64,000 bases of DNA, from contig VBEG01000025.1 in assembly GCA_005882115.1 (NCBI GenBank), positions 62,001 through 126,000 of the forward strand. Direction: 5' to 3'. Positions within the stretch are counted from its first letter, which is position 1, and every line of letters starts with the position of its first letter. This document shows, piece after piece, positions 1-64,000 of the stretch. The DNA comes from Chloroflexota bacterium (GTDB taxonomy: Bacteria > Chloroflexota > Dormibacteria > Dormibacterales > Dormibacteraceae). Both the position numbers and the translations under genes were made by a program. The notes beneath the pieces are model-generated. The model was not told the DNA's origin. It did not search any database and saw nothing but the letters and a program-made list of their open reading frames with translations.

Positions 1-587
1 GCCTGCATAACCTGGACCGCTCCTTCTTTATCTACGCGGTGCCCTTCGGCAAATATGTAGAGGTCGACGCGGGCATCCGCTGCATGGTCAGCACTTGGCG
101 CCGCGTTCCGGACCAGTCGCTTCCCGCACGAGCCAAGATCACCGGCTCCTACGCGCAGGCCGCGCTCGCGAAGTCCGAAGCGGTGGAGGGCGGATTCGAC
201 GAGGCCATCGTGCTGGCCATCGACGGACACGTTTCCGAAGGCTCGGCCGAAAACCTCTTCATGCTGAAGGACGGCGCGTTTGTAACACCGCCCGTGACCG
301 ACGATATCCTCGAAGGCGTCACGCGCCAGCTCCTGATCAAGGTGATCAAAGACGAGCTGAACCTAGACGTGCTCGAGCGGAGCATCGACCGCACCGAGCT
401 CTACACATGTGACGAGCTGCTGCTGTGCGGCACCGGAGCGCAGATCTCGCCGGTGATCGAGGTCGACCGGCGCCCGATCGGCGACGGCAAGGTCGGGGAA
501 TTCACGCAGGAGCTCCAGAACATCTACTTCAGCGCCGTCCGCGGCGACACCCCCAAGTACAAGGACTGGACGATCCCGGTTTACTAA
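1..587 (+). CDS. ilvE: Branched-chain amino acid aminotransferase, 5' truncated by window
   Basis: Class IV PLP-dependent aminotransferase that interconverts Val/Leu/Ile and their 2-keto acids in the cytoplasm. The reading frame is open from base 3, so the gene starts before the window and roughly the first 110 residues are missing. Visible family features are the PLP-lysine region ARAKITGSY, the motif EGSAENLFML, and DILEGVTRQ followed by ELYTCDELLLCGTGAQISPV. The protein ends DWTIPVY at a TAA. A D-amino acid aminotransferase or ADC lyase has the same fold, but the C-terminal half reads best as IlvE. A tandem repeat follows directly. Confidence 0.9.
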   Translation, partial: LHNLDRSFFIYAVPFGKYVEVDAGIRCMVSTWRRVPDQSLPARAKITGSYAQAALAKSEAVEGGFDEAIVLAIDGHVSEGSAENLFMLKDGAFVTPPVTDDILEGVTRQLLIKVIKDELNLDVLERSIDRTELYTCDELLLCGTGAQISPVIEVDRRPIGDGKVGEFTQELQNIYFSAVRGDTPKYKDWTIPVY

Positions 588-594
588 GAAGACG

Positions 595-832
595 GACGTG
601 ATACCTAGGCCGGATTTACTCCGGCCGTCACCTGGGGTCCCCCTTGCAAACGCCACCAGACACAGCGTGCAATGGAGGGGGTTTTACGGGGGAGGCCTGC
701 CTCCCCCGTGAAAGACGTGATACCTAGGCCGGATTTACTCCGGCCGTCACCTGGCGACCCCCTTGCAAACCCCACCAGACACAGCGTGCGATGGAAGGGG
801 TTCCACGGGCGAGGCCTGTCTGCCCCGTGAAA
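595..832. repeat. REP-like tandem pair, family A, copy locus 1
   Basis: Two units with a period of 119 bp (595-713 and 714-832). Each begins GACGTGATACCTAGG and carries a perfect hairpin GGCCGGA/TCCGGCC (608-626 in unit 1). Unit 1 also has a 10-bp perfect stem with a CT loop at 687-708; unit 2 has a decayed version. The end of unit 2 supplies the GTG start of the next gene. A closely related tandem pair lies at 55337-55585. The hairpins could terminate ilvE transcription. No ORF of its own was seen. Confidence 0.85.
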
Positions 833-1942
833 GTAGTCGTCGCGCCGAACGCGTTCAAAGGCACTCTCACCGCGACGCAAGCCGCGGCCGCGATCGCGCG
901 AGGCGTCCGTGAAGTCTTTCCGGACGCCGAGGTGATCGAGGTTCCCGTCGCGGACGGGGGCGATGGGACCGTCGAGGCGCTGGTCGACGCGAATCGCGGT
1001 GAGTATCGGTCGGCGACAGTCGATGGGCCGCTGGGCGATCCAGTCGAGGCTCGCTACGGCCTCATCAATTCTGGCCGCACCGCGGTCGTCGAGCTCGCGA
1101 CGTCCAGCGGGTTGGCTTTGCTCGCGCCCGAACGGCGTGATCCTCGGCGAGCTTCGACCTATGGATTCGGCGAGCTGCTCGAAGCGGCGCGTTCGTCAGG
1201 CGCATCAGAGATCATCGCAGGCATCGGCGGCTCGGCCACCAACGACGGAGGCGCCGGGATGGCACAGGCCGTCGGCTACCGCCTGCTCGACGATGCGGAT
1301 CAGGACCTGGCCCGAGGTGGCGCCGCGCTTGCTCGAGTCCAGCGCATCGCGGGCGGCTCTCGAATCCGCGATACCTCGATCAGGGTTGCCTGTGACGTTG
1401 ACAATCCGCTGCTTGGGCCAAAGGGTGCCAGCCACGTCTACGGTCCGCAGAAGGGCGCCGATGAACTGACGGTGGAGGAGCTCGATGCGGCGCTCGCGCA
1501 TCTCGCAGAAGTCGTCAGGCGCGACCTGCACCTCGATGTGGCGAATGAACCTGGCGCGGGAGCCGCCGGAGGCACCGGCTTTGGGATGGTCGCGTTCCTG
1601 GGCGCGGTTCTGGTCAAGGGCGCGCCACTTGTGGTCGAGGCGAGCGGGTTCGACCAGACGCTGAAGGGAGCCGACCTCGTGTTCACAGGCGAGGGGCGGG
1701 TCGACGAGCAGACCGCCTTCGGCAAAGCGCCCGGCGAGGTGGCCAAGCGCGCCAAGAGGGCTCGGGTGCCGGTGGTCCTCCTGGCGGGGAGCAAGGGCCC
1801 TGGTTGGGAGGCGTTGAGCAAGCAGGGGGTCACCTACATCGTGACCTTCACAGAGGAAGGAATAGACCTGCGGCAGGCCCTAAATGACCCAGAGGGGATG
1901 CTGGCGCGCGCCGCCGTAGTAGCCTGCCGCAGGCTAAGGTGA
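827..1942 (+). CDS. glxK: Glycerate kinase (GlxK family)
   Basis: ATP-dependent glycerate 2-kinase of the GlxK/GckA type, feeding glycerate into glycolysis. The family N-terminus VKVVVAPNAFKGTLTA starts at GTG 827; an upstream in-frame ATG at 791 lies within the repeat and would add 12 unrelated residues. Other family segments are VADGGDGTVEAL, GIGGSATNDGGAGMAQA, DVDNPLLGPKGA, ATHVYGPQKGA-like SHVYGPQKGA, and FTGEGRVDEQTAFGKAPGEV. The 371-residue length is normal. Its start lies in the last bases of a repeat unit, so expression may depend on that element or on ilvE readthrough. Confidence 0.93.
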   Translation: MKVVVAPNAFKGTLTATQAAAAIARGVREVFPDAEVIEVPVADGGDGTVEALVDANRGEYRSATVDGPLGDPVEARYGLINSGRTAVVELATSSGLALLAPERRDPRRASTYGFGELLEAARSSGASEIIAGIGGSATNDGGAGMAQAVGYRLLDDADQDLARGGAALARVQRIAGGSRIRDTSIRVACDVDNPLLGPKGASHVYGPQKGADELTVEELDAALAHLAEVVRRDLHLDVANEPGAGAAGGTGFGMVAFLGAVLVKGAPLVVEASGFDQTLKGADLVFTGEGRVDEQTAFGKAPGEVAKRAKRARVPVVLLAGSKGPGWEALSKQGVTYIVTFTEEGIDLRQALNDPEGMLARAAVVACRRLR

Positions 1943-2162
1943 AAGGTCCCGACCGTCCAGACCGCATCTCGGGGCTCACGACGCCGATATGTGCGTCAGG
2001 GGGTCCGGCCCTTCGTGGCCGCCCCCGCTATCCACGGCGCGGGGACCCCAGCAGGTGTGCGCTCCTCGTCGTGCCACCCCCACCTTCGTCTCGACGCCCT
2101 GACCGGCGACCTGCCGGTCGCCTGCCCCGACCTACGGCCCGTCCGGCCAGGACGCTTCACGC
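1943..2162. repeat. Intergenic spacer with dispersed repeat family B (copy 1)
   Basis: This 220-bp gap has no convincing gene. It shares two blocks with the gap at 8730-8941: TGCGTCAGGGGGTCCGGC at 1992-2009 (18 bases, one mismatch to 8798-8815) and a 23-base block at 2058-2080 (one mismatch to 8840-8862). Spacing between the blocks differs (66 versus 42 bases), so the copies are diverged. The small ORFs here look like chance GC-rich frames. Confidence 0.6.
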
Positions 2163-2948
2163 ATGGACGACGTAGAGGAAGACAAGCCGCAAGCAAGGGC
2201 GCCGGGCGAGCCGACTGACGTGGATCTTGTCCGTGCCTATCGCGAGGGCGACGTCCACGCGTTCGAGGAGCTCCACCGCCGCTACGTCGCCTCGATCTAC
2301 CGGCTCGTCCGGCGCAAGCTCGGCGACGCCCTGCTGGCCGAGGACATCGCCCAGGAGACCTTCATGAAGGCCCTCCGGATGATGGACCGGGTCGACGAAT
2401 CCTTCAACTTCGGCGGCTGGATCCACACGGTTGCCCGCAACCTCTGCTACGACGAGCTGCGGCGCCGCCAGCGCGACCTCCGCGCCGACGGTGGGACCGA
2501 GGAAGTAGACGACGAGATGATGTCGAACCTGCCCTCGACCGCGCGGGCATTCGACCCTGTGCTAGTCCAGGAGTCGAACGAAACCCGGCGCCAGGTGTGG
2601 CAGGTGTCGCAGCGGCTGCCTGAGAAATACCGCCTCGTGCTGACTCTTCGCGAGCTCCAGGACCTGAGCTACCGCCAGATCGCCCACACGCTGAAGATGT
2701 CCGAGAGCGCCGTCGAAACGCTCCTTTACCGTGCCCGCCTCAGGTTCAAGGAGGAGTACCTCGCCTCGCAGCGCGAAGGCGAGCTGAGCCACGAGGAGGC
2801 GCTGCCGCTGCTGGCGCCTTACCTGGCCGGCAAGCTCAGGCGCCCGCAGGCGGAATCAGTTCGCAGCCACATCGCCACGTGCGCCAAATGCGCCCGCCGA
2901 ATCGGCCGCCGCCGCCTCAAAGACCAGCGCAGGAGTGTTGCCAGATGA
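2163..2948 (+). CDS. ECF-type sigma factor with C-terminal zinc-binding (ZAS/zf-HC2-like) domain
   Basis: RNA polymerase sigma-70 family, ECF class, 261 aa. Region 2 spans about residues 20-98 (AFEELHRRYVASIYRLVRR, then DIAQETFMKAL, FGGWIHTVARN, DELRRR). Region 4 spans about 155-205 (LPEKYRLVLTLRELQDLSY, SESAVETLLYRARLRF). After region 4 comes about 55 residues with SHIATCAKC, matching the Hx3Cx2C motif normally found in separate zinc-binding anti-sigma factors. No separate anti-sigma gene lies next to it, so the tail may be a built-in regulator. ATG 2163 has no clear Shine-Dalgarno sequence. Target promoters are unknown. Confidence 0.88.
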   Translation: MDDVEEDKPQARAPGEPTDVDLVRAYREGDVHAFEELHRRYVASIYRLVRRKLGDALLAEDIAQETFMKALRMMDRVDESFNFGGWIHTVARNLCYDELRRRQRDLRADGGTEEVDDEMMSNLPSTARAFDPVLVQESNETRRQVWQVSQRLPEKYRLVLTLRELQDLSYRQIAHTLKMSESAVETLLYRARLRFKEEYLASQREGELSHEEALPLLAPYLAGKLRRPQAESVRSHIATCAKCARRIGRRRLKDQRRSVAR

Positions 2949-2955
2949 GGGTTAG

Positions 2956-2961
2956 TACAGT
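2956..2961 (+). promoter_or_regulatory. Leaderless-type -10 box (TACAGT)
   Basis: TACAGT ends nine bases before the ATG at 2971, with no Shine-Dalgarno sequence between. Confidence 0.45.
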
Positions 2962-2970
2962 AGGTATGAA

Positions 2971-3528
2971 ATGGCCAGGATAGTCGTGCGCTTCTTCGAC
3001 GACGAGACCGTCGAAGGGGTGGCCCGCGATCTCGATTTCGACGAGCCGGACTTCCTCGTCGAGGTGGACGACGCCGGTGGCCTGGAGAACAACGAGACGG
3101 CCTGGATCCCGCTGACCGCCGTCAAATGGGTCGAGCTTCAGCGCGACAAGGAGCTGGCGGACACGCCGACGCGCAAGGTCGCCATCCGCTTCCTCGACGG
3201 CGAGGTCCTCCGGGGACATCTCGACGGCACGCTCGAGCGCCACCGCTACGGCGTTGTGCTCCACCTCCACGCGGAGCAGACCGACAGCCCCATCCGCAAG
3301 CTCGGCATTCCGTTCTCAGCTGTCAAAGCGCTCTTCTTCGTGCGCGAGTTCGACGCGCGCGGTGAGGAGGCAGGCACCGCTTCGGACGCGTACCTGGCCA
3401 GGCGGACCATGGCGCCGCTGCTGGACGTGCTCGAGGAGATGGACATGCTGACGCGGCTGCATCGCGACGGCCTGCTTTCCGACCACGAGTACGCCTCCAA
3501 GCGAACCCTGGTCCTGGAGCGCCTCTAA
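2971..3528 (+). CDS. Conserved hypothetical: two similar beta-rich repeats plus SHOCT-like tail
   Basis: 185 aa, soluble. Residues 1-55 ([20 protein letters not shown] ... [12 protein letters not shown]) and 65-125 ([19 protein letters not shown] ... [16 protein letters not shown]) look like two copies of one small beta-rich module, resembling the DUF6982 type by memory. The last 35 residues ([20 protein letters not shown], then an E and K/L-rich helix) resemble the SHOCT motif, a short C-terminal oligomerisation element. Function unknown. It follows the sigma factor by 22 bp but appears to have its own promoter. Confidence 0.8.
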
Positions 3529-3543
3529 CTTTTCTGATGCCGG

Positions 3544-3607
3544 CCGGATAGTCCGGACCAACCGGGGGATTGGGCGCGCCAGATTCCGGATAGTCCGGAC
3601 TATCCGG
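3544..3607. promoter_or_regulatory. Palindromic element upstream of pdxS (possible operator or terminator)
   Basis: A perfect 22-bp palindrome lies at 3586-3607 (half-site CCGGATAGTCC and its inverse). The 14-base sequence CCGGATAGTCCGGA from it also occurs at 3544-3557. The repeated, spaced arrangement 45-120 bp before the pdxS promoter suggests a protein-binding site. A terminator for the preceding gene is an alternative, but there is no T-run. Confidence 0.5.
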
Positions 3608-3651
3608 GGTGGTGGTGGGTGGGCCGGGGCCGCGATTCCAACTCGCCCGCG

Positions 3652-3657
3652 TAGAAT
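3652..3657 (+). promoter_or_regulatory. Leaderless-type -10 box of pdxS (TAGAAT)
   Basis: TAGAAT ends seven bases before GTG 3665, and no Shine-Dalgarno sequence fits between. It would put the transcription start at or next to the start codon. Confidence 0.6.
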
Positions 3658-3664
3658 CTCGAGC

Positions 3665-4582
3665 GTGGCCGAACGCAACGGTGTCCGCAACGGAAACGGG
3701 TCCGTGAAAGGCTCCTTCAAGGTCAAAGCCGGGCTGGCGCAGATGCTGAAAGGCGGCGTGATCATGGACGTCGTCACGGCCGAGCACGCGCGAATCGCCC
3801 AGGACGCGGGCGCCTGCGCCGTGATGGCGCTCGAGCGCGTCCCGGCCGATATCCGCAAGGAAGGCGGCGTCGCGCGCATGTCCGATCCCGAGCTGATCAA
3901 GTCGATCATGGCCGCGGTCACGATCCCGGTGATGGCAAAGTGCCGGATCGGCCACTTCGTCGAAGCGCAGATCCTCGAAGCCCTGGGCATCGACTACATC
4001 GATGAGTCCGAAGTCCTCACTCCCGCCGACGAGGAGAACCACATCGACAAGCACCCCTTCAAAGTGCCGTTCGTGTGCGGCTGTCGCGACCTCGGTGAGG
4101 CCACGCGCAGGATCGCTGAAGGCGCGGCGATGATACGTACCAAGGGCGAAGCAGGGACCGGCAACGTCGTCGAAGCCGTCCGGCACGCTCGCGCGGTCAA
4201 CGCCGGCATCCGCAAGCTGCAGGGCATGAACCACGCCGAGCTGGTCCACGAAGCCAAGCAGATCGGCGCGCCGGTCGAGGTGCTGATTGAGTGTCAGAAG
4301 TTGGGCCGGCTGCCTGTCGTCAACTTCGCCGCCGGCGGCATCGCGACTCCAGCCGACGCCGCGCTGATGATGCAGCTAGGCGTCGACGGCGTGTTCGTCG
4401 GGTCGGGCATCTTCAAGTCCGAGGACCCCTTGAAGCGTGCCAAGGCGATCGTTGCGGCGACGACCTACTTCGACAAGTCAGAGGTGCTGGCCGAGGTGTC
4501 GGCGGGGCTGGGCAAGGCGATGCACGGCCTCGAGATCCCGGCCATCCCGAAGGATGAGCTGCTAGCTGCCCGAGGCTGGTAG
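3665..4582 (+). CDS. pdxS: Pyridoxal 5'-phosphate synthase subunit PdxS
   Basis: Synthase subunit that makes PLP from ribose 5-phosphate, glyceraldehyde 3-phosphate and ammonia; it forms a dodecamer decorated by PdxT. 305 aa, normal length, nearly identical to the family consensus: [77 protein letters not shown] and [19 protein letters not shown]. The lysines of MAK and TKGEAGTG are the known covalent-intermediate residues. The GTG start leaves a short Gly/Asn-rich N-terminal extension. pdxT follows with an overlap. Confidence 0.98.
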
Positions 4583-5186
4583 CAGCGCTCCCGCCGGAAG
4601 CGGAAAGCCCCTCATCGGGGTCCTCGCGATGCAGGGCGCCTTTGCCGAGCATGTACGCGCGCTCGAAGGGGCGGGTGCGCGCACGCGCCTGGTGCGCACG
4701 CGCGAAGACCTCGAGGGGCTCGATGGGATCGTCCTTCCCGGCGGCGAGAGCACGACGATGACCATGCTGATGGAGCGTGTCGGCCTGCTCGAGCCGCTGC
4801 GCGATGCGATTCGCGGCGGCCTCGCGACTCTCGCGACGTGCGCGGGCATGATCGTGCTGGCCAAGGACGTCACGGATGGGATGGCCGAGCAGCAAGGGCT
4901 CGGCCTGCTCGACATCGGAGTCCGCCGCAACGGATATGGCCGGCAGGTCGACAGCTTCGAGGCGCCGCTTCACATCGACGGCCTGAATGGCAAGACTTTT
5001 CCCGGCGTCTTCATTCGGGCGCCGCTGGTCGAACGCACCGGGGACGTCGAGGTGATCGCATCGCATGACGGACGTCCCGTCGCGATTCGCCATCACCGCA
5101 TCCTCGCGCTTGGCTTTCACCCTGAGTTGAGCGGCGACCTCCGGCTGCATCGAGAATTTGTGCGCCTCGCGGCCTCGCGAAATTGA
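4566..5186 (+). CDS. pdxT: Pyridoxal 5'-phosphate synthase glutaminase subunit PdxT (probable CTG start)
   Basis: Class I glutaminase that supplies ammonia to PdxS. Family motifs: [33 protein letters not shown] (nucleophile Cys), and FHPELSGD (His/Glu of the triad). The first in-frame ATG (4629) is inside the conserved first strand IGVLAMQG. Upstream to the in-frame stop at 4563 there is no ATG, GTG or TTG; the only reasonable start is CTG 4566, preceded by GAAGGA at 4549-4554. That gives 206 aa and overlaps pdxS by 17 bp. Identity is secure; the start is inferred. Confidence 0.93.
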
Positions 5187-6130
5187 GAATCCGCGCGGCC
5201 GGACTCCTCGACCTGGCTCGCATCGAGGAGATGCATCGCTCGTCGGACATCAAGCTCAGCGAAGCCGCTCCGCCGGCGGCGCGACTCTGGTCGCTGCTCA
5301 GTTCAACACTCTCGGCCCTGCTGCCGCTCTCCCAGGAGACCCTGATGTACGTTGCCGAGGAGAACGGCAAGGTGGTCGGATTCATTCAGGCCTCGGGCCA
5401 ACCGATGAGCCTCGACCTGCGCCGGGCCCGCATCCTCCAGGTGCTCAACCTGCAGGTCGCCGACGAAGCCGACCCGGACGAGGTCGCGCCGGCGCTCGTC
5501 CAGCACCTCTGCAACCAAGCGCTCGAGCGAGGTGCTATCCGCCTGTTCGTCAGACTGCCTGACCGCGATGCGCTGCTGCCGGCCTTCCGGTTACAGGGCT
5601 TCCGCCAGTACGCGACGGAGCAGGTCGTCTACGCGGAAAGGCCACGGCCGCGTTCCGACCAGTACCCCGATGGTCTGCGCCCGGGCAAGCGAAGCGACGA
5701 CCGCCATCTCTATCAGCTCTATCGCAAGGTCACGCCGCAGGGGGTCTCCCAGCTCGAGGCGCCCACCTATCGCGAGTGGAAGGCGATCCACGCGGGCGAG
5801 TCGACGGGGAGCTACGTCGTGGACCGGATCGAGGTCGTCGGCTGGGTCAGGATGCAACGCGGCGGCGGCGCCCGGCCGGACACCCTGCAGTTCATGGCCT
5901 TGCCGGAGAATCCCCTCCCGGCGGAGCTCGCCGACTTCGGAATCTCGCTGCTCGGAGACTCCGAAGCGCCGGCCTGGTCAAGCCTGCGTCACTATGATTC
6001 GCACATGATCGACGCCCTCCGCGGGCGTGGGTTCACGGTCTTGCTCACGCAGCTCTTGTTGGTCAAAGAGCTTGCGGTGCGCGTGCCGAAGCCGGTGCGA
6101 GAGAAAGGACTGGTCCCCTCGTTCGGATGA
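5183..6130 (+). CDS. GNAT-fold acetyltransferase-like protein
   Basis: 315 aa. The first half resembles a GNAT domain: [20 protein letters not shown] (strand 1/helix 1), MYVAEENGKVVGFIQASG (strands 2-4), then an NQALERGAIRLFVRLPD segment and FRLQGFRQYATEQVVY. The classical acetyl-CoA loop is not clear. The second half (LRPGKRSDDRHLYQLYRKVT onward) looks like a second, diverged module. TTG 5183 overlaps the pdxT stop as TTGA. Substrate unknown. Confidence 0.72.
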   Translation: MRIRAAGLLDLARIEEMHRSSDIKLSEAAPPAARLWSLLSSTLSALLPLSQETLMYVAEENGKVVGFIQASGQPMSLDLRRARILQVLNLQVADEADPDEVAPALVQHLCNQALERGAIRLFVRLPDRDALLPAFRLQGFRQYATEQVVYAERPRPRSDQYPDGLRPGKRSDDRHLYQLYRKVTPQGVSQLEAPTYREWKAIHAGESTGSYVVDRIEVVGWVRMQRGGGARPDTLQFMALPENPLPAELADFGISLLGDSEAPAWSSLRHYDSHMIDALRGRGFTVLLTQLLLVKELAVRVPKPVREKGLVPSFG

Positions 6131-7683
6131 GCCAGGCCGAACGCCAACACGAGCGCCAGATCCGCGCCGCCAACTGGGACGAAGAGATCGAGCTGCTCGC
6201 GCGCGCGCTGCCACCCGACCTGGCGCGCGCTCTCCACGAGCGGATCGATCCGAGAGAGCTCCTGGAGATCGTCCTGGACCTCGGCCGGGAGCCCGAAGCC
6301 CGCGTCCCTGGTCGCGAGGTCCTGCTTGCGGATCATCCGGTCTCGACGTCCGACCTCGACCACGTCGCCAACAACGTCGGGCAATTCGGCGACGACAATC
6401 GGGCGGGCATCGAACGCACGCTGCATCGCGTCTCCGCGATTCGCAACCGCTCGGGCCGAATCGTGGGCCTGACGATGCGTGTCGGCCGGGCCGTCACCGG
6501 CACTGGCGAGATCATCCGCGACATCGTCGTGAGCGGTCAGAGCATCCTGCTGCTGGGCAGGCCTGGCATCGGAAAGACCACGATGCTGCGTGAGTGCGCG
6601 CGTCTTCTCGCGGACGAGCTGCGCAAGCGGGTCGTCATCGTCGACACCTCGAACGAGATAGGCGGCGACGGCGACATCCCACATCCGGGTATCGGTCGCG
6701 CTCGCCGCATGCAGGTCAGGACTCCGTTGCTGCAACACTCGGTGATGATCGAGGCGGTCGAGAACCACATGCCCGAGGTCATCGTGATCGACGAGATCGG
6801 CACCGAGCTTGAGGCTGCCGCAGCGCGCACGATCGCCGAGCGTGGCGTCCAGCTCATCGCCACCGCGCATGGGCAGACGCTCGAGAACCTCCTGGTCAAC
6901 CCGACGCTTAACGACCTGCTCGGCGGAATCCAGAGCGTGACCCTGTCCGACGAGGAGGCGCGCCGCCGCGGCACCCAGAAGTCGGTGCTCGAGCGCAAGG
7001 CGCCGCCCACGTTCGACGTCCTTGTCGAGATCCAGGACCGCGACCGCGTCGCGATTCATGTCCCGCTGGCCGACGTCGTCGACACCGCATTGCGCGGTCC
7101 GCTGCAGACGCCGAAGATCCGCGTCCGGACACGTGAGGGCCGTGTCATCTCCAACGTCGACGCCCCGACGCTTGTCGCAGCAGAACCCACGATGGCGACT
7201 GTTATGTCGTCCAAGCCCCTCGGCATCTTTCCTTACGGCGTGAGCAGGCATCACGTGGAGCAGTCGATCCGCGAGCTCGAGCTGCCGGTGAAAGTGCTGG
7301 GCAACCTGGACGGCGCGGGCGCGGTGCTGACGCTCAAGAATCACTACCGCCGGCGTCCGGACAGCCTGCGCCAGGCCGAGAGCCGCGGCCTTCCCATCCA
7401 CATCTTGAAGAGCAACTCGGCGAGCCAGGTCCGAGATGCGCTGTCCCGAATCTACGGCGTGGAAAGGCAGGACGAGGCGACCAACCGCGCCCTGGCGGAG
7501 GCGGCTGCGGCCATCCGCGAGGTGAAGACGACCTTGCGCCCGGTCGAGATCTCGCCGCAGAACGCGTACCTCAGGAGGCTGCAGCACCAGCTCGTCGCGG
7601 AGAACGCCCTTTCCGCGCGGAGCACGGGCAAGGAACCCCAGCGCCGACTCCGCATCACACCGTCTCCGGAAGAACCCGCCTAG
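6127..7683 (+). CDS. Ycf45/SpoIIIAA-like AAA ATPase with R3H-type C-terminus
   Basis: 518 aa. A central ATPase of the Ycf45/SpoIIIAA type has Walker A GRPGIGKTTMLREC, VVIVDTSNEIGGDGD, and Walker B VIVIDEIGTELEA, followed by ATAHGQTLENLLVNPTLNDL. The C-terminal region (ALSRIYGV ... AYLRRLQHQLV) resembles the R3H single-strand nucleic acid binding domain of this family. Residues after about 385 form an extra middle domain. Likely a soluble nucleic acid-associated ATPase of unknown role; no other sporulation genes are nearby. ATG 6127 overlaps the previous stop as ATGA. Confidence 0.88.
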   Translation: MSQAERQHERQIRAANWDEEIELLARALPPDLARALHERIDPRELLEIVLDLGREPEARVPGREVLLADHPVSTSDLDHVANNVGQFGDDNRAGIERTLHRVSAIRNRSGRIVGLTMRVGRAVTGTGEIIRDIVVSGQSILLLGRPGIGKTTMLRECARLLADELRKRVVIVDTSNEIGGDGDIPHPGIGRARRMQVRTPLLQHSVMIEAVENHMPEVIVIDEIGTELEAAAARTIAERGVQLIATAHGQTLENLLVNPTLNDLLGGIQSVTLSDEEARRRGTQKSVLERKAPPTFDVLVEIQDRDRVAIHVPLADVVDTALRGPLQTPKIRVRTREGRVISNVDAPTLVAAEPTMATVMSSKPLGIFPYGVSRHHVEQSIRELELPVKVLGNLDGAGAVLTLKNHYRRRPDSLRQAESRGLPIHILKSNSASQVRDALSRIYGVERQDEATNRALAEAAAAIREVKTTLRPVEISPQNAYLRRLQHQLVAENALSARSTGKEPQRRLRITPSPEEPA

Positions 7684-7783
7684 CACGGTTCGCCGACACG
7701 TGCGACGCAGATGGGCACTCTTTTGGCTTTTACGCTCGCGGCCGGCCAGATCCTGTCCAGGACTCAAACAGCAGCCGCTTAGC

Positions 7784-7789
7784 TACGCT
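7784..7789 (+). promoter_or_regulatory. Leaderless-type -10 box of tmk (TACGCT)
   Basis: TACGCT ends eight bases before ATG 7798 in a 114-bp gap with no other feature. Confidence 0.5.
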
Positions 7790-7797
7790 TCCCGCTC

Positions 7798-8403
7798 ATG
7801 ACCAAGCGGGGACTCTTCATCACGTTCGAGGGCACCGAGGGTTCGGGCAAGACGACGCAGGCCGAGCTCTTGGGCGAGTGGCTGGCCAAGGACGACCCGG
7901 TCGTGGTGCGCGAACCGGGAGGCACCGAGCTGGGCGAACAGATCCGAGACGTGCTCCTGTACAAGGGCCTCGAGATCGACCCCGAGGCCGAGATGTACCT
8001 GTTCATGGCCTCCCGCCGTCAGCTGATCGGCGAGGTCATCGCCCCCGCGCTCGCGGGGGGCCAGATCGTGATCGCGGACCGCTACCACGACTCGACCCTT
8101 GCCTACCAGGGTGGCGCCCGCGGGTTGCCCACCATCTGGCCGCCTACCTTTCCGCGCCCCGACATCACGTTCCTCCTGGAAGGGCCGGTGGAGGCCGGGC
8201 TCGGCCGCCATGAGGAAGCGGGCAAGAGCAAGGACCGCATGGAGCAGGAGTCGATCGACTTCCACCGCAAGGTTGCCCAGGAATACGGACACCTTGCGGC
8301 TGCCGAACCCAAGCGTTTCGTGCGCCTCGACGCGACAGGCTCGCGCGACAAGATCCACTTCGAGGTCCGTGATCACCTCAAGTCGCTGCTCGAGCGACGT
8401 TGA
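7798..8403 (+). CDS. tmk: Thymidylate kinase
   Basis: Phosphorylates dTMP to dTDP. 201 aa, normal length. P-loop FEGTEGSGKTTQAELL at the N-terminus, VVREPGGTELGEQIRDVLL, the DR(Y/H) motif in VIADRYHDSTLAYQGGARGL, and the lid region EAGKSKDRMEQESIDFHRK. The stop overlaps the start of darA, an arrangement also seen in Bacillus (tmk-yaaQ). Confidence 0.97.
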   Translation: MTKRGLFITFEGTEGSGKTTQAELLGEWLAKDDPVVVREPGGTELGEQIRDVLLYKGLEIDPEAEMYLFMASRRQLIGEVIAPALAGGQIVIADRYHDSTLAYQGGARGLPTIWPPTFPRPDITFLLEGPVEAGLGRHEEAGKSKDRMEQESIDFHRKVAQEYGHLAAAEPKRFVRLDATGSRDKIHFEVRDHLKSLLERR

Positions 8404-8729
8404 AGCTGATCATCGCGGTCGTACAGGGAGAAGACGCCCAGCGCACGGTGGTCGCGCTGACGGACAGAGGAATCAGCTCGACGCGAATCGCGTCCAGCGG
8501 CGGATTCCTGCAGCAGGGAAACGTCACATTGATGATCGGCGTGGAGGACGCCCAGGTAGAGGTCGCATTGCAGCTCATCCACGAGAACTGCCGCGAGCGC
8601 AGCCGGTACCTCACTCCGGTGCCGCCGCTCGCGGAGCCTGGTGAGTTCTTCATGGCTTATCCCGTCGAAGTGCAAGTCGGCGGCGCGACGGTATTTGTGG
8701 TTCCGGTGGACTCGTTCGAGAAGATTTGA
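8400..8729 (+). CDS. darA: PII-like cyclic-di-AMP receptor (DarA/YaaQ family)
   Basis: 109-residue PII-like protein of the DUF970 family whose Bacillus and Staphylococcus members bind c-di-AMP as trimers. Seen: MKLIIAVVQGEDAQRTVVAL, GISSTRIASSGGFLQQGNVT, LMIGVEDAQVEVALQLI, and the C-terminal strand GGATVFVVPVDSFEKI. The TTG start overlaps the tmk stop as TTGA. No diadenylate cyclase lies in the window, so c-di-AMP binding is inferred from the family. Confidence 0.88.
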   Translation: MKLIIAVVQGEDAQRTVVALTDRGISSTRIASSGGFLQQGNVTLMIGVEDAQVEVALQLIHENCRERSRYLTPVPPLAEPGEFFMAYPVEVQVGGATVFVVPVDSFEKI

Positions 8730-8941
8730 GTCTCTCGCCTTTGCTGGTCCTTGCAGCTTCGCGGTCTCGACGCCCGGGCGCCTGCGGCGCTGAAGCCTGC
8801 GTCAGGGGGCCCGGCGCTCAGTCGTCGCGCAGCTTTGGCTGCGCTCCTCGTCGCGCCACCCCTTCCTTGACTCCGGCCGTCGATCCTCGCGAATCTGCCG
8901 CGGCCCACAGAGTCGAGAGACTCTAGCTCAGGCTTTCACAG
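8730..8941. repeat. Intergenic spacer with dispersed repeat family B (copy 2)
   Basis: This 212-bp gap shares blocks 8798-8815 and 8840-8862 with the gap at 1943-2162, one mismatch each. A perfect 7-bp hairpin GCGCAGC/GCTGCGC with a TTTG loop lies at 8827-8844. ACTCCGGCCGTC near 8870 also matches part of repeat family A. No credible gene. Confidence 0.6.
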
Positions 8942-11326
8942 GTGATCCGCGTCGAAGGCCTTGGCAAGAGTTTCGGTGACGTGCCGGCGGTGCGCGGCGT
9001 GGACCTTCACGTCGAGCGCGGCGAGATCTTGGTCCTCCTCGGCCAGAACGGAGCCGGCAAGTCGACGACGCTGCGATGTCTCGGCGGAATCCTGCATGCC
9101 GACGCAGGGCTGATCGAGCTGGATGGGCTGCGCATTCCTGACCACCTCGACGCGATCCGCTCGAGGCTCGGCGTCGTGCCCGACCAGGCGAGGCTGTATG
9201 GCCGCAACACGGCAACCGAGTACCTGGATCATTTCGGATATCTCTACGGCGTCCCTCAGGCAAAGCGCCGTGAGCGAATCCAACGGCTGCTGGAGCGTTT
9301 CGAGCTTGCCGAACGCGCTGACACTGTGCTCGCGGCGTACTCGCGCGGCATGGCGCAGAAGATCGCGCTGATCCGCGCCACGCTCCACGATCCGGACTGG
9401 ATCTTCTGCGACGAGCCCACCGCGGGTCTGGATCCCGTGGCCGCGGCCGACATGCGCCACTACCTCACGGAGCAACGTGGGCGAGGGGCTGCCCTCATCG
9501 TTACGACGCATGCGCTCGGCGAAGCGGAGCTGATCGCCGACCGCATAGCGATCATGCGGCGCGGCGTCATCGTCAGGTCCGGAACCCTGGACGAGCTCAG
9601 GCGCGAGTCACGGGCGGGAAGGCTGTTCAACGCCAAGCTGGCGTCTCCGCCCAGTGATCCGAAAGGCCTTGACCGGTGGCTCGACGAACGCACCGTTGAG
9701 CATCGGCTCGACGGCGATCGACTGACCTACGCGCTGCCCTGGGACGCGCCGGTCACCGAACGCGCGCAGTTCGCGGCGCAACTGCAGATGCGCCTCGGCG
9801 AGGAAGGGACGCCGTATCACGAGCTCGAGGAGCAGCAACCCAGCCTCGAATCCGTCTACCTCGCCGCGATGACGGAACCGATCGCGGACGAGCCGTCGGC
9901 TGCGCCGGCACCAAAGACCGTCACCACGAGCATCGGCGCCGTCCACATGTTCCGCTCGCTCGCTCAACAGGGTGGCCTGCTCCGTGAGTCGCTTCCTTTC
10001 TATGTGAGCTCGTGGTGGCGGCGCGGCGACCTGAGCTGGGTCATGTACCTCAACGCGTTCGTCCTGCTGCTGGTAGCCGCCACCTCGTTGTTCGGCCAGC
10101 TGCCCGGCCCGGCGGGACAGGTGGCAGCTCGCTTCGCCGGTGGAACGGCGTTGCAGGCCGGCCTGCTCCTACCGCTTTTCTTCATGTCGTTCGCGCTGCT
10201 CGAGTCGATCAAAACGTCGATCGGGATCTGGTGGGAAAAGGCTCAGGGGTCGCTCGAGGTGCTCCTTTACGCCCCACTGTCGGATCCATCGCTCATCTGG
10301 CTCGAGGTGCTTCCGGGCGCGGTCGTGAGCATCGTGTGGGTCACCGCATGGATGGGGGCGGGGATGGGCCTGCTCAGCCTCTTCGGAGAGCTGGCGCCGT
10401 GGCACCTGCTCCCGGTCTTCGCGTTTGTGGCGGGGGTCACCGCTTACTGGGCGGCGATGGGCCGGATGCTCGGTTTCATGCTGTTCCCCCGCGAGGGCGC
10501 TGCCGGTGGGGCGTGGTCCTTCTTGCTCTCGCCTGTCTCGGCAGCGGTCGCCGACCTGCCGCTTGCCCTATTCGTGTTCAGGTCGCCTTTGGCGCCCGCT
10601 TCCCTGCTGCTTCCGATCATCGCCTGCCTGGCGCTGACGGTGCTTTGCGGCACGACGTTCGACCGCGAACGCTTGATGGAGACGGGTCTCGGCCGCGTCC
10701 GGCGCAGGCGCGTGTGGTTCCAGCTCGGTGTGCTCCGCCGGAATGCGGCCGCCATCGTGGCCGGCGTGCTGATCGCCGCGGCGCCGGCGGGCGTTGCGGC
10801 TTCGGTGAGCGGGAGCGCCCACTGGAGCTCCTGGCCACAGGTGCAGGCCGCTGTCAGCGGCGGACATGGGGACACACAGCTCGTGGCGTCTACCCCAGGT
10901 GGTCACCCTTCGTCACCCGCGAGCGGCGTCACCATCGCGGCCGCCGGCCTCGCGGGGATCGTCGCGACGCTCGGCCTGATGCTCGCCATGGTCGTCGTCA
11001 GCTTCGCGGCGTTCTTTCTCCTCGGCCTGCCGGCGCTGTTAGGCCTTGTGGTGGGCGCCGTGCTGTGGGGCGTGCAGGCCGGGTTCGGCGGCGCCGGCCC
11101 GCTGCAGCCGTGGCTCGCGGGCGCGGGTGGCGCCGCATTGCTGGCACTGGCCCTGAACACGGGAGCCGCGCTTCCGATCTACTGGTCGCTGATCTTCGGC
11201 TCAGGGCGCCGGCTCGACCGTCTGCGAGAGGCCTGGTCGAACTACTGGGCGGTGTTCCGCCAGCTGGTCATGCCCGCGTGTGGGCTATTCGGCCTGATCG
11301 TCTTCAAGCTTCTCGCCTCTGGGTGA
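8942..11326 (+). CDS. ABC-2 type exporter, ATPase fused to membrane domain
   Basis: 794 aa. Residues 1-310 are an ABC ATPase: Walker A GQNGAGKSTTLRC, signature YSRGMAQKIAL, Walker B DWIFCDEPTAGLDPV, and the H-loop IVTTHAL. Residues from about 350 form a membrane domain with roughly ten hydrophobic segments (for example LNAFVLLLVAATSLFG, VVSIVWVTAWMGAGMG, GLMLAMVVVSFAAFFLL). ABC-2 systems usually encode ATPase and permease separately. Substrate unknown; no partner permease is adjacent. GTG 8942 begins the standard MIRVEGLGKSFG strand. A 97-bp gap to the convergent SMR gene shows no clear terminator. Confidence 0.9.
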   Translation: MIRVEGLGKSFGDVPAVRGVDLHVERGEILVLLGQNGAGKSTTLRCLGGILHADAGLIELDGLRIPDHLDAIRSRLGVVPDQARLYGRNTATEYLDHFGYLYGVPQAKRRERIQRLLERFELAERADTVLAAYSRGMAQKIALIRATLHDPDWIFCDEPTAGLDPVAAADMRHYLTEQRGRGAALIVTTHALGEAELIADRIAIMRRGVIVRSGTLDELRRESRAGRLFNAKLASPPSDPKGLDRWLDERTVEHRLDGDRLTYALPWDAPVTERAQFAAQLQMRLGEEGTPYHELEEQQPSLESVYLAAMTEPIADEPSAAPAPKTVTTSIGAVHMFRSLAQQGGLLRESLPFYVSSWWRRGDLSWVMYLNAFVLLLVAATSLFGQLPGPAGQVAARFAGGTALQAGLLLPLFFMSFALLESIKTSIGIWWEKAQGSLEVLLYAPLSDPSLIWLEVLPGAVVSIVWVTAWMGAGMGLLSLFGELAPWHLLPVFAFVAGVTAYWAAMGRMLGFMLFPREGAAGGAWSFLLSPVSAAVADLPLALFVFRSPLAPASLLLPIIACLALTVLCGTTFDRERLMETGLGRVRRRRVWFQLGVLRRNAAAIVAGVLIAAAPAGVAASVSGSAHWSSWPQVQAAVSGGHGDTQLVASTPGGHPSSPASGVTIAAAGLAGIVATLGLMLAMVVVSFAAFFLLGLPALLGLVVGAVLWGVQAGFGGAGPLQPWLAGAGGAALLALALNTGAALPIYWSLIFGSGRRLDRLREAWSNYWAVFRQLVMPACGLFGLIVFKLLASG

Positions 11327-11423
11327 TAACTAATCCCAGGGGCCGCGTAGCTGCGGATATGAGAACAACATGCGCGATGGGATTCTCCGGTCTGTTCGTG
11401 GGACTGTTCGACTCTAGCCCGAC

Positions 11424-11750
11424 TCAGTGCGTCTTCGCGCCTGAGAAGCCGACCAGCACCACCCCGCCGACGATCAGCACCATGCCGACCGCTGCCAGCG
11501 GCGGCACGGGGTCTCCGAAGATGACCTTCCCCAGCACCGCGACCAGGGCGATGCCGACGGCCGACCAGATCGCGTAGACGATACCGACAGGCAGCGTCTT
11601 GAGCACGATCGCGAGCAGCACGATGCTCACCAGGTAAGCCACGGTCGTGACCACGGATGGCACGAGCTGCGTGTAGCCGTTCGAGGCTCGGAGCGCGAGC
11701 GTGCCCACGACCTCGGTGGCGATTGCCGCCACCAGCAACACCCAGGGCAC
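11424..11750 (-). CDS. Small multidrug resistance (SMR) family transporter
   Basis: 108-residue, four-helix membrane protein of the EmrE/SugE type. The essential membrane glutamate is in the first helix, AAIATEVVGTLALRAS. Helix 3-4 signatures VGIVYAIWSAVGIALVAVLG and GMVLIVGGVVLVGFSG are present. It probably exports cationic compounds or guanidinium by proton exchange as a dimer. GTG 11750 lies seven bases after the upstream dehydrogenase stop, so the two are probably co-transcribed. Confidence 0.92.
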   Translation of the reverse strand: MPWVLLVAAIATEVVGTLALRASNGYTQLVPSVVTTVAYLVSIVLLAIVLKTLPVGIVYAIWSAVGIALVAVLGKVIFGDPVPPLAAVGMVLIVGGVVLVGFSGAKTH

Positions 11751-11757
11751 GCGGTTA

Positions 11758-12888
11758 TTACAGGTCCAGGGCCTGGGCTACCAGCTCGCGATGGAAGGTC
11801 GCGTCGCCGAGGGTCACCTCCGAAGACTTGGCGCGCTTGAAGTACAGGTGCATGTCGTGCTCCCACGTGAAGCCGATTCCGCCATGGACCTGGATCCCAT
11901 CGCCAGCAACTTTGCGATACGCGTCGGAAACGTAGGCCTTCGCCATCGAGGACGCGAGCGAGCGATCGGGCGCGTCGGCGTCGACGGTCCACGCGGCGTA
12001 GTACGTCGCCGAACGCCCACTTTCCGAAAGCACCAGCATGTCCGCGAGCTTGTGCGACACGGCCTGATAGATCCCGATCGGCTTGCCGAACTGGTGCCGC
12101 GTCTTTGCGTATTCGGTCGATGTCTCGAGCACTTTCTGCACGCCGCCGACCATCTCGGCGCAAAGCGCGCTGGTCGCCCACTCGAGCGCGCGCTTCAGTC
12201 GCGGCCACGCCTTGTCGGGCGCGCCCATCACCGCATCAGCGCCGAGCTGGACACCGTCGAAGCGGATCTCGCTCCAGCGGCGCGTCATGTCGAGCGTCTC
12301 GAGTGGCCTGACGGCCATGCCTTCGGGCTTGTCTTGGACAAGAAAGAGAGTCACGCCCTCCTCGCCTTCGCCACGCGTCCGCGCGACGACGACGATGTAG
12401 TCGGCCGCCTCGACGTCGGGTACGAAAACCTTCACGCCGTCCAGCCGCCATCCGCCGCCGGATTGTTTTGCGGTCAGGCCGATGCTGCCCGCGTCCCACC
12501 TGCCTGACGGCTCCGTGAACGCGAGGGTCGCGCGCGCCGAGCCAGCGGCGATCGCGCTAAGCACTTCTTTCTTCTGTGCCTCGGTTCCGGCCTCCACCAA
12601 GGCCGGGACCGCCAGTCCCATCGTGGAGAAGAAAGGGCCGGGCAGCAGCGCCCGCCCGGCTTCCTCCAGCACCACGACCAGGTCGAGGAACGTGCCGACG
12701 CCGCCGTATTCCTCGGGGATTCCCAGCGCCGTCCAGCCCAGGTCGGCGATCTTCTTCCAGAGAGCCTGGTCGTAGCCGTCCGCGCTCTCCATCAGCCGGC
12801 GCACGACCTTGGGGCTGCATTCCTTGGCGAGGAACTCGCGCGCGGAGCGGCGCAGCATCTCCTGCTCTTGCGAAAAGGCGAAATCCAC
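11758..12888 (-). CDS. Acyl-CoA dehydrogenase family protein (FadE-like)
   Basis: 376-residue FAD-dependent acyl-CoA dehydrogenase fold. N-terminal helices (FAFSQEQEMLRRSAREFLA), LGWTALGIPEEYGG, the middle strand LAFTEPSGRWDAGS, and the C-terminal KVAGDGIQVHGGIGFTWEHD are typical. The EPSGRWD segment departs from the usual EPxAGSD flavin-contact motif, as in the divergent beta-type subunits of actinobacterial heteromeric FadE pairs. The partner could be the dehydrogenase at 15230-16375. Substrate unknown. A TAGACT hexamer lies 11 bases before GTG 12888. Confidence 0.9.
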   Translation of the reverse strand: MDFAFSQEQEMLRRSAREFLAKECSPKVVRRLMESADGYDQALWKKIADLGWTALGIPEEYGGVGTFLDLVVVLEEAGRALLPGPFFSTMGLAVPALVEAGTEAQKKEVLSAIAAGSARATLAFTEPSGRWDAGSIGLTAKQSGGGWRLDGVKVFVPDVEAADYIVVVARTRGEGEEGVTLFLVQDKPEGMAVRPLETLDMTRRWSEIRFDGVQLGADAVMGAPDKAWPRLKRALEWATSALCAEMVGGVQKVLETSTEYAKTRHQFGKPIGIYQAVSHKLADMLVLSESGRSATYYAAWTVDADAPDRSLASSMAKAYVSDAYRKVAGDGIQVHGGIGFTWEHDMHLYFKRAKSSEVTLGDATFHRELVAQALDL

Positions 12889-12902
12889 CGCGAGAGTGGA
12901 GT

Positions 12903-13601
12903 CTAGGTTGTGGGCGGGCTCGACTCGTGTGGCGGCAGCTCCGGACGCTCCTCCTCCTCGTGCGGAGGCAGCTCGAGCTCGGGCTCTTCGGAAGCAGGCT
13001 CAGCGCCGTTGGCGGGCGCCGGCTTGGCCGGGCCAGCTGCAACAGGCGTCGTCTGCCGGGCCGACGCCACGGGCGGAGTGCTGCGTATCGGCGGGGGCGT
13101 CGCGGTCGGAGCGTGGCGGCGAAAGACGATCATCAGCCCCAGGAAGCCGACGAAAAGCGCGGCCAACGCAAAGCCGGCGGCAAAGCCGATCCCGGTGTTC
13201 TCTGCGACGGTCAGAGGGCGCGGCAACCCGCTGGTGCACGGAGCCGGCGGGGCGGCGCATGTTCCGAGCACGGCGAGCTCGAGCGGGAACGCAAACATGG
13301 TCAGCATTCCGAAGACCAAGGCCAGCCCTGCCACGAAATAAAGAACGCCGGTCACCGCTCGCCCCCGGTCGTGCCAGAGGGCGGAAGCGCCGAGAGCCGC
13401 GGCGCCGATGGCGTACGGAATGAAGACGTTCGCGATCCGGCTGGAGAGGCCGCCGACCAGGGATGGGATCGCGCCCCCGATGGCGGCCAGCGCGGCCGCG
13501 ACCCAGAACGACCAGATCAGCCTCGGCTCCTGGCTGAACGTCGCTGCGCTGAACTTTGAATTCACGAGCGGAATTCTGTCCTGCGTGCACCCGCAAGACA
13601 A
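12903..13601 (-). CDS. Membrane protein with proline/glutamate-rich tail, unknown function
   Basis: 232 aa. Four hydrophobic segments (LIWSFWVAAALAAIGGAIP, VFIPYAIGAAALGASALW, VTGVLYFVAGLALVFGMLT, GFAAGFALAALFVGFLGLMI) are followed by about 75 residues rich in Pro, Ala and Glu, probably cytoplasmic and disordered. Cys residues lie in the third loop (GTCAAPPAPCTSG). TTG 13601 is the longest start; GTG about 13 codons later is also possible. It sits between the MFS pump and the acyl-CoA dehydrogenase in the same direction. I do not recognise the family. Confidence 0.7.
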   Translation of the reverse strand: MSCGCTQDRIPLVNSKFSAATFSQEPRLIWSFWVAAALAAIGGAIPSLVGGLSSRIANVFIPYAIGAAALGASALWHDRGRAVTGVLYFVAGLALVFGMLTMFAFPLELAVLGTCAAPPAPCTSGLPRPLTVAENTGIGFAAGFALAALFVGFLGLMIVFRRHAPTATPPPIRSTPPVASARQTTPVAAGPAKPAPANGAEPASEEPELELPPHEEEERPELPPHESSPPTT

Positions 13602-13608
13602 GCCGATA

Positions 13609-15219
13609 TCAGCTAGAAGTTATGTCTCCTGCTTCGGGCGAGGCTCCGGCGACCCGCCGGCCCGCCGCCACATGAGCCGTCTGGCGAAGCGGAAGCTCCT
13701 TGATGAGCAGCGTCGCCAGGAAGGCGATGGCGATGATCGGCACGCCGGCCAGGAAGACCGGATGGAGGGCGTCGGCGAGCCCGTGCCGGATGCCCAGCTC
13801 GATCGCCGCGGGTAGGTGCGCCAGCTGCGAGGGATCGAAAACCGCGGTCGCGGCAGCGCCGCCCTCACGGGCCTGCAGCTGCTGGAGCGCGGCTGGCGGA
13901 AGGTACTTCGCGATCGAGGTGGCCATACCCTGGGTGAGGATGGTGCCGAGGATCGCGAGCCCGATCGCGGCCCCTATCGAGCGTGATAGCTGTGTCGCGG
14001 AGGTGGCCACTGCCATGTCTTCACGCTCGACCGAGTTCTGCACGATCAGGACATAGGTCTGCATGCTGACACCCAGCCCAAGGCCGAGAAGGATCATCGC
14101 GACGATCACGACCTCATTCGTGGTGTTCACCGTGAAAGTCGAGAGCATGTAGTAGCCGGCGCCCATCGCAAGAAGACCAGCCAGCAACAACACCTTGTAG
14201 CGGCCCGTCCGCGAGATGAGCTGGCCGCCCAGGATGCTGGTGATGATCATCGCCGCGAGCATCGGGACGAGGATCGCGCCCGAGTTGGTCACGCTGTTGC
14301 CGACGACTCCCTGCACGAAGACCGGCAGGAAGAAGATCGCGCCGAACATCGACATCGCAACGCCGACGCTCGCGATATTGGAGAACGCGAAGATGCTGCT
14401 CTTCCACAGCCGAAGCGGCAGCACCGGTTCGGGCGTGCGCCTCTCGATCCAAACGAAAGCGATGAGCGAGACCGCAGACGCCCCGTAGAGCCCGATGATC
14501 TGCCACGAGTTCCACGGGTACTGCACGCCGCCCCACATCGTCGCCAGCAAAGTTGAAGCGATGCCCAAGGACAGCGTCACGCTGCCCCAGACGTCAATCG
14601 AATGCTTGCGCCGTTCATTCGGCACGTGCATGTAGAACCAGATCACGATGAGCGTCAACGCGGCGATCGGAAGGTTGACGAAGAAGAGCCACCGCCACGA
14701 CCAGTGCTCAGTGATGAGTCCACCCGCGGCCGGTCCGATGATCGAGGCCAGCCCAAACGACGCGCCCATCATTCCCTGGTATTTGCCGCGCTCGCGCGGC
14801 GAGATGATGTCACCGATGATGGCCTGCGACAGCGGCATGATGAAGCCCATCCCCGCGCCCTGGACGAAGCGGGCGAAGACGAGAAACCAGAAATTCGGCG
14901 CCACGCCCGACAGCGCCGAGCCCGCGGCGAAAACGACGATCCCCGTCATGTACAGCGGCTTGCGGCCGTAGATGTCCGAGAGCTTGCCGGCCACCGGCGT
15001 GACGATCGTCGAGGCGAGCATCGCCGAGATTGGGATCCAGCTGTAGTCGGCGATGCCGCCGAGCTCGGCCACGATCGTAGGCAGCGCAGGCGCGACGAGC
15101 GTCATATTGAGAGAGGCGATCAGCGAGCCGAGCATCAGACCAGCGAAGACGGCCATGACGCCTCGGTCAAGGCCGTGCTTCGCTGTCGTGCTCGCCGCCT
15201 GGGATGCGACAGCGGTCAC
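13609..15219 (-). CDS. DHA2 family MFS drug exporter (EmrB/QacA type)
   Basis: 536 aa with about 14 membrane helices, the DHA2 drug:H+ antiporter size. Motif A is in GKLSDIYGRKPLYMTG; motif C-like residues are in GPAAGGLITEHWSWRWLFFVNLP. The C-terminal tail is soluble. A TAACCT hexamer at 15227-15232 (minus strand) ends seven bases before GTG 15219, so it probably has its own leaderless promoter inside the end of the upstream gene. Likely exports hydrophobic compounds; substrate not predictable. Confidence 0.93.
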   Translation of the reverse strand: MTAVASQAASTTAKHGLDRGVMAVFAGLMLGSLIASLNMTLVAPALPTIVAELGGIADYSWIPISAMLASTIVTPVAGKLSDIYGRKPLYMTGIVVFAAGSALSGVAPNFWFLVFARFVQGAGMGFIMPLSQAIIGDIISPRERGKYQGMMGASFGLASIIGPAAGGLITEHWSWRWLFFVNLPIAALTLIVIWFYMHVPNERRKHSIDVWGSVTLSLGIASTLLATMWGGVQYPWNSWQIIGLYGASAVSLIAFVWIERRTPEPVLPLRLWKSSIFAFSNIASVGVAMSMFGAIFFLPVFVQGVVGNSVTNSGAILVPMLAAMIITSILGGQLISRTGRYKVLLLAGLLAMGAGYYMLSTFTVNTTNEVVIVAMILLGLGLGVSMQTYVLIVQNSVEREDMAVATSATQLSRSIGAAIGLAILGTILTQGMATSIAKYLPPAALQQLQAREGGAAATAVFDPSQLAHLPAAIELGIRHGLADALHPVFLAGVPIIAIAFLATLLIKELPLRQTAHVAAGRRVAGASPEAGDITSS

Positions 15220-15226
15220 CGGATCT

Positions 15227-15232
15227 AGGTTA
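15227..15232 (-). promoter_or_regulatory. Leaderless-type -10 box of the DHA2 exporter (TAACCT)
   Basis: On the minus strand TAACCT ends seven bases before GTG 15219. It overlaps the stop codon of the upstream dehydrogenase (15230-15232). Confidence 0.5.
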
Positions 15233-16375
15233 GCGAGAGCGCGGTAGGCCCAGCACCCTTTCGGCCAGGATGTTGCGCAGAACCTCCGACGTTCCCGCCT
15301 CGATCGTGTTCGCGCGCGAGCGAAGGAACTGGTATTTCCAACCGTCGCCGTCGCCGACCTGCGCGGCCGGCCCCGCGATATCCATCGCCGTCTCGGTCAT
15401 ACGCTGGTTGAGCTCCGACCACATCAGCTTGAGGATCGAGCCTTCGGGGCCGGGGATTCCGCCTCGTTTTACCGAGGTGACCGCCCGGTAGCCGTTGAGC
15501 TGGAGCGCGCGGGCCTCGATGGTGTGCTGGGCGATCTTCTGGCGGACGAGGGGGTCCGCGCCCAGGCCCAGCTTGCGCGAATGCTCGGCCAGCTCTGACG
15601 CCGTGATCTGGGCCCGCGTCGCCAGCGCCAGACCCAGCGTGCCGCGCTCGTGGAGGAGCGTTGTCATCGCGACCACCCAGCCCTGGCCTGCTTCTCCCAG
15701 GATCTGCGACTTTGGGACCTTCACGTCCTTGAAGAAGATCTCGTTGAACTCGGCGTCTCCCGTGATCTGGACCAGCGGCCGGACCTCGATGCCGGGACTC
15801 TTCATGTCGACCAGCAGGTAGGTCAGTCCGTCGCGCGGGTTTGCTTCCTTGCGTTCGCGGGCGAGCAGCATGCACCACTTTGCGACGTGGGCCAGGGTCG
15901 TCCAGACCTTCTGTCCATTCACCACGTAGTGGTCGCCTTGATCCTCTGCGCGCGTCTGCAGGCCCGACAGGTCGCTCCCCGCGTTCGGCTCGCTGAACCC
16001 CTGGCACCAGATCTCCTCTGCCGAGAGCAGCGGCTCCAGGTATCGCTTCTTCTGCGCATCGTTGCCGTGCGCGATGACCACAGGGCCGCCCATGCCGAGG
16101 CCGATCACATTGATCGGCTCAGGCGCGTGCGCAAGGATCATCTCGTCGTTGAAGATCAGCTGGTCCATGAAGCTGCGGCCGCGGCCGCCGTATTCCTCGG
16201 GCCAGGTCATTCCGACGTAACCGGCGTCGAAGAGCTTCTTCTGCCAGGCGCGCCGGCGTTCGATGAACGACTTCAAGTCACCGCCGCCCTCGGCGTCGTG
16301 GGGGGCGTTGGCCTTCAGCCAGGCGCGCACCTCATCGCGAAATTCCTTCTCAGCGTCGCTGAGCTCGAAGTCCAT
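15230..16375 (-). CDS. Acyl-CoA dehydrogenase (FadE-like)
   Basis: 381-residue flavin-dependent acyl-CoA dehydrogenase. Visible: MDFELSDAEKEFRDEVRAWL, TWPEEYGGRGRSFMDQLIF, the flavin motif FSEPNAGSDLSGLQTRAE, VVNGQKVWTTLAHVAKW, and the C-terminal SRANTIEAGTSEVLRNILAE. It resembles actinobacterial FadE subunits that act on CoA thioesters of bulky or cyclic acids. It starts nine bases after the luciferase-like gene stop, so 18303-15230 is probably one transcription unit. Confidence 0.94.
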   Translation of the reverse strand: MDFELSDAEKEFRDEVRAWLKANAPHDAEGGGDLKSFIERRRAWQKKLFDAGYVGMTWPEEYGGRGRSFMDQLIFNDEMILAHAPEPINVIGLGMGGPVVIAHGNDAQKKRYLEPLLSAEEIWCQGFSEPNAGSDLSGLQTRAEDQGDHYVVNGQKVWTTLAHVAKWCMLLARERKEANPRDGLTYLLVDMKSPGIEVRPLVQITGDAEFNEIFFKDVKVPKSQILGEAGQGWVVAMTTLLHERGTLGLALATRAQITASELAEHSRKLGLGADPLVRQKIAQHTIEARALQLNGYRAVTSVKRGGIPGPEGSILKLMWSELNQRMTETAMDIAGPAAQVGDGDGWKYQFLRSRANTIEAGTSEVLRNILAERVLGLPRSR

Positions 16376-16384
16376 TTCCTTACC

Positions 16385-17299
16385 TTAGGCGACCGCAGGC
16401 AGGACTTCCTTGCCTAGCAGGTCCAGCGCGTCCGAGTCGTCGAGCAGAAAGTGCTGGAGCATGAACAGGTCGACACCTAGCTTGCTGTGCTCGCGGATCT
16501 TGGCCGCGATCTCTTCCGGCGTTCCCACCAGCCACGGGCCGTTTCGGTTCTCGAGCACCTCTTCTGGGCGGAGGGACTTCAGGTCGGGGACGACCTCACG
16601 CACCTGCGCGGCGCGCTCCAGCTGGTCGGCGCGATCGCGGCCGATGATGTAGCTCGTCATCACGGAGCGGTGGATCGTCGCGGGATCGCGACCAATCTCG
16701 CGGCAGCACTGGTCGAGAGCATCGCGCCGGTCGCGGAACATGTCCGCGTCGAGTCGCGAGAGATTCCATTCCGTGGCCTCGCGTGCGACAAGTGGAATCG
16801 TGCGCTTGAGTCCCTTGCCGCCCATCAGCAGCGGGATGGTGTTGCGAGCTGGTCGGGGGTTCGTCTTGCTCCAGATGTCGCGCATCGTCTTGATGCCCGC
16901 CTCCAGTCGCTCGAATCGTTCGCGCTCCGTGAGGAATGGGATCCCGAAGACCGAGTGCTCGTTTTGATTCCACCCGGCGCCTACGCCGAGGATGAGCCGG
17001 CCGCCAGACAGCGCGTCCACCGACGCGGCGATCTTCGCCAGCACACCAGGAATGCGGAACGTCATCGGGCTCACCATTGGACCGAACTCGATCTTCTTGG
17101 TCCACTCCGCGGCCAGCGCGAGCGATTCCCAGCATTCGATGCAATCGCGCTCGCTGGTCCCCGGGCCCATCAGGGAGATGAGGTGGTCGCTGCGCCGCAG
17201 CGATGCGAAGCCGAGGCGCTCGACGTCGGCGCAGATGCGGCGCCAGCGCTCCCAGCTGAGGCCCTCCTGGCCCTCGAGCATGATTCCCAGCTTGGTCAT
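16385..17299 (-). CDS. LLM class (luciferase-like) oxidoreductase, probably F420-dependent
   Basis: 304-residue TIM-barrel protein of the bacterial luciferase superfamily. Seen: MTKLGIMLEGQEGLSWERW, FASLRRSDHLISLMGP, IEFGPMVSPMTFRIPGVLAK, ALSGGRLILGVGAGWNQNEH, and PLLMGGKGLKRTIPLVAREA. F420 use is inferred from subfamily and from the F420 operon at 39-42.6 kb; FMN is the alternative. The ATG overlaps the PHP gene stop as ATGA. Context with acyl-CoA dehydrogenases suggests a catabolic role. Confidence 0.88.
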   Translation of the reverse strand: MTKLGIMLEGQEGLSWERWRRICADVERLGFASLRRSDHLISLMGPGTSERDCIECWESLALAAEWTKKIEFGPMVSPMTFRIPGVLAKIAASVDALSGGRLILGVGAGWNQNEHSVFGIPFLTERERFERLEAGIKTMRDIWSKTNPRPARNTIPLLMGGKGLKRTIPLVAREATEWNLSRLDADMFRDRRDALDQCCREIGRDPATIHRSVMTSYIIGRDRADQLERAAQVREVVPDLKSLRPEEVLENRNGPWLVGTPEEIAAKIREHSKLGVDLFMLQHFLLDDSDALDLLGKEVLPAVA

Positions 17300-18303
17300 T
17301 GAGTCGCCATCGTAAGTTCATCCAAGGGACGGAAGTTCAGGATCCGTTCCTTCTCGATGCCGGCGCGGCGCGCCATCCACAGGGCCATGGGCACGTACGC
17401 AAACTCGGCCGGCGCGTGCGCGTCGGCGTCCACGACGAAGTTGCATCCGCACTCGTACGCGAGGCGAGCCATCTCCGGCGACAGGTCCATGCGCGCCGGG
17501 TCGCAATCGAGCTCCAGCGCGATGCCATGCTTGGCCGCTTCTTTGAAGACCGCTTCAAAGTCGTAGCTCGCTCCTTCGCGCGATCCGGGCCGCCTGCCCG
17601 TCGGGTGGCCGATCACGTCGACGTGCGGATGGGATGCGGCGCGGAGCATGCGCTCGGTCATGGCCGCAGCTTCCTGGCGCAGCTTGACGTGCGGCGAGGC
17701 GATGACCACGTCGAGGATCTCGAGCACGGCATCGGGCAGATCGAGCCCGCCGTCCTCGAGGATGTCGACCTCGATGCCCTGGAGCAACGTGACACTTTCG
17801 ACCTGCTTCTGGACCTCGGCCATCTCGCGCGACTGGGCAACGAGGCGCTCCGCGTTGAGCCCATGGACCACGGTAATTCGCGGCGAGTGATCGGTGACCC
17901 CGAGGTAGCTGTAGCCGAGGGCTTGCGCGCCCTGCGCCATCTCCAGCATCGTCGCCCGGCCGTCGCTCCAGTTGGTGTGCGAGTGCACGTCGCCCTGGTA
18001 ATCGTTGAAGTCGAGCTCTGATTCGTCGTCGCGCGCCGGTTGCTGCATCTCCTCGCGCAGGCGATTCAGGTAGCGGCTCTGGCCGGTCTGCACGAAGTCA
18101 GAGAGCACTCTGGCGATGCCTTCGCCGACGCCTTCGATCTGGGTCAGGCTCTCAGTTCGCTGAAGGGACTCGAGGTCTGGGCGCTGCATGGCGATCGACC
18201 AGGCGGCCGCCGAGAAGGCCTTCGCCCGGAAACGTTCCTTCTCGTTCTGCCGCAGGAGATAGCCAATCTCGGACAGCGCCTGAGCCGCGGCGATCGCGTC
18301 CAC
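17296..18303 (-). CDS. PolX-like protein: 8-kDa/HhH domain joined directly to a PHP domain
   Basis: 335 aa. Residues 1-95 match the N-terminal 8-kDa domain of family X polymerases with a helix-hairpin-helix (IEGVGEGIARVLSDFVQTG). Residues from about 115 form a PHP metal-dependent phosphoesterase (DVHSHTNWSDGRATMLEMA, YLGVTDHSPR, GIEVDILEDG, VIGHPTGRRPG, LELDCDPARMDLS, VVDADAHAPAEF). The polymerase palm/fingers/thumb between them is missing, so it cannot be a polymerase; a DNA 3' exonuclease or phosphatase role is inferred. GTG 18303 gives the family start; longer frames run into folE. Confidence 0.85.
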   Translation of the reverse strand: MDAIAAAQALSEIGYLLRQNEKERFRAKAFSAAAWSIAMQRPDLESLQRTESLTQIEGVGEGIARVLSDFVQTGQSRYLNRLREEMQQPARDDESELDFNDYQGDVHSHTNWSDGRATMLEMAQGAQALGYSYLGVTDHSPRITVVHGLNAERLVAQSREMAEVQKQVESVTLLQGIEVDILEDGGLDLPDAVLEILDVVIASPHVKLRQEAAAMTERMLRAASHPHVDVIGHPTGRRPGSREGASYDFEAVFKEAAKHGIALELDCDPARMDLSPEMARLAYECGCNFVVDADAHAPAEFAYVPMALWMARRAGIEKERILNFRPLDELTMATQ

Positions 18304-18325
18304 CTCGTAAATTGTGTGAGCAACG

Positions 18326-18907
18326 ATGGCCAGACCAAGTCCGAAGCCGGGTGACCCGATCGCTGAGCTCGTCGAATCGCTGCTGGTCGAGCTCGGCGAG
18401 GACCCTGACCGGCCGGGCTTGAAGGCCACGCCTGATCGAGTGTCGCGGGCCATGCGTGAGCTGACGAACGGCTACGGCGTCAAGCCTGAGGAGGTCGTCG
18501 CCGGCGCCGTCTTCGATCAGGACTACGACGAGATGGTGATCGTCAAGGACATCGCGTTTTACAGCCTGTGCGAACACCACATGCTTCCGTTTTTCGGCCA
18601 TGTCCACGTCGGCTACCTGCCGAAAGGGAAGGTGATCGGTCTGAGCAAGATCCCCCGCCTGGTCGAGGTTTTCTCGCACCGCCTGCAAATCCAGGAGCAG
18701 CTGACGCGGGAGATCGCCGAAGCATTGAACGTCACCCTCGTCCCGAGGGGGGTGGGAGTGGTGATCGAGGCTCGCCACCTCTGCATGGAGATGCGTGGGG
18801 TGGAGACGCCGGGCGGCCACATGATGACCTCGTGCATGCTCGGGACCTTCCGGCGCGACCCGCGGACGCGGGCCGAGTTCCTGGACCTGGTCCGCCGCAC
18901 GGGCTAA
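18326..18907 (+). CDS. folE: GTP cyclohydrolase I
   Basis: Converts GTP to dihydroneopterin triphosphate, the first step of folate synthesis. 193 aa. Zinc ligands are in FYSLCEHHMLPFFGHVHVGY (Cys, His) and TSCMLGTFR (second Cys). VIGLSKIPRLVEVFSHRLQI and the QEQLTREIAEAL segment match the family. The gene is divergent from the PHP gene, with start codons 23 bp apart. TAAATT at 18308-18313 lies 12 bases upstream. No other folate genes are adjacent. Confidence 0.97.
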   Translation: MARPSPKPGDPIAELVESLLVELGEDPDRPGLKATPDRVSRAMRELTNGYGVKPEEVVAGAVFDQDYDEMVIVKDIAFYSLCEHHMLPFFGHVHVGYLPKGKVIGLSKIPRLVEVFSHRLQIQEQLTREIAEALNVTLVPRGVGVVIEARHLCMEMRGVETPGGHMMTSCMLGTFRRDPRTRAEFLDLVRRTG

Positions 18908-18955
18908 TCCGTCCGGAGCGCCGCGGCGGGCTCTAGACTCCGCCCGGTAAAAATC

Positions 18956-19984
18956 GTGGTGAGGAGTTGGGCTTCCGGCATCGTCGTTCTCCTGCTCCTG
19001 ATGGCAGGTTGCGCCGCTCCACAGAAGCTGGCGTCGTCGAGCTCCCCGCCGCCGGCATCACCCAGCGCCGCGAGCTCGCCATCGCCATCGCCGTCGCCGA
19101 TCGCACCGCTGGCGATCGCTTCCGTCGCCTTTCATGCCGGCGAGATCGGTTTCGCCTACGCGCCGGTGATGGCGACCGCCAACGGGGGCGTGCCTCCGTA
19201 CAGGTGGGCGGTCACCGCTGGCTCGTTTCCCGGCGGTCTGGTGATGGGCGCGACCGGCAAGGTTTCGGGCACGCCGAGCGCAACTGGAAACTTCTTGTTT
19301 ACCGTTCAGGTCGCGGACGCGGTGGGCGGCAGCGCCAGCATCGGCACCTCGATCGCCGTGAGCAAGCACATCTCGGTAGCCGCAGCGTGCCCCACCCGAC
19401 AGCCGTGCTCGGTCGAGGCCGGCTGCGTGACTGCGTGCGGAGTGTTTGGACACGCGTCGGGAGGCGTCGCCCCGTTCACCTACAAGGTGGTCGCCGGGGC
19501 GCTCCCAACCGGCATGGGACTGAACGGCTTCTCGCTCACGAAGGCCTTTCCGTCGCCCGCGAAGGACTGGATCTTTTCAGTGAGGGTCACGGACGCGATC
19601 GGCGCCACAGCGCAGACCACCGCCAAGTTCCATGTGTTTCCGCACATTGCTTTTACGGGCGCGCTGGCCGCCAACTGCAGTGGCGGCGGTACATGGGGAA
19701 CTGGATGCACGATGCAGCCGGCATTGCCATACACGCTCGGCACTCCTGGACTCGCGCTGCCGCCCGTCAAGTTCAGTGTGATTTCCGGGCCGCCCCTACC
19801 TAAGGACGTCAAATTCACGGCGCAAAACGGGACCGTCACCGGCATTTTTCCGGGCCAGATCTGCCCGTCAACTGGATATGACGCGGTCGTCAAGTTGGTT
19901 CTCGTCGACGGGAGCATCTGCAGCTCAGGGACGTACTGCTCATCTGCTCCGGCGACCGTCACCGTCCACCTTCTCAGGTGCTAG
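18956..19984 (+). CDS. Secreted lipoprotein with putative Ig-like (He_PIG-type) repeats
   Basis: 342 aa. The N-terminal signal MVRSWASGIVVLLLLMAGCA has a lipobox with Cys at about residue 19, followed by a Ser/Pro-rich linker (residues 25-48). Residues 50-140 (GEIGFAYAPVMATANGGVPP ... GTPSATGNFLFTVQVADAVG) and 160-230 (GGVAPFTYKVVAGALPTGMG ... VRVTDAIGATAQT) resemble bacterial putative-Ig modules. The C-terminal part has several Cys pairs, consistent with an exported, disulphide-bonded protein. Either of two adjacent GTG codons (18956, 18959) could be the start. Function unknown. Confidence 0.82.
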   Translation: MVRSWASGIVVLLLLMAGCAAPQKLASSSSPPPASPSAASSPSPSPSPIAPLAIASVAFHAGEIGFAYAPVMATANGGVPPYRWAVTAGSFPGGLVMGATGKVSGTPSATGNFLFTVQVADAVGGSASIGTSIAVSKHISVAAACPTRQPCSVEAGCVTACGVFGHASGGVAPFTYKVVAGALPTGMGLNGFSLTKAFPSPAKDWIFSVRVTDAIGATAQTTAKFHVFPHIAFTGALAANCSGGGTWGTGCTMQPALPYTLGTPGLALPPVKFSVISGPPLPKDVKFTAQNGTVTGIFPGQICPSTGYDAVVKLVLVDGSICSSGTYCSSAPATVTVHLLRC

Positions 19985-20005
19985 CCGCCTCGACACATAA
20001 CGGAG

Positions 20006-20031
20006 CCTTTATGCGTTATATTGGATAAAGG
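20006..20031. promoter_or_regulatory. Inverted repeat over the arsR ribosome-binding region (probable operator)
   Basis: CCTTTAT (20006-20012) and ATAAAGG (20025-20031) form a 7-bp inverted repeat with a 12-bp AT-rich spacer. The right arm overlaps the AAAGGA Shine-Dalgarno sequence at 20027-20032. Position and symmetry fit autorepression of the ArsR-type gene; another CCTTTAT follows at 20034-20040. Confidence 0.55.
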
Positions 20032-20038
20032 AACCTTT

Positions 20039-20362
20039 ATGTTTCTCCAGAACCCGCGAAACGAGCTGCCCGACCACTACCTGGCGTTCGCCAACCCGAC
20101 GCGCCTGCGCATCCTGGAGCGCCTGGCGGCGGTAGGCGAAGTGAACGTCAACGACCTGGCCCTCTTTCTCCGCATGAGCCAGCCGCGCATCTCGTGGCAC
20201 CTGCGGATGCTGCGGGTTGGCGGGGTGATCCGGACGCGCCGCGAAGGGCGCCAGGTCTACTGCTCGCTGGACCTGGAGAACATCCGGCGCTTTCGCGAGC
20301 GCCTGGACGAGATGCTCGGCATCACGTCAAGTCGCAAAGTTCGGGAGGAGGTTGGGGCATGA
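20039..20362 (+). CDS. ArsR-family winged-helix regulator
   Basis: 107 aa, one winged-helix domain: [40 protein letters not shown] (recognition helix), [20 protein letters not shown] (wing). ATG 20039 is chosen for the AAAGGA Shine-Dalgarno sequence six bases upstream. No Cys metal-binding motif is visible, so it may sense something other than a metal. The stop overlaps the ino1 start as ATGA, suggesting it controls inositol phosphate synthesis. Confidence 0.88.
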
Positions 20363-21546
20363 GCGCCAATCACAAGAACGGTCATCGCAATGGCAAAGTC
20401 CGCGTGGCCATCGTCGGGGTAGGCAACTGCGCCTCCTCGCTTGTCCAGGGCGTGCACTACTACCGCGACGCATCGACGAAGGACTCCGTGCCGGGCCTGA
20501 TGCACGTCGACCTCGGCGGCTATCACATACGCGACATCGAATTTGTCGCCGCGTTCGACATCGACAAGAACAAGGTCGGCCTCGACCTGTCAGAAGCAAT
20601 CTTCGCCAAGCCCAACAACACCGTGAAGTTCAGCGACGTGCCCAAGACCGGAGTCAAGGTCCAGCGCGGCATGACGCACGACGGCATAGGCAAATACCTG
20701 TCCGACATCGTGCAGAAGGCGCCGGGAGAGACATCCGACGTGGTCGGCATCTTGAAAAAGACCAAGGCAGACGTCGTCGTCAGCTACCTCCCGGTCGGCT
20801 CGGAAGAGGCGACTAAGTGGTATGTGGAACAAGCTCTGACCGCAGGCGTCGGTTTCGTCAACTGCATACCCGTCTTCATCGCGCGCGAGCCTTACTGGCA
20901 GAAGCGGTTCCTCGACAAGAACCTGCCGATCATCGGCGACGACATCAAGTCCCAGGTCGGCGCCACGATCATCCACCGCGTGCTGACGCGCCTGTTCCGC
21001 GACCGCGGCGTCAAGCTCGAGCGCACCTACCAGCTCAACTTCGGCGGCAACACCGACTTCCTCAACATGCTGGAGCGCGACCGCCTCATGTCGAAGAAGA
21101 TCTCCAAGACGCGATCTGTCACATCGCAGCTCGACTACGACATCGGCAAGGACAACGTCCACATCGGACCCTCCGACTACGTGCCGTGGCTCAACGACCG
21201 CAAGTGGGCCTACATCCGCCTCGAGGGCCGTTCCTTCGGCGACGTGCCGCTCAATGTGGAGCTCAAGCTCGAGGTCGTCGATTCCCCCAACTCGGCGGGC
21301 ATCGTGATCGACGCCGTGCGCTGCGCCAAGCTGGCGCTCGACCGCGGCATCGGCGGAGCGCTCGAGGCGCCGAGCTCGTACTTCATGAAGTCGCCGCCCG
21401 TGCAATACAGCGACAACGAAGCCAGAAACCTGGTGGAGGAGTTCATCGAAGGTGATAAGGCGGGGGTCAATGGGCGGAACGGCCGTGACGGACGCGTCCG
21501 CCGCGCCTCGACCCGCACGAAACCGACCGCAACTGCTCGCCGCTAG
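20359..21546 (+). CDS. ino1: Inositol-3-phosphate synthase
   Basis: NAD-dependent isomerase converting glucose 6-phosphate to inositol 3-phosphate. 395 aa, the short actinobacterial/archaeal form. Seen: [20 protein letters not shown] (NAD-binding), [73 protein letters not shown], and [18 protein letters not shown] 20359 follows the ArsR gene as ATGA. It heads a run of lipid genes that would use its product for phosphatidylinositol phosphate. Confidence 0.96.
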
Positions 21547-22375
21547 TTATAGGGCCGGCGCGCGTCTGCTCCGGGCGACGCCATCCGAGCTGCGGCACGC
21601 GGCCGCGGCGCCTGGTGGCCTTGCCTGGTTCTGGCTGAGCGGCGCACAGCGTAGCGCCGCGCTCGACAACTACGCCGCCGCGCTCGGTCGCGACCGCAAC
21701 GATCCGGACGTGGCGCGCGTTGCAAGGCGCGCCTTTCAGAACTATGGCCGCGTGCTGATGGACTTCCTACTTCTCGGCAGCCTCACGCCATCCGAGCTCA
21801 TCGCACGAATGACCAACGATGGCCGCGAAAATCTTGATGCCGCCCTCGCCGGTGGACGCGGCGCCATCATGGCGGTGCCCCATATGGGGTCCTGGGATAT
21901 GGCCGGCTCCTACGCCGGCGCGCTCGGATATCGCATCGCCGCCGTAGCTGAGCGATTCCCAGGATCGCTCAACGAGGCCGTCGTCCAGACGCGTCAGCGT
22001 TTTGGGCTGAACGTGATCATGCTGGGTCGCTCGGCGGTGCGGGAGATCACCGACGCGCTGAAGGCGAACTCGATTGTCGCGTTGCTGTGCGACCTGGAAC
22101 AGGGGCCTGGAGTCCCTGTCAGGTTTTTCGGCCGCCAGGCGGTCGTACCCGGTGGCCCCGCCGCGATCGCGCTCAAGACCGGCGCCGCGTTGGTGCCGGC
22201 CTGCCAGTATGCGATCTCGCCTGGCCTGTATCACGTCCACCTCGATCCGGCGCTCGCCCTCTCAGGTGAGGACACCAAAGAAGGTTTGATGCAGCGAGTG
22301 GTGGACCGTTTCGAGTATTTCATCAAGGAGCGACCCGACCAGTGGTATGCGTTCCGGCCGATGTTCAGTCGCTGA
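21485..22375 (+). CDS. LpxL/PatA-like membrane-associated acyltransferase (HX4D)
   Basis: About 296 aa, lysophospholipid acyltransferase family of the LpxL/HtrB/PatA group. The HX4D catalytic motif is in [20 protein letters not shown]. Further signatures are [39 protein letters not shown] and [14 protein letters not shown]. Coding overlaps the ino1 3' end by about 60 bp; GTG 21485 is favoured, but starts at 21452 or 21470 are possible. Position between ino1 and a GT4 gene mirrors mycobacterial PIM acyltransferase loci, suggesting acylation of an inositol glycolipid. Confidence 0.86.
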
Positions 22376-22378
22376 GGG

Positions 22379-23257
22379 ATGGGCGAGTGGACATGGCGCG
22401 CCTTCAAGATCGTGCAATCGATCGTCGAGCGCCTGCCGCGCTCCTGGGCGTATGCCGTCGCGGTGCTTGCGGCAAGGATCGCGTGGTGGTTCTCGCCGCT
22501 GGCCCGCCCGCGGCTCGAGTTCAACCTGAAGATCGCATGCCCGGAGCTCGAGCGCGATCCCGCCGAGTTGCGCCGCATCTCGAAGTTGAATTTCCGCCAC
22601 CACGCCAAGGCATACGCGGACCTGATGCAGCTGCCGCGCGCGAGGGTCGAATCCATGCGCATGCGACTGAAGGTGCAGGGCTGGGAGCACGTGGACGCGG
22701 CTCGCGCCGAGGGCAAGGGCGCACTTGTCGTGTCGTGCCACATGGGCTCGTACGAGGTCGTGGCGGCGATCTGGTCGGCGACGCTGGCGCCAGTCAGTTT
22801 TTTCGCCGAGGAGCTGGAACCGCGAGCGCTCTTCGAGTGGTATCGCGACACGCGAGCACGACTGGGGATCAGCGTGCTGACGCTCGACCACGGCGGCATC
22901 CGCAAGGTGCTGGAGGCCTTGCGCGACCAGGAGATGGTGATCACTGCGATCGACCGCGATATCACCGGGACCGGCTACCTGATGCCTTTTTTCGGCAAGC
23001 TGGCACCCATCCCGCTCGGCCCCGCCGCGATCGCGCTGCGCCTCGGCACCCCGCTCTTTCCGGTTTGCGTTTACCGGTTGCCGGACGATACGTATATGGC
23101 AGAGGGGACCCCCCTGATCTACGCAAAGTCGACCGGCAACGCGCGGGCCGACCAGGTGAGCGCGACCGAACAGCTTCTGCGGCGCATCGAAGGGTTCATC
23201 CAGCGCCACCCCGAGCAGTGGCACGTGCCGCATCGGATCTGGACGGGCTCGCCTTGA
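22379..23257 (+). CDS. Second LpxL/PatA-like acyltransferase (HX4E variant)
   Basis: 292 aa, paralogous to the previous gene. The catalytic motif reads HMGSYE, with Glu in place of the Asp of HX4D. Other features: LVVSCHMGSYEVVAAIW, ITAIDRDITGTGYLMPFFGK, IPLGPAAIALRLGTPLFPVC and RHPEQWHVPHRIW. The N-terminus has one hydrophobic segment (SWAYAVAVLAARIAWWF). Starting three bases after its paralog, it probably arose by tandem duplication and may add a different acyl chain or position. Confidence 0.86.
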   Translation: MGEWTWRAFKIVQSIVERLPRSWAYAVAVLAARIAWWFSPLARPRLEFNLKIACPELERDPAELRRISKLNFRHHAKAYADLMQLPRARVESMRMRLKVQGWEHVDAARAEGKGALVVSCHMGSYEVVAAIWSATLAPVSFFAEELEPRALFEWYRDTRARLGISVLTLDHGGIRKVLEALRDQEMVITAIDRDITGTGYLMPFFGKLAPIPLGPAAIALRLGTPLFPVCVYRLPDDTYMAEGTPLIYAKSTGNARADQVSATEQLLRRIEGFIQRHPEQWHVPHRIWTGSP

Positions 23258-23283
23258 GGATCGCGCCATGAGGATCGCGCCAT
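23256..23283. repeat. 14-bp perfect tandem duplication at a gene junction
   Basis: GAGGATCGCGCCAT occurs at 23256-23269 and again at 23270-23283. It spans the acyltransferase stop and the GT start, duplicating the ATG. The first ATG (23268) encodes only five codons before a TGA that overlaps the real ATG at 23282. Confidence 0.85.
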
Positions 23284-24451
23284 GAGGGTGGGGCTGGTCT
23301 CGCCGTATGACTTTGCGTCTCCCGGCGGCGTCAACGACCATGTCCGCAACCTCGCGGTCCGCCTCCAGGAGCTCGGCCATGAGAGCCGCATCTTCGCGCC
23401 CTCCAGCCGCGCCGACGTCGGATTCGACAAAGCACGCTTCTATCGGATCGGAACGCCGATCGCGATTCCGGTCAACGACTCCGTGGCTCGGATCACGCTG
23501 AGCTTTCACCTGGCCAACCAGGTCGCCGCGATCGTCGCGGACGAGCGCTTCGACGTCCTTCATTTCCACGAGCCGCTGATGCCCGCGCTGCCGATGACGA
23601 TGCTGCGGATGTCGACCACCGCCAATGTCGGCACCTTCCACGCCTTCGCAACTTCGAACGTCGGTTACTACTACGGGCGCCTGCTGCTCCAGCCGTACCT
23701 CACGCATCTGCATCGCGCGATCGCGGTCAGTGAGCCCGCGCGAGCGTTTGTGAACCGATACTTTCCCGAGTTTCCGATGCGAGTGATCCCGAACGGGATT
23801 GACCTCGACGTCTACCGGCCGGGTCTTGCGCCCATCCGCCATCTGCGCGACGACAACCTGAACATCCTGTTCGTCGGTCGCCTCGAAAAGCGAAAAGGCC
23901 TCGGTGATCTGCTGCGTGCATATCGTGCGATGGGCTCGCGCGTTCCGCGCGTGCGGTTGATCATCGTGGGCGACGGCCCGCTGCGCGGCCGCGTCGAGTC
24001 GTACATCGCGCGGCACCGACTGGCCAATGTGGTCATGGCCGGCTACGTGCCCGATTCCGTCAAGCCGCGCTACTACAACAGCGCCGACATCTTCTGCGCG
24101 CCGGCCACGGGTGCCGAGAGTTTCGGCATCGTCCTCCTGGAAGCGCTCGCGTCGGGGCTGCCGGTCGTGGCGACAGAGGTGCCCGGCTACATGTCGGTGT
24201 TGGAGCCAGGGCGAGACAGCATCACGGTGCCGCCGAAGAACTGGCGCGAGCTGGCTGCGTCGTTGGTCATCCTCGCTCGCGACCCCCAGCTGCGCACACG
24301 GCTCGCCGACTACGCGCTGGAGAAGGCGCGCCGCTACTCATGGAAGCTGGTCGCTTCCGAGGTCGTCGAAATCTATCAAGACGCGCGCAAGGCACTCGCC
24401 GCGGAACCGGTGCCGACGCTGGAGGTGAGCAGTGTTCACCACGCGGTTTGA
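23282..24451 (+). CDS. GT4 family glycosyltransferase (PimA-like)
   Basis: 389-residue GT-B enzyme. N-terminal MRVGLVSPYDFASPGGVNDH matches the PimA-type start, where the glycine-rich loop binds acceptor and donor. The C-terminal donor domain has ILFVGRLEKRKGLGDLLRAY and the EX7E motif (AESFGIVLLEALASGLPVVA). In mycobacteria PimA transfers mannose from GDP-mannose to phosphatidylinositol. Here adjacency to ino1, acyltransferases and a PIP synthase supports a PI-glycosylating role; the sugar is an inference. Confidence 0.85.
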   Translation: MRVGLVSPYDFASPGGVNDHVRNLAVRLQELGHESRIFAPSSRADVGFDKARFYRIGTPIAIPVNDSVARITLSFHLANQVAAIVADERFDVLHFHEPLMPALPMTMLRMSTTANVGTFHAFATSNVGYYYGRLLLQPYLTHLHRAIAVSEPARAFVNRYFPEFPMRVIPNGIDLDVYRPGLAPIRHLRDDNLNILFVGRLEKRKGLGDLLRAYRAMGSRVPRVRLIIVGDGPLRGRVESYIARHRLANVVMAGYVPDSVKPRYYNSADIFCAPATGAESFGIVLLEALASGLPVVATEVPGYMSVLEPGRDSITVPPKNWRELAASLVILARDPQLRTRLADYALEKARRYSWKLVASEVVEIYQDARKALAAEPVPTLEVSSVHHAV

Positions 24452-25097
24452 AGCCTGGGTCCGGAGGCATGCGGACGCGCTGATGGCTGCACTGGGCCGC
24501 ACGCCCCTTACCCCGAATCAGGTCACCGTGGTCGGTCTCGGGCTGACCTTTCTCGCGGCGGGCCTCGCGGCGTTCGGCCAGCTACGCTGGGCCGGAGTCG
24601 TGCTCATCTTCGCCGGCACGTGCGATATCCTCGATGGCGCGCTTGCTCGCTCGACCAGGGCGAGCTATCCCTACGGCGCATTTCTGGACTCCACCCTCGA
24701 CCGCTACTCGGAAGGCGCGGTGTATCTGGGGCTCGCGGCCTACTTCGTCACCATCGACCCGCCGCTGCAGGAGTGGCTCATCCTGGCCACGCTGGCGGCG
24801 CTCGCGGGCTCGTTCCTGGTCAGCTACGTGCGGGCAAGGGCGCAGAGCCTGGGATTCGCCTGCAAGACCGGTCTCTTCCAGCGCCCGGAGCGAGTCGTGG
24901 TGACGGTCATCGGTTTGCTCCTGGGCGGCTGGTGGCTGTATGGAATCGTCTTCCTGCTCGCGATCGTGACTAACATCACAGCCTTGCAACGCATCCGCGA
25001 GGTCTGGCTGCAGGGGCGCGCGCAACGACTCGAGCGGGAGCGTGAGATCAAGGCCCAGGCCACGGCGAGCCGTCCGGCCCCCAACCAGGCGCCTTGA
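24432..25097 (+). CDS. CDP-alcohol phosphatidyltransferase, probable phosphatidylinositol phosphate synthase
   Basis: 221-residue integral membrane enzyme with about six helices. The CDP-alcohol motif D-x2-DG-x2-AR-x8-G-x3-D-x3-D is complete in CDILDGALARSTRASYPYG followed by AFLDSTLD. With inositol phosphate synthase and a PimA-like enzyme upstream, the best assignment is PIP synthase (CDP-diacylglycerol plus inositol phosphate). PgsA-type glycerophosphate transfer is the alternative. GTG 24432 overlaps the GT gene by 20 bp. The C-terminus is a charged helix (RLEREREIKAQ). Confidence 0.88.
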   Translation: MFTTRFEAWVRRHADALMAALGRTPLTPNQVTVVGLGLTFLAAGLAAFGQLRWAGVVLIFAGTCDILDGALARSTRASYPYGAFLDSTLDRYSEGAVYLGLAAYFVTIDPPLQEWLILATLAALAGSFLVSYVRARAQSLGFACKTGLFQRPERVVVTVIGLLLGGWWLYGIVFLLAIVTNITALQRIREVWLQGRAQRLEREREIKAQATASRPAPNQAP

Positions 25098-26044
25098 CAG
25101 ATCCGTTCGGCGCCGTCGTCGGCCACGGCCAAGCGCTGGACCAGCTGCGAGCGCAGATCAATTCGGACCGCCTCGCCCACGCCTACTTGTTCGTCGGCGA
25201 GTCAGGCCTGGGCAAGTCCGCCACCGCGCGTGCGCTCGCCTCAGCCCTGCTTCCAGAGGCTCCTCTGAAGCGAAATCCCGACTACTGGGAGGACGACCGG
25301 ATCAAGCCACTATCGATCAATGAGATCCGGCTCCTGCCCGACAAACCGCCCGAGTTTCACGAGCTTTCCCTGCAGGCGTTCCTTAACCTGAAGCCGGCCG
25401 TCGGCTCGCGCAGGGTCGCGGTGGTGACCAACGTCGGCCGCCTCCGCGACCAGGACCAGGGTGTCCTGCTGAAGACCCTCGAGGAGCCGCATCCCCACCG
25501 GGTCATCGTGCTCACGACGCCGAGCCTCAACCCCTTCGTGGTGCTTCCCACGGTCGTTTCGCGATGCCAGCGCCTGTTCTTCCACCCCGTGCCGGCGCCC
25601 GAGATCGAGAAGCTGCTCGGTTCGCATGGCGTCGATGCCGGGCGCGCGAAGCTGCTCGCCGATCTATCCAGCGGCCGCCCCGGCTGGGCGATGCGAAGGG
25701 CAAGCGACGAGAGCGTCATCGAGCTCCATCATTCGTGGACGCAGCGCTTGGAAGAAATCTTCGGCGCGCCCGCGGACGTTCCGCTGCACCTCGCGGCGCA
25801 GCTCGACTCCGAGCAGATGGGGTGGCGGCGCAGTGAAGGCGATGAGGAAGATCCCGCGCTTTTCGCGATCGCCAGCTGGCAGATCGAGCTTCGGCGCCGC
25901 ATGCTGGCGAGCCGCGGCCGCGAGCAAGGACGCTGGGCGAGGTTGCTGGAGCTCTCCTACGACACGCTCGGCTACCTGGAGCAGAACGTCAGCCCGCGAT
26001 TGGCCTTCGAAACTTTTCTGCTCGAATGTCGAAAAGCGTCATAA
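25094..26044 (+). CDS. holB: DNA polymerase III delta' subunit
   Basis: Clamp-loader AAA+ subunit, 316 aa. Seen: FGAVVGHGQALDQLRAQINS, HAYLFVGESGLGKSATARAL (Walker A), VAVVTNVGRLRDQDQGVLLK, the SRC-like PTVVSRCQRLFFHP, and LLKTLEEPHPHRVIVLTT. The zinc-binding Cys cluster usually found after Walker A is absent; that stretch is LLPEAPLKRNPDYW. The TTG start overlaps the previous stop as TTGA. It overlaps hisC by 19 bp. Confidence 0.9.
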   Translation: MTDPFGAVVGHGQALDQLRAQINSDRLAHAYLFVGESGLGKSATARALASALLPEAPLKRNPDYWEDDRIKPLSINEIRLLPDKPPEFHELSLQAFLNLKPAVGSRRVAVVTNVGRLRDQDQGVLLKTLEEPHPHRVIVLTTPSLNPFVVLPTVVSRCQRLFFHPVPAPEIEKLLGSHGVDAGRAKLLADLSSGRPGWAMRRASDESVIELHHSWTQRLEEIFGAPADVPLHLAAQLDSEQMGWRRSEGDEEDPALFAIASWQIELRRRMLASRGREQGRWARLLELSYDTLGYLEQNVSPRLAFETFLLECRKAS

Positions 26045-27072
26045 GGCGGGCGCTCCAGGGGTTCCAGGCCTACACGCCCGGCGAGCAGCCGCCGGATGGT
26101 GAGGGCTGGGTCAAGCTCAACACCAACGAGTCGCCGCTACCGCCCTCGCCTAGGGTGATCGAGGCGATCAAGGCTGCCGCGACCGATTCGCTCCGCCTGT
26201 ATCCGAGCCCAACCGCGCAGCCGGCGCGCGAGGCCATCGCCCGGCGATTCGAACTCGAACCCTCGCAGGTGATCGCGGGCAATGGCGGAGACGAGCTGAT
26301 CGAGATGTGCTTCCGCGCGTTCGCGGGCGCCGGCGATACCGTTGCCTATCCGACCCCGACCTATCCGCTCCTCGAGCCGCTTTGCCGCATGCACGAGGCC
26401 GAGCCGTCCACACATCCCACAGAGCTCCCGTGGGAGCTGCCTCCCAGTCTCGGGCCTGACCCCGCTCCCCTCAAGTTCATCGTCAACCCGAACTCGCCGA
26501 CCGGTGCGCTGTTTCCGATGCCCGATGTCGAATCCGTGGTCGCGGTGTCGTCGGGGGTGGTTGCCATTGACGAGGCATACGTCGACTTCGCTCCGCAGTC
26601 CTGCCTTCCGCTGCTCGAGCATCACGAGAATGTCGTGCTCCTACGCACCTTCTCCAAGTCGTACGGGCTGGCTGGCCTTCGCATCGGCTTCGCGCTGGGT
26701 CCGCGGGACGTGATCGAGGCGCTGAGCTCGGTCAAGGACTCGTACAACGTCGACCGTCTGGCCATTGCCGCCGCGGTGGCGGCGATCGAGGATGAAGATC
26801 ATCACCGCGAGCTCGTCGAAGAGGTGATCAAGAACCGTGGCGAGCTGGCCCGAGCGCTGGCTGAGATGGAGTTCGACCTCGTTCCTTCGGCCACGAACTT
26901 CATCTTTGCGAAGCCTCCAAAGGCCGCGGCAGCTGTCGTCGCCGGGCTGCGCGAGCGCAAGATCCTGGTCCGCCATTACGATCGGGAGCCGATCGCCGGT
27001 TGGGTCCGGATCACGGTCGGCACGCGCGAACAGCACGAAACGCTGATCGCAGCCTTGAAGGAGATTCTGTGA
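26026..27072 (+). CDS. hisC: Histidinol-phosphate aminotransferase
   Basis: PLP enzyme of histidine biosynthesis, 348 aa. Seen: WVKLNTNESPLPPSPRVIEA, VIAGNGGDELIEMCFRAF, FIVNPNSPTGALFP, VAIDEAYVDFAPQS, and the PLP-lysine motif LLRTFSKSYGLAGLRIGFAL. ATG 26026 is the family start and overlaps holB by 19 bp. No other his genes are in the window, so a related aromatic or phosphonate aminotransferase role remains possible. Confidence 0.92.
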   Translation: MSKSVIRRALQGFQAYTPGEQPPDGEGWVKLNTNESPLPPSPRVIEAIKAAATDSLRLYPSPTAQPAREAIARRFELEPSQVIAGNGGDELIEMCFRAFAGAGDTVAYPTPTYPLLEPLCRMHEAEPSTHPTELPWELPPSLGPDPAPLKFIVNPNSPTGALFPMPDVESVVAVSSGVVAIDEAYVDFAPQSCLPLLEHHENVVLLRTFSKSYGLAGLRIGFALGPRDVIEALSSVKDSYNVDRLAIAAAVAAIEDEDHHRELVEEVIKNRGELARALAEMEFDLVPSATNFIFAKPPKAAAAVVAGLRERKILVRHYDREPIAGWVRITVGTREQHETLIAALKEIL

Positions 27073-27635
27073 GCACACCCACCAGGGACGAGGCGTGGGA
27101 GCTCGTCACGTCGATGACGAAATCCGACCAGCTGCGCCGGCACATGCGCAGCGTGGAGGCCGCGATGCGCGCTTACGCGCGGCGCTTCGGCGAGGACGAG
27201 GAGCGTTGGGGCGTGCTCGGCCTGATCCACGACTGGGACTACGAATCGGGTCCCACCCTCGACCTGCACCCGATGCGCGGCATCCAGATGCTGCGCGACA
27301 AAGGCTGGCCCGAGGACATCCTCGAAGACATCGCCTCGCACGCCGACTATCTCAACGTGGCGCGCGACAGCAACGCGCGGAAGGCTCTCTACGCGGTCGA
27401 CGAGATGTGCGGGTTCATCATCGCGTGTGCCTTGGTCAAGCCGGACAGGTCGTTGAGCGCGGTCGAAGCATCCACGGTGCGCAAGAAGATGAAGGACAAG
27501 GCTTTCGCCCGCGGCGTGCACCGAGACGAGCTGGTCGCGGGCGCAGAGGTGCTCGGTATACCCTTCGACGAGCACGTGGAGTTCGTCCGCGATGCCCTGA
27601 AGCCGATCGCACAGGAGCTGGGACTGAATCCATGA
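27069..27635 (+). CDS. HD-domain phosphohydrolase-like protein
   Basis: 188 aa. The HD core is seen as LRRHMRSVEAAMRAYARRFG, then WGVLGLIHDWDYES (the HD pair), LDLHPMRGIQML and IASHADYLN. This is the compact family often annotated as HDIG or metal-dependent phosphohydrolase, probably acting on a nucleotide or phosphate ester. GTG 27069 overlaps the hisC stop as GTGA. Substrate unknown. Confidence 0.85.
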   Translation: MSTPTRDEAWELVTSMTKSDQLRRHMRSVEAAMRAYARRFGEDEERWGVLGLIHDWDYESGPTLDLHPMRGIQMLRDKGWPEDILEDIASHADYLNVARDSNARKALYAVDEMCGFIIACALVKPDRSLSAVEASTVRKKMKDKAFARGVHRDELVAGAEVLGIPFDEHVEFVRDALKPIAQELGLNP

Positions 27636-28615
27636 CCACCGCTGGCCGGCCACGGGTCCTGCTGATGCATCCGATCCTGGATCCCGGCCCGTCGATCCTC
27701 GCGGAGGCCGCCGAGGTCGTGGCCTACCCGCCAGACCGCCCGCTCGACGAGGCCAGCATCCGCCAGGCCGCCGAGGGCTGCGTCGGAATCGTCAGCCAGC
27801 TCATGGATCCGATCCGCGACACGGTCCTCTCCACGCCGGGACTCAAGTGTGTCAGCAACGTCGCCGTTGGTTTCGACAACATCGACGTCCCGGCAGCGAC
27901 CGCGCGCAAGGTGATGATCACCAACACACCGGGCGTGCTCGACGATGCGACCGCGGATTTCGCTTTCACCTTGCTCATGGCCGCCGCGCGGAGGGTGGCC
28001 GAAGCGGACAACTTCACTCGCAGCGGCCGCTTCCGAGGCTGGGCGATCGACATGATGCTCGGCCAGGACGTCTTCGGCGCCACGCTCGGTATCGTCGGAA
28101 TCGGGCGCATCGGGCGCGGCGTGGCCCATCGCGCCAAGGGCTTCAACATGCGCGTCCTTTACTACGACCCACAGCCGCTGCCGCCTGAGGCGGAAGAGCA
28201 ACTGGGCGCAACCCGCGTCGATCTGAACCGCCTGATCGCGGAGTCCGACTTCATCTCGGTCCACGTGCCGCTGACCCAGGAGACGCTGCACCTCATCAGC
28301 ACGGCGCAGTTCAACGCCATGAAGCGAAACGCGATCCTGGTCAACACCTCGCGTGGGCCGGTCGTCGACGAGGCCGCGCTTGTCGAGGCGCTGAACGCCA
28401 GGAAGCTGGCGGGCGCCGGCCTGGATGTCTACGAGCGCGAGCCGGCCGTCCACCCGGGCCTGCTCGCGATGCCCAACGTCGTCCTCGCGCCTCACATCGC
28501 GAGCGCAACGGTGCGGACGCGCTCCGAGATGTCGGCGATGGCCGCGCGCAACATGGCGACGGCCGTCCGCGGCGGCCGCCCGCCAAACCTCGTGAACCCC
28601 GAGGTCAAGAAATAG
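27632..28615 (+). CDS. D-2-hydroxyacid dehydrogenase (glyoxylate/hydroxypyruvate reductase type)
   Basis: 327 aa, NAD(P)-dependent. The Rossmann motif is in LGIVGIGRIGRGVAHRAKGF; catalytic Arg in LVNTSRGPVVDEAALVEAL, Glu in GLDVYEREPAVHPG and His in VVLAPHIASATVRTRSEM. Substrate could be glyoxylate, hydroxypyruvate or 3-phosphoglycerate; no ACT domain is present. The glycerate kinase at 0.8 kb would use the glycerate from hydroxypyruvate reduction. ATG 27632 overlaps the HD gene stop as ATGA. Confidence 0.9.
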   Translation: MTTAGRPRVLLMHPILDPGPSILAEAAEVVAYPPDRPLDEASIRQAAEGCVGIVSQLMDPIRDTVLSTPGLKCVSNVAVGFDNIDVPAATARKVMITNTPGVLDDATADFAFTLLMAAARRVAEADNFTRSGRFRGWAIDMMLGQDVFGATLGIVGIGRIGRGVAHRAKGFNMRVLYYDPQPLPPEAEEQLGATRVDLNRLIAESDFISVHVPLTQETLHLISTAQFNAMKRNAILVNTSRGPVVDEAALVEALNARKLAGAGLDVYEREPAVHPGLLAMPNVVLAPHIASATVRTRSEMSAMAARNMATAVRGGRPPNLVNPEVKK

Positions 28616-29415
28616 CTCTAGCCCTTCGTTACAGGCTCCTGGCCCTGGACCTGGACGGGACGATCCTCGGCCTGCACCTCGAGCTGGATCCGCGCGACGT
28701 CGAGGCGGTCCACCGCCTGGTCGGCGCCGGAGTCGCTGTGATCGCCTGCACCGGACGGCCCTTTCCGGGTGCGCTCCCGTGGGTGGAGCGGCTCGGCCTG
28801 GCGGGCCCGATCATCTGCTACCAGGGCGCGCAGGTCCGCAACCTGGACGGCACCGTGTTGCTCGAGCACGGAATCGCGCACCAGACCGCGATGGAGGTGA
28901 TCCGGTTCGCGCGCAAGCGCAACCTGCACGTGCAGGCCTATCGGGAAGATCAGCTCATCGTCGAGCATGACCGAGAAGAGGCTCAGCTCTACGCGACGCA
29001 TGCGGGGATGCAGGTCCACGTTGTCGAGGACCTAGACCAGGGGATGGGCGAGACGACACCGAAGCTGGTGATCGTGTCCAGCCCCGAGGTGCTGGAAAGG
29101 TTGCTTCCGGTGGTACGGTCCGAATGGCGCGGCCGGCTGAACGCGGCCACGTCAGTGCCCGAATACCTCGAATTCACGAGCGCGCAGAGCGACAAAGCAT
29201 CCGCGCTACGTTTTCTGTGTGGGCGCCTGGGCATCACGCAGGACCAGTCCGTCGCTGTGGGCGACGGCCGCAACGACGCATCGATGATCGCGTGGGCCGG
29301 CCTCGGCGTGGCGGTCGAGGGGTCGCCGCCCGAGGTGATCGCCGCCGCCGACCGCACGATTCCAGGACCCGGCCACGGTGGAATCCAGCAGCTCGCCCAA
29401 GCGTTGCTCAAATAG
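28612..29415 (+). CDS. HAD-superfamily hydrolase (Cof type), non-canonical start
   Basis: About 267 aa. Motif I (LLALDLDGTIL) is upstream of the first canonical start (GTG 28738), so the gene must begin earlier. Between the previous stop and motif I there is no ATG, GTG or TTG. Candidates are ATA 28612, in a 4-base ATAG overlap with the preceding TAG, and CTG 28639. Motif II VIACTGRPFPG, the Cof cap (RKRNLHVQAYREDQLIVEHD), and motif IV AVGDGRNDASMIAWAGLGVA are intact. Probably a sugar- or nucleotide-phosphate phosphatase. Confidence 0.86.
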   Translation: MALALRYRLLALDLDGTILGLHLELDPRDVEAVHRLVGAGVAVIACTGRPFPGALPWVERLGLAGPIICYQGAQVRNLDGTVLLEHGIAHQTAMEVIRFARKRNLHVQAYREDQLIVEHDREEAQLYATHAGMQVHVVEDLDQGMGETTPKLVIVSSPEVLERLLPVVRSEWRGRLNAATSVPEYLEFTSAQSDKASALRFLCGRLGITQDQSVAVGDGRNDASMIAWAGLGVAVEGSPPEVIAAADRTIPGPGHGGIQQLAQALLK

Positions 29416-30222
29416 ATGGCCACCCTTCTGCTGGTCCACGCGCACCCCGACGACGAGGCAATCTCGACCGGAGGGGTGATGATGAAGGCGAAGTCGCATG
29501 GCCATCGTGTGGTGCTGGTCACGGCCACGCGGGGTGAGGCCGGTGAGATCTACAACATGGACGAGACTGCATCGCGGCCGCGACTCGGTGAGATCCGAAC
29601 CGAGGAGCTAAGGGCTGCAAGTGAGATCCTCGGCGTCGACCGCCAGGAATTTCTCGGCTATCGCGACTCAGGCATGGTCGACACCGCGGACAACAAAGAC
29701 CCTCGCTCCTTTCACCAGGCAAAGCTCGACGAGGCCGCGGGCAAGCTGGCGGTCTTCATCCGCGAAGAGCGCCCGCACGTGGTCGTCACGTACGCCGAGG
29801 ACGGCGTGTATGGCCACCCGGACCACATCAAGGCTCACTTCGTGACCAACGCGGCGCTCGACCTTGTGGGGAAGGAAGGCCTTGCCATCAAGAAGCTTTA
29901 CTACACCGCGATCCCGCGTTCGATGATGGAGGCGTTCGTGCAGCAGATGCCGGAGGAGGCGCAGCGGGCCATGAGCGGCAACATGCGTGTCGCCGGCACC
30001 CCGGACGAGCTCGTCACGACGAAGGTTGACGTGCACGACTACGTCGAACGGAAGCGCGAAGCGTTCCGCGCCCACCTGAGCCAGAACGACCCGAACTCAT
30101 GGTTTGCGACCATGCAGGACCAGATCTACGAGCTTGCGTTTGGCACCGAGTATTACCAGCTGGTGCGCGGCAAGCGGGGCTCCGAGCTTCCGGAACCCGA
30201 CCTGTTCGCGGGTATCGGCTAA
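29416..30222 (+). CDS. PIG-L family deacetylase (MshB/Mca-like)
   Basis: 268 aa. Zinc-binding motifs are LLVHAHPDDEAISTGGVMM near the N-terminus and VYGHPDHIKAHFV. Family members deacetylate GlcNAc-inositol (MshB), cleave mycothiol conjugates (Mca), or make bacillithiol. ETASRPRLGEIRTEELRAAS and LGYRDSGM resemble the Mca/MshB branch. As inositol phosphate is made in this window, a mycothiol role is attractive, but no mshA, mshC or mshD is here. ATG directly abuts the previous stop. Confidence 0.87.
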   Translation: MATLLLVHAHPDDEAISTGGVMMKAKSHGHRVVLVTATRGEAGEIYNMDETASRPRLGEIRTEELRAASEILGVDRQEFLGYRDSGMVDTADNKDPRSFHQAKLDEAAGKLAVFIREERPHVVVTYAEDGVYGHPDHIKAHFVTNAALDLVGKEGLAIKKLYYTAIPRSMMEAFVQQMPEEAQRAMSGNMRVAGTPDELVTTKVDVHDYVERKREAFRAHLSQNDPNSWFATMQDQIYELAFGTEYYQLVRGKRGSELPEPDLFAGIG

Positions 30223-31043
30223 GGCTCGCAGACCATACCGCCACTCGATCCGGCCCAACCGAACGCCGCCCATGTGAGCTCGATTTCCCCCTTGCACTTT
30301 GCGGTCGCGGTGTCCCCGGTGATCGGATAACGAGCGGTGCCAAGGCCCCAGGTCGGCTGCCCCAGCGAGTAGCTCGTAAGGTCGCGGCTCAACAACTCGT
30401 GTTCCTTGAACATCCCGTCGATCACCAGCGGCGGTCGCCCGAAGTAGTCGAATCCGGCAGTGAACAACAGCGCCGTCAGCAACGTGGCGACGAGAATCCT
30501 CCTGGCGGTTCGACTTGCGTGGCGTGTGGCGCCGGGCTCGAGAGCGCGATGTTGATACATGACTGTGGTGCCCGCGGCCAGGTCGCCGATCCGCTGCGAC
30601 CCTGGCGTGCCGAGCACCAGCAATCCGCCGAGCAGGTACAGGATCGGCAGGAAATCGATCGGCTTGAGCAGGTTACGGACGATGACCTCATTGAGCCCGA
30701 GAGGCCGCCCGTCAAGGCGAACGACCCTCAGCCTCATCCAGTACTTGCCGGGCGAGGCACCAAACATCGCCTCCGGGATCGCGAAGTAGAGCATGCCGAG
30801 CAGGGTCAACCAGGGCCACGCGACCGCGGTCGTGGTCGTCATGAATGTCCCGCTCGCCGAGATCGAGCTGGACGTGATCTCCGTAACCCCGTAGACGCTG
30901 TTCACGATGAACGTGATGAAGCCGAAGACGATGGTGTCCAGGACCAGCGCTGCAGAACGAGCAACCCGAGCGTCCCGAGCGAACGCCGCGCGTTCAGAAA
31001 TGATCGAGCCGGCGGCCGCCACGGCCATGGTGGGCGAAATCAT
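30219..31043 (-). CDS. RDD family membrane protein with extracytoplasmic C-terminal region
   Basis: 274 aa. The RDD region begins with RVARSAALVLDTIVFGFITF and includes GMLYFAIPEAMFGASPGKYW, MRLRVVRLDGRPLGLNEVIV and FLPILYLLGGLLVL; a further helix (ILVATLLTALLFTAGF) leads to about 80 soluble residues with two Cys. Starts at 31043 or 31028 are possible; the longer frame runs through ispH. Its stop shares bases with the convergent deacetylase stop. Function unknown. Confidence 0.8.
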   Translation of the reverse strand: MISPTMAVAAAGSIISERAAFARDARVARSAALVLDTIVFGFITFIVNSVYGVTEITSSSISASGTFMTTTTAVAWPWLTLLGMLYFAIPEAMFGASPGKYWMRLRVVRLDGRPLGLNEVIVRNLLKPIDFLPILYLLGGLLVLGTPGSQRIGDLAAGTTVMYQHRALEPGATRHASRTARRILVATLLTALLFTAGFDYFGRPPLVIDGMFKEHELLSRDLTSYSLGQPTWGLGTARYPITGDTATAKCKGEIELTWAAFGWAGSSGGMVCEP

Positions 31044-31049
31044 CTCACG

Positions 31050-31055
31050 TAGACT
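31050..31055 (+). promoter_or_regulatory. Leaderless-type -10 box of ispH (TAGACT)
   Basis: TAGACT ends nine bases before ATG 31065, in a 21-bp gap from the divergent RDD gene. Confidence 0.55.
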
Positions 31056-31064
31056 CGGAGCCAC

Positions 31065-31934
31065 ATGGAAGTCATCAAGATCACGCCGCGCGGGTACTGC
31101 CACGGCGTGGTGGACGCCTTCCGTATCGCCAAGCGCGTGCGCGAGGAGACCGAAGGCCCGGTTCACATGCTCGGCATGCTCGTCCACAACACGCACGCCA
31201 CCGACGACCTGCAAAAGCAGGGCATCGCGCTCGTCGACCAGCCCGACCGGCTCGCCGGGCTCGAGCACATCACGGACGGCACGGTCATCTTCACCGCGCA
31301 CGGCGTTTCGCCGCAGGTCAAGCAGCGCGCCGTCGAGCTCGGCCTGAAGCCGGTCGACGCGACGTGCTCCGACGTCGTTCGCACGCACGAGCTGGTGGCG
31401 GACCTTGCGAACAAGGGTTACGAGGTCGTGTACATCGGTCGCAAGGGACATCCTGAGCCGGAAGGCGTGGTCGGCGAGGCGCCGGGCCGTGTCTACCTCG
31501 TCCAGGAACCCGAGGACATCGACACGCTCCAGCTGACCGGCGACCGGATCGCCGTCACCTGCCAGACGACGCTATCGGTCTGGGACACCGAGGACCTCAT
31601 CGGCCGGGTCAAGGCGAGATACCCGCAGGCCGAGGTCTACAACGAGATCTGCCGCGCAACGCAGGAGCGCCAGGAAGCGGCGGTGGAGGCTGCCAAAGAG
31701 GTAGACCTCGTGATCGTCGTCGGTAGCCCGCGCTCATCGAACTCGCTGAGGCTGGTCGAGGTGGTCAAAAAGCTTGGTCACAAGCCGGCGTACCTGGTGG
31801 ACAGGCTCGAGGATCTTGACGTCGCCTGGCTCAAGGGGATGCGGAAGGTCGGGGTGACGAGCGGCGCCTCGACCCCCAGCCAGCTCACGCGCCGGGTGAT
31901 CGAATACCTGGAAGCCTTGGACGCCCCGGCTTAG
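31065..31934 (+). CDS. ispH: 4-hydroxy-3-methylbut-2-enyl diphosphate reductase
   Basis: Iron-sulfur enzyme of the last MEP pathway step, giving IPP and DMAPP. 289 aa. Three cluster cysteines are in PRGYCHGVVDAFRI, PVDATCSDVVRTHEL and EVYNEICRATQERQ. The HTH and AHGV motifs (MLVHNTHATDD, VIFTAHGVSPQV) and VVGSPRSSNSLRLVEVVKKL match the family. The window has no other MEP genes. It is followed by a tandem repeat and hairpins rather than a T-rich terminator. Confidence 0.96.
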   Translation: MEVIKITPRGYCHGVVDAFRIAKRVREETEGPVHMLGMLVHNTHATDDLQKQGIALVDQPDRLAGLEHITDGTVIFTAHGVSPQVKQRAVELGLKPVDATCSDVVRTHELVADLANKGYEVVYIGRKGHPEPEGVVGEAPGRVYLVQEPEDIDTLQLTGDRIAVTCQTTLSVWDTEDLIGRVKARYPQAEVYNEICRATQERQEAAVEAAKEVDLVIVVGSPRSSNSLRLVEVVKKLGHKPAYLVDRLEDLDVAWLKGMRKVGVTSGASTPSQLTRRVIEYLEALDAPA

Positions 31935-31950
31935 CTGGGAGCCTTGGGTC

Positions 31951-32058
31951 GCCCCATCCCCGGCCTGCGGCCGGTACTTCCCCATAGCCCCATCCCCGGC
32001 CTTCGGCCGGGACTGCCCCACAGCCCCATCCCCGGCCTTCGGCCGGGACTTCCCCACA
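31951..32058. repeat. Three tandem 36-bp repeats with internal inverted repeats
   Basis: Units start at 31951, 31987 and 32023, each beginning GCCCCATCCCCGGCCT and ending CCCCA(C/T)A. Units 2 and 3 differ at one base. Each contains an inverted repeat around CCGGCC(T)(T/G)CGGCCGG. There are no spacers, so this is not a CRISPR array. It lies between the convergent ispH and MaoC-like genes. Confidence 0.88.
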
Positions 32059-32100
32059 AGTGGGGAGGAGTTGGAGCCAGGTTCCCCGCCAGCGGGGAAC
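32051..32100. terminator. Pair of perfect hairpins between convergent genes
   Basis: TCCCCAC-AA-GTGGGGA forms a 7-bp stem at 32051-32066. GTTCCCCGC-CA-GCGGGGAAC forms a 9-bp stem at 32081-32100. Neither has a T-run, so Rho-independent termination is uncertain; they may act as bidirectional RNA-stabilising hairpins. Confidence 0.5.
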
Positions 32101-32119
32101 GTGTCTGGGGAAGAGTTGC

Positions 32120-32905
32120 CTAGGAGCTTCCGCGCAGGCGGCGGATCACGCCGCCGAGGCCTCTGCGGTTGGCGCGTCCTGGGGTGGTCGCCTGCGGCGT
32201 CGGTATGGCGGGCGGAGGAGCAGTTTCGGGCACATGGCTCGCCCGCGGCTCATGCTCTTCTTCCCGTTCGGCCGAGCCCGACGACCGCCGCCGACGTCTT
32301 CGTCGGGCAGGACCCGACGCTCGCTCAGGCTTTGCGCTGGCAGCTGGGGGCGCGGCCACCGCTGGCGGCTCAGGCATCGCCGTCCCGTTCGCGCGTGAGC
32401 GCCGTCTCCGCCGCCGCGGCGCCCCAGGGCTGCTGGGCGCTGCCGGCTCGGGCGAAGCGGAGCGCTGATGGCTGGCGGCCATGCTTCGCTTGACCTTGGC
32501 CCCGATCTCGCCCTCGGCGCACAGGGCCCCGTCGAGGGTGTGCACGTCGACCCTCCAGACAATGACTGAGGTAGTCGCCCCGCCCCGTGGCGGTCGCTTC
32601 TGGGTCAGCGTCCAGCGGGCGTAGATCGTGTCGCCGGCGTGGACCTGGCGCGGGAACTTCCAGTTCAGCCAGTCCCACTCGGCCACCGACGGCACCGGCA
32701 TGTCGACCGAGCCCAACCCGACGGCCATCGCCAGGACAAGGGCGGGCGGGGCGGGTCGGGGGCCATCGCGGCCTGCCTCGATCGTCAGCGGCGAGAAGTC
32801 ACCGGCTACGCCGGCGAAAAGCGCTATCTCGGCTTCGGTGACGGTGCGGCGGCGGGTCGTCCACTCGCCGCCGAGGGGAAGGTCGTCAAAAGAAAGCGGC
32901 TCCAG
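32120..32905 (-). CDS. MaoC/hot-dog dehydratase-like protein with Arg-rich disordered tail, probable CTG start
   Basis: About 261 aa. Residues 1-130 look like a MaoC hot-dog domain: LSFDDLPLGGEWTTRRRTVT, AEIALFAGVAGDFSPLTIEA, PALVLAMAVGLGSVDMP, FPRQVHAGDTIYARWTLTQK and VWRVDVHTLDGALCAEGEI. The usual hydratase Asp/His dyad is only partly kept (GDFSPLT lacks the His), so activity is uncertain. The last 120 residues are Pro/Ala-rich with runs of six and seven Arg. The first canonical start (ATG 32728) is inside the domain; CTG 32905 follows a TATACT box by nine bases. Confidence 0.7.
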   Translation of the reverse strand: MEPLSFDDLPLGGEWTTRRRTVTEAEIALFAGVAGDFSPLTIEAGRDGPRPAPPALVLAMAVGLGSVDMPVPSVAEWDWLNWKFPRQVHAGDTIYARWTLTQKRPPRGGATTSVIVWRVDVHTLDGALCAEGEIGAKVKRSMAASHQRSASPEPAAPSSPGAPRRRRRRSRANGTAMPEPPAVAAPPAASAKPERASGPARRRRRRRSSGSAEREEEHEPRASHVPETAPPPAIPTPQATTPGRANRRGLGGVIRRLRGSS

Positions 32906-32914
32906 ATCGGGCCG

Positions 32915-32920
32915 AGTATA
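32915..32920 (-). promoter_or_regulatory. Leaderless-type -10 box (TATACT) before a CTG start
   Basis: On the minus strand TATACT, a near-consensus -10, ends nine bases before CTG 32905. No ATG, GTG or TTG exists in the frame between here and the middle of the conserved domain. Confidence 0.55.
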
Positions 32921-32989
32921 GCCCGCGAGGCCATTTGTAACGCGGCGCCCACACCTGCTGCCAGAGAACCAACTCTGAGTTTCCGGCGT

Positions 32990-33023
32990 TAACCTATGGC
33001 AACTTCAGCCCACCTTCGGGAGG
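32990..33023 (+). promoter_or_regulatory. Promoter with 5' leader and Shine-Dalgarno for the diguanylate cyclase
   Basis: TAACCT at 32990-32995 could be a -10 box. It is followed by a short leader with GGGAGG at 33018-33023, six bases before TTG 33030. This is one of the few genes here with a clear Shine-Dalgarno sequence. Confidence 0.45.
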
Positions 33024-33029
33024 CAATCG

Positions 33030-34187
33030 TTGGATCTCGCGGCAGTCCTTCTGGTCGTGTCGGTCCTCTTCGTCATTGCCTTCATCCTGCTCACCGTGAG
33101 CCTGATGCGACAGCGCGGTACGGCGCGTGAGCTGGAAGCGGCCCTGGCAGACGAGAGCGGCGCGCGTGACAGGGCGGCGCTCCTTCTCGCGATCGCCTCC
33201 GCGGTCAACTCGTCCCTCGCCCTGGAGGAAGTCCTCAACGTCGCCCTGACCCACGCCGGCCGGATCATGGGCGCCGTCGCCGGCGCCATGTACCTCGTGC
33301 GCACCGGCAAGGCCGAGATGTATCGCGAGGCTTCGTACAACCTGACCACCCGCGCCCGCGGCGGCACGCGCAAGCTCGACGAGGAGCCGTTGAGCTCGGC
33401 GATAGGCGCCATGCGGCCGCTCGTGGTCAAGCTCGACGAGCACACCGCGCCCGGGCTCGAGCTCGGCGGGCATCCCCAGCACGCGCTGGTCGTGCCGATC
33501 CAGCGCTCGGGCCAGCTCATGGGTGCGATGGAGCTCTACCTGAACGCCTGGCGGGAGCTCTCCGAGGACCAGGCCGACCTGCTGAACGGTGTCGCGTCGC
33601 AGGCGGCGATCGCGATCCGTCACGCGCAGCTGTTCCAGGCGCAGGAGGAGAACGCCCTCACCGACGAGCTGACCAAGCTGCCCAACCGGCGCGCGCTGGC
33701 CCAGGAGTTTCTCAAGGAGATGCAGCGCGCGCGACGCCATAAGAACGCGATTGCGTTCGTGATGATCGACATCGACCACTTCAAGCAGGTCAACGACACC
33801 TATGGCCACCTCAACGGCGACGCCGTCCTGGCGGAGCTTGCCCAAATCCTGAAAGGAGGTGCCCGCGAGTCTGACGTCTGCGCGCGCTATGGCGGCGAGG
33901 AGTTCGCGCTGATCCTCCACGAGACGACGGAATCAGGCGCGCGGGTGCTGGCGGAACGGATCCGTTCCAAGGTCGCAGCCTCGACCTTCCCCGGTGGGTT
34001 GAACCTGACGATCAGCGTCGGCGTGGCGGCCACGGACGACGCCACGCTTTTCACGCAGCTGATCGACCGCGCCGACCAGGCGCTGTACGCCGCCAAGCAG
34101 GGCGGCCGCAACCAGGTGCGCGTCGCGGACATGAAGGGCCCGGCGCCCAAATCCCATATGACCAAGCCCGAGGTCGAAGCGGTCTAA
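33030..34187 (+). CDS. Membrane-anchored GAF-GGDEF diguanylate cyclase
   Basis: 385 aa. One N-terminal helix (AAVLLVVSVLFVIAFILLTV), a GAF-type sensor at about residues 45-205 (AALLLAIASAVNSSLALEEV onward to AAIAIRHAQLFQAQEENA), and a GGDEF domain (LTDELTKLPNRRALAQEFLK, MIDIDHFKQVNDTYGHLNGD, YGGEEFALILHE). The active site is GGEEF, and an RxxD inhibitory site (RESD) lies five residues before it, so c-di-GMP synthesis with product inhibition is expected. TTG start with GGGAGG upstream. Confidence 0.94.
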   Translation: MDLAAVLLVVSVLFVIAFILLTVSLMRQRGTARELEAALADESGARDRAALLLAIASAVNSSLALEEVLNVALTHAGRIMGAVAGAMYLVRTGKAEMYREASYNLTTRARGGTRKLDEEPLSSAIGAMRPLVVKLDEHTAPGLELGGHPQHALVVPIQRSGQLMGAMELYLNAWRELSEDQADLLNGVASQAAIAIRHAQLFQAQEENALTDELTKLPNRRALAQEFLKEMQRARRHKNAIAFVMIDIDHFKQVNDTYGHLNGDAVLAELAQILKGGARESDVCARYGGEEFALILHETTESGARVLAERIRSKVAASTFPGGLNLTISVGVAATDDATLFTQLIDRADQALYAAKQGGRNQVRVADMKGPAPKSHMTKPEVEAV

Positions 34188-34190
34188 GCT
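34185..34190 (+). promoter_or_regulatory. Leaderless-type -10 box of the NUDIX gene (TAAGCT)
   Basis: TAAGCT ends eight bases before GTG 34199 and contains the stop codon of the preceding diguanylate cyclase gene. Confidence 0.5.
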
Positions 34191-34198
34191 CCGCGGAA

Positions 34199-34753
34199 GT
34201 GGCCGGTCACTTCTGCGTCAACTGCGGTGCGCCGCTCATCACGAAGCTCATCGAAGGTCGCGAGCACGAGGTCTGCCCAAACGACTCGTTTGTCTTGTGG
34301 CACGATCCGAAGGTGGCCACGGCCGTGGTGGTGGAAACCGCTGGCGGCATCGTGCTCGGGCGTCGTGCGATCGAGCCGGGTCGCGGCCTGTGGTGTCTGC
34401 CGGGCGGATTCGTCAACGACGACGAGGACCCGGCGACGGCCGCGGCTCGTGAGTGTCTCGAGGAAATCGGGGCTCGGATCGAGCTCACTCAGCTGATCGG
34501 CACGTATCACGTTCCGAAGACAACAGCCTCCAGCATTATCGGCATCGCTTATCGGGGGAGGCTCGTCGACGGTGAGACGATGAGCGCCGGGCCAGAGATG
34601 CTCGAGGTTCGGGTGTTTACGCCTGACGCGCTGCCGCAGATTGCGTTTCCGAGTCACCAAGAGGTGCTTGCGCGCTACGCCGGCGAACACGGTCGCTCTG
34701 CATCATCGCCGTCACTAGAACAAGCGCCATCGCCGCTACCGCGCACGCCGTGA
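34199..34753 (+). CDS. NUDIX hydrolase with N-terminal zinc ribbon
   Basis: 184 aa. The N-terminus FCVNCGAPL plus EVCPND is a zinc-ribbon-like element as in NADH pyrophosphatase relatives. The Nudix box fits GX5EX7REUXEEXGU: GGFVNDDEDPATAAARECLE followed by EIGA. The family ending FPSHQEVLARY is present. About 24 further residues are unconserved and lie in a 137-bp antiparallel overlap with the convergent MFS gene. Substrate may be a nucleoside diphosphate derivative. Confidence 0.88.
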   Translation: MAGHFCVNCGAPLITKLIEGREHEVCPNDSFVLWHDPKVATAVVVETAGGIVLGRRAIEPGRGLWCLPGGFVNDDEDPATAAARECLEEIGARIELTQLIGTYHVPKTTASSIIGIAYRGRLVDGETMSAGPEMLEVRVFTPDALPQIAFPSHQEVLARYAGEHGRSASSPSLEQAPSPLPRTP

Positions 34754-35849
34754 ACCCGGCTGCGTAACCATAGCCCTGGACGATCGGGCCGAAGACCAGC
34801 GGTCCGACCGACAGCCCGCCGAACAGGACGGTGCCATACATCCCCATCGTGACCCCGCGCGTGGAACCGGTCGAGAGGTCGGCAAACACAACGCCGATCG
34901 CGACAAAGCTCAACGCGATGAATGGGGTTCCGATGACCAGCAGGATCGCAGGCAGCAGGAAGCCGGTGAGATGGCCAAAGATCACGACCGTCGTGCACCA
35001 GCCGGCGGCGCCGACCAGCACGAGCGGCCAGCGACGGCGCGCTCGATCGACGAGCCACCCACCCGGGATTCGCGAGACGGCGTTGATCACGGCCTGCAGG
35101 GCGAGCAGGTAGCCCACCTGAGCGCTCGGCAGACCGAGCTGCTCTTTGCCGAAGATCGGGACGAACGCGTTGAAGGTGCCCCAAGTGAGAGTCATCCCCA
35201 GGAGCGAGATGGCGACCGGGGTGAAGGCCGGCTGGCGGAGGAGTGCCCGCAAAGGCTCACGGATAGAAAGGCCTTGCCCCGCGTTCTGCCTCGTGTTGCT
35301 GGCGACCAGTGCCCCTGGGATCGCGGCGACCAGCAGCGCCGTGGTCACAGCGATGTCGGCTCGCACGTCGATCCAGGTCAAGGCGAGCCCGGCCAGCGCC
35401 GGGCCAAGAAAGAAGCCGGACTGCATCGAGAAAGTGAGCCAACCCATAGCTCGCCCCATGCGAGCGCGCGACACCGACTCGGTGACGGCGCTGAAGATCG
35501 CCGACTGCTGGATCCCGGCAGCGAACCCGCCGATGATCTGCCACAGGAAGAGCGGGGCGACCTCGGGCGTGGCGGCGGTGGCGACCTGCGAGACGGCGGT
35601 CAGAACCAGCGATACCCCGAGCAGAGTCCGGACACCGAACTTGTCGACCAGGACTCCGGCGGGCAGGGCAAGGAACGCGGCGACGATCGTGGCCACCGAG
35701 AAGAGCGCGCCGACCTCAAACCGGCTCGCGCCGAGATCGTGCGCGTACAGAGGCACCGTGAGTCCGCGCGCGCCGATGGTGCCGAACACGGCGCCCGCTG
35801 CGACATACAGCGCGAGGGCGCGGCGTGGTTGAGGGATTGCTTGGGCCAC
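34617..35849 (-). CDS. MFS transporter (12 helices)
   Basis: 410 aa. About 12 helices with motif A in GVLVDKFGVRTLLG and a second-half equivalent PGGWLVDRARRRWPLV. GTG 35849 is preferred because TATGTT lies seven bases upstream on the minus strand; an ATG 12 bases earlier (35861) is also in frame. The last helix (FTACAVAAMALVLVTAMM) and tail overlap the NUDIX gene on the other strand. Substrate unknown; resembles general efflux MFS proteins. Confidence 0.88.
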   Translation of the reverse strand: MAQAIPQPRRALALYVAAGAVFGTIGARGLTVPLYAHDLGASRFEVGALFSVATIVAAFLALPAGVLVDKFGVRTLLGVSLVLTAVSQVATAATPEVAPLFLWQIIGGFAAGIQQSAIFSAVTESVSRARMGRAMGWLTFSMQSGFFLGPALAGLALTWIDVRADIAVTTALLVAAIPGALVASNTRQNAGQGLSIREPLRALLRQPAFTPVAISLLGMTLTWGTFNAFVPIFGKEQLGLPSAQVGYLLALQAVINAVSRIPGGWLVDRARRRWPLVLVGAAGWCTTVVIFGHLTGFLLPAILLVIGTPFIALSFVAIGVVFADLSTGSTRGVTMGMYGTVLFGGLSVGPLVFGPIVQGYGYAAGFTACAVAAMALVLVTAMMQSDRVRRRSAQAPLGDSETQSAAARQA

Positions 35850-35855
35850 GACTCC

Positions 35856-35862
35856 TAACATA
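35856..35862. promoter_or_regulatory. Bidirectional -10: TAACAT (+) and TATGTT (-) overlapping
   Basis: TAACAT (35856-35861) ends nine bases before ATG 35871 of the CHASE2 cyclase. TATGTT on the minus strand (35862-35857) ends seven bases before GTG 35849 of the MFS gene. The two hexamers share five base pairs. Confidence 0.6.
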
Positions 35863-35870
35863 CCGGCGAC

Positions 35871-37814
35871 ATGGTCCGCGAGAGGGTTGGCGATTGGCGC
35901 CTCGCCTGGCGCTTCGCCCTGGCAGGCGTGATCGCGGGCATCCTGGTCATTGCTCTAGCTCAAACCGGCGTTACGAGCGGAGCATTCGACAACGGGCAAG
36001 ATCGCCTCTTTCCGGCTCCGGCTCCCGATCCACGGATCACGCTCGTGGCGATCGACCAGACCTCAGCGCAGAACCTCGGCGGCTTCCCCCTTGTCTCGAA
36101 CGATTATCACGCTCAGGTCATCAACTACCTGATGAGCCTCCATCCCTCCGTGATTCTGTTCGACGTTCCGCTCAACGTCGAGACAGGGCTCGACCGAGAG
36201 ACGGGTCTAGAGACCAACGGCCGGCTCAAGCAAGCGCTCAAGGCGGCGGCGAGCAAGCTCGTCGCGGTGTGCACCGCTGATCAGAGGCCACTCCTTGAAT
36301 TCGAGCAAGGCGAACTGATCGGCGAGCGCAGTTTTGGCGTTCCAGACCATGCCAACGCAGTGCGCGGCGTCTCCCTCAGACCTGAACGCACCTGCGACGA
36401 GAACGAGAGCCAGGAGCCGGCGTTCCTGCAGGCGCTGAGGATCTCACAAGGCATCACCGACGCCCTAACCACGCAGGGTGCGGTCACCCAGTTCGGTTCC
36501 CACCGCATACCGATGGTCAACAACCAGATGCTCATCAACTTCACCCGCGGAACCGGACCGACCTGCACTTACGGTCAGATCTTCCAGGGTGGCTGCCCGC
36601 GACCCGACCTGATCACCAACCACATAGTGGTCGTCGGCGCCAAGGTCATCGACGCGGGTGACGTCTATTCACAGCCTGTCGATTTCGTCCACAACGCGAG
36701 CTTCTGCCCTGAGTTCCGGCCACGCTGCATGCTCGACAACCAGAACTACGGCTATCGGATCCAGGCCGACGCCATGAGCACGATCCTTCAGGACCGGTAC
36801 GTGCAGGTCCAGCCCGACGCATCGACAAAGCTGGTGATCCTGATGCTGGGGATGCTCGTCGGCCTCATCGTCTACCTGCTCCCGTTCCGACTCGGGATGA
36901 TCCTCACCGCCTCCATCCTGGGCGCCTATTTCGCGGGCATCTATGGGCTCGGGCGGCTGGGTTACCTTTCCGACCCTCTGTACGCGCCGCTCGCGATCGT
37001 TTTCGGCGCGATCTTCTCCCTCGGCGCACGCTACGTGCTCGAAGAACGTGAACGGCGGAAAGTGGAGCGAATCTTCGGCCACTACATCGACCCGCGCGTC
37101 GCGCAGCAGCTGGCGGCAACACGGTCGGTCGACGATTTGATCTCCAAGGGTGAGCGACGCGACATCACCGCTCTCTTCATGGACATTCGGGGTTTCACGA
37201 CCATGTCGGAGACGATGCGGGCGGACGACGTGCTCGCCGTGATCCAGGTCTACCTTGACGATATGAGCAAGTTGATCCTCAAGTGGGACGGGCTGATCGA
37301 CAAGTACGTCGGCGACGAGATCATGGCCCTGTGGAATGCACCGCTGCCGCAGTCGAATCACGCGCTGCTTGCGGTCCGCTGTGCCTATGACCTCATCAAC
37401 AACGCCGCGGCCGTGCAGGCGAAGCTGGCCGCGAAAGGATTACCCCCGATCGGCTGGGGGATCGGGATCAACACCGGTCCAGCGGTGGTCGGCAACATGG
37501 GCAGCGAGGACCGCTTGCAGTACACGGCACTGGGAGACACCGTCAATACGGGTGCGCGCTTCTGCAGCGCAGCTCCGGCGTTTCATGTCCTGGTCGGTTG
37601 GCCGACGTACGAGGCGTGCTCCGAGTACATCGCCGTCGACGAGATGCCTGGCCTTCAGCTGAAGGGCAAGTCGGCCGAGACGTTCCGCATCCTCAAGGTC
37701 ACCGCGATCCGCGAAGACAAGACCTCGCCGTGGGTGTCGATGCCGACTGACACCGCGACCGCGGCGTACTCGGCCAAGAAAGGCCTCTACTCGACGCAGT
37801 CCGTCTTCGCGTGA
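35871..37814 (+). CDS. CHASE2-domain class III adenylate cyclase
   Basis: 647 aa. One N-terminal helix, an extracytoplasmic CHASE2 sensor (about residues 45-310: ITLVAIDQTSAQNLGGFPLV, VILFDVPLNVETG), three helices (LVILMLGMLVGLIVYLLPF onward), then a class III cyclase (RRDITALFMDIRGFTTMSET). Metal Asp residues are in MDIRGFT and KYVGDEIMALWNAP; the Lys of DKYVGDE and Asp of ALGDTVNTGARF fit ATP specificity. cAMP production in response to an unknown external signal is inferred. A paralog lies at 48080-50278. Confidence 0.92.
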   Translation: MVRERVGDWRLAWRFALAGVIAGILVIALAQTGVTSGAFDNGQDRLFPAPAPDPRITLVAIDQTSAQNLGGFPLVSNDYHAQVINYLMSLHPSVILFDVPLNVETGLDRETGLETNGRLKQALKAAASKLVAVCTADQRPLLEFEQGELIGERSFGVPDHANAVRGVSLRPERTCDENESQEPAFLQALRISQGITDALTTQGAVTQFGSHRIPMVNNQMLINFTRGTGPTCTYGQIFQGGCPRPDLITNHIVVVGAKVIDAGDVYSQPVDFVHNASFCPEFRPRCMLDNQNYGYRIQADAMSTILQDRYVQVQPDASTKLVILMLGMLVGLIVYLLPFRLGMILTASILGAYFAGIYGLGRLGYLSDPLYAPLAIVFGAIFSLGARYVLEERERRKVERIFGHYIDPRVAQQLAATRSVDDLISKGERRDITALFMDIRGFTTMSETMRADDVLAVIQVYLDDMSKLILKWDGLIDKYVGDEIMALWNAPLPQSNHALLAVRCAYDLINNAAAVQAKLAAKGLPPIGWGIGINTGPAVVGNMGSEDRLQYTALGDTVNTGARFCSAAPAFHVLVGWPTYEACSEYIAVDEMPGLQLKGKSAETFRILKVTAIREDKTSPWVSMPTDTATAAYSAKKGLYSTQSVFA

Positions 37815-38554
37815 TGGTTGACCGCGCAGCTGAGCTCCTTCGCGGAGCGAGCACAGCCGTGGCGCTGACCGGGGCCGGGGTCTCCGCCGAGAGCGGCATC
37901 CCGACCTTTCGCGGCGAGGGGGGACTGTGGACCAAATACGACCCAGTGAAGGTCTCGTCGATCGACTCCTTCCTGGCCGATCCCGCCTCTTACTGGCAGG
38001 TCTCGAAAGAGCGCGGCAACATCGCCCTGGCGGCCAGGCCCAACCCGGGCCACGAAGCTCTGGCCGCGATGGAGACGGCGGGGCGTCTGGTCGCCGTGAT
38101 CACCCAGAACACAGACGGTCTCCATCAGGCAGCCAAGAGCCGAAGGGTTATCGAGCTGCACGGTTCGGGACGGACCGTCGAGTGCCTTGAGTGCGGAGCC
38201 CGGGAGTCTCGCGCGGACGTTCAGGCAAGGCTCGACCTCGAGATGCCGCCGCGGTGCAAGAGCTGCGGCGGCGGGGTGCTCAAACCGACGGTCGTCCTGT
38301 TCGGGGAGCCGATGCCGGTGGACGCTGTCAACGAAGCCCTGGAGCTGGCCCGCGTGGCGGACGTGATTCTGGTCGTAGGGTCGTCGCTCGTCGTATATCC
38401 GGCCGCCGAGATCCCGCTGATCGCGGTCCGGTCCGGCGCGCGGATGATCGTGGTCAACGCCGAGCCGACCCCGTTCGACGGCCTTGCCGAGATCGTGATC
38501 CACGGACGCTCTGGCGAGGTGCTTCCCGAAATCGCGCAACTCATAGGTGCGTGA
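37811..38554 (+). CDS. cobB: NAD-dependent protein deacylase, sirtuin
   Basis: 247 aa (246 from ATG 37814). Sirtuin motifs: ALTGAGVSAESGIPTFRGEG, VITQNTDGLHQAA, catalytic His in IELHGSGRTVECLECG, two CxxC zinc pairs (CLEC and CKSC), LKPTVVLFGEPMP and VVGSSLVVYPAAEI. GTG 37811 overlaps the cyclase stop as GTGA. It probably removes acyl groups from lysine, for example on acyl-CoA enzymes. Its 3' end overlaps birA by 14 bp. Confidence 0.94.
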   Translation: MMVDRAAELLRGASTAVALTGAGVSAESGIPTFRGEGGLWTKYDPVKVSSIDSFLADPASYWQVSKERGNIALAARPNPGHEALAAMETAGRLVAVITQNTDGLHQAAKSRRVIELHGSGRTVECLECGARESRADVQARLDLEMPPRCKSCGGGVLKPTVVLFGEPMPVDAVNEALELARVADVILVVGSSLVVYPAAEIPLIAVRSGARMIVVNAEPTPFDGLAEIVIHGRSGEVLPEIAQLIGA

Positions 38555-39158
38555 GGCTTCCCGCGACGAAGGCCTCGCCGTCGACGATCAGCTCACCAAG
38601 CGGCCCGATGTCGCGTGCGATTCCTTCTGTGGTCTGACCCGCGAGCTCGACCCGGACGCGCCGGCCCAGCGTCGCCGACAGCTCACGCCATCGACCCAGC
38701 ACGGCATCCTGGGGCGCTGCAGTCCAGCGGTCGATCTCAATGCGTAGGCGTTCCAGGACCTCGTCGCGCGGCTGCTCCAGGCGGGCCGCTCCAGCGGGAG
38801 CCCACGAAAGGTTGACGCCGACGCCGCAAATCGCCTTGTCCTCGTTCGTTTCGACGAGGATCCCACCCAGCTTGCGATCGTCGAGCAGCAGGTCGTTGGG
38901 CCATTTCAGGCGGACGTTGGGGCCGCACGCCTGGGCCGCCGCGACGCCGGCGGCGAGGCTGAGTACCGGGTTCCGGTTCCTCGCCAGCACGAAAGACACG
39001 AGCAGCGCCGTGCCCGGTGGCGCCTCCCAGCGACGGTCGAGCCGCCCGCGGCCGGCGCTCTGGTGATCGGCGACCACGATTGACCCGACGGGCAGCTCGC
39101 GAGCGATGTCCTGCGTCGAGGTCACCGAACCCACGCGCAAAACTTGCCCTTTACCCAC
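38541..39158 (-). CDS. birA: Biotin-[acetyl-CoA-carboxylase] ligase, catalytic domain only
   Basis: 205 aa. Biotin ligase signatures: VGSVTSTQDIARELPVGSIV, DHQSAGRGRLDRRWEAPPGT, LKWPNDLLLDDRKLGGILVE. The N-terminal DNA-binding domain of BirA is missing, so it is a group I ligase without repressor activity. Its target is likely the biotin carrier partner of the acyl-CoA carboxylase at 55.6 kb, whose alpha subunit is not in the window. TAGCTT on the minus strand lies seven bases before GTG 39158. Confidence 0.93.
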   Translation of the reverse strand: MGKGQVLRVGSVTSTQDIARELPVGSIVVADHQSAGRGRLDRRWEAPPGTALLVSFVLARNRNPVLSLAAGVAAAQACGPNVRLKWPNDLLLDDRKLGGILVETNEDKAICGVGVNLSWAPAGAARLEQPRDEVLERLRIEIDRWTAAPQDAVLGRWRELSATLGRRVRVELAGQTTEGIARDIGPLGELIVDGEAFVAGSLTHL

Positions 39159-39164
39159 GCTCGG

Positions 39165-39171
39165 TAAGCTA
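39165..39171. promoter_or_regulatory. Bidirectional -10: TAAGCT (+) and TAGCTT (-) overlapping
   Basis: TAAGCT (39165-39170) ends seven bases before GTG 39178. TAGCTT on the minus strand (39171-39166) ends seven bases before GTG 39158 of birA. The two start codons are 20 bases apart, so this promoter would drive birA and the F420 operon. Confidence 0.65.
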
Positions 39172-39177
39172 ACCCGC

Positions 39178-39366
39178 GTGAAGCTGCACCGGGCGATCGT
39201 GCTCGTCGTGATGATGCTGATCGCGGTCGGTGCCCTCGTCCTGCTGACCGCGGCGGGGATCGCAAACTTCGACAGTCACAGCCTGATCGCGCTGGTGGTG
39301 GTCGTGGTTGCGGCGGCGATCAGCGGTGTCGCCTTCAGCTGGAAGCGCTACAGCCGGCGCTCATGA
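39178..39366 (+). CDS. Small two-helix membrane protein leading the F420 operon
   Basis: 62 aa: [20 protein letters not shown] forms helix 1, [18 protein letters not shown] helix 2, then a basic end KRYSRRS. GTG 39178 follows a TAAGCT box by seven bases; an upstream ATG at 39106 would lie inside birA. Its stop overlaps the fgd start as ATGA, so it is translationally coupled to F420 metabolism. Function unknown. Confidence 0.65.
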
Positions 39367-40370
39367 AGCCGAAGTTACGCCTCGGTTACAAGGCGTCGGC
39401 CGAACAGTTCGGTCCGCGCGAGCTCCTCGACTTCGCGGTCGCCGCCGAGCACAATGGCTTCGACTCGGTGTTCGTCAGCGACCACTTCCAGCCGTGGCGG
39501 CATTCCGATGGACACGCGCCGTTCGCGTTCTCATGGCTCGCGGCCGTTGGAGAGCGCACGACTCGGGTCGCGTTGGGCACATCGGTCAACACGCCCACCT
39601 TTCGCTACCACCCCGGGATCGTGGCCCAGGCGTTCGGCACCCTGGGCGTGCTACATCCGGGCAGGATGATCCTCGGCGTCGGCACGGGCGAGCACCTGAA
39701 CGAGGGCGCTCTCGGCATCAAGTGGCCGGACAATCGCGAGCGATTCGCTCGGCTGCGCGAGGCGGTGCGGCTCATTCGCCAGCTCTGGACCGAGCAGTCG
39801 GTGACGTTCGACGGCGAGTACTACCACACGAAGAACGCCACGATCTATGACCGGCCCGCGACACCGATCCCGATCTATATCAGCGCGGGCGGGCCACAGG
39901 TCGCGAAGTACGCAGGTCGTGGCGGGGACGGCCTCATCTGTACCTCCGGGAAAGGAATGGAGCTGTACTCGGAGCAGTTGCTCCCGTCATTCGCCGATGG
40001 AGCAAAAGAGTCAGGCCGCGACGGGAACGAGCTCGACAAGATGATCGAGGTCAAGGTGTCCTACGACACTGATCGCAACCGGGCAATGGAGGATACGAAG
40101 ATCTGGGCCGCCCTCGCGCTGCCAGCTGAATCCAAGGCCGGTGTCGACGACCCACGCGAGATGGAGCGTCTGGCCACAACCGTCGAAGACGTCGCTCACC
40201 GTCGCTGGCTTGTCGCGAGCGACCCAGAGGAGCACATCGAACAGCTCCGGCCGTATTTCGATCTCGGTTTCAACCATCTCGTCTTTCATGCACCAGGGGA
40301 TGGTCAGGCGCATTTCCTCGAGCTCTATGGTTCGCAGATCCTGCCGAGGATTCGTAAGCAATGGTCATGA
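39363..40370 (+). CDS. fgd: F420-dependent glucose-6-phosphate dehydrogenase
   Basis: 335-residue LLM-fold enzyme that oxidises glucose 6-phosphate and makes F420H2. It matches mycobacterial FGD closely: [88 protein letters not shown] and [12 protein letters not shown]. It is the main F420-reducing enzyme expected here and sits directly before the cofactor synthesis genes, each coupled by 4-base overlaps. Confidence 0.94.
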
Positions 40371-40960
40371 AGACGTGGGTGGTCGTCCTGATCAAGGACT
40401 TCGACACCGCGAAGCAGCGGCTCCAACCGGCGATGGGGGCCAAATCTCGGCGTGCGCTCGCGCGGCGCAACGCACGGCGAGCGGTCGAGGCGGCCGCGGC
40501 TGGGGACCGCGTGTTGGTCGTCGCCGGGGGCGCGGAAGTGGCCGAGATGGCGGCTGCCCGTGGCGCCGAGGTTCTGGTCGAGCCGCGTGAGGAGGGTCAG
40601 AACGTGGCCGCACGGCGCGGGATCAATCGGGCCGTGGAGAAGGGCGCCGAGGCGGTCCTGATCCTCTCCAGCGATCTGCCGCTGGTAACCGTGGATTCAG
40701 TTCGCGAGTTGCTCCATTCCGCGGGCCGGCACGCGTCGCCGGTCGTCGTGGCCGCTCCCGCGATCGGCCGTGGCGGCACCAACGCCCTCTACATCCGACC
40801 CCCCGACGCGATCGGCCTCCATTTCGGCGATGACTCGCTGACCAAGTTCCGCGACGACGCGGAGTCGCGCGGCGTCCGCTTCGTGATCCATCACTCGGAC
40901 GCGATGGCGCTCGACCTCGACGAACCCTCGGACCTCGCGCGCCTCAGCCGCGCGGTGTGA
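40367..40960 (+). CDS. cofC: 2-phospho-L-lactate (or PEP) guanylyltransferase CofC/FbiD
   Basis: 197 aa, nucleotidyltransferase fold: [80 protein letters not shown] and [19 protein letters not shown]. It activates phospholactate or phosphoenolpyruvate with GTP for F420 synthesis. ATG 40367 overlaps the fgd stop as ATGA; an ATG six bases upstream is possible. Confidence 0.93.
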
Positions 40961-41691
40961 AGCGAATCGAGCTGATCGGCGTCGAGGGCCTGCCCGAAGT
41001 CAAGCCCGGAGACGATCTGGGCGAGCTGATCTCAGCCCACTCAACTCTGCAGCCGGGCGACGTGCTTGTCGTCGCTCAGAAGGTCGTCTCGAAGTCCGAA
41101 GGCCGCGTCGTCCGGCTCGAGGACGTCATAGCGGGCGACGACGCGCTGCGGATCGCGGCCCACCTCATCGCGACCCCGGATCCGCGGATGGTGCAGGTCG
41201 TGCTCGACGAGAGCGTCCGGGTGCTGCGCTCGGAGCGGGTGTTGATCACAGAGACGCGACAGGGCTACGTCTGCGCGAACGCCGGGGTTGACCACTCCAA
41301 CACCGGCGCCGGAGTGCTCACGCTGCTTCCGACGGACCCGGACGCCAGCGCGCGCCGGCTCTGGGATCGCCTAAGGGAGCTCACCGGGGTAGTCGTGGGA
41401 GTCATCGTCTCGGACACGTTCGGGCGGCCGTGGCGGCTGGGCATCGTCAACGTCGCGCTTGGCGTGGCCGGCTTGCCGGCCGCGATCGACCTCCGTGGCA
41501 CGCCAGACGACGCGGGCCAGCCGCTGCACGCAACTGTGCTTGCCGTCGCGGACGACATCGCCGCGAGCGCGGGCCTGGTGATGGGCAAGACGGCTCGCAC
41601 ACCCGCGGTCATCGTCCGCGGCCTCGAGCTGAAAGGCAGCGGCACCGGCCAAGACCTGATCCGGCCGTCCGCGGAGGACCTGTTCCGCTGA
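40957..41691 (+). CDS. cofE: F420-0:gamma-glutamyl ligase CofE
   Basis: 244 aa. Adds gamma-linked glutamates to F420-0. Seen: LIGVEGLPEVKPGDDLGELI, VLVVAQKVVSKSEGRVVRLE, GYVCANAGVDHSNTGAG, VIVSDTFGRPWRLGIVNVAL and VMGKTARTPAVIVRGL. It lacks the C-terminal nitroreductase-like domain that is fused in mycobacterial FbiB. GTG 40957 overlaps the cofC stop as GTGA. Confidence 0.95.
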   Translation: MKRIELIGVEGLPEVKPGDDLGELISAHSTLQPGDVLVVAQKVVSKSEGRVVRLEDVIAGDDALRIAAHLIATPDPRMVQVVLDESVRVLRSERVLITETRQGYVCANAGVDHSNTGAGVLTLLPTDPDASARRLWDRLRELTGVVVGVIVSDTFGRPWRLGIVNVALGVAGLPAAIDLRGTPDDAGQPLHATVLAVADDIAASAGLVMGKTARTPAVIVRGLELKGSGTGQDLIRPSAEDLFR

Positions 41692-42593
41692 GAGTCGTCG
41701 TTCTCGCCGGCGGCACTGGTGGCGCGGTGCTCGCCGCCGGCATCCAGGCCATCGCGCCGGAGCACGTGTTGACAGTCATCGCCAACACAGCCGACGACGA
41801 CGACTTCTGGGGACTTCGCGTCTGCCCAGATATCGATGCCGTCATCTACCGCTTGGCCGGCATGTTCAACGACGAGGCCGGTTACGGCGTCATGGGCGAT
41901 ACGTTTCATGTCCTCGACGGGCTTGCTCGCGCCGGCGAGAACACCTGGTTTCGAATCGGCGATCGCGACTTCGCGACTCACCTCGTGCGCACAGAGATGC
42001 TGGGCCGGGGATGCTCGCTGACGGAGACTTCGCTCGAGCTGTGCCGCCGGCTGGGCGCGACTGCGCGCGTGATTCCCATGACGGACCAGGTGGTGCGTAC
42101 CCGCTTCACCACCGAACAGGGGGAGCTTTCGTTTCAGGAGTATTACGTCCGCGAACGACTCAAGCCCGCGCTCCACTCAATAGCGTTCGCCGGGATGGCT
42201 GATGCACGGCCCAGTGCGGAAGTCTCGGCAGCGCTGGACGATGCGGACCGCGTCATCATCGGCCCGTCGAACCCGCTCATCTCGATCGCCCCGATCCTCG
42301 AGCTGATGCGCGAAAGTCTCCGGCGCGATCGCACCGTGGCCGTCACGCCGATCGTCGGCGGCATCGCGCTGAAGGGTCCCACCGTGGAGATGATGCGCGC
42401 GCTCGGCCGTGACCCGGATCCGGTCGAGGTTGCGCGGATGTACCGCGATGTGGCGGCAGGGTTCGTGCTCGACCAGCGCGACCGCAGACTTGCGCCGGCA
42501 ATCGAGGCGTTGGGCTACCGGGTCGTCGTGTGCGACACCGTCATGCGCGACGGCGGCCGCACGCTCGCGCGCGCTGTTTTAGGTGACGTGTGA
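41688..42593 (+). CDS. cofD: LPPG:FO 2-phospho-L-lactate transferase CofD, CTG start
   Basis: About 301 aa. Joins the activated phospholactate/PEP to FO. Seen: RVVVLAGGTGGAVLAAGIQ, VIANTADDDDFWGLRVCPDI, ENTWFRIGDRDFATHLVRTE, FQEYYVRERLKPA and VIIGPSNPLISIAPILEL. The family start (M)RVVVLAGGTGG coincides with CTG 41688, which overlaps the cofE stop as CTGA. No ATG, GTG or TTG occurs in this frame near it. The end overlaps the next minus-strand gene by 15 bp. Confidence 0.94.
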   Translation: MRVVVLAGGTGGAVLAAGIQAIAPEHVLTVIANTADDDDFWGLRVCPDIDAVIYRLAGMFNDEAGYGVMGDTFHVLDGLARAGENTWFRIGDRDFATHLVRTEMLGRGCSLTETSLELCRRLGATARVIPMTDQVVRTRFTTEQGELSFQEYYVRERLKPALHSIAFAGMADARPSAEVSAALDDADRVIIGPSNPLISIAPILELMRESLRRDRTVAVTPIVGGIALKGPTVEMMRALGRDPDPVEVARMYRDVAAGFVLDQRDRRLAPAIEALGYRVVVCDTVMRDGGRTLARAVLGDV

Positions 42594-43391
42594 GTTGGCG
42601 ACCATGACGAGCACGCCGATCAGGACCATGACAAGCCCGACCACGAGCACCGCATACTGAGCGACGGCCATCACGGTCGCCGTCGATCCCCTCGCGACCG
42701 GCTCTTCGGCATCCAGGTTGGGCGCATCACCCGACGCGAGCTGCCACGAACCCGTGGCGCCGCCGTCTCGTTTCTTTTTGCCGCCGCCCTGGGTGACAGG
42801 CTCTTTGTCCATGCTGACGACGGACCATGCTCCCGCGGCCGTTCCGGAGGTCGCGGGCGCAGCCGGCTCGACCTTCGCCACGGGTTCTGCTGCGGGGCTT
42901 GGCGCCGGTGTCCACGATTGATCGCTCGGGGCCGGCATCGGAGTCGGCTCGGGCGCGGGTCGGAACGGCTCCGGCGCGGGCGGCGTATAGGCAGGCTGTG
43001 CCGGAGCAGCCGGATAGTCGAAGCTCGAAGCGGGCTGCGGAGCGCTTGTCGTCTCCCAAGGGGGTGGCGCCGGAGCTTGTTCGGGCCGAGCGGGTGGCGC
43101 GGCGGGTGCAGCCGCAGGCGGCGGCTCGTATGCCGGAGCCTCATAGGTGACCGACTGCTGGACCTGGGTGGGTGCGTATGCGCCTGCGGCCGCGGTGGTC
43201 TCTTCGGCGGGCCGCTCTGAGTGGCCCCGCGGGGTAAGCGTGCGCTGTCGCGCGGCGCGGACCTTGTGCTCGATCTGTGAGCGGCGTGCCGAATACATCG
43301 AGCGCTTCTCGACCGATTTCCTCCGCATCACGAAAAACACCGCCACGATCCCCACCAGGGCGACCAGCGGCCCGGCTATGAGGTAGGCCAT
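42579..43391 (-). CDS. Proline-rich protein with N- and C-terminal membrane helices
   Basis: 270 aa. Helix 1 is AYLIAGPLVALVGIVAVFFV at the N-terminus; helix 2 is VAQYAVLVVGLVMVLIGVLV at the C-terminus. Between them are a basic stretch (RRSQIEHKVRAARQRT) and about 130 residues rich in Pro, Ala and Tyr, probably disordered and cytoplasmic. GATAAT lies eight bases before ATG 43391 on the minus strand. Family not recognised. Confidence 0.72.
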   Translation of the reverse strand: MAYLIAGPLVALVGIVAVFFVMRRKSVEKRSMYSARRSQIEHKVRAARQRTLTPRGHSERPAEETTAAAGAYAPTQVQQSVTYEAPAYEPPPAAAPAAPPARPEQAPAPPPWETTSAPQPASSFDYPAAPAQPAYTPPAPEPFRPAPEPTPMPAPSDQSWTPAPSPAAEPVAKVEPAAPATSGTAAGAWSVVSMDKEPVTQGGGKKKRDGGATGSWQLASGDAPNLDAEEPVARGSTATVMAVAQYAVLVVGLVMVLIGVLVMVANSHVT

Positions 43392-43422
43392 AGGCGCCGA
43401 TTATCGGGGATCGGTCCGTGTT

Positions 43423-43428
43423 TACAAT
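43423..43428 (+). promoter_or_regulatory. Leaderless-type -10 box of yqeY (TACAAT)
   Basis: TACAAT, a near-consensus -10, ends seven bases before ATG 43436. Confidence 0.6.
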
Positions 43429-43435
43429 CGCCGGA

Positions 43436-43888
43436 ATGGCCCTTTACGACCGCATCGAGTCAGAAATGATCAATGCCCGCCGGCAGCGCGACGACGTGGC
43501 CCTGGGCACGCTCTCCCTGCTCAAGAGTGAGCTCGTCAGGGCGAGCAAGGAGGGTGGCGCTTCGGGCCGGATCGATGACGACCTCGTGGTCAGGGTCACT
43601 CGCAAGGAAGTCAAGAGACGAGAAGAGGCGATCGAGGTCTACCGGAAGGCGGGTCGCGAGGAATCGGCGAGCCGCGAAGAGGCTGAGATGCGTGTCTTGC
43701 GCGATTACCTCCCAGCGTCCCTGAGCGAGGATCAGATCGAAGCGGAAGTGCGAGCTGTCATCGCGGAGGTCAAGCCGGACGGACCAAAGGGATTTGGGCT
43801 CGTCATGAAAGCTGCGACCGCGCGTCTGGCGGGACGCGCCGAAGGAAACGAGATCGCGAAGGTGACCCGCAGGCTGCTTGGCTCCTAA
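43436..43888 (+). CDS. yqeY: GatB/YqeY domain protein
   Basis: 150 aa: MALYDRIESEMINARRQRDD, TLSLLKSELVRASKEGG, VTRKEVKRREEAIEVYRKAG, EMRVLRDYLPASLSEDQIEA and GPKGFGLVMKAATARLAGRA. This is the stand-alone form of the tRNA-binding tail of GatB, role unclear, possibly tRNA-related. ATG 43436 is chosen for the domain start and the TACAAT box. It overlaps nth by 11 bp. Confidence 0.93.
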   Translation: MALYDRIESEMINARRQRDDVALGTLSLLKSELVRASKEGGASGRIDDDLVVRVTRKEVKRREEAIEVYRKAGREESASREEAEMRVLRDYLPASLSEDQIEAEVRAVIAEVKPDGPKGFGLVMKAATARLAGRAEGNEIAKVTRRLLGS

Positions 43889-44624
43889 ACGCGAGCCTTC
43901 GTGGAAGTCGCCGGCGCCACCGCGCGGTGCCCGCACGCGGGCCAAGCTGACCGTCGAGCGGCTGCAAGATCTCTACACCGCGGCGACCGAGCTGTCGCAT
44001 GAAAACCCGTTCCAGCTGCTGATCGCGACGATTCTTTCCGCGCAAACGACCGATCGCTCGGTGAACCTGGTGACGCCCGAGCTCTTCCGTCGCTACCCAA
44101 CAGCGCACGACCTTGCGGCGGCCGATCCCTCAGAGGTCGAAAAGCTGATCAAACCAACCGGGTTCTTCCGTTTGAAGACAATGCGGATCCTCGCCGCGAG
44201 CCGTGCCCTTGTCGAGCTTTTCGGGGGCGAAGTCCCGACGACGATGGAGGACATGGTCAAGATTCCCGGGATCGGTCGCAAGACCGCGAACGTGATTCTC
44301 GGCGCTGGCTTTGATTCGCCAGGTTTCGCGGTCGATACCCATGTGATTCGGCTGACCAACCGGCTCGGGCTGGTGGCGACGCGTGACCCCGTGAAGATCG
44401 AGTATCAGGTTTGCGCGATGGTGCCGAAGGAGGACTGGACAGGGCTCTCCCTCCGCCTGATCCTGCACGGCCGGCGCGTGTGCGACGCCCGGCGTCCGCG
44501 CTGCGAGGAGTGCGTGCTCAACGACTTCTGTCCGTCGTCGCTGCTGCGGCCGCGTCGAAGGCTGCGCAAGGGCCGGCCCATCGGCGAGGCGCCGAATTCC
44601 GACATCAAGCTGGCGGGAGCCTGA
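43878..44624 (+). CDS. nth: Endonuclease III
   Basis: DNA glycosylase/AP lyase for oxidised pyrimidines, 248 aa. The helix-hairpin-helix MVKIPGIGRKTANVILGAGF carries the catalytic Lys; the catalytic Asp is in FAVDTHVIRLTNRLGL. The [4Fe-4S] loop CDARRPRCEECVLNDFC has the usual C-x6-C-x2-C-x5-C spacing. TTG 43878 is the only start covering the N-terminus and overlaps yqeY. A 25-residue basic tail follows the cluster. Confidence 0.96.
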   Translation: MAPKREPSWKSPAPPRGARTRAKLTVERLQDLYTAATELSHENPFQLLIATILSAQTTDRSVNLVTPELFRRYPTAHDLAAADPSEVEKLIKPTGFFRLKTMRILAASRALVELFGGEVPTTMEDMVKIPGIGRKTANVILGAGFDSPGFAVDTHVIRLTNRLGLVATRDPVKIEYQVCAMVPKEDWTGLSLRLILHGRRVCDARRPRCEECVLNDFCPSSLLRPRRRLRKGRPIGEAPNSDIKLAGA

Positions 44625-44655
44625 ATATGGCCTGAACGTAGGCGAACGTTTGTTC

Positions 44656-44661
44656 TATCCT
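44656..44661 (+). promoter_or_regulatory. Leaderless-type -10 box (TATCCT)
   Basis: TATCCT ends seven bases before ATG 44669. The intervening bases are T plus six G, so a purine-rich ribosome site cannot be fully excluded. Confidence 0.5.
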
Positions 44662-44668
44662 TGGGGGG

Positions 44669-45589
44669 ATGGCCGCTCCTGAACCTCGGCTGGCAGACGT
44701 CGAATACGTCGAGGTCCAATGCAAATCGGCCCTGAACCCCGTCAAGAACATGGGCTTCGCGTGGTCGCTGAATCCCTACACCGGCTGCGAGCACCGCTGC
44801 GCCTTTTGCTATGTCCGCGCATTCGAGCTCCGCGCCGATCGGCCATCTGACGACCGCTACGGCCGGACGGTCCGGATCAAGGTCAACGTCGCCTCCGTTC
44901 TCCGCGGCGAGCTGTCGCGCCGGTCGTGGCGGAAAGAGACCATAGTCATCGGCGCCGCGACCGATCCCTATCAGCCGGCGGAAGGCCGCTACCGCCTTAC
45001 CAGGCAATGCCTGCAGACGCTTGGCGACTTCGCCAACCCTGCGGCCATGATCACGCGCGGCCCGATGATCGTCCGCGACATCGATGTGCTGACCGACCTC
45101 GCGCGCCGTGCTGACCTGCACATCACCTTCAGCATCCCGACGCTCGACGACGACATTTGGCGCAAGACCGAGCCGGGCACCGCCCATCCCAAGCAGCGGC
45201 TGCGCGCCATCGAGAAGCTTGTGGCCGCGGGCATCGACGTCGGCGTAGGTATGGCGCCCATCCTTCCGGGCCTGTCCGACCGGCCTGAGCTGCTCGAGGA
45301 GGTCGTCAAGGCCGCGCGGGCTGCCGGGGCGACCGGACTGTGGGCGGGCATGCTGCACCTCAAGGACGGCACGCGGGAGCACTTCCTCTCCGTTCTCGCG
45401 CGCCACTGGCCCGAGCTGCTGCCGCGCTACGAGCAGGCCTACCGCGACCGCGCTTACCTGCCCACGGCCTTTGGCGAGAAGACCATGCGCGAGGTGTCGC
45501 ACCTGCGTTCGCATCACGGAGTTGCGGACCGCAGGCGCGTAATCCTCAAACCACCGCCGGAACCCGAACAGCTCTCCCTCCTGAATTAG
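44669..45589 (+). CDS. Radical SAM protein (Rv2578c family)
   Basis: 306 aa. The radical SAM cluster motif CxxxCxxC is in NPYTGCEHRCAFCYVRAFEL. Other features are VIGAATDPYQPAEGRYRLTR, RDIDVLTDLARRADLHITFS and GMAPILPGLSDRPELLEEVV, as in the actinobacterial Rv2578c group related to spore photoproduct lyase-like proteins. Substrate unknown. Confidence 0.9.
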   Translation: MAAPEPRLADVEYVEVQCKSALNPVKNMGFAWSLNPYTGCEHRCAFCYVRAFELRADRPSDDRYGRTVRIKVNVASVLRGELSRRSWRKETIVIGAATDPYQPAEGRYRLTRQCLQTLGDFANPAAMITRGPMIVRDIDVLTDLARRADLHITFSIPTLDDDIWRKTEPGTAHPKQRLRAIEKLVAAGIDVGVGMAPILPGLSDRPELLEEVVKAARAAGATGLWAGMLHLKDGTREHFLSVLARHWPELLPRYEQAYRDRAYLPTAFGEKTMREVSHLRSHHGVADRRRVILKPPPEPEQLSLLN

Positions 45590-45592
45590 CAT
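45587..45592 (+). promoter_or_regulatory. Possible leaderless-type -10 box (TAGCAT)
   Basis: TAGCAT ends ten bases before ATG 45603 and contains the stop of the radical SAM gene. Confidence 0.35.
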
Positions 45593-45602
45593 TCAGCGAG
45601 AG

Positions 45603-45899
45603 ATGCGTGGCCCAATCGACGTCCTGGCGGGCACGGTCGGCGGGTTCAAGAAGATGGACATCGCGCGCCGCACCGTTCCCTGCTACAAGCATGTCATCGA
45701 GAAGGACGGCGAACGGCTTGCCGTCTGTCTCCTCGTCGACTCCGGCAAGCTCTACCGCTTCCCATACGAGACGACGAAGGGCATCCGCGGCCTGGAGATC
45801 AAAGCGCGTTTCCTGCGCGGCGAGATGGAGCATCTGCGCCTCCGCGAGTTTCAACCTGGCCTCTGTCGCTATGTCGAAAGAGCAGACCAGGCCGTCTGA
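45603..45899 (+). CDS. Conserved-looking hypothetical protein
   Basis: 98 aa, soluble, mixed alpha/beta: MRGPIDVLAGTVGGFKKMDI, CYKHVIEKDGERLAVCLLVD, SGKLYRFPYETTKGIRGLEI, KARFLRGEMEHLRLREFQP. It reads like a small barrel or nucleic acid-binding fold but I cannot name a family. It starts 13 bases after the radical SAM gene and overlaps the next gene by 29 bp. Confidence 0.6.
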   Translation: MRGPIDVLAGTVGGFKKMDIARRTVPCYKHVIEKDGERLAVCLLVDSGKLYRFPYETTKGIRGLEIKARFLRGEMEHLRLREFQPGLCRYVERADQAV

Positions 45900-46164
45900 G
45901 TCTCTCGTCCAGGACCTTCTCGCGGAGCGCCGCGAGCTCAAGGTCGCCGTCGAACGACTGAAGCTCGAGCTGGCGGACGCGCAGGCGGGCGTCGGTGGGC
46001 CTGATCGGCGGACGCGGGAGCTGAACGAGCTGAAAGATGAGGTGGAGAGGCTGCGCTACCAGCTCGCTTCGGCGCGGGCCGAGATCACCCGCCTGCGCGA
46101 AGAGCGCGACCATCTGCGCGGGGGAATCGAGCGCGCGCTGGACCAGCTGACCGCCGAGCCCTAA
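45871..46164 (+). CDS. Small coiled-coil protein
   Basis: 97 aa. Almost the whole protein is heptad-rich helix (LLAERRELKVAVERLKLELA, LNELKDEVERLRYQLASARA, EITRLREERDHLRGGIERAL), with a glycine break near residue 45. ATG 45871 begins MSKEQTRPSESLVQ. Probably a structural or partner-binding protein; no function assigned. Confidence 0.65.
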   Translation: MSKEQTRPSESLVQDLLAERRELKVAVERLKLELADAQAGVGGPDRRTRELNELKDEVERLRYQLASARAEITRLREERDHLRGGIERALDQLTAEP

Positions 46165-46195
46165 AGAAAAAGAGGCCCCGCCTTTGGGCAGGGCC
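46163..46195 (-). terminator. Intrinsic terminator of the DUF4870-like gene
   Basis: On the minus strand GGCCCTGCC pairs with GGCGGGGCC (one G-U) around a short loop (46195-46174), followed by TCTTTTTCTTT (46173-46163). This is the only classical Rho-independent terminator I found. Reading from the plus strand it would lack the T-run. Confidence 0.8.
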
Positions 46196-46211
46196 TTGGC
46201 AGCGGTCTTGG

Positions 46212-46604
46212 TTACTTGACGGCGTTCGCGAGCTGGTCTGTCAGCTGGTCTGTGAACTGGCCGATTCCTGGCGCCGCGATGCGCCCGCCTTTGTAGTTGA
46301 AGGCGCCCACCAAGAAGATGATCCAGTACACGAGGCCCACGATCCAGACGATGGCGCCAAGCGGCAAGAAGATGATGTAGAGGATCGTCGAGATCAGCCA
46401 CAGACCACCAAGCACGACTACCGACTGGGCGGCGTTCCACTTGACGTCCGGGTCGTCCTTACCGACGAACAAAAAGATGATTCCGGTGACCCACCACAAA
46501 AGATAAGCCAGGATGACGTTGGTCTTCGCGTTGCTGGCCCCGGTGGCCGGCGTTCCGCCCATGGGGGCCGGCTGGCCTGGGGGCGGCGGGGGCATCTGCG
46601 ACAT
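46212..46604 (-). CDS. DUF4870-like small membrane protein
   Basis: 130 aa. A Pro/Gly-rich N-terminus (MSQMPPPPPGQPAPMGGTPA) is followed by three hydrophobic segments (VILAYLLWWVTGIIFLFVG, SVVVLGGLWLISTILYIIFL, AIVWIVGLVYWIIFLVGAF) and the motif KWNAAQS. ATG 46604 has an excellent Shine-Dalgarno sequence, AGGAGGAG, eight bases upstream. Such proteins are common and of unknown function. Confidence 0.85.
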   Translation of the reverse strand: MSQMPPPPPGQPAPMGGTPATGASNAKTNVILAYLLWWVTGIIFLFVGKDDPDVKWNAAQSVVVLGGLWLISTILYIIFLPLGAIVWIVGLVYWIIFLVGAFNYKGGRIAAPGIGQFTDQLTDQLANAVK

Positions 46605-46721
46605 GGATCAATCTCCTCCTGTTGGCTGGCTGCTGCGGGCCCGATTATCGACGTAATCCCTCCAAAACGCCATATCCGAAAGGAGTTCGCCAGCTCGGCA
46701 CTGACTTCGAACTCACTCTGC

Positions 46722-46727
46722 TAGGCT
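46722..46727 (+). promoter_or_regulatory. Leaderless-type -10 box of the kinase gene (TAGGCT)
   Basis: TAGGCT ends nine bases before ATG 46737; no Shine-Dalgarno sequence in between. Confidence 0.45.
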
Positions 46728-46736
46728 CGCCACCAG

Positions 46737-48083
46737 ATGGCGGATTCCGGTCAGCCGGACAAATCTCCTTCGGGGCCGCCGGTCCCCAAGTGGGCGCCGG
46801 AGCCTGACGACAACGACGCGCCGAAGCACTCCGCCGAAGCCGCGTCTTCCGCCACGCCGCCGTCGTTCGGCGGGGATTACGCGGCCACCATGCGGTTGAT
46901 CCCGGTTCCCCCGCCCGCGACGCCGCCGCCAGCTTTTGGGGTCCCCGCCGCGCATGCAGCCGGGGATCCGACGCCGCCCCACGTTCCCGGTGAGGGCTAC
47001 ATCGGCAAGTACCGCCTCAAAGGTGAGCTCGGCCGAGGCGGGATGGGCACCGTCTACCTGGCCGAGCAGCCTGGTCTGGGGCGCGAGGTCGCGATCAAGG
47101 AGCTGATCCAGTCGGCCGATCCGGTCGCTTTGAAACGCTTCCTGCAAGAGGCGCAGGTCATGGCGCGGACCAGCCATCCGAACCTGGTCCAGGTCCATGA
47201 CATGGAGCTGCAGGGCAACATCAACTATCTGGTCCTCGAGTTCATCCGAGGCCGCTCCCTGCGCGACTGGATGAACCAGTCCGAGATTCCGCCCCCACAG
47301 GTGTTCGCTGTCATGCACGGAGTCCTGCAGGCGCTCGACTACGCGCACCGCCACGCGATCGTGCACCGCGACATGAAGCCAGAGAACGTGCTCATCTCGG
47401 ACGAAGGGATTGTCAAGGTCACGGACTTCGGGATCGCGCGCCTGCTCGATGACACCGGCGTCGGCGGCACAGCGACCAAGACCGGGACCACGGTCGGAAC
47501 TCCGCAGTACATGTCCCCGGAGCAGGTCGCGTCGAGCAAGGTCGACGGTCGGAGCGACCTCTATTCGGCCGGGATCATGTTCTATGAGCTGGTGGTCGGG
47601 CAGCCTCCGTTCACCGCGTCGGATGCCGACGGGCCCTTCACGCTCATGGCCAAGCACGTGCAGGCGCCACCCAAGCCGCCGTCGGTTTTCCGACCGGGTC
47701 TCAACCCCGAGCTCGAGCAGGTGATCCTCAAGTCGCTCTCCAAGCGACCCGAGGACAGATTCCAGAGCGGCCACGAGTTCGACGACGCGATGTCGCGGGT
47801 GGCCGACCAGATGTGCCCGGGATGGCAGCGAGCCCTGGAGCCGGGCGCTGACCTGGCCAAGATGGTGCCCCGAGCCACGCCCGCGGGCCCCATGCCGGCG
47901 ACGCCGATCGGAATGGCGATCGCGCAGCCGGGGATGGCGGTCCGCCACGCCCATGTTGTCTACAACCCGACGCCTCCGGTGAAGCCGGTGGCCAAGAAGT
48001 CGATGGGCTGCGTCAGCGTGATCGGGACGACGGTGCTGGTCGCTGCAGCTGTCGGAGTCCTAGCGGGAAGCTTGCTGCACTAG
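46737..48083 (+). CDS. Membrane-anchored Ser/Thr protein kinase (PknB-like)
   Basis: 448 aa. After a disordered Pro-rich N-terminus, the kinase domain spans about residues 85-360: glycine loop GRGGMGTVYLAEQ, Lys in REVAIKELIQ, catalytic loop IVHRDMKPENVLIS, DFGIARLLDD, and the activation segment GTTVGTPQYMSPEQVAS. One C-terminal helix (VSVIGTTVLVAAAVGVLAG) ends only a few residues later, so there is no external sensor domain. The stop codon overlaps that of the convergent cyclase within CTAG. Confidence 0.94.
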   Translation: MADSGQPDKSPSGPPVPKWAPEPDDNDAPKHSAEAASSATPPSFGGDYAATMRLIPVPPPATPPPAFGVPAAHAAGDPTPPHVPGEGYIGKYRLKGELGRGGMGTVYLAEQPGLGREVAIKELIQSADPVALKRFLQEAQVMARTSHPNLVQVHDMELQGNINYLVLEFIRGRSLRDWMNQSEIPPPQVFAVMHGVLQALDYAHRHAIVHRDMKPENVLISDEGIVKVTDFGIARLLDDTGVGGTATKTGTTVGTPQYMSPEQVASSKVDGRSDLYSAGIMFYELVVGQPPFTASDADGPFTLMAKHVQAPPKPPSVFRPGLNPELEQVILKSLSKRPEDRFQSGHEFDDAMSRVADQMCPGWQRALEPGADLAKMVPRATPAGPMPATPIGMAIAQPGMAVRHAHVVYNPTPPVKPVAKKSMGCVSVIGTTVLVAAAVGVLAGSLLH

Positions 48084-50278
48084 TTCGGAGACTGCCCCTG
48101 TCGGGCAAGTGCGTCCTGCGCGTCCTGACCGATGAGGATGTCGCGCGAGCCGGATTCCCCCGCCGCGATCACCGTCTGCTGCGTGTACTGAGCGGTGTAG
48201 GTGTGATGCGACTGCGTCGCCAGCTGGGTCGGGAACTGCACCCACGGCGAGTCGGTCGTCTCCCGGATCGCGGTGACGTCGTAGATGCGGAAGGTTTCCG
48301 CCGACTTTCCTTTGAGCTGCACGCCTGGAACGAGGTCCACGGCGATGTAGTCGCGGCACATATCGTAGGTTTGCTGGCCGATCAGCACCTGGAACGCCGG
48401 CGCGTGCGCGCAGAAACGTGCCGCGGTGTTGACCGTGTCCCCAAGCGCGGTGTACTGGAGGCGGCTGCGCGATCCCATGTTGCCCACAACGGCGGGTCCG
48501 GTGTTGATGCCGATGCCGTAGCGGATCGGGGGAAGGCCCTTGGCGAGCAATCTCTCCTGCAGCTCGTGCGCGCGGTTGATGCAGTCGTACGCGCACCGGA
48601 TGGCGAGCAACGCGTGATTTTCCTGCAGCCGGGGCGCGTTCCAGAACGCCATGATCTCGTCCCCGACGTACTTGTCGATGGTGCCGTCCCAGGTGAAGAT
48701 GATCCCGCTGAGGTGGTCGAGGTACATCTGCACCACCTCGGTCACATCACTGGCCGCCATCGACTCGGACATCGACGTGAAGCCGCGGATGTCGACGAAG
48801 AACAGCGAGATGTCGCGGCGCTCGCCGCCACGCATGATGTCGGCAACTCCGCCGCGCGTCTTCGCCAGCTGGGTGACGATCTCGGGCTTCAGGTAGTGTC
48901 CGAACAGCGCAGTGACCTTGCGCTTCTCGCGATCCTCATACAGGAAGCGATACGCCGTGACGCCGGAATAGGTGAGCGCGATGGCGAGCCAGGGATGGAA
49001 CAGGTCGGGCATCCAGTTCTGGAACGTCGCTAGGGCGGACATCCCGAACGTGAACAGCACCAGCGCGACAACCGTGCCGAGCAATCCCCAGAGCACTGTC
49101 ACGCGTGAAACGCCGACGGCTGTCGCCAAACCCAGGAGAAGGATCAACACGAAAAGGACCCAGGGCGGCTCTGCGGTCAGAAAGCGCGACGGATTCGGCG
49201 GCAGTGGAACCGCGTTGAGCAACATCTGGATGACGTTGGCGTGGATCTCCACACCGGCCATCGCGCGGGTCGTCGCGCCGAAGCTCGTGGTGGCCAGCTG
49301 CTCGTCATTGACCCCGGTGAGGTCGTACGCGCCGATGAGCACGATCTTGTCCTGGAAGAAGTCCGCGGGCACGCTGCCTTCAAGGACCTTGCTAAAGCTG
49401 ACGTAGTGACCGAAATTCTTGAAGTTCCCCGGCGGGCCCGAGTAGTTGATCAGGATCGCGCCAGATCCGTCGACGGGAGTGCTCCATGCCGTGCCGAAGG
49501 TCGCAACCCCGTCCGCCACCACGACGTCGGGCGCGGTGTGAAAATCCGCGCCGAACTGGCCGATGCGGTAGGTCGCCACGCCGAAGCTGTCCATCACCGG
49601 CGTGCTGCACGTGTGCCGCGCGAAGCAGAGTGGCTGGACCGCCATTGCGATGCGCCTGACCACTCCGTCGCGATCCTGGGGCAGGTCGGGAGAGGCGAGC
49701 ACGATGTTGGGCAGGGGTTGCAGACACGGGCCGTCAAGCGGCCCGTCAGCGTCGAGGCAGCGGAACGCTTTGATCGGAATCTCATCAACCACACCGCCCT
49801 GGACCATCTTGCCGATGCCCGGGTCGAACTGACCGGCCCCGTAAGCAAGGACGACGGGCGTCTTGGTGGCGACCAGCGCCTTCCGGAAGGCGTCATCGCC
49901 CGTTCCCTGGTCGGGGAACGAGATGTCGAACCCGACCGCGGCGGCGCCATCCTTCTGGAGGACCTGGAGGGCCTGCGCGTACCGGTCACGGGAGATCGGG
50001 TAGTGGCCCAACGTCTGCAGGCTCTCGTTGTCGATCCCCACGATCACCACGTCGTTTCTCGGTCGGCCGGGGTCGTACGAGGCCACGAATCGGTCTTCCG
50101 GATGAACCGAGATGTTCGCCACGCAACCCTTGACACCCGCGTCGCAGGTGAGCTGCTGCGTGTAGAGGAAGTACATGACGCCGGTCAGCACGAGCGCGAT
50201 CAGGACCGCGACGGCGGTGCGATACGTGTACCAGTACCGGATGTAGCGGCTCAAGAGCGCCGCGATCATAAAGCCCAT
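48080..50278 (-). CDS. CHASE2-domain class III adenylate cyclase, paralog 2
   Basis: About 732 aa. Layout matches the cyclase at 35871: N-terminal helix (AVAVLIALVLTGVMYFLY), CHASE2 sensor (VVIVGIDNESLQTLGHYPIS, AAVGFDISFPDQGTGDDAFR), three helices and a cyclase domain (RRDISLFFVDIRGFTSMSES, DKYVGDEIMAFWNAP, ALGDTVNTAARFCAH). Metal Asp and ATP-type Lys/Asp residues are present. Several starts are possible (50278, 50269, TTG 50254); the longest frame overlaps the divergent DUF72 gene. Confidence 0.9.
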   Translation of the reverse strand: MGFMIAALLSRYIRYWYTYRTAVAVLIALVLTGVMYFLYTQQLTCDAGVKGCVANISVHPEDRFVASYDPGRPRNDVVIVGIDNESLQTLGHYPISRDRYAQALQVLQKDGAAAVGFDISFPDQGTGDDAFRKALVATKTPVVLAYGAGQFDPGIGKMVQGGVVDEIPIKAFRCLDADGPLDGPCLQPLPNIVLASPDLPQDRDGVVRRIAMAVQPLCFARHTCSTPVMDSFGVATYRIGQFGADFHTAPDVVVADGVATFGTAWSTPVDGSGAILINYSGPPGNFKNFGHYVSFSKVLEGSVPADFFQDKIVLIGAYDLTGVNDEQLATTSFGATTRAMAGVEIHANVIQMLLNAVPLPPNPSRFLTAEPPWVLFVLILLLGLATAVGVSRVTVLWGLLGTVVALVLFTFGMSALATFQNWMPDLFHPWLAIALTYSGVTAYRFLYEDREKRKVTALFGHYLKPEIVTQLAKTRGGVADIMRGGERRDISLFFVDIRGFTSMSESMAASDVTEVVQMYLDHLSGIIFTWDGTIDKYVGDEIMAFWNAPRLQENHALLAIRCAYDCINRAHELQERLLAKGLPPIRYGIGINTGPAVVGNMGSRSRLQYTALGDTVNTAARFCAHAPAFQVLIGQQTYDMCRDYIAVDLVPGVQLKGKSAETFRIYDVTAIRETTDSPWVQFPTQLATQSHHTYTAQYTQQTVIAAGESGSRDILIGQDAQDALARQGQSPN

Positions 50279-51179
50279 GACAGTGAGGTGCGGCATCGCC
50301 GGCTGGGTCGACAAGTCCCTGATCGACTCCAAGCTTTTCTACCCCCTGTCGGTCAAGACATCGGGCGACCGGCTGCGCTTCTACGCGAGCCACTTTTCGC
50401 TCGTGGAGGTCGACTCGACCTACTACGGCATCCCCAAACCGGACAACGCCCTAGCCTGGGCCGCGCAGACCCCAGACGACTTCACCTTTGACGTCAAGTC
50501 GTTCTCCCTATTCACCAACCACCCGACCAAGCCGGCATCCCTGCCACCGGACATTCGGGAGGGTCTGCCGCCCAAGCTTCTGGAAAAGAACGTCTACCTC
50601 GAGTACATGCCGGACGACCTGCTGGACGAGACCTGGGACCGCTTTCGAGAGGCGATCGAGCCGCTCCGAGCGGCCGGAAAGCTTGGCGCCGTGTTCTTCC
50701 AGTTCCCGCCCTGGTTTCTCCCTTCGTCGCGGTCGTTGGCGTACGTGGAACAGGTCCAGGAGAGGATGTTCGGGTTCCAGATCGCCGTCGAGTTCCGCAA
50801 GCCCGAATGGCTGGACGGGCGGCACAAGGACGGCACACTCGCGTTCCTTCGAAGTCGCGACATCCCGTACGTCGCCGTCGACGTCCCCCCGGGCCACGCC
50901 ACCAGCATGCCGTCGGTTGCCGAGGTGACTTCCTCGAAGCTCTCGGTCGTGCGATTCCATGGGCGCAACCACGAAACCTGGGACCTGCGCGGCGTGCCAC
51001 CCAACGTCCGGTTTCGCTACGACTACACCGACGAGGAGCTTGGAGAGTGGGTGCCGCGGATCAAGGAGATGGAGAGGTCGGCAGGGCGGGTGCATGCCCT
51101 GATGAACAACAACTACTCCAACTACTCGGTGAAGAACGCCCAGCAACTCGAGAAGTTGCTCCAGGCCTGGCAGAAATAG
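50277..51179 (+). CDS. DUF72 family protein
   Basis: 300-residue TIM-barrel-like protein. Family signatures: VRCGIAGWVDKSLIDSKLFY, SHFSLVEVDSTYYGIPKPDN, DDFTFDVKSFSLFTNHP, LGAVFFQFPPWFLPS and VRFHGRNHETWDLRG. DUF72 proteins (YecE-like) are widespread and lack a firm function. ATG 50277 or GTG 50283 starts the domain; the start lies back to back with the divergent cyclase gene. Confidence 0.9.
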   Translation: MTVRCGIAGWVDKSLIDSKLFYPLSVKTSGDRLRFYASHFSLVEVDSTYYGIPKPDNALAWAAQTPDDFTFDVKSFSLFTNHPTKPASLPPDIREGLPPKLLEKNVYLEYMPDDLLDETWDRFREAIEPLRAAGKLGAVFFQFPPWFLPSSRSLAYVEQVQERMFGFQIAVEFRKPEWLDGRHKDGTLAFLRSRDIPYVAVDVPPGHATSMPSVAEVTSSKLSVVRFHGRNHETWDLRGVPPNVRFRYDYTDEELGEWVPRIKEMERSAGRVHALMNNNYSNYSVKNAQQLEKLLQAWQK

Positions 51180-51183
51180 GTCC

Positions 51184-51189
51184 TAATCT
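51184..51189 (+). promoter_or_regulatory. Leaderless-type -10 box of the DinB-like gene (TAATCT)
   Basis: TAATCT ends eight bases before ATG 51198. Confidence 0.5.
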
Positions 51190-51197
51190 AGAGGCGC

Positions 51198-51701
51198 ATG
51201 AACGAGGCCTTGCTCGTCCTCTATCGGCACAAGACGTGGGCAACGCTCGCGCTCATCGACTTCTGCAAGGGCGTCGACGACGCTGTGCTTGACGCGACGA
51301 CACCAGGCACCTACGGCACGATCCGCGACACGCTTCGCCACCTCGTGCGCTCAGAGGAGGGATACCTCGCGAGGGTGACCGGCAAGCGGCACTCTGAGGC
51401 ACTTGGCGACGAGGCCGTATCGCTGGACGAGCTCGCCGAGCGCATCCGGCGCATGGGCCCGCATTGGGAAGCGGCCGCGCAAGACCCCGACCTTGCCAGG
51501 CGCAGGGTCACGACGGACGACGGCTGGCGCCTCGCCGGCGGGGTCGTGATGGCGCAGGCGATCCATCACGCTGACGACCACCGAACACACGTGATGTCGG
51601 TCCTTAGCGCCCACGGCGTGGAGGGTCCGGACATCGACATCTGGTGGTATGCCGACGAGAACGGCGAGGTGCAGCACGTTCCGGTGGCGCAGTCGGAATG
51701 A
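51198..51701 (+). CDS. DinB-family four-helix protein
   Basis: 167 aa. DinB/YfiT-type bundle: LVLYRHKTWATLALIDFCKG, IRDTLRHLVRSEEGYLARVT (first metal His) and AQAIHHADDHRTHVMSVLSA (two further His), consistent with a divalent-metal site. Members act as thiol-dependent transferases or damage-associated proteins; exact activity unknown. The stop overlaps the following gene as ATGA. Confidence 0.85.
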   Translation: MNEALLVLYRHKTWATLALIDFCKGVDDAVLDATTPGTYGTIRDTLRHLVRSEEGYLARVTGKRHSEALGDEAVSLDELAERIRRMGPHWEAAAQDPDLARRRVTTDDGWRLAGGVVMAQAIHHADDHRTHVMSVLSAHGVEGPDIDIWWYADENGEVQHVPVAQSE

Positions 51702-52735
51702 AGGCGCTGACCTTTCAGGGCGAGGGTGACGTCAAGATCCGCGAGGTTCCCAAGCCATCGGTCGCAGCGTCAAACGACGCATTGATCAAGGTCACCTTGG
51801 GTGCGGTGTGCGGGTCCGACCTGCACATCCTTCACGGCCACACACCGATGAATCCGGGCACCATCCTCGGTCACGAGTTCGTCGGCGTGGTGGAAGAAGT
51901 CGGGCCGGAAGTCAAGCGCTTCAAGCCCGGCGACCGCGTCGTGTCGAGCTTCTTCACCTCGTGCGGGCATTGCACGCTCTGCCGTAAGGGCTGGTTCAAC
52001 CAGTGCGTCGAGAAGGGCACGTTTGGGCATGGGGAGTACTTCGGCGGCCTTGGCGGCGGGCAGGCGGACTACGTCGTGGTGCCGAACGCCGACCACACCA
52101 TGGAGGGCATTCCGGACGGGATCCGCGACGACCAGGCGATCTTCGTCGGCGACATTCTGTCGACCGGCTTTTTCGGCGCCGAGCGCGCCGAGATCAAGCC
52201 GGGCGATGTCGTGGCGATAGTCGGCGCCGGCCCGGTCGGCCTGATGGCGACGATGTGCGCGCAGCTGTTCGGACCCGCGAAGGTCTTTGTCATCGACATG
52301 GTCGATGCCCGGCTCGAGATCGCGCAGGAGCTGGGCGGCATCCCGATCAATGCCAAGGAAGTTCACCCGGTGGGCGCGATCGAGAGCGCCACGGGCGGCA
52401 TCGGCGCCGATTCAAGCATCGAATGCGTGGGGCTCATCTCCGCGATCGACACCGCCATCCACTGCGTCCGCGGGGGCGGAACGATCTCCGTGGTCGGCGT
52501 CCCGAGCGCCGTCCAGGCCGACTTTCCTTACCTGCGGATGTGGCTCAAGTCGCTCACGTTTCGCGCCGGTTGGTGCAACGTCCAGGCCTATATGCGGCCG
52601 CTGTTGGAACTGATCGCCGCGGGCCGGCTGCGCCCGGAAAAGATCATCAGCCACCGCATGAAACTGGAGCAGGCGGAGGAGGCCTACCGGATGTTTGATG
52701 CCCGGGAAGCGACAAAGATCGTCCTGACTCCCTAG
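51698..52735 (+). CDS. Zinc-dependent medium-chain alcohol dehydrogenase
   Basis: 345 aa. Catalytic zinc ligands are in AVCGSDLHILHGH (Cys) and ILGHEFVGVVEEVG (His/Glu). The structural zinc loop has four Cys in SCGHCTLCRKGWFNQC. The NAD-binding site is VVAIVGAGPVGLMATMCAQL. ATG 51698 begins MKALTFQGEGDVKIREVPKP and overlaps the DinB-like stop as ATGA. Substrate may be an alcohol, polyol or formaldehyde-type adduct; not resolved. Confidence 0.93.
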   Translation: MKALTFQGEGDVKIREVPKPSVAASNDALIKVTLGAVCGSDLHILHGHTPMNPGTILGHEFVGVVEEVGPEVKRFKPGDRVVSSFFTSCGHCTLCRKGWFNQCVEKGTFGHGEYFGGLGGGQADYVVVPNADHTMEGIPDGIRDDQAIFVGDILSTGFFGAERAEIKPGDVVAIVGAGPVGLMATMCAQLFGPAKVFVIDMVDARLEIAQELGGIPINAKEVHPVGAIESATGGIGADSSIECVGLISAIDTAIHCVRGGGTISVVGVPSAVQADFPYLRMWLKSLTFRAGWCNVQAYMRPLLELIAAGRLRPEKIISHRMKLEQAEEAYRMFDAREATKIVLTP

Positions 52736-52811
52736 GATCCGCAGCCCGCGAGTGCCGGCACAGGCGTGGAATTTGCTGCCCCAAAGACCGCGAGCGTCGG
52801 CAAACGCGGAA

Positions 52812-53303
52812 CTAAACCATGGCGTCGAGTGCCAGCAGGTAGCCCTTCGCGCGTTCGGTCAGCGGGTAGCGGTTCTCCACCTCGTGGAACTCGGGTCCGT
52901 GGTCGCTGTGCACAAGGTGCGCCAGCTCGTGCATGACCAGATAGTCCAGCACCCATTCCGGCAGGGGCGCCGCGCGACGGGCGATCCGGATCGCACCGTC
53001 GGTGAAGGTGCAGCTGCCCCACAAGCGCTCCATATCGGCAAAGCCGATCGACGTAAAGCGCAAAGCACCCGCGAAATGCTTCTGATTCAGGCGCTGCGCG
53101 GACTTCAACAGCCTTTCGTCCGAGGGACGGGCTCGCGCGGCGCGCTTGGCGAGGCGCCTGCTCATGACCTGGGCCCACTGCTCTCGTTCCACCAGCGGCA
53201 TCGATGCCGGTACCAGCAGTTCCAGGACGCCCGAGCGCAGCCGAGCAGTCACTGTGCGGCGACGTTTGCGGGACGTGATGATGTGAACTGGTGGGTGACT
53301 CAG
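52812..53303 (-). CDS. YgjP-like (M48/SprT-related) metallopeptidase-like protein, probable CTG start
   Basis: About 163 aa. The HExxH zinc motif is in LDYLVMHELAHLVHSDHGPE, with FHEVENRYPL downstream and the family segment SIGFADMERLWGSCTFTDG. Family N-termini (SRKRRRTVTARL) extend past the first canonical start (GTG 53252). CTG 53303 is in frame, eight bases after a TACAAT box on the minus strand, and would add 17 residues. Protease activity is not certain in this family. Confidence 0.85.
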   Translation of the reverse strand: MSHPPVHIITSRKRRRTVTARLRSGVLELLVPASMPLVEREQWAQVMSRRLAKRAARARPSDERLLKSAQRLNQKHFAGALRFTSIGFADMERLWGSCTFTDGAIRIARRAAPLPEWVLDYLVMHELAHLVHSDHGPEFHEVENRYPLTERAKGYLLALDAMV

Positions 53304-53311
53304 TGGGCCGA

Positions 53312-53321
53312 ATTGTAGGAT
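53312..53321. promoter_or_regulatory. Divergent overlapping -10 boxes: TACAAT (-) and TAGGAT (+)
   Basis: TACAAT on the minus strand (53317-53312) ends eight bases before CTG 53303. TAGGAT (53316-53321) lies 15 bases before GTG 53337, so the plus-strand transcript may have a short leader. The hexamers share two base pairs. Confidence 0.55.
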
Positions 53322-53336
53322 TGCCGCGCAACCAGC

Positions 53337-55328
53337 GTGCCTAGAAGCCTTGTCCTCGGAAACGGCAACTCGCTTGTCGGATTCGATGGGACGTACTCAG
53401 TCCGCGACATCTACTACCCGCGCGTCGGCGACGCCAACCACACCATGGGCAACGTCTGCCATGTCGGGTTCTTCGTCGACGGCAAGTTCGCGTGGCTGGA
53501 GGATGGAGCGTGGCAGCGCCAGCTCGCGTACGTCGAAGACTCGCTCGTCAGCGATGTGACGCTGAGCCATCGGCCCCTTGGCATCTCAGTCACCTTCGAG
53601 GACTACATCGACCTCGCCCGCAACTGGTTCATCCGCAACCTGACGGTCACGTCGGCGGCCGGTTTCAAGGCCGCGAGTGTTTTCTTCCACTACGACTGGT
53701 ACATCGAGGGCTCGGACATCGGCAACACGGTCCTCTACGAGCCTCGCCATCGCGCGGTGATCGCGTACAAGGCCAACCGTTACTTCCTGATCGGCGGCCA
53801 GTCCGGTCCCGACTACGGCATCAGCAGCTGGGCCAACGGCAAGAAGGGCAACGGCGCGGCCGGCACGTGGGTCGACGCGGAGGACGGCATTCTCGGGAAG
53901 AACCCGATCGAACAGGGCTCCGTCGACTGCACCGTCGCGTTCGACCTCGGCCCCGCCGCCCCCAACGAACCGCGCACGCTCAATCACTGGCTGTGCATGG
54001 GCACCCGGCTCAGCGAGGTCACAACGTTCGGGCAGGATCTGATCACCTCGCGCGGGCCGGACACATATCTCGGTCGGACCCGCACGTACTGGCAGGTATG
54101 GTCCGAGAAAGACCACCGCCACATCGACGAGGAGCTTGGCCAGAACGCCTCGAAGCTCTACCGGCGCAGCGTCCTCACCGCGCGGACGCATGTCGACAAC
54201 CGCGGCGCCGTGATCGCCTCGAGCGACTTCGACATCACGAAGTTCGCCCGCGACACCTACGCCTACGCGTGGCCTCGGGACGGCGCGATCGTCGCCAACT
54301 CGCTCGACCGCGCGGGACACGAAGACGTGACGCGGCAGTTCTTCCTCTTCTGCCAGGAGACGCTCGTCGAAGAAGGCTTCTTCCTGCACAAGTACACGCC
54401 GTACGGGCAGCCGGGCAGCTCGTGGCTGCCGTGGGTCGACTCGCACGGCGGCCGGACGCTGCCGGTGCAGGAGGACGAGACGGGGCTCGTCCTGTGGTCG
54501 CTGTGGCAGCACTACCGCATCCACCGCAACCTTGACTTCGTCGTCGGCCTCTACTCGACGCTCATCGTCCCGGCCGCTGACTGGATGGTCAGCTACGTCG
54601 ACGAGCGCAACGGGCTCCCGTTGCCCTCCTGGGACCTCTGGGAGGAGAGGTGGGGCGTGCACGCGTTCACGGTCGGGTCTGTCTGGGGCGGTCTCGACGC
54701 CGCTCGCAACTTCGCCGACCTGTTCGGCGATGGCAAGGCCTCCGCGCGTTACCGCGGCGCCACAGAGCGATTGCGCGAAGCGTCGGACAGCAACCTCTAC
54801 AGCGCCGAGCTGGGCCGGTTTCCGCGGCGGATCACGGTCGAGGACGATGAGTCGATCACAGTCGACACCGTGCTCGACAGCGCCATCTACGGGCTGTGGC
54901 GGTTCGGCATGTACCCGCCCGACGATCCGCGCGTGGTGGACACGATGCACACGATCGCCGACCAGCTGTCGAACAAGGCGAACGGCGGTGGCATCGCTCG
55001 CTACACGGACGACTACTACTTCCAGGTCGAGCACGACCCTCGGCTGGTCCCTGGCAATCCGTGGTTCATGTGCACGATGTGGTTGGCGCAGTGGTACATC
55101 GCCACCGCCAAGACTCAATCAGACCTGGAGCCCGCCAGGCAGATGATCGATTGGGCGGTCGCGCACCAGCTGCCGGGAGGCTTGCTCTCAGAGCAGCTCG
55201 ATCCGCACACCGGGGCGGCGCTCTCCGTCTCGCCGCTGACCTGGTCGCACGCCGAATACATAGTCACCGTTGACGACTACTGCAGCAAGCTGGACGCGTT
55301 GCGGCGAAAGGCCGGTAACGGCGCCTAG
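53337..55328 (+). CDS. GH15 family glycoside hydrolase (glucoamylase/trehalase-like)
   Basis: 663 aa, cytoplasmic (no signal peptide). The N-terminal beta-sandwich (about 1-260) begins LVLGNGNSLVGFDGTYSVRD, IYYPRVGDANHTMGN. The (alpha/alpha)6 barrel has AYAWPRDGAIVANSLDRAGH, GSSWLPWVDSHGGRTLPVQE and the catalytic-acid region PSWDLWEERWGVHAF. C-terminal LPGGLLSEQLDPHTGAALSV is the second-acid region. Members act on maltooligosaccharides, trehalose or related alpha-glucosides. Start GTG 53337. Confidence 0.92.
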   Translation: MPRSLVLGNGNSLVGFDGTYSVRDIYYPRVGDANHTMGNVCHVGFFVDGKFAWLEDGAWQRQLAYVEDSLVSDVTLSHRPLGISVTFEDYIDLARNWFIRNLTVTSAAGFKAASVFFHYDWYIEGSDIGNTVLYEPRHRAVIAYKANRYFLIGGQSGPDYGISSWANGKKGNGAAGTWVDAEDGILGKNPIEQGSVDCTVAFDLGPAAPNEPRTLNHWLCMGTRLSEVTTFGQDLITSRGPDTYLGRTRTYWQVWSEKDHRHIDEELGQNASKLYRRSVLTARTHVDNRGAVIASSDFDITKFARDTYAYAWPRDGAIVANSLDRAGHEDVTRQFFLFCQETLVEEGFFLHKYTPYGQPGSSWLPWVDSHGGRTLPVQEDETGLVLWSLWQHYRIHRNLDFVVGLYSTLIVPAADWMVSYVDERNGLPLPSWDLWEERWGVHAFTVGSVWGGLDAARNFADLFGDGKASARYRGATERLREASDSNLYSAELGRFPRRITVEDDESITVDTVLDSAIYGLWRFGMYPPDDPRVVDTMHTIADQLSNKANGGGIARYTDDYYFQVEHDPRLVPGNPWFMCTMWLAQWYIATAKTQSDLEPARQMIDWAVAHQLPGGLLSEQLDPHTGAALSVSPLTWSHAEYIVTVDDYCSKLDALRRKAGNGA

Positions 55329-55336
55329 CAGTCGAA

Positions 55337-55585
55337 GTGCAGCCTTAGGCCGGATTCACTCCGGCCGTCCCCGGGCGTGTAACGCCTGACGCCTCCCCGT
55401 GGAGGCTTGCCACAGAGGGGGTTCCGCGGGGGAGGCCTGCCTCCCCCGCGCCTTACTGCTAGACGAGGTGCAGCCGTAGGCCGGATTCACTCCGGCCGTC
55501 CCCGGGCGTCTATCGCCAGACGCCTCCATGGTGGCCTGCCACGGAGGGGGTTCCGCGGGGGAGGCCTGCCTTCCCCGCGCCTTAG
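55337..55585. repeat. REP-like tandem pair, family A, copy locus 2
   Basis: Two units start at 55337 and 55468 (period 131 bp), each beginning GTGCAGCC and carrying TAGGCCGGATTCACTCCGGC, a GCCTCC/GGAGGC-type hairpin and a CGGGGGAGGCCTGCCT(C/T)CC stem. They are clearly related to 595-832. The array lies between convergent GH15 and pccB genes, and unit 2 reaches the pccB stop. Probable bidirectional transcription end region. Confidence 0.85.
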
Positions 55586-57219
55586 AGCGGGATGTTGCCG
55601 TGCTTGCGCGCTGGCCTTTCGACCGTCTTGCGCAGGCACAGCTGCAAACCTCGGACCAGCTCGCGTCTGGTCTGACTCGGCTCGATGACGTCGTCGATGT
55701 AGCCCCGCTCGGCGGCGACGTAGGGGTTGGCGAAGCGTGTCGTGTATTCGGCGACGAGCTCCTTGCGGCGCGCCGCCGGGTCGCGCGCGCCGGAAAGGTC
55801 GCGTTTGTAGATTATGTTCACGGCTGCGTCGGGGCCCATCACCGCGATCTCGGCCGTCGGCCAGGCGAGGTTCAAGTCGGCGCCCATCTGCTTGGGTGAC
55901 ATCACGCAGTACGCGCCGCCGTAATCCTTGCGCGTGATCACGGTCAGCTTGGGCACTGTCGCCTCGGCATACGCATAGAGCAGCTTCGCGCCGTGTCGGA
56001 TGATCCCGCCGTGCTCCTGGTCGCGGCCAGGCAGGTAACCGGGCACATCGACGAACGAGATGATGGGGATGCCGAACGCGTCGCAAAAGCGAATGAACCG
56101 GGCCGCCTTCACTGAGGCGTTGATGTCGATGGCTCCCGCCAGTACCTTCGGCTGGTTGCCGACGATGCCTACGACGTGGCCGCCAAGCCGGCCGAGCCCG
56201 ACGATGATGTTGGGCGCGAAGAACGGCTGTACCTCGAAGAACTCACGGCCATCCAGCACTCGCGAGACAACCTCGCGCATGTCGTACGGCTTGTTGGGCG
56301 ATTCGGGAACGATCGTCTGCAGCTCGACATCGGCACGTTCGAGGTCGTCGGTCGTAGGCACGAAGGGCGGCCGCTCCGAGTTCGAGGAGGGCAGATAGGA
56401 CAGAAGCTTGCGCACGCCGGCCGCGCATTCGGGCTCAGTCTTCGGTAGAAAGTGCGCGACGCCGGATGTTGCGTTGTGGACGTGGCCTCCGCCGAGCTCA
56501 TCGAATGAGACGGCCTCTCCAGTCACGACCTTGATGACTTCGGGGCCGGTGATGAACATGTAGCCCTGACCGGCGACGATGAAGATGAAGTCGGTGATGG
56601 CCGGGGAGTAGACGGCGCCTCCCGTGCACGGACCGGCGATGACGCTGAGCTGCGGGATGACGCCCGACGAGCGAACGTTGCGATAGAAGATGTCCGCGTA
56701 GCCCGCAAGTGCGACCACCCCTTCCTGGATGCGCGCGCCGCCTGAATCATTGATGCCGATGATGGGCACGCGGTTGCGCAGGGCCAACTCCTGCACCTTG
56801 ACGATCTTTTCGGCGGTCACCTCGCCGAGCGAGCCGCCGAAAACCGTCGCGTCATACGCGTAGACCGCAACCGGCCGGCGGTCGATCTCGCCAAAACCCG
56901 CGACCACGCCGTCACCGGCGATCTTGCGGTCTTCCATGCCGAAGCCATGGGCGCGATGAGTCGCGAAAACGTCGAGCTCTACGAACGAAGCTTCGTCGAG
57001 AAGCATCTCGATGCGGTCGCGCGCGGTCGCCTTGCCCGCGGCCCGACGTTTGTTGGCAGCCTCGGTCTCCGCGTGCAGGGCCTGGTAGCGGCGCTTGCGG
57101 TACTGGTTGATCTTCTGCTCGGACACGGTTGCCGCCGCTCTCTCCGGAGCTTCGACTCCTTCGAGGCTTGGCGTCGTGCGGCGAACTGGCGAAAGTGATC
57201 GAGGTTTCCGCGCTGCCAT
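55582..57219 (-). CDS. pccB: Acyl-CoA carboxylase carboxyltransferase beta subunit (PccB/AccD-like)
   Basis: About 545 aa. Carboxyltransferase beta subunit: KATARDRIEMLLDEASFVEL, VFGGSLGEVTAEKIVKVQEL, IIGINDSGGARIQEGVVALA, VIAGPCTGGAVYSPAITDFI, ISFVDVPGYLPGRDQEHGGI and PYVAAERGYIDDVIEPSQTR. It carboxylates propionyl- or acetyl-CoA with a biotinylated alpha subunit that is not in the window. ATG 57219 is preferred, six bases after TACGAT; ATG 57225 is also in frame. The divergent LysR gene may control it. Confidence 0.95.
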   Translation of the reverse strand: MAARKPRSLSPVRRTTPSLEGVEAPERAAATVSEQKINQYRKRRYQALHAETEAANKRRAAGKATARDRIEMLLDEASFVELDVFATHRAHGFGMEDRKIAGDGVVAGFGEIDRRPVAVYAYDATVFGGSLGEVTAEKIVKVQELALRNRVPIIGINDSGGARIQEGVVALAGYADIFYRNVRSSGVIPQLSVIAGPCTGGAVYSPAITDFIFIVAGQGYMFITGPEVIKVVTGEAVSFDELGGGHVHNATSGVAHFLPKTEPECAAGVRKLLSYLPSSNSERPPFVPTTDDLERADVELQTIVPESPNKPYDMREVVSRVLDGREFFEVQPFFAPNIIVGLGRLGGHVVGIVGNQPKVLAGAIDINASVKAARFIRFCDAFGIPIISFVDVPGYLPGRDQEHGGIIRHGAKLLYAYAEATVPKLTVITRKDYGGAYCVMSPKQMGADLNLAWPTAEIAVMGPDAAVNIIYKRDLSGARDPAARRKELVAEYTTRFANPYVAAERGYIDDVIEPSQTRRELVRGLQLCLRKTVERPARKHGNIPL

Positions 57220-57224
57220 CCGCA

Positions 57225-57231
57225 TATCGTA
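57225..57231. promoter_or_regulatory. Bidirectional -10: TATCGT (+) and TACGAT (-) overlapping
   Basis: TATCGT (57225-57230) ends seven bases before GTG 57238 of the LysR gene. TACGAT on the minus strand (57231-57226) ends six bases before ATG 57219 of pccB. The hexamers share five base pairs; start codons are 19 bases apart. Confidence 0.6.
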
Positions 57232-57237
57232 GGCGCC

Positions 57238-58203
57238 GTGCCGCGGCCCGACCTTCAGCTGGACCTCGATCGCGCGGTCACGCTGCGCCAGCTGCGAACG
57301 TTCAAAACGGTCGCCGATTTGAAGAGCTTCAGCCTGGCCGCGCAGCGCCTCAAGCTCAGCCAACCGTCGATCTCCTACCAGGTCAAGGAGCTCGAAGAGG
57401 CGCTCGGTGTGCCGCTCCTCGACAGGCTCGGCAAGAAGGTTCAGCTGACCGAAGCCGGGACCGTGCTGTACGGCTACGCGCGGAGAATGCTCGACGTCCT
57501 CGACGAGGCCAAGGTCGCGGTGGAGGAGATACGGGGCATCAAGCGCGGCACCCTGCGTGTGGGCGCGAGCACGACCGTGGGTATCTACTTGCTGCCCGCC
57601 GCCCTCGGCGCTTTCAAGAAGCTGCACCCAGGCCTTGTGATCTCGCTCGAGATTGGGACGCGGGAGCGCGTTCAGGAGCAGGTCCTTAACAGCGAGTTGG
57701 ACCTGGCGGTGGTCGGGCCGGCACTGAAAGATCCTGAGCTCGCGATCATCCCGTTTCTCAGCGATGAGCTGGTGGTGGTCGCGCCGGCGGGTCACGCGCT
57801 CGCCGGAAAGAAGCACCTCGATCTCAAAGACGTCGCCGCCCAACCATTCGTCATGCGCGAGGCGGCCTCGGGCAGCAGGTGGTCACTGGAGAAGGCGGCG
57901 CGCAAGGCGGGGGCCAAGCTCCATGTCGCGATGGAGCTTGGATCCAACGGCGCGATCAAGCACGCGGTGGAATCGGGCCTCGGCCTGGCGGTCATCTCTC
58001 GCTACGCGTGCGCGCTCGAGTTTGCGAGCGGGCGCCTGGTCGAGCTCGACGTGCGCGGTTTCCCGATCCGCCGCGACTGGCACATCGTCTACCTCCGCAA
58101 GCGCAAGCTGCCCTCGTCGGTGCACGCCTTCATCGAGTTTCTGAAAGGCACGAGCTGGTTGTCGCGCAACGGCTCGCGCGGCGTGCGCCCGCCGACCGAC
58201 TAG
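57238..58203 (+). CDS. LysR-type transcriptional regulator
   Basis: 321 aa. N-terminal helix-turn-helix: TLRQLRTFKTVADLKSFSLA, AQRLKLSQPSISYQVKELEE, ALGVPLLDRLGKKVQLTEAG. The effector domain starts KRGTLRVGASTTVGIYLLPA and resembles CysB/CbbR-type sensors. Its divergent placement from pccB, with shared promoter bases, suggests control of acyl-CoA carboxylation. The inducer is unknown. Confidence 0.93.
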   Translation: MPRPDLQLDLDRAVTLRQLRTFKTVADLKSFSLAAQRLKLSQPSISYQVKELEEALGVPLLDRLGKKVQLTEAGTVLYGYARRMLDVLDEAKVAVEEIRGIKRGTLRVGASTTVGIYLLPAALGAFKKLHPGLVISLEIGTRERVQEQVLNSELDLAVVGPALKDPELAIIPFLSDELVVVAPAGHALAGKKHLDLKDVAAQPFVMREAASGSRWSLEKAARKAGAKLHVAMELGSNGAIKHAVESGLGLAVISRYACALEFASGRLVELDVRGFPIRRDWHIVYLRKRKLPSSVHAFIEFLKGTSWLSRNGSRGVRPPTD

Positions 58204-58211
58204 ATGGCCGC

Positions 58212-59462
58212 TTGATCGAACGTCTTAAGCGCGCCGCTGCCCATGTTCTGTCGCGGCCGGTCCTGTACTGGTTGATCGCGGCGGTGTTCGGGCTGCGCCT
58301 CCTTGTCTTCACTGTCATCGCTCCTCGCCGCTTCGACGCCGAGGGCATGTGGGAGGGCGCGCATGCGTACCTGACCAACCCCTCGCACATGTACGACCAG
58401 GCGGCCGACTACCTGGCGCGGCTGCACATCATCGCGCCGCCTGGTGGACTCGACGCCTTCGTGAGCCCACCCCCGGTCGCTGTGCTCGGCATCCCGGTCG
58501 CTCTGCTGCCGCGAGGCATCGGGGCGCAGGTGTGGGCTGCGATCGACGCCGCCGCGCTGATTCTTGCCCTCGGTTTGCTCTATCGGCTCCTCGCGAGCCG
58601 CGACCGCATCGCACGCCCGGTCTTCTGGGTCGTGGCCGCCTACTTTCCACCGCTGTTCGCGGACGTGAGTGCAGGCCAGCGAGGTGGCATCCTGCTCGCG
58701 CTGGCGATGGTGTCGGTCTGGTTCGAGCGTACCCGTCCATCGCCGGCCGGCGTCTTCGGTGGACTCGCCGCAGCGATCAAGTACTACCCGGCGGCGATGA
58801 TCATCGGCCCGGGTCCGGCCCATCGGGTCCGCTACGCGATCGTCCTCGCCGCCGTGGTCGTCGCCGTGACCGCGGCAACGTTCATCCCACTCGGCTGGAG
58901 CGGCACGCTTTTCTACTACCAGCACGTCCTCCTGCCATCCCTGGGGTCGCACAACCCGGATTGCGCGTACGACTCGGTGCGCACGCTGTTTGCGCGCACG
59001 ATCGGCGGCGAACCGTTCGCGGTGCCGTCTGGCACGGGATACGAGATCGTCAGCTCGCCGCTGCATTTCACCGGCCTGGCGCTCGTCCTTTCTTATGTCA
59101 GCGCCCTGGCGTTTGCTGCTGGCGCAGCGTGGGCTGCTTGGCGCAGCGGGTGGAACCCCGCGTACGGCATGTCGATCGGATTTGCGCTCGGCGCTCTCAT
59201 CCCGAACGAGGTCTGGCCGTACCAGTGGTTGCCCCTGCTTCCGGTCACTCTTCTCGTGCTGGTGAGGGCGGTGGAGCGCCGGCGATGGATCACGCTGGGC
59301 TTGCTGTCGGTCTGCCTGCTCGGCTTTTTGCGCCAGCCTTGCGAGCTGTTCTTTCCGAATCTGTGGACTGTCGCCGGGGTCGGGATCTTTGTTTTGGCCG
59401 TGTGGGAAAATCGGCTTTTCCGGTCGGCATCAAAGGGGGGAACCGATGGCGCTGAACGCTGA
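58212..59462 (+). CDS. GT87-like polytopic membrane glycosyltransferase (DUF2029)
   Basis: 416 aa with about ten helices (VLYWLIAAVFGLRLLVFTVI, IDAAALILALGLLYRLLAS and others). The family acidic loop near residue 35 (PRRFDAEGMWEGAHAYLTNP) and FADVSAGQRGGILLALAMVS plus GLAAAIKYYPAAMIIGPGPA match polyprenyl-phosphate-mannose-using GT87 enzymes. TTG 58212 lies eight bases after the LysR stop. It likely adds a sugar to an extracytoplasmic glycolipid; the acceptor is unknown. Confidence 0.82.
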   Translation: MIERLKRAAAHVLSRPVLYWLIAAVFGLRLLVFTVIAPRRFDAEGMWEGAHAYLTNPSHMYDQAADYLARLHIIAPPGGLDAFVSPPPVAVLGIPVALLPRGIGAQVWAAIDAAALILALGLLYRLLASRDRIARPVFWVVAAYFPPLFADVSAGQRGGILLALAMVSVWFERTRPSPAGVFGGLAAAIKYYPAAMIIGPGPAHRVRYAIVLAAVVVAVTAATFIPLGWSGTLFYYQHVLLPSLGSHNPDCAYDSVRTLFARTIGGEPFAVPSGTGYEIVSSPLHFTGLALVLSYVSALAFAAGAAWAAWRSGWNPAYGMSIGFALGALIPNEVWPYQWLPLLPVTLLVLVRAVERRRWITLGLLSVCLLGFLRQPCELFFPNLWTVAGVGIFVLAVWENRLFRSASKGGTDGAER

Positions 59463-60156
59463 CGTCAGCTTCACCTGGGTCGGGCACGGGACCTGGAAGG
59501 CTCGGAGCGCCAAGGGCAAGGAGGTCCTCATCGACCCTTGGGTCATGAACAACCCGGTCGCGCCCGAGCAGCTGAAGAACGTCGACCGGTGCGACCTCAT
59601 GCTCATCACCCACGGCCACTTTGACCACATCCACGACGCCCTGGAGATCGCGCGGCGCACGAAGCCGACGATCGTGACCAACTTCGAGATCAGCGCATGG
59701 CTCGGCTCGAAAGGGCTTGACGCCGACAAGATCATCGGCGGAAACCAAGGCGGCACGATCGAGGCCGAGGGAATGGCGGTGACTCTTGTTCATGCCGAGC
59801 ATTCGTGCGGCATCACCGACAACGGCGGGATCGTTTACGGCGGGCAGGCATGCGGCCTGGTGATCGAATTCGAGAACGGATTCAGCGTCTACTTCGCCGG
59901 CGACACCGACGTCTTCGGCGACATGAGCATCATCGCCGAGCTTGGCAAGTTCGACGTCGCGTTTCTGCCGATCGGTGGCTTCTACACCATGGGTCCCGAG
60001 CGTGCCGCGAAGGCGGTGTCGCTTCTGGGGGTCAAGACAGTCGTGCCGATGCACTTCGGCACCTTCCCAATCCTTTCGGGTAACCCGAGCCAGCTTCAGG
60101 AGCTGGTGGGCAACGGCGTGAAGGTGCTCGACATCAAACCTGGGGATACCGTCTAG
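59446..60156 (+). CDS. UPF0173 metallo-beta-lactamase-fold hydrolase
   Basis: 236 aa. The zinc motif is LITHGHFDHIHDALEIARRT; further ligands are in VHAEHSC, VYFAGDTDVFGDM and VVPMHFGTFPI. N-terminal VSFTWVGHGTWKARSAKGKE is typical of the UPF0173/YtkL group. Substrate unknown. ATG 59446 overlaps the GT87-like gene by 17 bp and follows AGGGGGGAACCG, a plausible ribosome site. Confidence 0.92.
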   Translation: MALNADVSFTWVGHGTWKARSAKGKEVLIDPWVMNNPVAPEQLKNVDRCDLMLITHGHFDHIHDALEIARRTKPTIVTNFEISAWLGSKGLDADKIIGGNQGGTIEAEGMAVTLVHAEHSCGITDNGGIVYGGQACGLVIEFENGFSVYFAGDTDVFGDMSIIAELGKFDVAFLPIGGFYTMGPERAAKAVSLLGVKTVVPMHFGTFPILSGNPSQLQELVGNGVKVLDIKPGDTV

Positions 60157-60182
60157 CCAGTTCAAATTCGACCTAGAGCGAC

Positions 60183-60188
60183 TAAGCT
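60183..60188 (+). promoter_or_regulatory. Leaderless-type -10 box of the amidase gene (TAAGCT)
   Basis: TAAGCT ends eight bases before ATG 60197. Confidence 0.5.
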
Positions 60189-60196
60189 CCCCGGCG

Positions 60197-61483
60197 ATGC
60201 GGGACGTGATCGGAGCGCCGGCCGGTTGGATCGCGCGCGCGATCCGGACCAAGAAGCTTTCCGCGGTTGAGGTGGTGCGAGCGCATCTGGAGCACATCCA
60301 CACCGTGAACCCCCGCCTGAACGCTGTGGTTTTCGCGACCGCCGAGAGCGCGATCAAGGAAGCTCGAACCGCCGACCGCCACAACACCCGGGGGAGCGCG
60401 CTCGGCCCGCTGCACGGCGTGCCGTTCACGGTCAAGGACATCTTCAACACCGCGGGCCTGCCGACAACCGCCGGCCTTCGCATTCTGCGCAGCCGCATCC
60501 CAGACCATGACGCCACAGTGGTGGCCCGGATGCGCCGGGCAGGCGCGATCTTGATCGGCAAGACGAACTGCCCGCCGATCCATGGCGAGAACAGCTGGAG
60601 CCCTCTGCACAGCGGCACGCGTAACCCGTACGACATCAACCGCTCGCCAGGTGTGAGCAGCAGCGGCGAGGCCGCGATCATCGCCGCGGGCGGATCGCCG
60701 CTCGGTCTCGGCAGCGACTCCGGAGGCAGCATCCGTCTACCTGCGCATTACTGTGGGGTCGCCGCCCTCAAGCCCACCGCGGGGCTGGTGCCGGTGACGG
60801 GCGGATACGGATTGGTGGGGGGCATGACGGACCCTCGCAGCCAGGTCGGGCCGATGGCGCGCTACGCGGCGGATCTCGCCATCGCGCTCCGCGTGCTCGC
60901 CGGGCCGGACGGGATCGACTCCGGCGTTGTCCCGGTCCCGCTGCCGAAGCGGGTGCCGAAGCTGGGTGGGCTGCGCGTCGCGTGGTACGCCGACGATGGA
61001 ATGGCCAAGCCCATGCCGGCGATCACCGCCACCGTGAAGGCGGCCGCCAGGGCGCTGGCGTCGGCTGGTTGCGTGGTCACCGAGGAGCGGCCGCCCTGGC
61101 TGACCGAGGCCTACCAGCTGACCATGGGCTTTTGGGGTCGCAAGCACATGAACCGCGACCGCATGGACCGCCGCTGGGATGCATTTCGCTCCTCGGTTCT
61201 GAAGTTCATGTCCCGCTTCGACCTGGTGCTCAGCCCGGTCGCCCCCGACATCGCCCCTCTCTATAAGGCCAAGGTCGTGGGCGATCACCAGTTCAGCTAC
61301 ACGATGCCGTACAGCCTTTCCGGAAACCCGTGCGTCGTCGTCCGGGCGGGCACCTCGCCGGAGAACCTACCGATCGGAGTCCAGATCGTGGCCGCAGGCT
61401 GGCACGACGACGTGGCGATCCGCGCCGCTCAAGCCGTTGAGCGGAAGCTGGGTGGCTGGCGTCCTGCTAGCGTGGTCCGGTGA
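60197..61483 (+). CDS. Amidase signature family protein
   Basis: 428 aa. Ser-cisSer-Lys triad: Lys in GVPFTVKDIFNTAGLPTT, cis-Ser in GVSSSGEAAIIAAGGSPLGL, nucleophile Ser in SDSGGSIRLPAHYCGVAALK. SRSP-like NRSPGVSS replaces the usual GGSSGG run. The C-terminal half (YSLSGNPCVVVRAGTSPENL, PIGVQIVAAGWHDDVAIRAA) is typical. It could hydrolyse an amide or carbamate; without gatB/gatC next to it, a GatA role is unlikely. Confidence 0.9.
   Translation: MRDVIGAPAGWIARAIRTKKLSAVEVVRAHLEHIHTVNPRLNAVVFATAESAIKEARTADRHNTRGSALGPLHGVPFTVKDIFNTAGLPTTAGLRILRSRIPDHDATVVARMRRAGAILIGKTNCPPIHGENSWSPLHSGTRNPYDINRSPGVSSSGEAAIIAAGGSPLGLGSDSGGSIRLPAHYCGVAALKPTAGLVPVTGGYGLVGGMTDPRSQVGPMARYAADLAIALRVLAGPDGIDSGVVPVPLPKRVPKLGGLRVAWYADDGMAKPMPAITATVKAAARALASAGCVVTEERPPWLTEAYQLTMGFWGRKHMNRDRMDRRWDAFRSSVLKFMSRFDLVLSPVAPDIAPLYKAKVVGDHQFSYTMPYSLSGNPCVVVRAGTSPENLPIGVQIVAAGWHDDVAIRAAQAVERKLGGWRPASVVR
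61468..61473 (+). promoter_or_regulatory. Possible internal -10 box (TAGCGT)
   Basis: TAGCGT ends six bases before GTG 61480. It lies inside the amidase coding end, so it may be chance. Confidence 0.3.
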
Positions 61484-63462
61484 GGTTTCGCTACTCACGC
61501 TGGGACGGCACGCAAAAGCTCGACGACCTGGATGCAGGCGACGTGCTGGACGCGCTTTCCGATGACCTGATGAACTACGGCGACCTCAACGCGGCGCTGC
61601 AGCGCTTCCTCCGCTGGGGTTCGCCCAACATGCCCGGACTGGAGCAGCTGCTTAAGCAGCTTCGGGAGTCGCGTGAGCGAGAGCTAGGCCGCTACAACCT
61701 CGACTCCACCGTCGAGGAGCTGCGCCAGAAGGTGCAGGACGTCATCGACACCGAGCGCGCCGGGATCGAACGCAGGCTGCAGGAAGCCACGCCTGAGGGC
61801 CGCAAGCTGCTCGACCGGATCGCGCGACAGCGCAACGACCAGCTCGACCGGCTGCCCGACGACCTGGGTGGGCGCGTCAAGGGCCTGCGCAACTACGAGT
61901 TCGTCGATGACGCCGCCCGGCAGAAGTTCGAAGAGCTGATGCAGCAGCTGCAGAAACAGATGCTGGACCAGATGTTCCAGGGCATCAAAGGCTCGCTCGA
62001 GCAGATGCAGGGTCAGGACCTGTCGCGCGTGCGTGACATGGTGCGCGAGCTGAACAAGATGCTCGAGCAGCGGATGGAAGGTCGCACGCCTGACTTCCAG
62101 GGCTTCATGCAGAAGTTCGGCGATATGTTCCCTCCGGGAATAAACAACCTCGACGAGCTGCTGGAGCACCTGCAGCGCCAGATGGCGCAGATGCAGTCGT
62201 TGCTGCAGAGCCTGAGCCCCGAAGCTCGTGAGGAGCTGCGTCAGATGATGGACTCGCTCCTACAGGACGACTCGCTCCGGCTCGAGCTGGCGCGCCTGTC
62301 CGGCTTCATGCAGGCGATGATGCCGCCCTCCGAGCTGAGCGAGCGCTATCCGTTCTTCGGCGAGGACCCGCTGACCATGGGCGAGGCGATGCAGCTCATG
62401 GAGCGGCTGCAGCAGATGGATCGGCTCGAGTCGCAGCTGGAGCGGGGAAGCTTCCGCCCTGACGACGTCGACCGCTCCCTCGCGCAACAGCTCCTCGGAC
62501 CCGAGGCGCGTCAAGCGCTGGATCAGCTGCGCCAGGTCACCGACGTGCTGGAGAAGGCGGGCTACGTTGAGCGCAAGGGCCGAAGGCTGGAGCTCACGCC
62601 GCGGGGTATGCGCCGGATCGGACAATCGGCGTTACGCGACATCTTCGACCAGCTCAAGAAGACGCGCATGGGCCAGCACCAGCTGTGGCGCGGCGGCATC
62701 GGCACCGACGCCTCCGAGGAATTGAAGGCGTACGAGTACGGCGACCCGTTCCTGCTCGAGATGAAGGAGACCCTCTTCAACTCGATCGTCCGTGAAGGGC
62801 CGAAGGTCCCGGTCCCCATCGCGCCGCAGGATTTCATCGTCCATCGCACCGAGCACCAAACACAGGCTTCTACGGTCTTGATGATCGACATGAGCCGGTC
62901 GATGTTTCTTCGCGGCTGCTTTCTCGCCGCCAAGAAGGTTGCCATCGCGCTTGACTCGCTCATCCGCAGCCAGTACCCGCGCGACTCGCTGTACGTGGTC
63001 GGCTTTTCCAACTATGCGGTCGAGCTCAAGCCGCATACGCTTCCGCAGTTGGCGCTCAACGACTACGTGTACGGCACGAACATGCAGCATGGCTTCCAAC
63101 TAGGGCGTTCGCTGCTGGCGAAGCACCGCGGTAACCGCCAGATCATCATGATCACCGACGGCGAGCCGACCGCCCACATCGAAGAGAACGGAAAGGCACA
63201 GTTTGCTTATCCGCCGACCTATCGCACGATCCAGCAGACGCTGAGCGAGGTCAAGCGCTGCACGCGTGACCGCATCGTGATCAATACCTTCATGCTCGAG
63301 CGCGGTCCGTACCTGACCGAGTTCATCAACCAGATGACCAAGATCAACAAAGGGCGCGCGTTTTTCGTCTCCCCGGACCGGCTCGGCGAGTACGTCCTGG
63401 TCGACTACGTGAGCGGCAAACAGCGACGCCGTTCGAGCGCGCGGCGCGCCCGCATCGCGTAA
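61480..63462 (+). CDS. von Willebrand factor type A (MIDAS) domain protein
   Basis: 660 aa, soluble. Residues about 60-450 are charged, helical and Gln/Leu-rich (LMQQLQKQMLDQMFQGIKGS and similar). The C-terminal vWA domain has an intact MIDAS: VLMIDMSRSMFLRGCFLAAK (DxSxS), YGTNMQHGF (Thr) and IIMITDGEPTAHI (Asp). Such proteins usually pair with a MoxR/ChlI-type AAA ATPase, but none is adjacent. GTG 61480 overlaps the amidase stop as GTGA. Confidence 0.87.
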   Translation: MRFRYSRWDGTQKLDDLDAGDVLDALSDDLMNYGDLNAALQRFLRWGSPNMPGLEQLLKQLRESRERELGRYNLDSTVEELRQKVQDVIDTERAGIERRLQEATPEGRKLLDRIARQRNDQLDRLPDDLGGRVKGLRNYEFVDDAARQKFEELMQQLQKQMLDQMFQGIKGSLEQMQGQDLSRVRDMVRELNKMLEQRMEGRTPDFQGFMQKFGDMFPPGINNLDELLEHLQRQMAQMQSLLQSLSPEAREELRQMMDSLLQDDSLRLELARLSGFMQAMMPPSELSERYPFFGEDPLTMGEAMQLMERLQQMDRLESQLERGSFRPDDVDRSLAQQLLGPEARQALDQLRQVTDVLEKAGYVERKGRRLELTPRGMRRIGQSALRDIFDQLKKTRMGQHQLWRGGIGTDASEELKAYEYGDPFLLEMKETLFNSIVREGPKVPVPIAPQDFIVHRTEHQTQASTVLMIDMSRSMFLRGCFLAAKKVAIALDSLIRSQYPRDSLYVVGFSNYAVELKPHTLPQLALNDYVYGTNMQHGFQLGRSLLAKHRGNRQIIMITDGEPTAHIEENGKAQFAYPPTYRTIQQTLSEVKRCTRDRIVINTFMLERGPYLTEFINQMTKINKGRAFFVSPDRLGEYVLVDYVSGKQRRRSSARRARIA

Positions 63463-63484
63463 GCCTTTCCTCGACGCCGTTGCT

Positions 63485-63490
63485 TATTCT
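63485..63490 (+). promoter_or_regulatory. Leaderless-type -10 box of pckA (TATTCT)
   Basis: TATTCT ends eight bases before ATG 63499. Confidence 0.55.
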
Positions 63491-63498
63491 GAAAACAG

Positions 63499-64000
63499 AT
63501 GGCCTCTAAGACCGAAGTTGCCGTCGAACGCCGGAATCTGAGCCCGGCGGCACTCTACGAGCACGCGGTGCGGCGAGGCGAAGCCGCGATCGTGTCCACC
63601 GGCGCCTTGACGGCTGAGACCGGCAAGCACACTGGGCGCTCGCCCAAGGACAAGTTCTTCGTCAGAGAGTCGACCAGCCAGGACGCGATCTGGTGGCACC
63701 CGGGCAACCAGCCAATCCCCCCCGACAAATTCGACGGACTGTTGCGCCGGATGCAGGAGTTCATCGCGACCCACGAGGTGTACACCCAGGACGTGTTTGC
63801 CTGTGCCGACGCGCGCTACCGGTTGAGTGTGCGGGTCATCACTGAGCTGGCGTGGCACAGCCTGTTCGCGCGCAACCTGTTCATCCGCCCCAACGCCGAC
63901 GAGCTGCTCGCGTTCGAGCCGGACTTCACCGTCATCGCGCTGCCCTCCGTGAAGGCAGATCATGCACGCGACGGCACTCGCAGCGAAACCTTCGTCCTGG
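63499..64000 (+). CDS. pckA: ATP-type phosphoenolpyruvate carboxykinase, 3' truncated by window
   Basis: First 167 residues only. MASKTEVAVERRNLSPAALY, then the family motif TGALTAETGKHTGRSPKDKF with FFVRESTSQDAIWW, VYTQDVFACADARYRLSVRV and SLFARNLFIRP match ATP-dependent PEPCK. The enzyme converts oxaloacetate to PEP for gluconeogenesis. The nucleotide-binding loop lies beyond the window end. Confidence 0.94.
   Translation, partial: MASKTEVAVERRNLSPAALYEHAVRRGEAAIVSTGALTAETGKHTGRSPKDKFFVRESTSQDAIWWHPGNQPIPPDKFDGLLRRMQEFIATHEVYTQDVFACADARYRLSVRVITELAWHSLFARNLFIRPNADELLAFEPDFTVIALPSVKADHARDGTRSETFVL

Follow-up and report, generated by a model that had tools for sequence, protein, structure and literature searches.

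Start-proximal hexamers in the window

The DNA analysed here, hereafter called the window, is a stretch of 64,000 nucleotides from the genome of an uncultured soil bacterium, Candidatus Dormibacterota. Throughout the scan, gene starts were picked from coding potential only, blind to any motif, and of the 63 starts called for genes whose end lies in the window, 16 are preceded by a TANNNT hexamer whose first T lies at -16 to -12 relative to the start, which is the range scored throughout. Shuffling the bases from -24 to -5 within each gene (2000 runs) gave a mean of 2.6 and a maximum of 9 such matches. A preliminary description of this DNA had spoken of about twenty genes with this arrangement and had named eleven hexamers, all of which are present with the letters given and have their first T at -13 to -15; the 16 called starts together with the genes at 63499, 15219 and 34199 amount to 19 (Table 1), which agrees with that estimate. 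The motif-blind caller agrees on nine of the eleven named starts; it sets the start of the 15219 gene at 15156 instead and omitted 34199, yet the product of the latter matches the NUDIX family. The hexamers of 17299 and 61480 fall within the preceding gene, so that either could well have arisen by chance. In two of the eleven named cases, 15219 and 34199, the TA of the hexamer belongs to the TAA stop codon of the upstream gene. The TAG preceding 31065 was also considered as an upstream stop codon and rejected, as no Pfam family matches the plus-strand open reading frame that this TAG terminates and an RDD-family protein is encoded on the opposite, minus strand.

Table 1. TANNNT hexamers preceding gene starts in the window (first T relative to the start codon; gap, distance to the upstream gene)
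Hexamer	Positions	Strand	First T	Start	Gene or product	Context
TACAGT	2956-2961	+	-15	ATG 2971	DUF6982 gene	gap 22
TAGAAT	3652-3657	+	-13	GTG 3665	SOR/SNZ family	gap 136
TACGCT	7784-7789	+	-14	ATG 7798	thymidylate kinase family	gap 114
TAACCT	15227-15232	-	-13	GTG 15219	MFS transporter	TAA is stop of upstream gene 15230-16375
TAAGGT	16382-16387	-	-12	ATG 16375	acyl-CoA dehydrogenase	gap 9; TAA is stop of 16385-17299
TACGAT	17309-17314	-	-15	ATG 17299	luciferase-like monooxygenase	within upstream gene, gap -4
TAGACT	31050-31055	+	-15	ATG 31065	LytB family	divergent from minus-strand RDD-family gene (called start 31028)
TAAGCT	34185-34190	+	-14	GTG 34199	NUDIX gene	TAA is stop of GGDEF gene ending 34187
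TAACAT	35856-35861	+	-15	ATG 35871	CHASE2-cyclase gene	overlaps start codon of divergent MFS gene
TAAGCT	39165-39170	+	-13	GTG 39178	62-residue ORF, no Pfam match	
TACAAT	43423-43428	+	-13	ATG 43436	YqeY-like protein	
TATCCT	44656-44661	+	-13	ATG 44669	radical SAM protein	gap 44
TAGCAT	45587-45592	+	-16	ATG 45603	98-residue ORF, no Pfam match	gap 13; TAG is stop of gene ending 45589
TAGGCT	46722-46727	+	-15	ATG 46737	protein kinase domain	gap 174
TAATCT	51184-51189	+	-14	ATG 51198	DinB family protein	gap 18
TATCGT	57225-57230	+	-13	GTG 57238	LysR regulator	divergent, gap 111
TAAGCT	60183-60188	+	-14	ATG 60197	amidase	gap 40
TAGCGT	61468-61473	+	-12	GTG 61480	VWA-domain protein	within upstream gene, gap -4
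TATTCT	63485-63490	+	-14	ATG 63499		CDS runs past window end

A genome-wide peak of TANNNT before gene starts

The scan covered 1.74 Mb (52%) of the genome, and the main test set consisted of 854 starts of genes that are divergent (448) or lie on the same strand as their upstream neighbour with a gap of at least 50 (406). TANNNT was observed in the scored range at 167 of these starts versus 20.2 expected, an 8.3-fold excess which places it first among the 1344 gapped trios tested; for A/T trios of other composition but identical geometry, the excess does not go beyond about 1.6- to 1.7-fold. At internal and antisense ATGs, the hexamer occurs in only 21 of 7722 and 33 of 16,830 cases, respectively. 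The rate is highest at divergent genes (108/448); the element is also found at 59 of the 406 same-strand genes and at 52 of 294 genes within gene strings (gaps of 6-49), and only 7 of 336 overlapping or abutting genes (gaps -4 to 5) have it. Base shuffles within genes yielded 34.6 matches instead of 167. The spacing between element and start is spread over 6-10 bp, and the peak has a sharp edge at -12: one base closer, at -11, the three gene classes have 1, 1 and 0 matches. A -10 hexamer cannot lie nearer than -12 when the start codon is +1. The reverse complement ANNNTA (47 versus 19.1 expected) and the reversed motif TNNNAT (65 versus 26.8) are also raised about 2.4-fold at the same place, and part of the TANNNT signal is therefore general A+T richness. 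The positional enrichment is real and genome-wide; the alignment of starts that had been suggested as a check revealed a peak in the 52% of the genome covered, and the outcome named as refuting, a lack of such enrichment, did not occur. The arrangement is present at about 13% of gene starts and 21% of divergent ones.

The start caller agreed with the E. coli annotation for 29 of 38 genes, and allowing alternative starts within 60 nt raised the excess at divergent genes slightly, from 21.4 to 23.3%. With the same pipeline, no TANNNT excess was found in E. coli (6 versus 9.2 expected) or on Sinorhizobium pSymB (3 versus 3.1), and an excess was present in Deinococcus MP1 (10 versus 3.2).

The element is also conserved gene by gene. 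Among orthologous pairs, 20 have TANNNT in both genomes, 4 only in the genome studied, 6 only in the relative and 61 in neither, so that of the 24 pairs in which the genome studied has the element, the relative retains it in 20, with an identical position in just 10. Identity of T, A and T at the same base is 0.56 compared to 0.44 just upstream, which is little contrast; since the element shifts between relatives, its presence at -16 to -12 is the better measure.

Transcription or translation signal

A 4-base Shine-Dalgarno (SD)-like match was scored at 32 of 227 TANNNT starts versus 531 of 1336 other starts; SD sequences are thus depleted at these genes, but not absent. The earlier assertion that the named genes have no SD sequence holds as this genome-wide depletion and fails, weakly, for 2971, 31065 and 51198, each of which has a 4-base SD-like match. 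The genes 20039, 33030 and 46604, cited there as SD genes, indeed have no TANNNT at -16 to -12; there is one at -22 of 20039, and the caller favours other starts for 33030 and 46604. The depletion may be partly geometric, as the hexamer occupies some SD positions, and it was also seen with ATNNNT (0/11) and ATNNNA (2/17), in one gene class each. The 16S gene was not found in the assembly itself; in the 16S of the seven relatives examined instead, from which the partial sequence of relative L208 was excluded, the anti-SD sequence CCTCC is intact.

The sharp peak, the specificity for one trio, the gene-by-gene conservation and the SD depletion support the leaderless reading, and we consider it highly probable (roughly 0.9) that TANNNT is a -10 element of the primary sigma factor (sigma-70) which gives rise to leaderless or nearly leaderless mRNAs. 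RNA polymerase, placed by TANNNT, would start at or a few bases from the start codon, and the resulting mRNA, devoid of an SD leader, would be read as a leaderless message whose 5'-terminal AUG or GUG is presumably recognised by the ribosomes. A leader of a few bases may be present where the first T lies at -16 or -15, and the remaining genes would have SD leaders or neither signal. A gene for RpoD, scoring above its family cut-off, is present in the genome, and regions 2.4 and 4.2 of the protein look ordinary.

At the start-proximal matches, no -35 element was seen in aligned base frequencies, in a scan of 8556 gapped trios, where the best z was 5.2 and no TTGACA pattern emerged, or by TTGACA matching with spacers of 14-20, and TTG at 17 bp occurs at only 5 of 193 matches; the promoter identity of any single match is therefore weak. 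Of 392 intergenic TANNNT hexamers farther upstream, 17 have TTG at a spacing of 17 bp (2-12 at the ten other spacings), and GAC and TGA peak in the matching register, with 18 cases (4-9 at other spacings) and 14 cases (2-12), respectively.

Upstream stop codons contribute to the element. Genome-wide, 20 of 60 matches at gaps below 50 coincide with the stop codon of the upstream gene, and where a stop codon provides the TA, the sixth position is a T in 20 of 43 cases at the spacing of the element versus 17 of 150 at other gaps; the corresponding values in relatives are 10 of 15 versus 3 of 27. A literature search for promoters overlapping stop codons at leaderless genes turned up only work on a start codon that overlaps a stop.

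The hexamers could be real -10 elements of secondary promoters, the main transcripts beginning farther upstream and carrying leaders. Read-through from upstream promoters is likely for the matches inside gene strings, and the missing -35 would fit as well; however, the rate is highest at divergent genes and SD sequences are depleted at the matches, which makes this reading rather unlikely. Considerably less probable is that TANNNT acts in translation, as an element of an ordinary leader that is bound by S1 or, independently of SD, by the ribosome. It does occupy the position of a ribosome binding site and is anticorrelated with SD sequences, and PMC5397173 discusses U-rich signals of the S1 type, located near -10, in other phyla. 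However, overlapping and abutting genes, where TANNNT is rare, have SD-like 4-mers in 152 of 336 cases (coding constraint contributes to this difference), the exact T-A-NNN-T with its edge at -12 fits a -10 hexamer, and a subset of the hexamers away from starts has the -35-like element at 17 bp. That the motif merely reflects locally A+T-rich DNA and the TAA and TAG stops of preceding genes, as the stop-derived matches and the modest rise of same-geometry, reversed and reverse-complement motifs might suggest, is hardly credible given that the peak is strongest at divergent genes, which have no upstream stop, that neither the next trio nor the shuffles approach the observed count, and that the sixth-position T at stop codons depends on spacing in this genome and in its relatives.

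Distribution in Chloroflexota and known leaderless systems

All 15 Dormibacteria examined, and 13 genomes from four other Chloroflexota families, have a raised whole-genome index of the element. In 93 other genomes, the index ranges from 0.89 to 1.22, and one Dormibacteria genome (1.21) lies within that range. In genome G000, the reversed-pattern control exceeded the real pattern (788 versus 614); with spacers of 11-15, the real pattern falls to 389, whereas the reversed one stays at 847. Since the reversed-pattern excess does not change with spacing, it was read as an effect of base order, and the scan with spacers of 11-15 was taken as control. Genome-wide leaderless expression might have arisen at least twice in Chloroflexota, in Dormibacteria and in a second clade, with Dormibacteria often reusing TAA or TAG stops as the TA of the next -10 element and thereby giving genes in tight strings leaderless promoters of their own. 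We regard this combined proposal as tentative, with somewhat less than even odds, and it is weakened by a weaker excess at some named loci outside both raised groups.

Deinococcus and Actinobacteria share this architecture, which is of a known kind and apparently unreported for the Dormibacterota lineage, for which a literature search found no account of leaderless promoters. According to PMC12340547, which treats such genes in Deinococcus-Thermus and includes reporter tests, leaderless genes with a -10 motif at a spacing of ~6-7 bp account for almost a third of the genes of D. radiodurans. As in that system, T1, A2 and T6 of the hexamer hardly vary, only a short spacer separates it from the ORF, a classical -35 is mostly lacking, and SD genes exist alongside; unlike there, the element described here from sequence analysis has a spacing of 6-10 bp and precedes a smaller share of starts. 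In Actinobacteria, leaderless genes make up 19.2% on average by the method of one survey (PMC3160421), which places them in 4 of 12 Chloroflexi genomes, at a mean of 4.7% of genes. Those actinobacterial genomes likewise have a high GC content and TANNNT near -12, and differ from the present one by phylum. The leaderless bacterial genomes of GeneMarkS-2, as cited in PMC9581028, are a further close known system.

The finding would add a lineage of soil bacteria, most of them uncultured, to those with heavy leaderless expression. Within one phylum the arrangement is patchy: two groups show it strongly and the other genomes sampled weakly or not at all, which opens its gain and loss to testing. 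Gene callers that rely on SD sequences will probably place starts wrongly in such genomes.

Start-proximal TANNNT in the genome

The genome of the window, G000, comprises 3.36 Mb in 147 contigs (96.5% complete), with a GC content of 65% in the part read; the window occupies positions 62001-126000 of its contig C47. Genes were called with a program written for the analysis, which places starts by an in-frame hexamer coding score and the start codon only and ignores the upstream sequence. On one 50 kb stretch of E. coli, it recovered 38 of 42 annotated stops, and 29 of these 38 genes had the annotated start. A 1.74 Mb sample of G000 yielded 1628 genes (87% coding), and 1563 starts were retained after the removal of 34 genes truncated by a contig end, 7 less than 100 bases from an end and 24 without an upstream neighbour. 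In the window, the minus-strand ORF 55582-57843 matches a carboxyltransferase over residues 248-753, which leaves about 240 residues ahead of the match; the caller places the start of this ORF at 57126.

The preliminary description had noted TANNNT closely preceding about twenty window genes, and this pattern was borne out genome-wide. The first T lies at -16 to -12 relative to the start codon in 108/448 divergent starts, 59/406 same-strand starts with gaps of at least 50 bases and 60/709 starts with smaller gaps, and at -11 in 1, 1 and 0 cases, respectively. For the divergent and wide-gap starts combined, 167 matches compare with 20.2 expected from positions -90 to -31 and with a mean of 34.6 (maximum 53) in 1000 within-gene shufflings of -24 to -5; TAT at offsets 0, 1 and 5 ranks first among 1344 gapped trios at these starts. 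Rates are similar without the contig piece of the window (101/422, 55/389 and 50/670), and the element precedes 21 of 7722 in-frame internal and 33 of 16830 antisense ATGs. Since the reverse complement (47 vs 19.1 expected) and the reversed motif (65 vs 26.8) are also raised, part of the signal reflects general A+T richness. The excess over control windows amounts to 21.4% of divergent, 12.4% of wide-gap and 7.5% of small-gap starts, by our arithmetic about 13% of all G000 starts. The sequence patterns support an interpretation in which these genes would be leaderless, i.e., the mRNA would begin at or within a few bases of the start codon.

In some hexamers, the TA belongs to the stop codon of the upstream gene, which falls in the -10 position at gaps of 9-13 bases. 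At these gaps, a TAA or TAG stop has T as the sixth base of the hexamer in 20/43 cases, compared with 17/150 at other gaps (p 2e-6), and the same holds for the relatives (G005, G022 and loci L021-L029; 10/15 vs 3/27). TAA/TAG is preferred over TGA in 43/58 cases at gaps 9-13 vs 99/184 at gaps 14-45 (p 0.006), with a share of 89/140 at gaps below 9. Upstream stops thus account in part, though perhaps not fully, for the hexamers before 15219 and 34199. The TAG before 31065 was rejected as an upstream stop: this gene is divergent from one of the RDD family, and no Pfam match was found for the plus-strand ORF that ends at the TAG. The NUDIX gene at 34199-34753 (+) overlaps the MFS gene at 34617-35861 (-) tail to tail by 137 bases. 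The latter starts 9 bases from a divergent CHASE2-cyclase gene, whose hexamer overlaps the MFS start codon (35856-35871).

Possible promoter and translational signals

SD-like 4-mers accompany 32/227 TANNNT starts vs 531/1336 remaining starts. This SD depletion may be partly geometric, because starts with ATNNNT and with ATNNNA also show it, in one class each. At gaps of -4 to 5, TANNNT is scarce (7/336) and SD-like matches are frequent (152/336). The anti-SD is intact in the 16S of seven relatives examined, and GGAG shows a positional peak before G000 starts. At divergent starts, SD-like 4-mers do not exceed control windows (121/448 vs 127 and 118), and 5-mers do so slightly (52/448 vs 39 and 31). 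Many of the 1563 starts lack both TANNNT and a clear SD.

At intergenic TANNNT farther upstream, TTG occurs at 17 bp in 17/392 cases, compared with 2-12 at other spacings, and GAC and TGA peak in register with it, the pattern that a -10 plus a TTGAC-type -35 element would give. TTG at 17 bp is not enriched at start-proximal TANNNT (5/193). The RpoD of G000 scores above its family's cut-off, and its regions 2.4 and 4.2 look ordinary. Deinococcus likewise has -10 motifs close to its starts that mostly lack a -35, and the motif reportedly sufficed there in reporters (PMC12340547).

Among 91 orthologous starts from eight relatives, the element is present in both genomes in 20 cases, only in G000 in 4, only in the relative in 6 and in neither in 61 (Fisher p 3e-11; the pairs are not all independent). 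The cases with the element in G000 come from 18 distinct genes, 14 of which retain it in every relative compared. In G005, it is retained within -16 to -12 at 8/10 starts and at the same base at 1/10, although the bases just upstream are only 30% identical. TANNNT elsewhere (-60 to -22) is retained in 0/6 cases. What selection maintains thus appears to be a -10 at an allowed distance rather than a fixed sequence.

Distribution across Chloroflexota

The R3H/ATPase protein of the window (6127-7680) has its best named match in the Chloroflexi MAG L021 (95% identical), followed by L022 (Candidatus Dormiibacterota, 89%), L023 (Candidatus Dormibacteraeota, 92%) and L024 (Chloroflexi, 91%). The assignment to Dormibacterota is based on the titles of these MAGs and on protein trees. 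Relatives and controls were analyzed with the same pipeline.

Start-proximal TANNNT in controls and relatives (observed vs expected; number of starts in brackets)
Sequence	Divergent and wide-gap starts	Small gaps
E. coli	6 vs 9.2 (90)	1 vs 0.6
S. meliloti pSymB	3 vs 3.1 (113)	1 vs 0.6
Deinococcus MP1	10 vs 3.2 (72)	0 vs 0.3
G005, same genus	16 vs 1.8 (87)	7 vs 0.0
G022, same family	7 vs 1.9 (80)	4 vs 0.2
L021-L029, nine named loci within Dormibacteria clade	12 vs 1.3 (53)	12 vs 0.3 (73)
L034, L049, L052, L095, grouping with family f32	8 vs 0.8 (30)	12 vs 0.3 (43)
Other named loci, GC at least 58%, Chloroflexota and other phyla	28 vs 11.9 (274)	4 vs 2.9 (199)
Same other loci minus L057 and L088	22 vs 10.6	2 vs 2.9

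The ratio of TANNNT-N6..10-ATG to TANNNT-N11..15-ATG counts was used as a whole-genome index for 121 Chloroflexota genomes. It is 1.21-2.25 in 15/15 Dormibacteria from four families (z at least 4.8) and 1.59-4.48 in 13 of the 106 other genomes, namely all sampled members of families f11, f21, f30 and f32. The remaining 93 genomes range from 0.89 to 1.22, so that the ranges touch (Dormibacteria G031, 1.21, z 5.0; f13 genome G087, 1.22, z 3.1); G127, with an index of 1.12, has a z of 4.5. As the index counts ATG starts only and is diluted in genomes of higher A+T, leaderless genes may also be used weakly elsewhere in the phylum. The other named loci show a weaker excess outside the two groups, which, together with the start-proximal TANNNT at 5 starts in L057 (HR29) and 3 in L088 (Dehalococcoidia SJ161), suggests low-level leaderless use. 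The highest index belongs to G068 of family f21 (4.48; 318 vs 71 matches), which suggests even heavier use than in the lineage of the window.

A single-protein tree covered 44 indexed genomes, including 10 of the 13 high-index ones, with 29 other families represented by one genome each; G031 is absent. The two high-index groups form separate clades (SH-aLRT 100 and 87), the second of which is possibly Limnocylindria, and the trait, cut at an index of 1.25, changes twice on this tree, whose backbone is weakly supported.

Zheng et al. give 4.7% leaderless genes for Chloroflexi, found in 4/12 genomes (PMC3160421). Leaderless genes with TANNNT are already established (PMC3160421, PMC12340547 and PMC5397173). 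No report for the Dormibacterota lineage was found among the matches listed in searches of freely accessible papers; where "leaderless" and "Dormibacter-" shared a text, it was through the cited title of a gene finder. The leaderless architecture is known, and its probable presence in the Dormibacterota lineage is apparently new.
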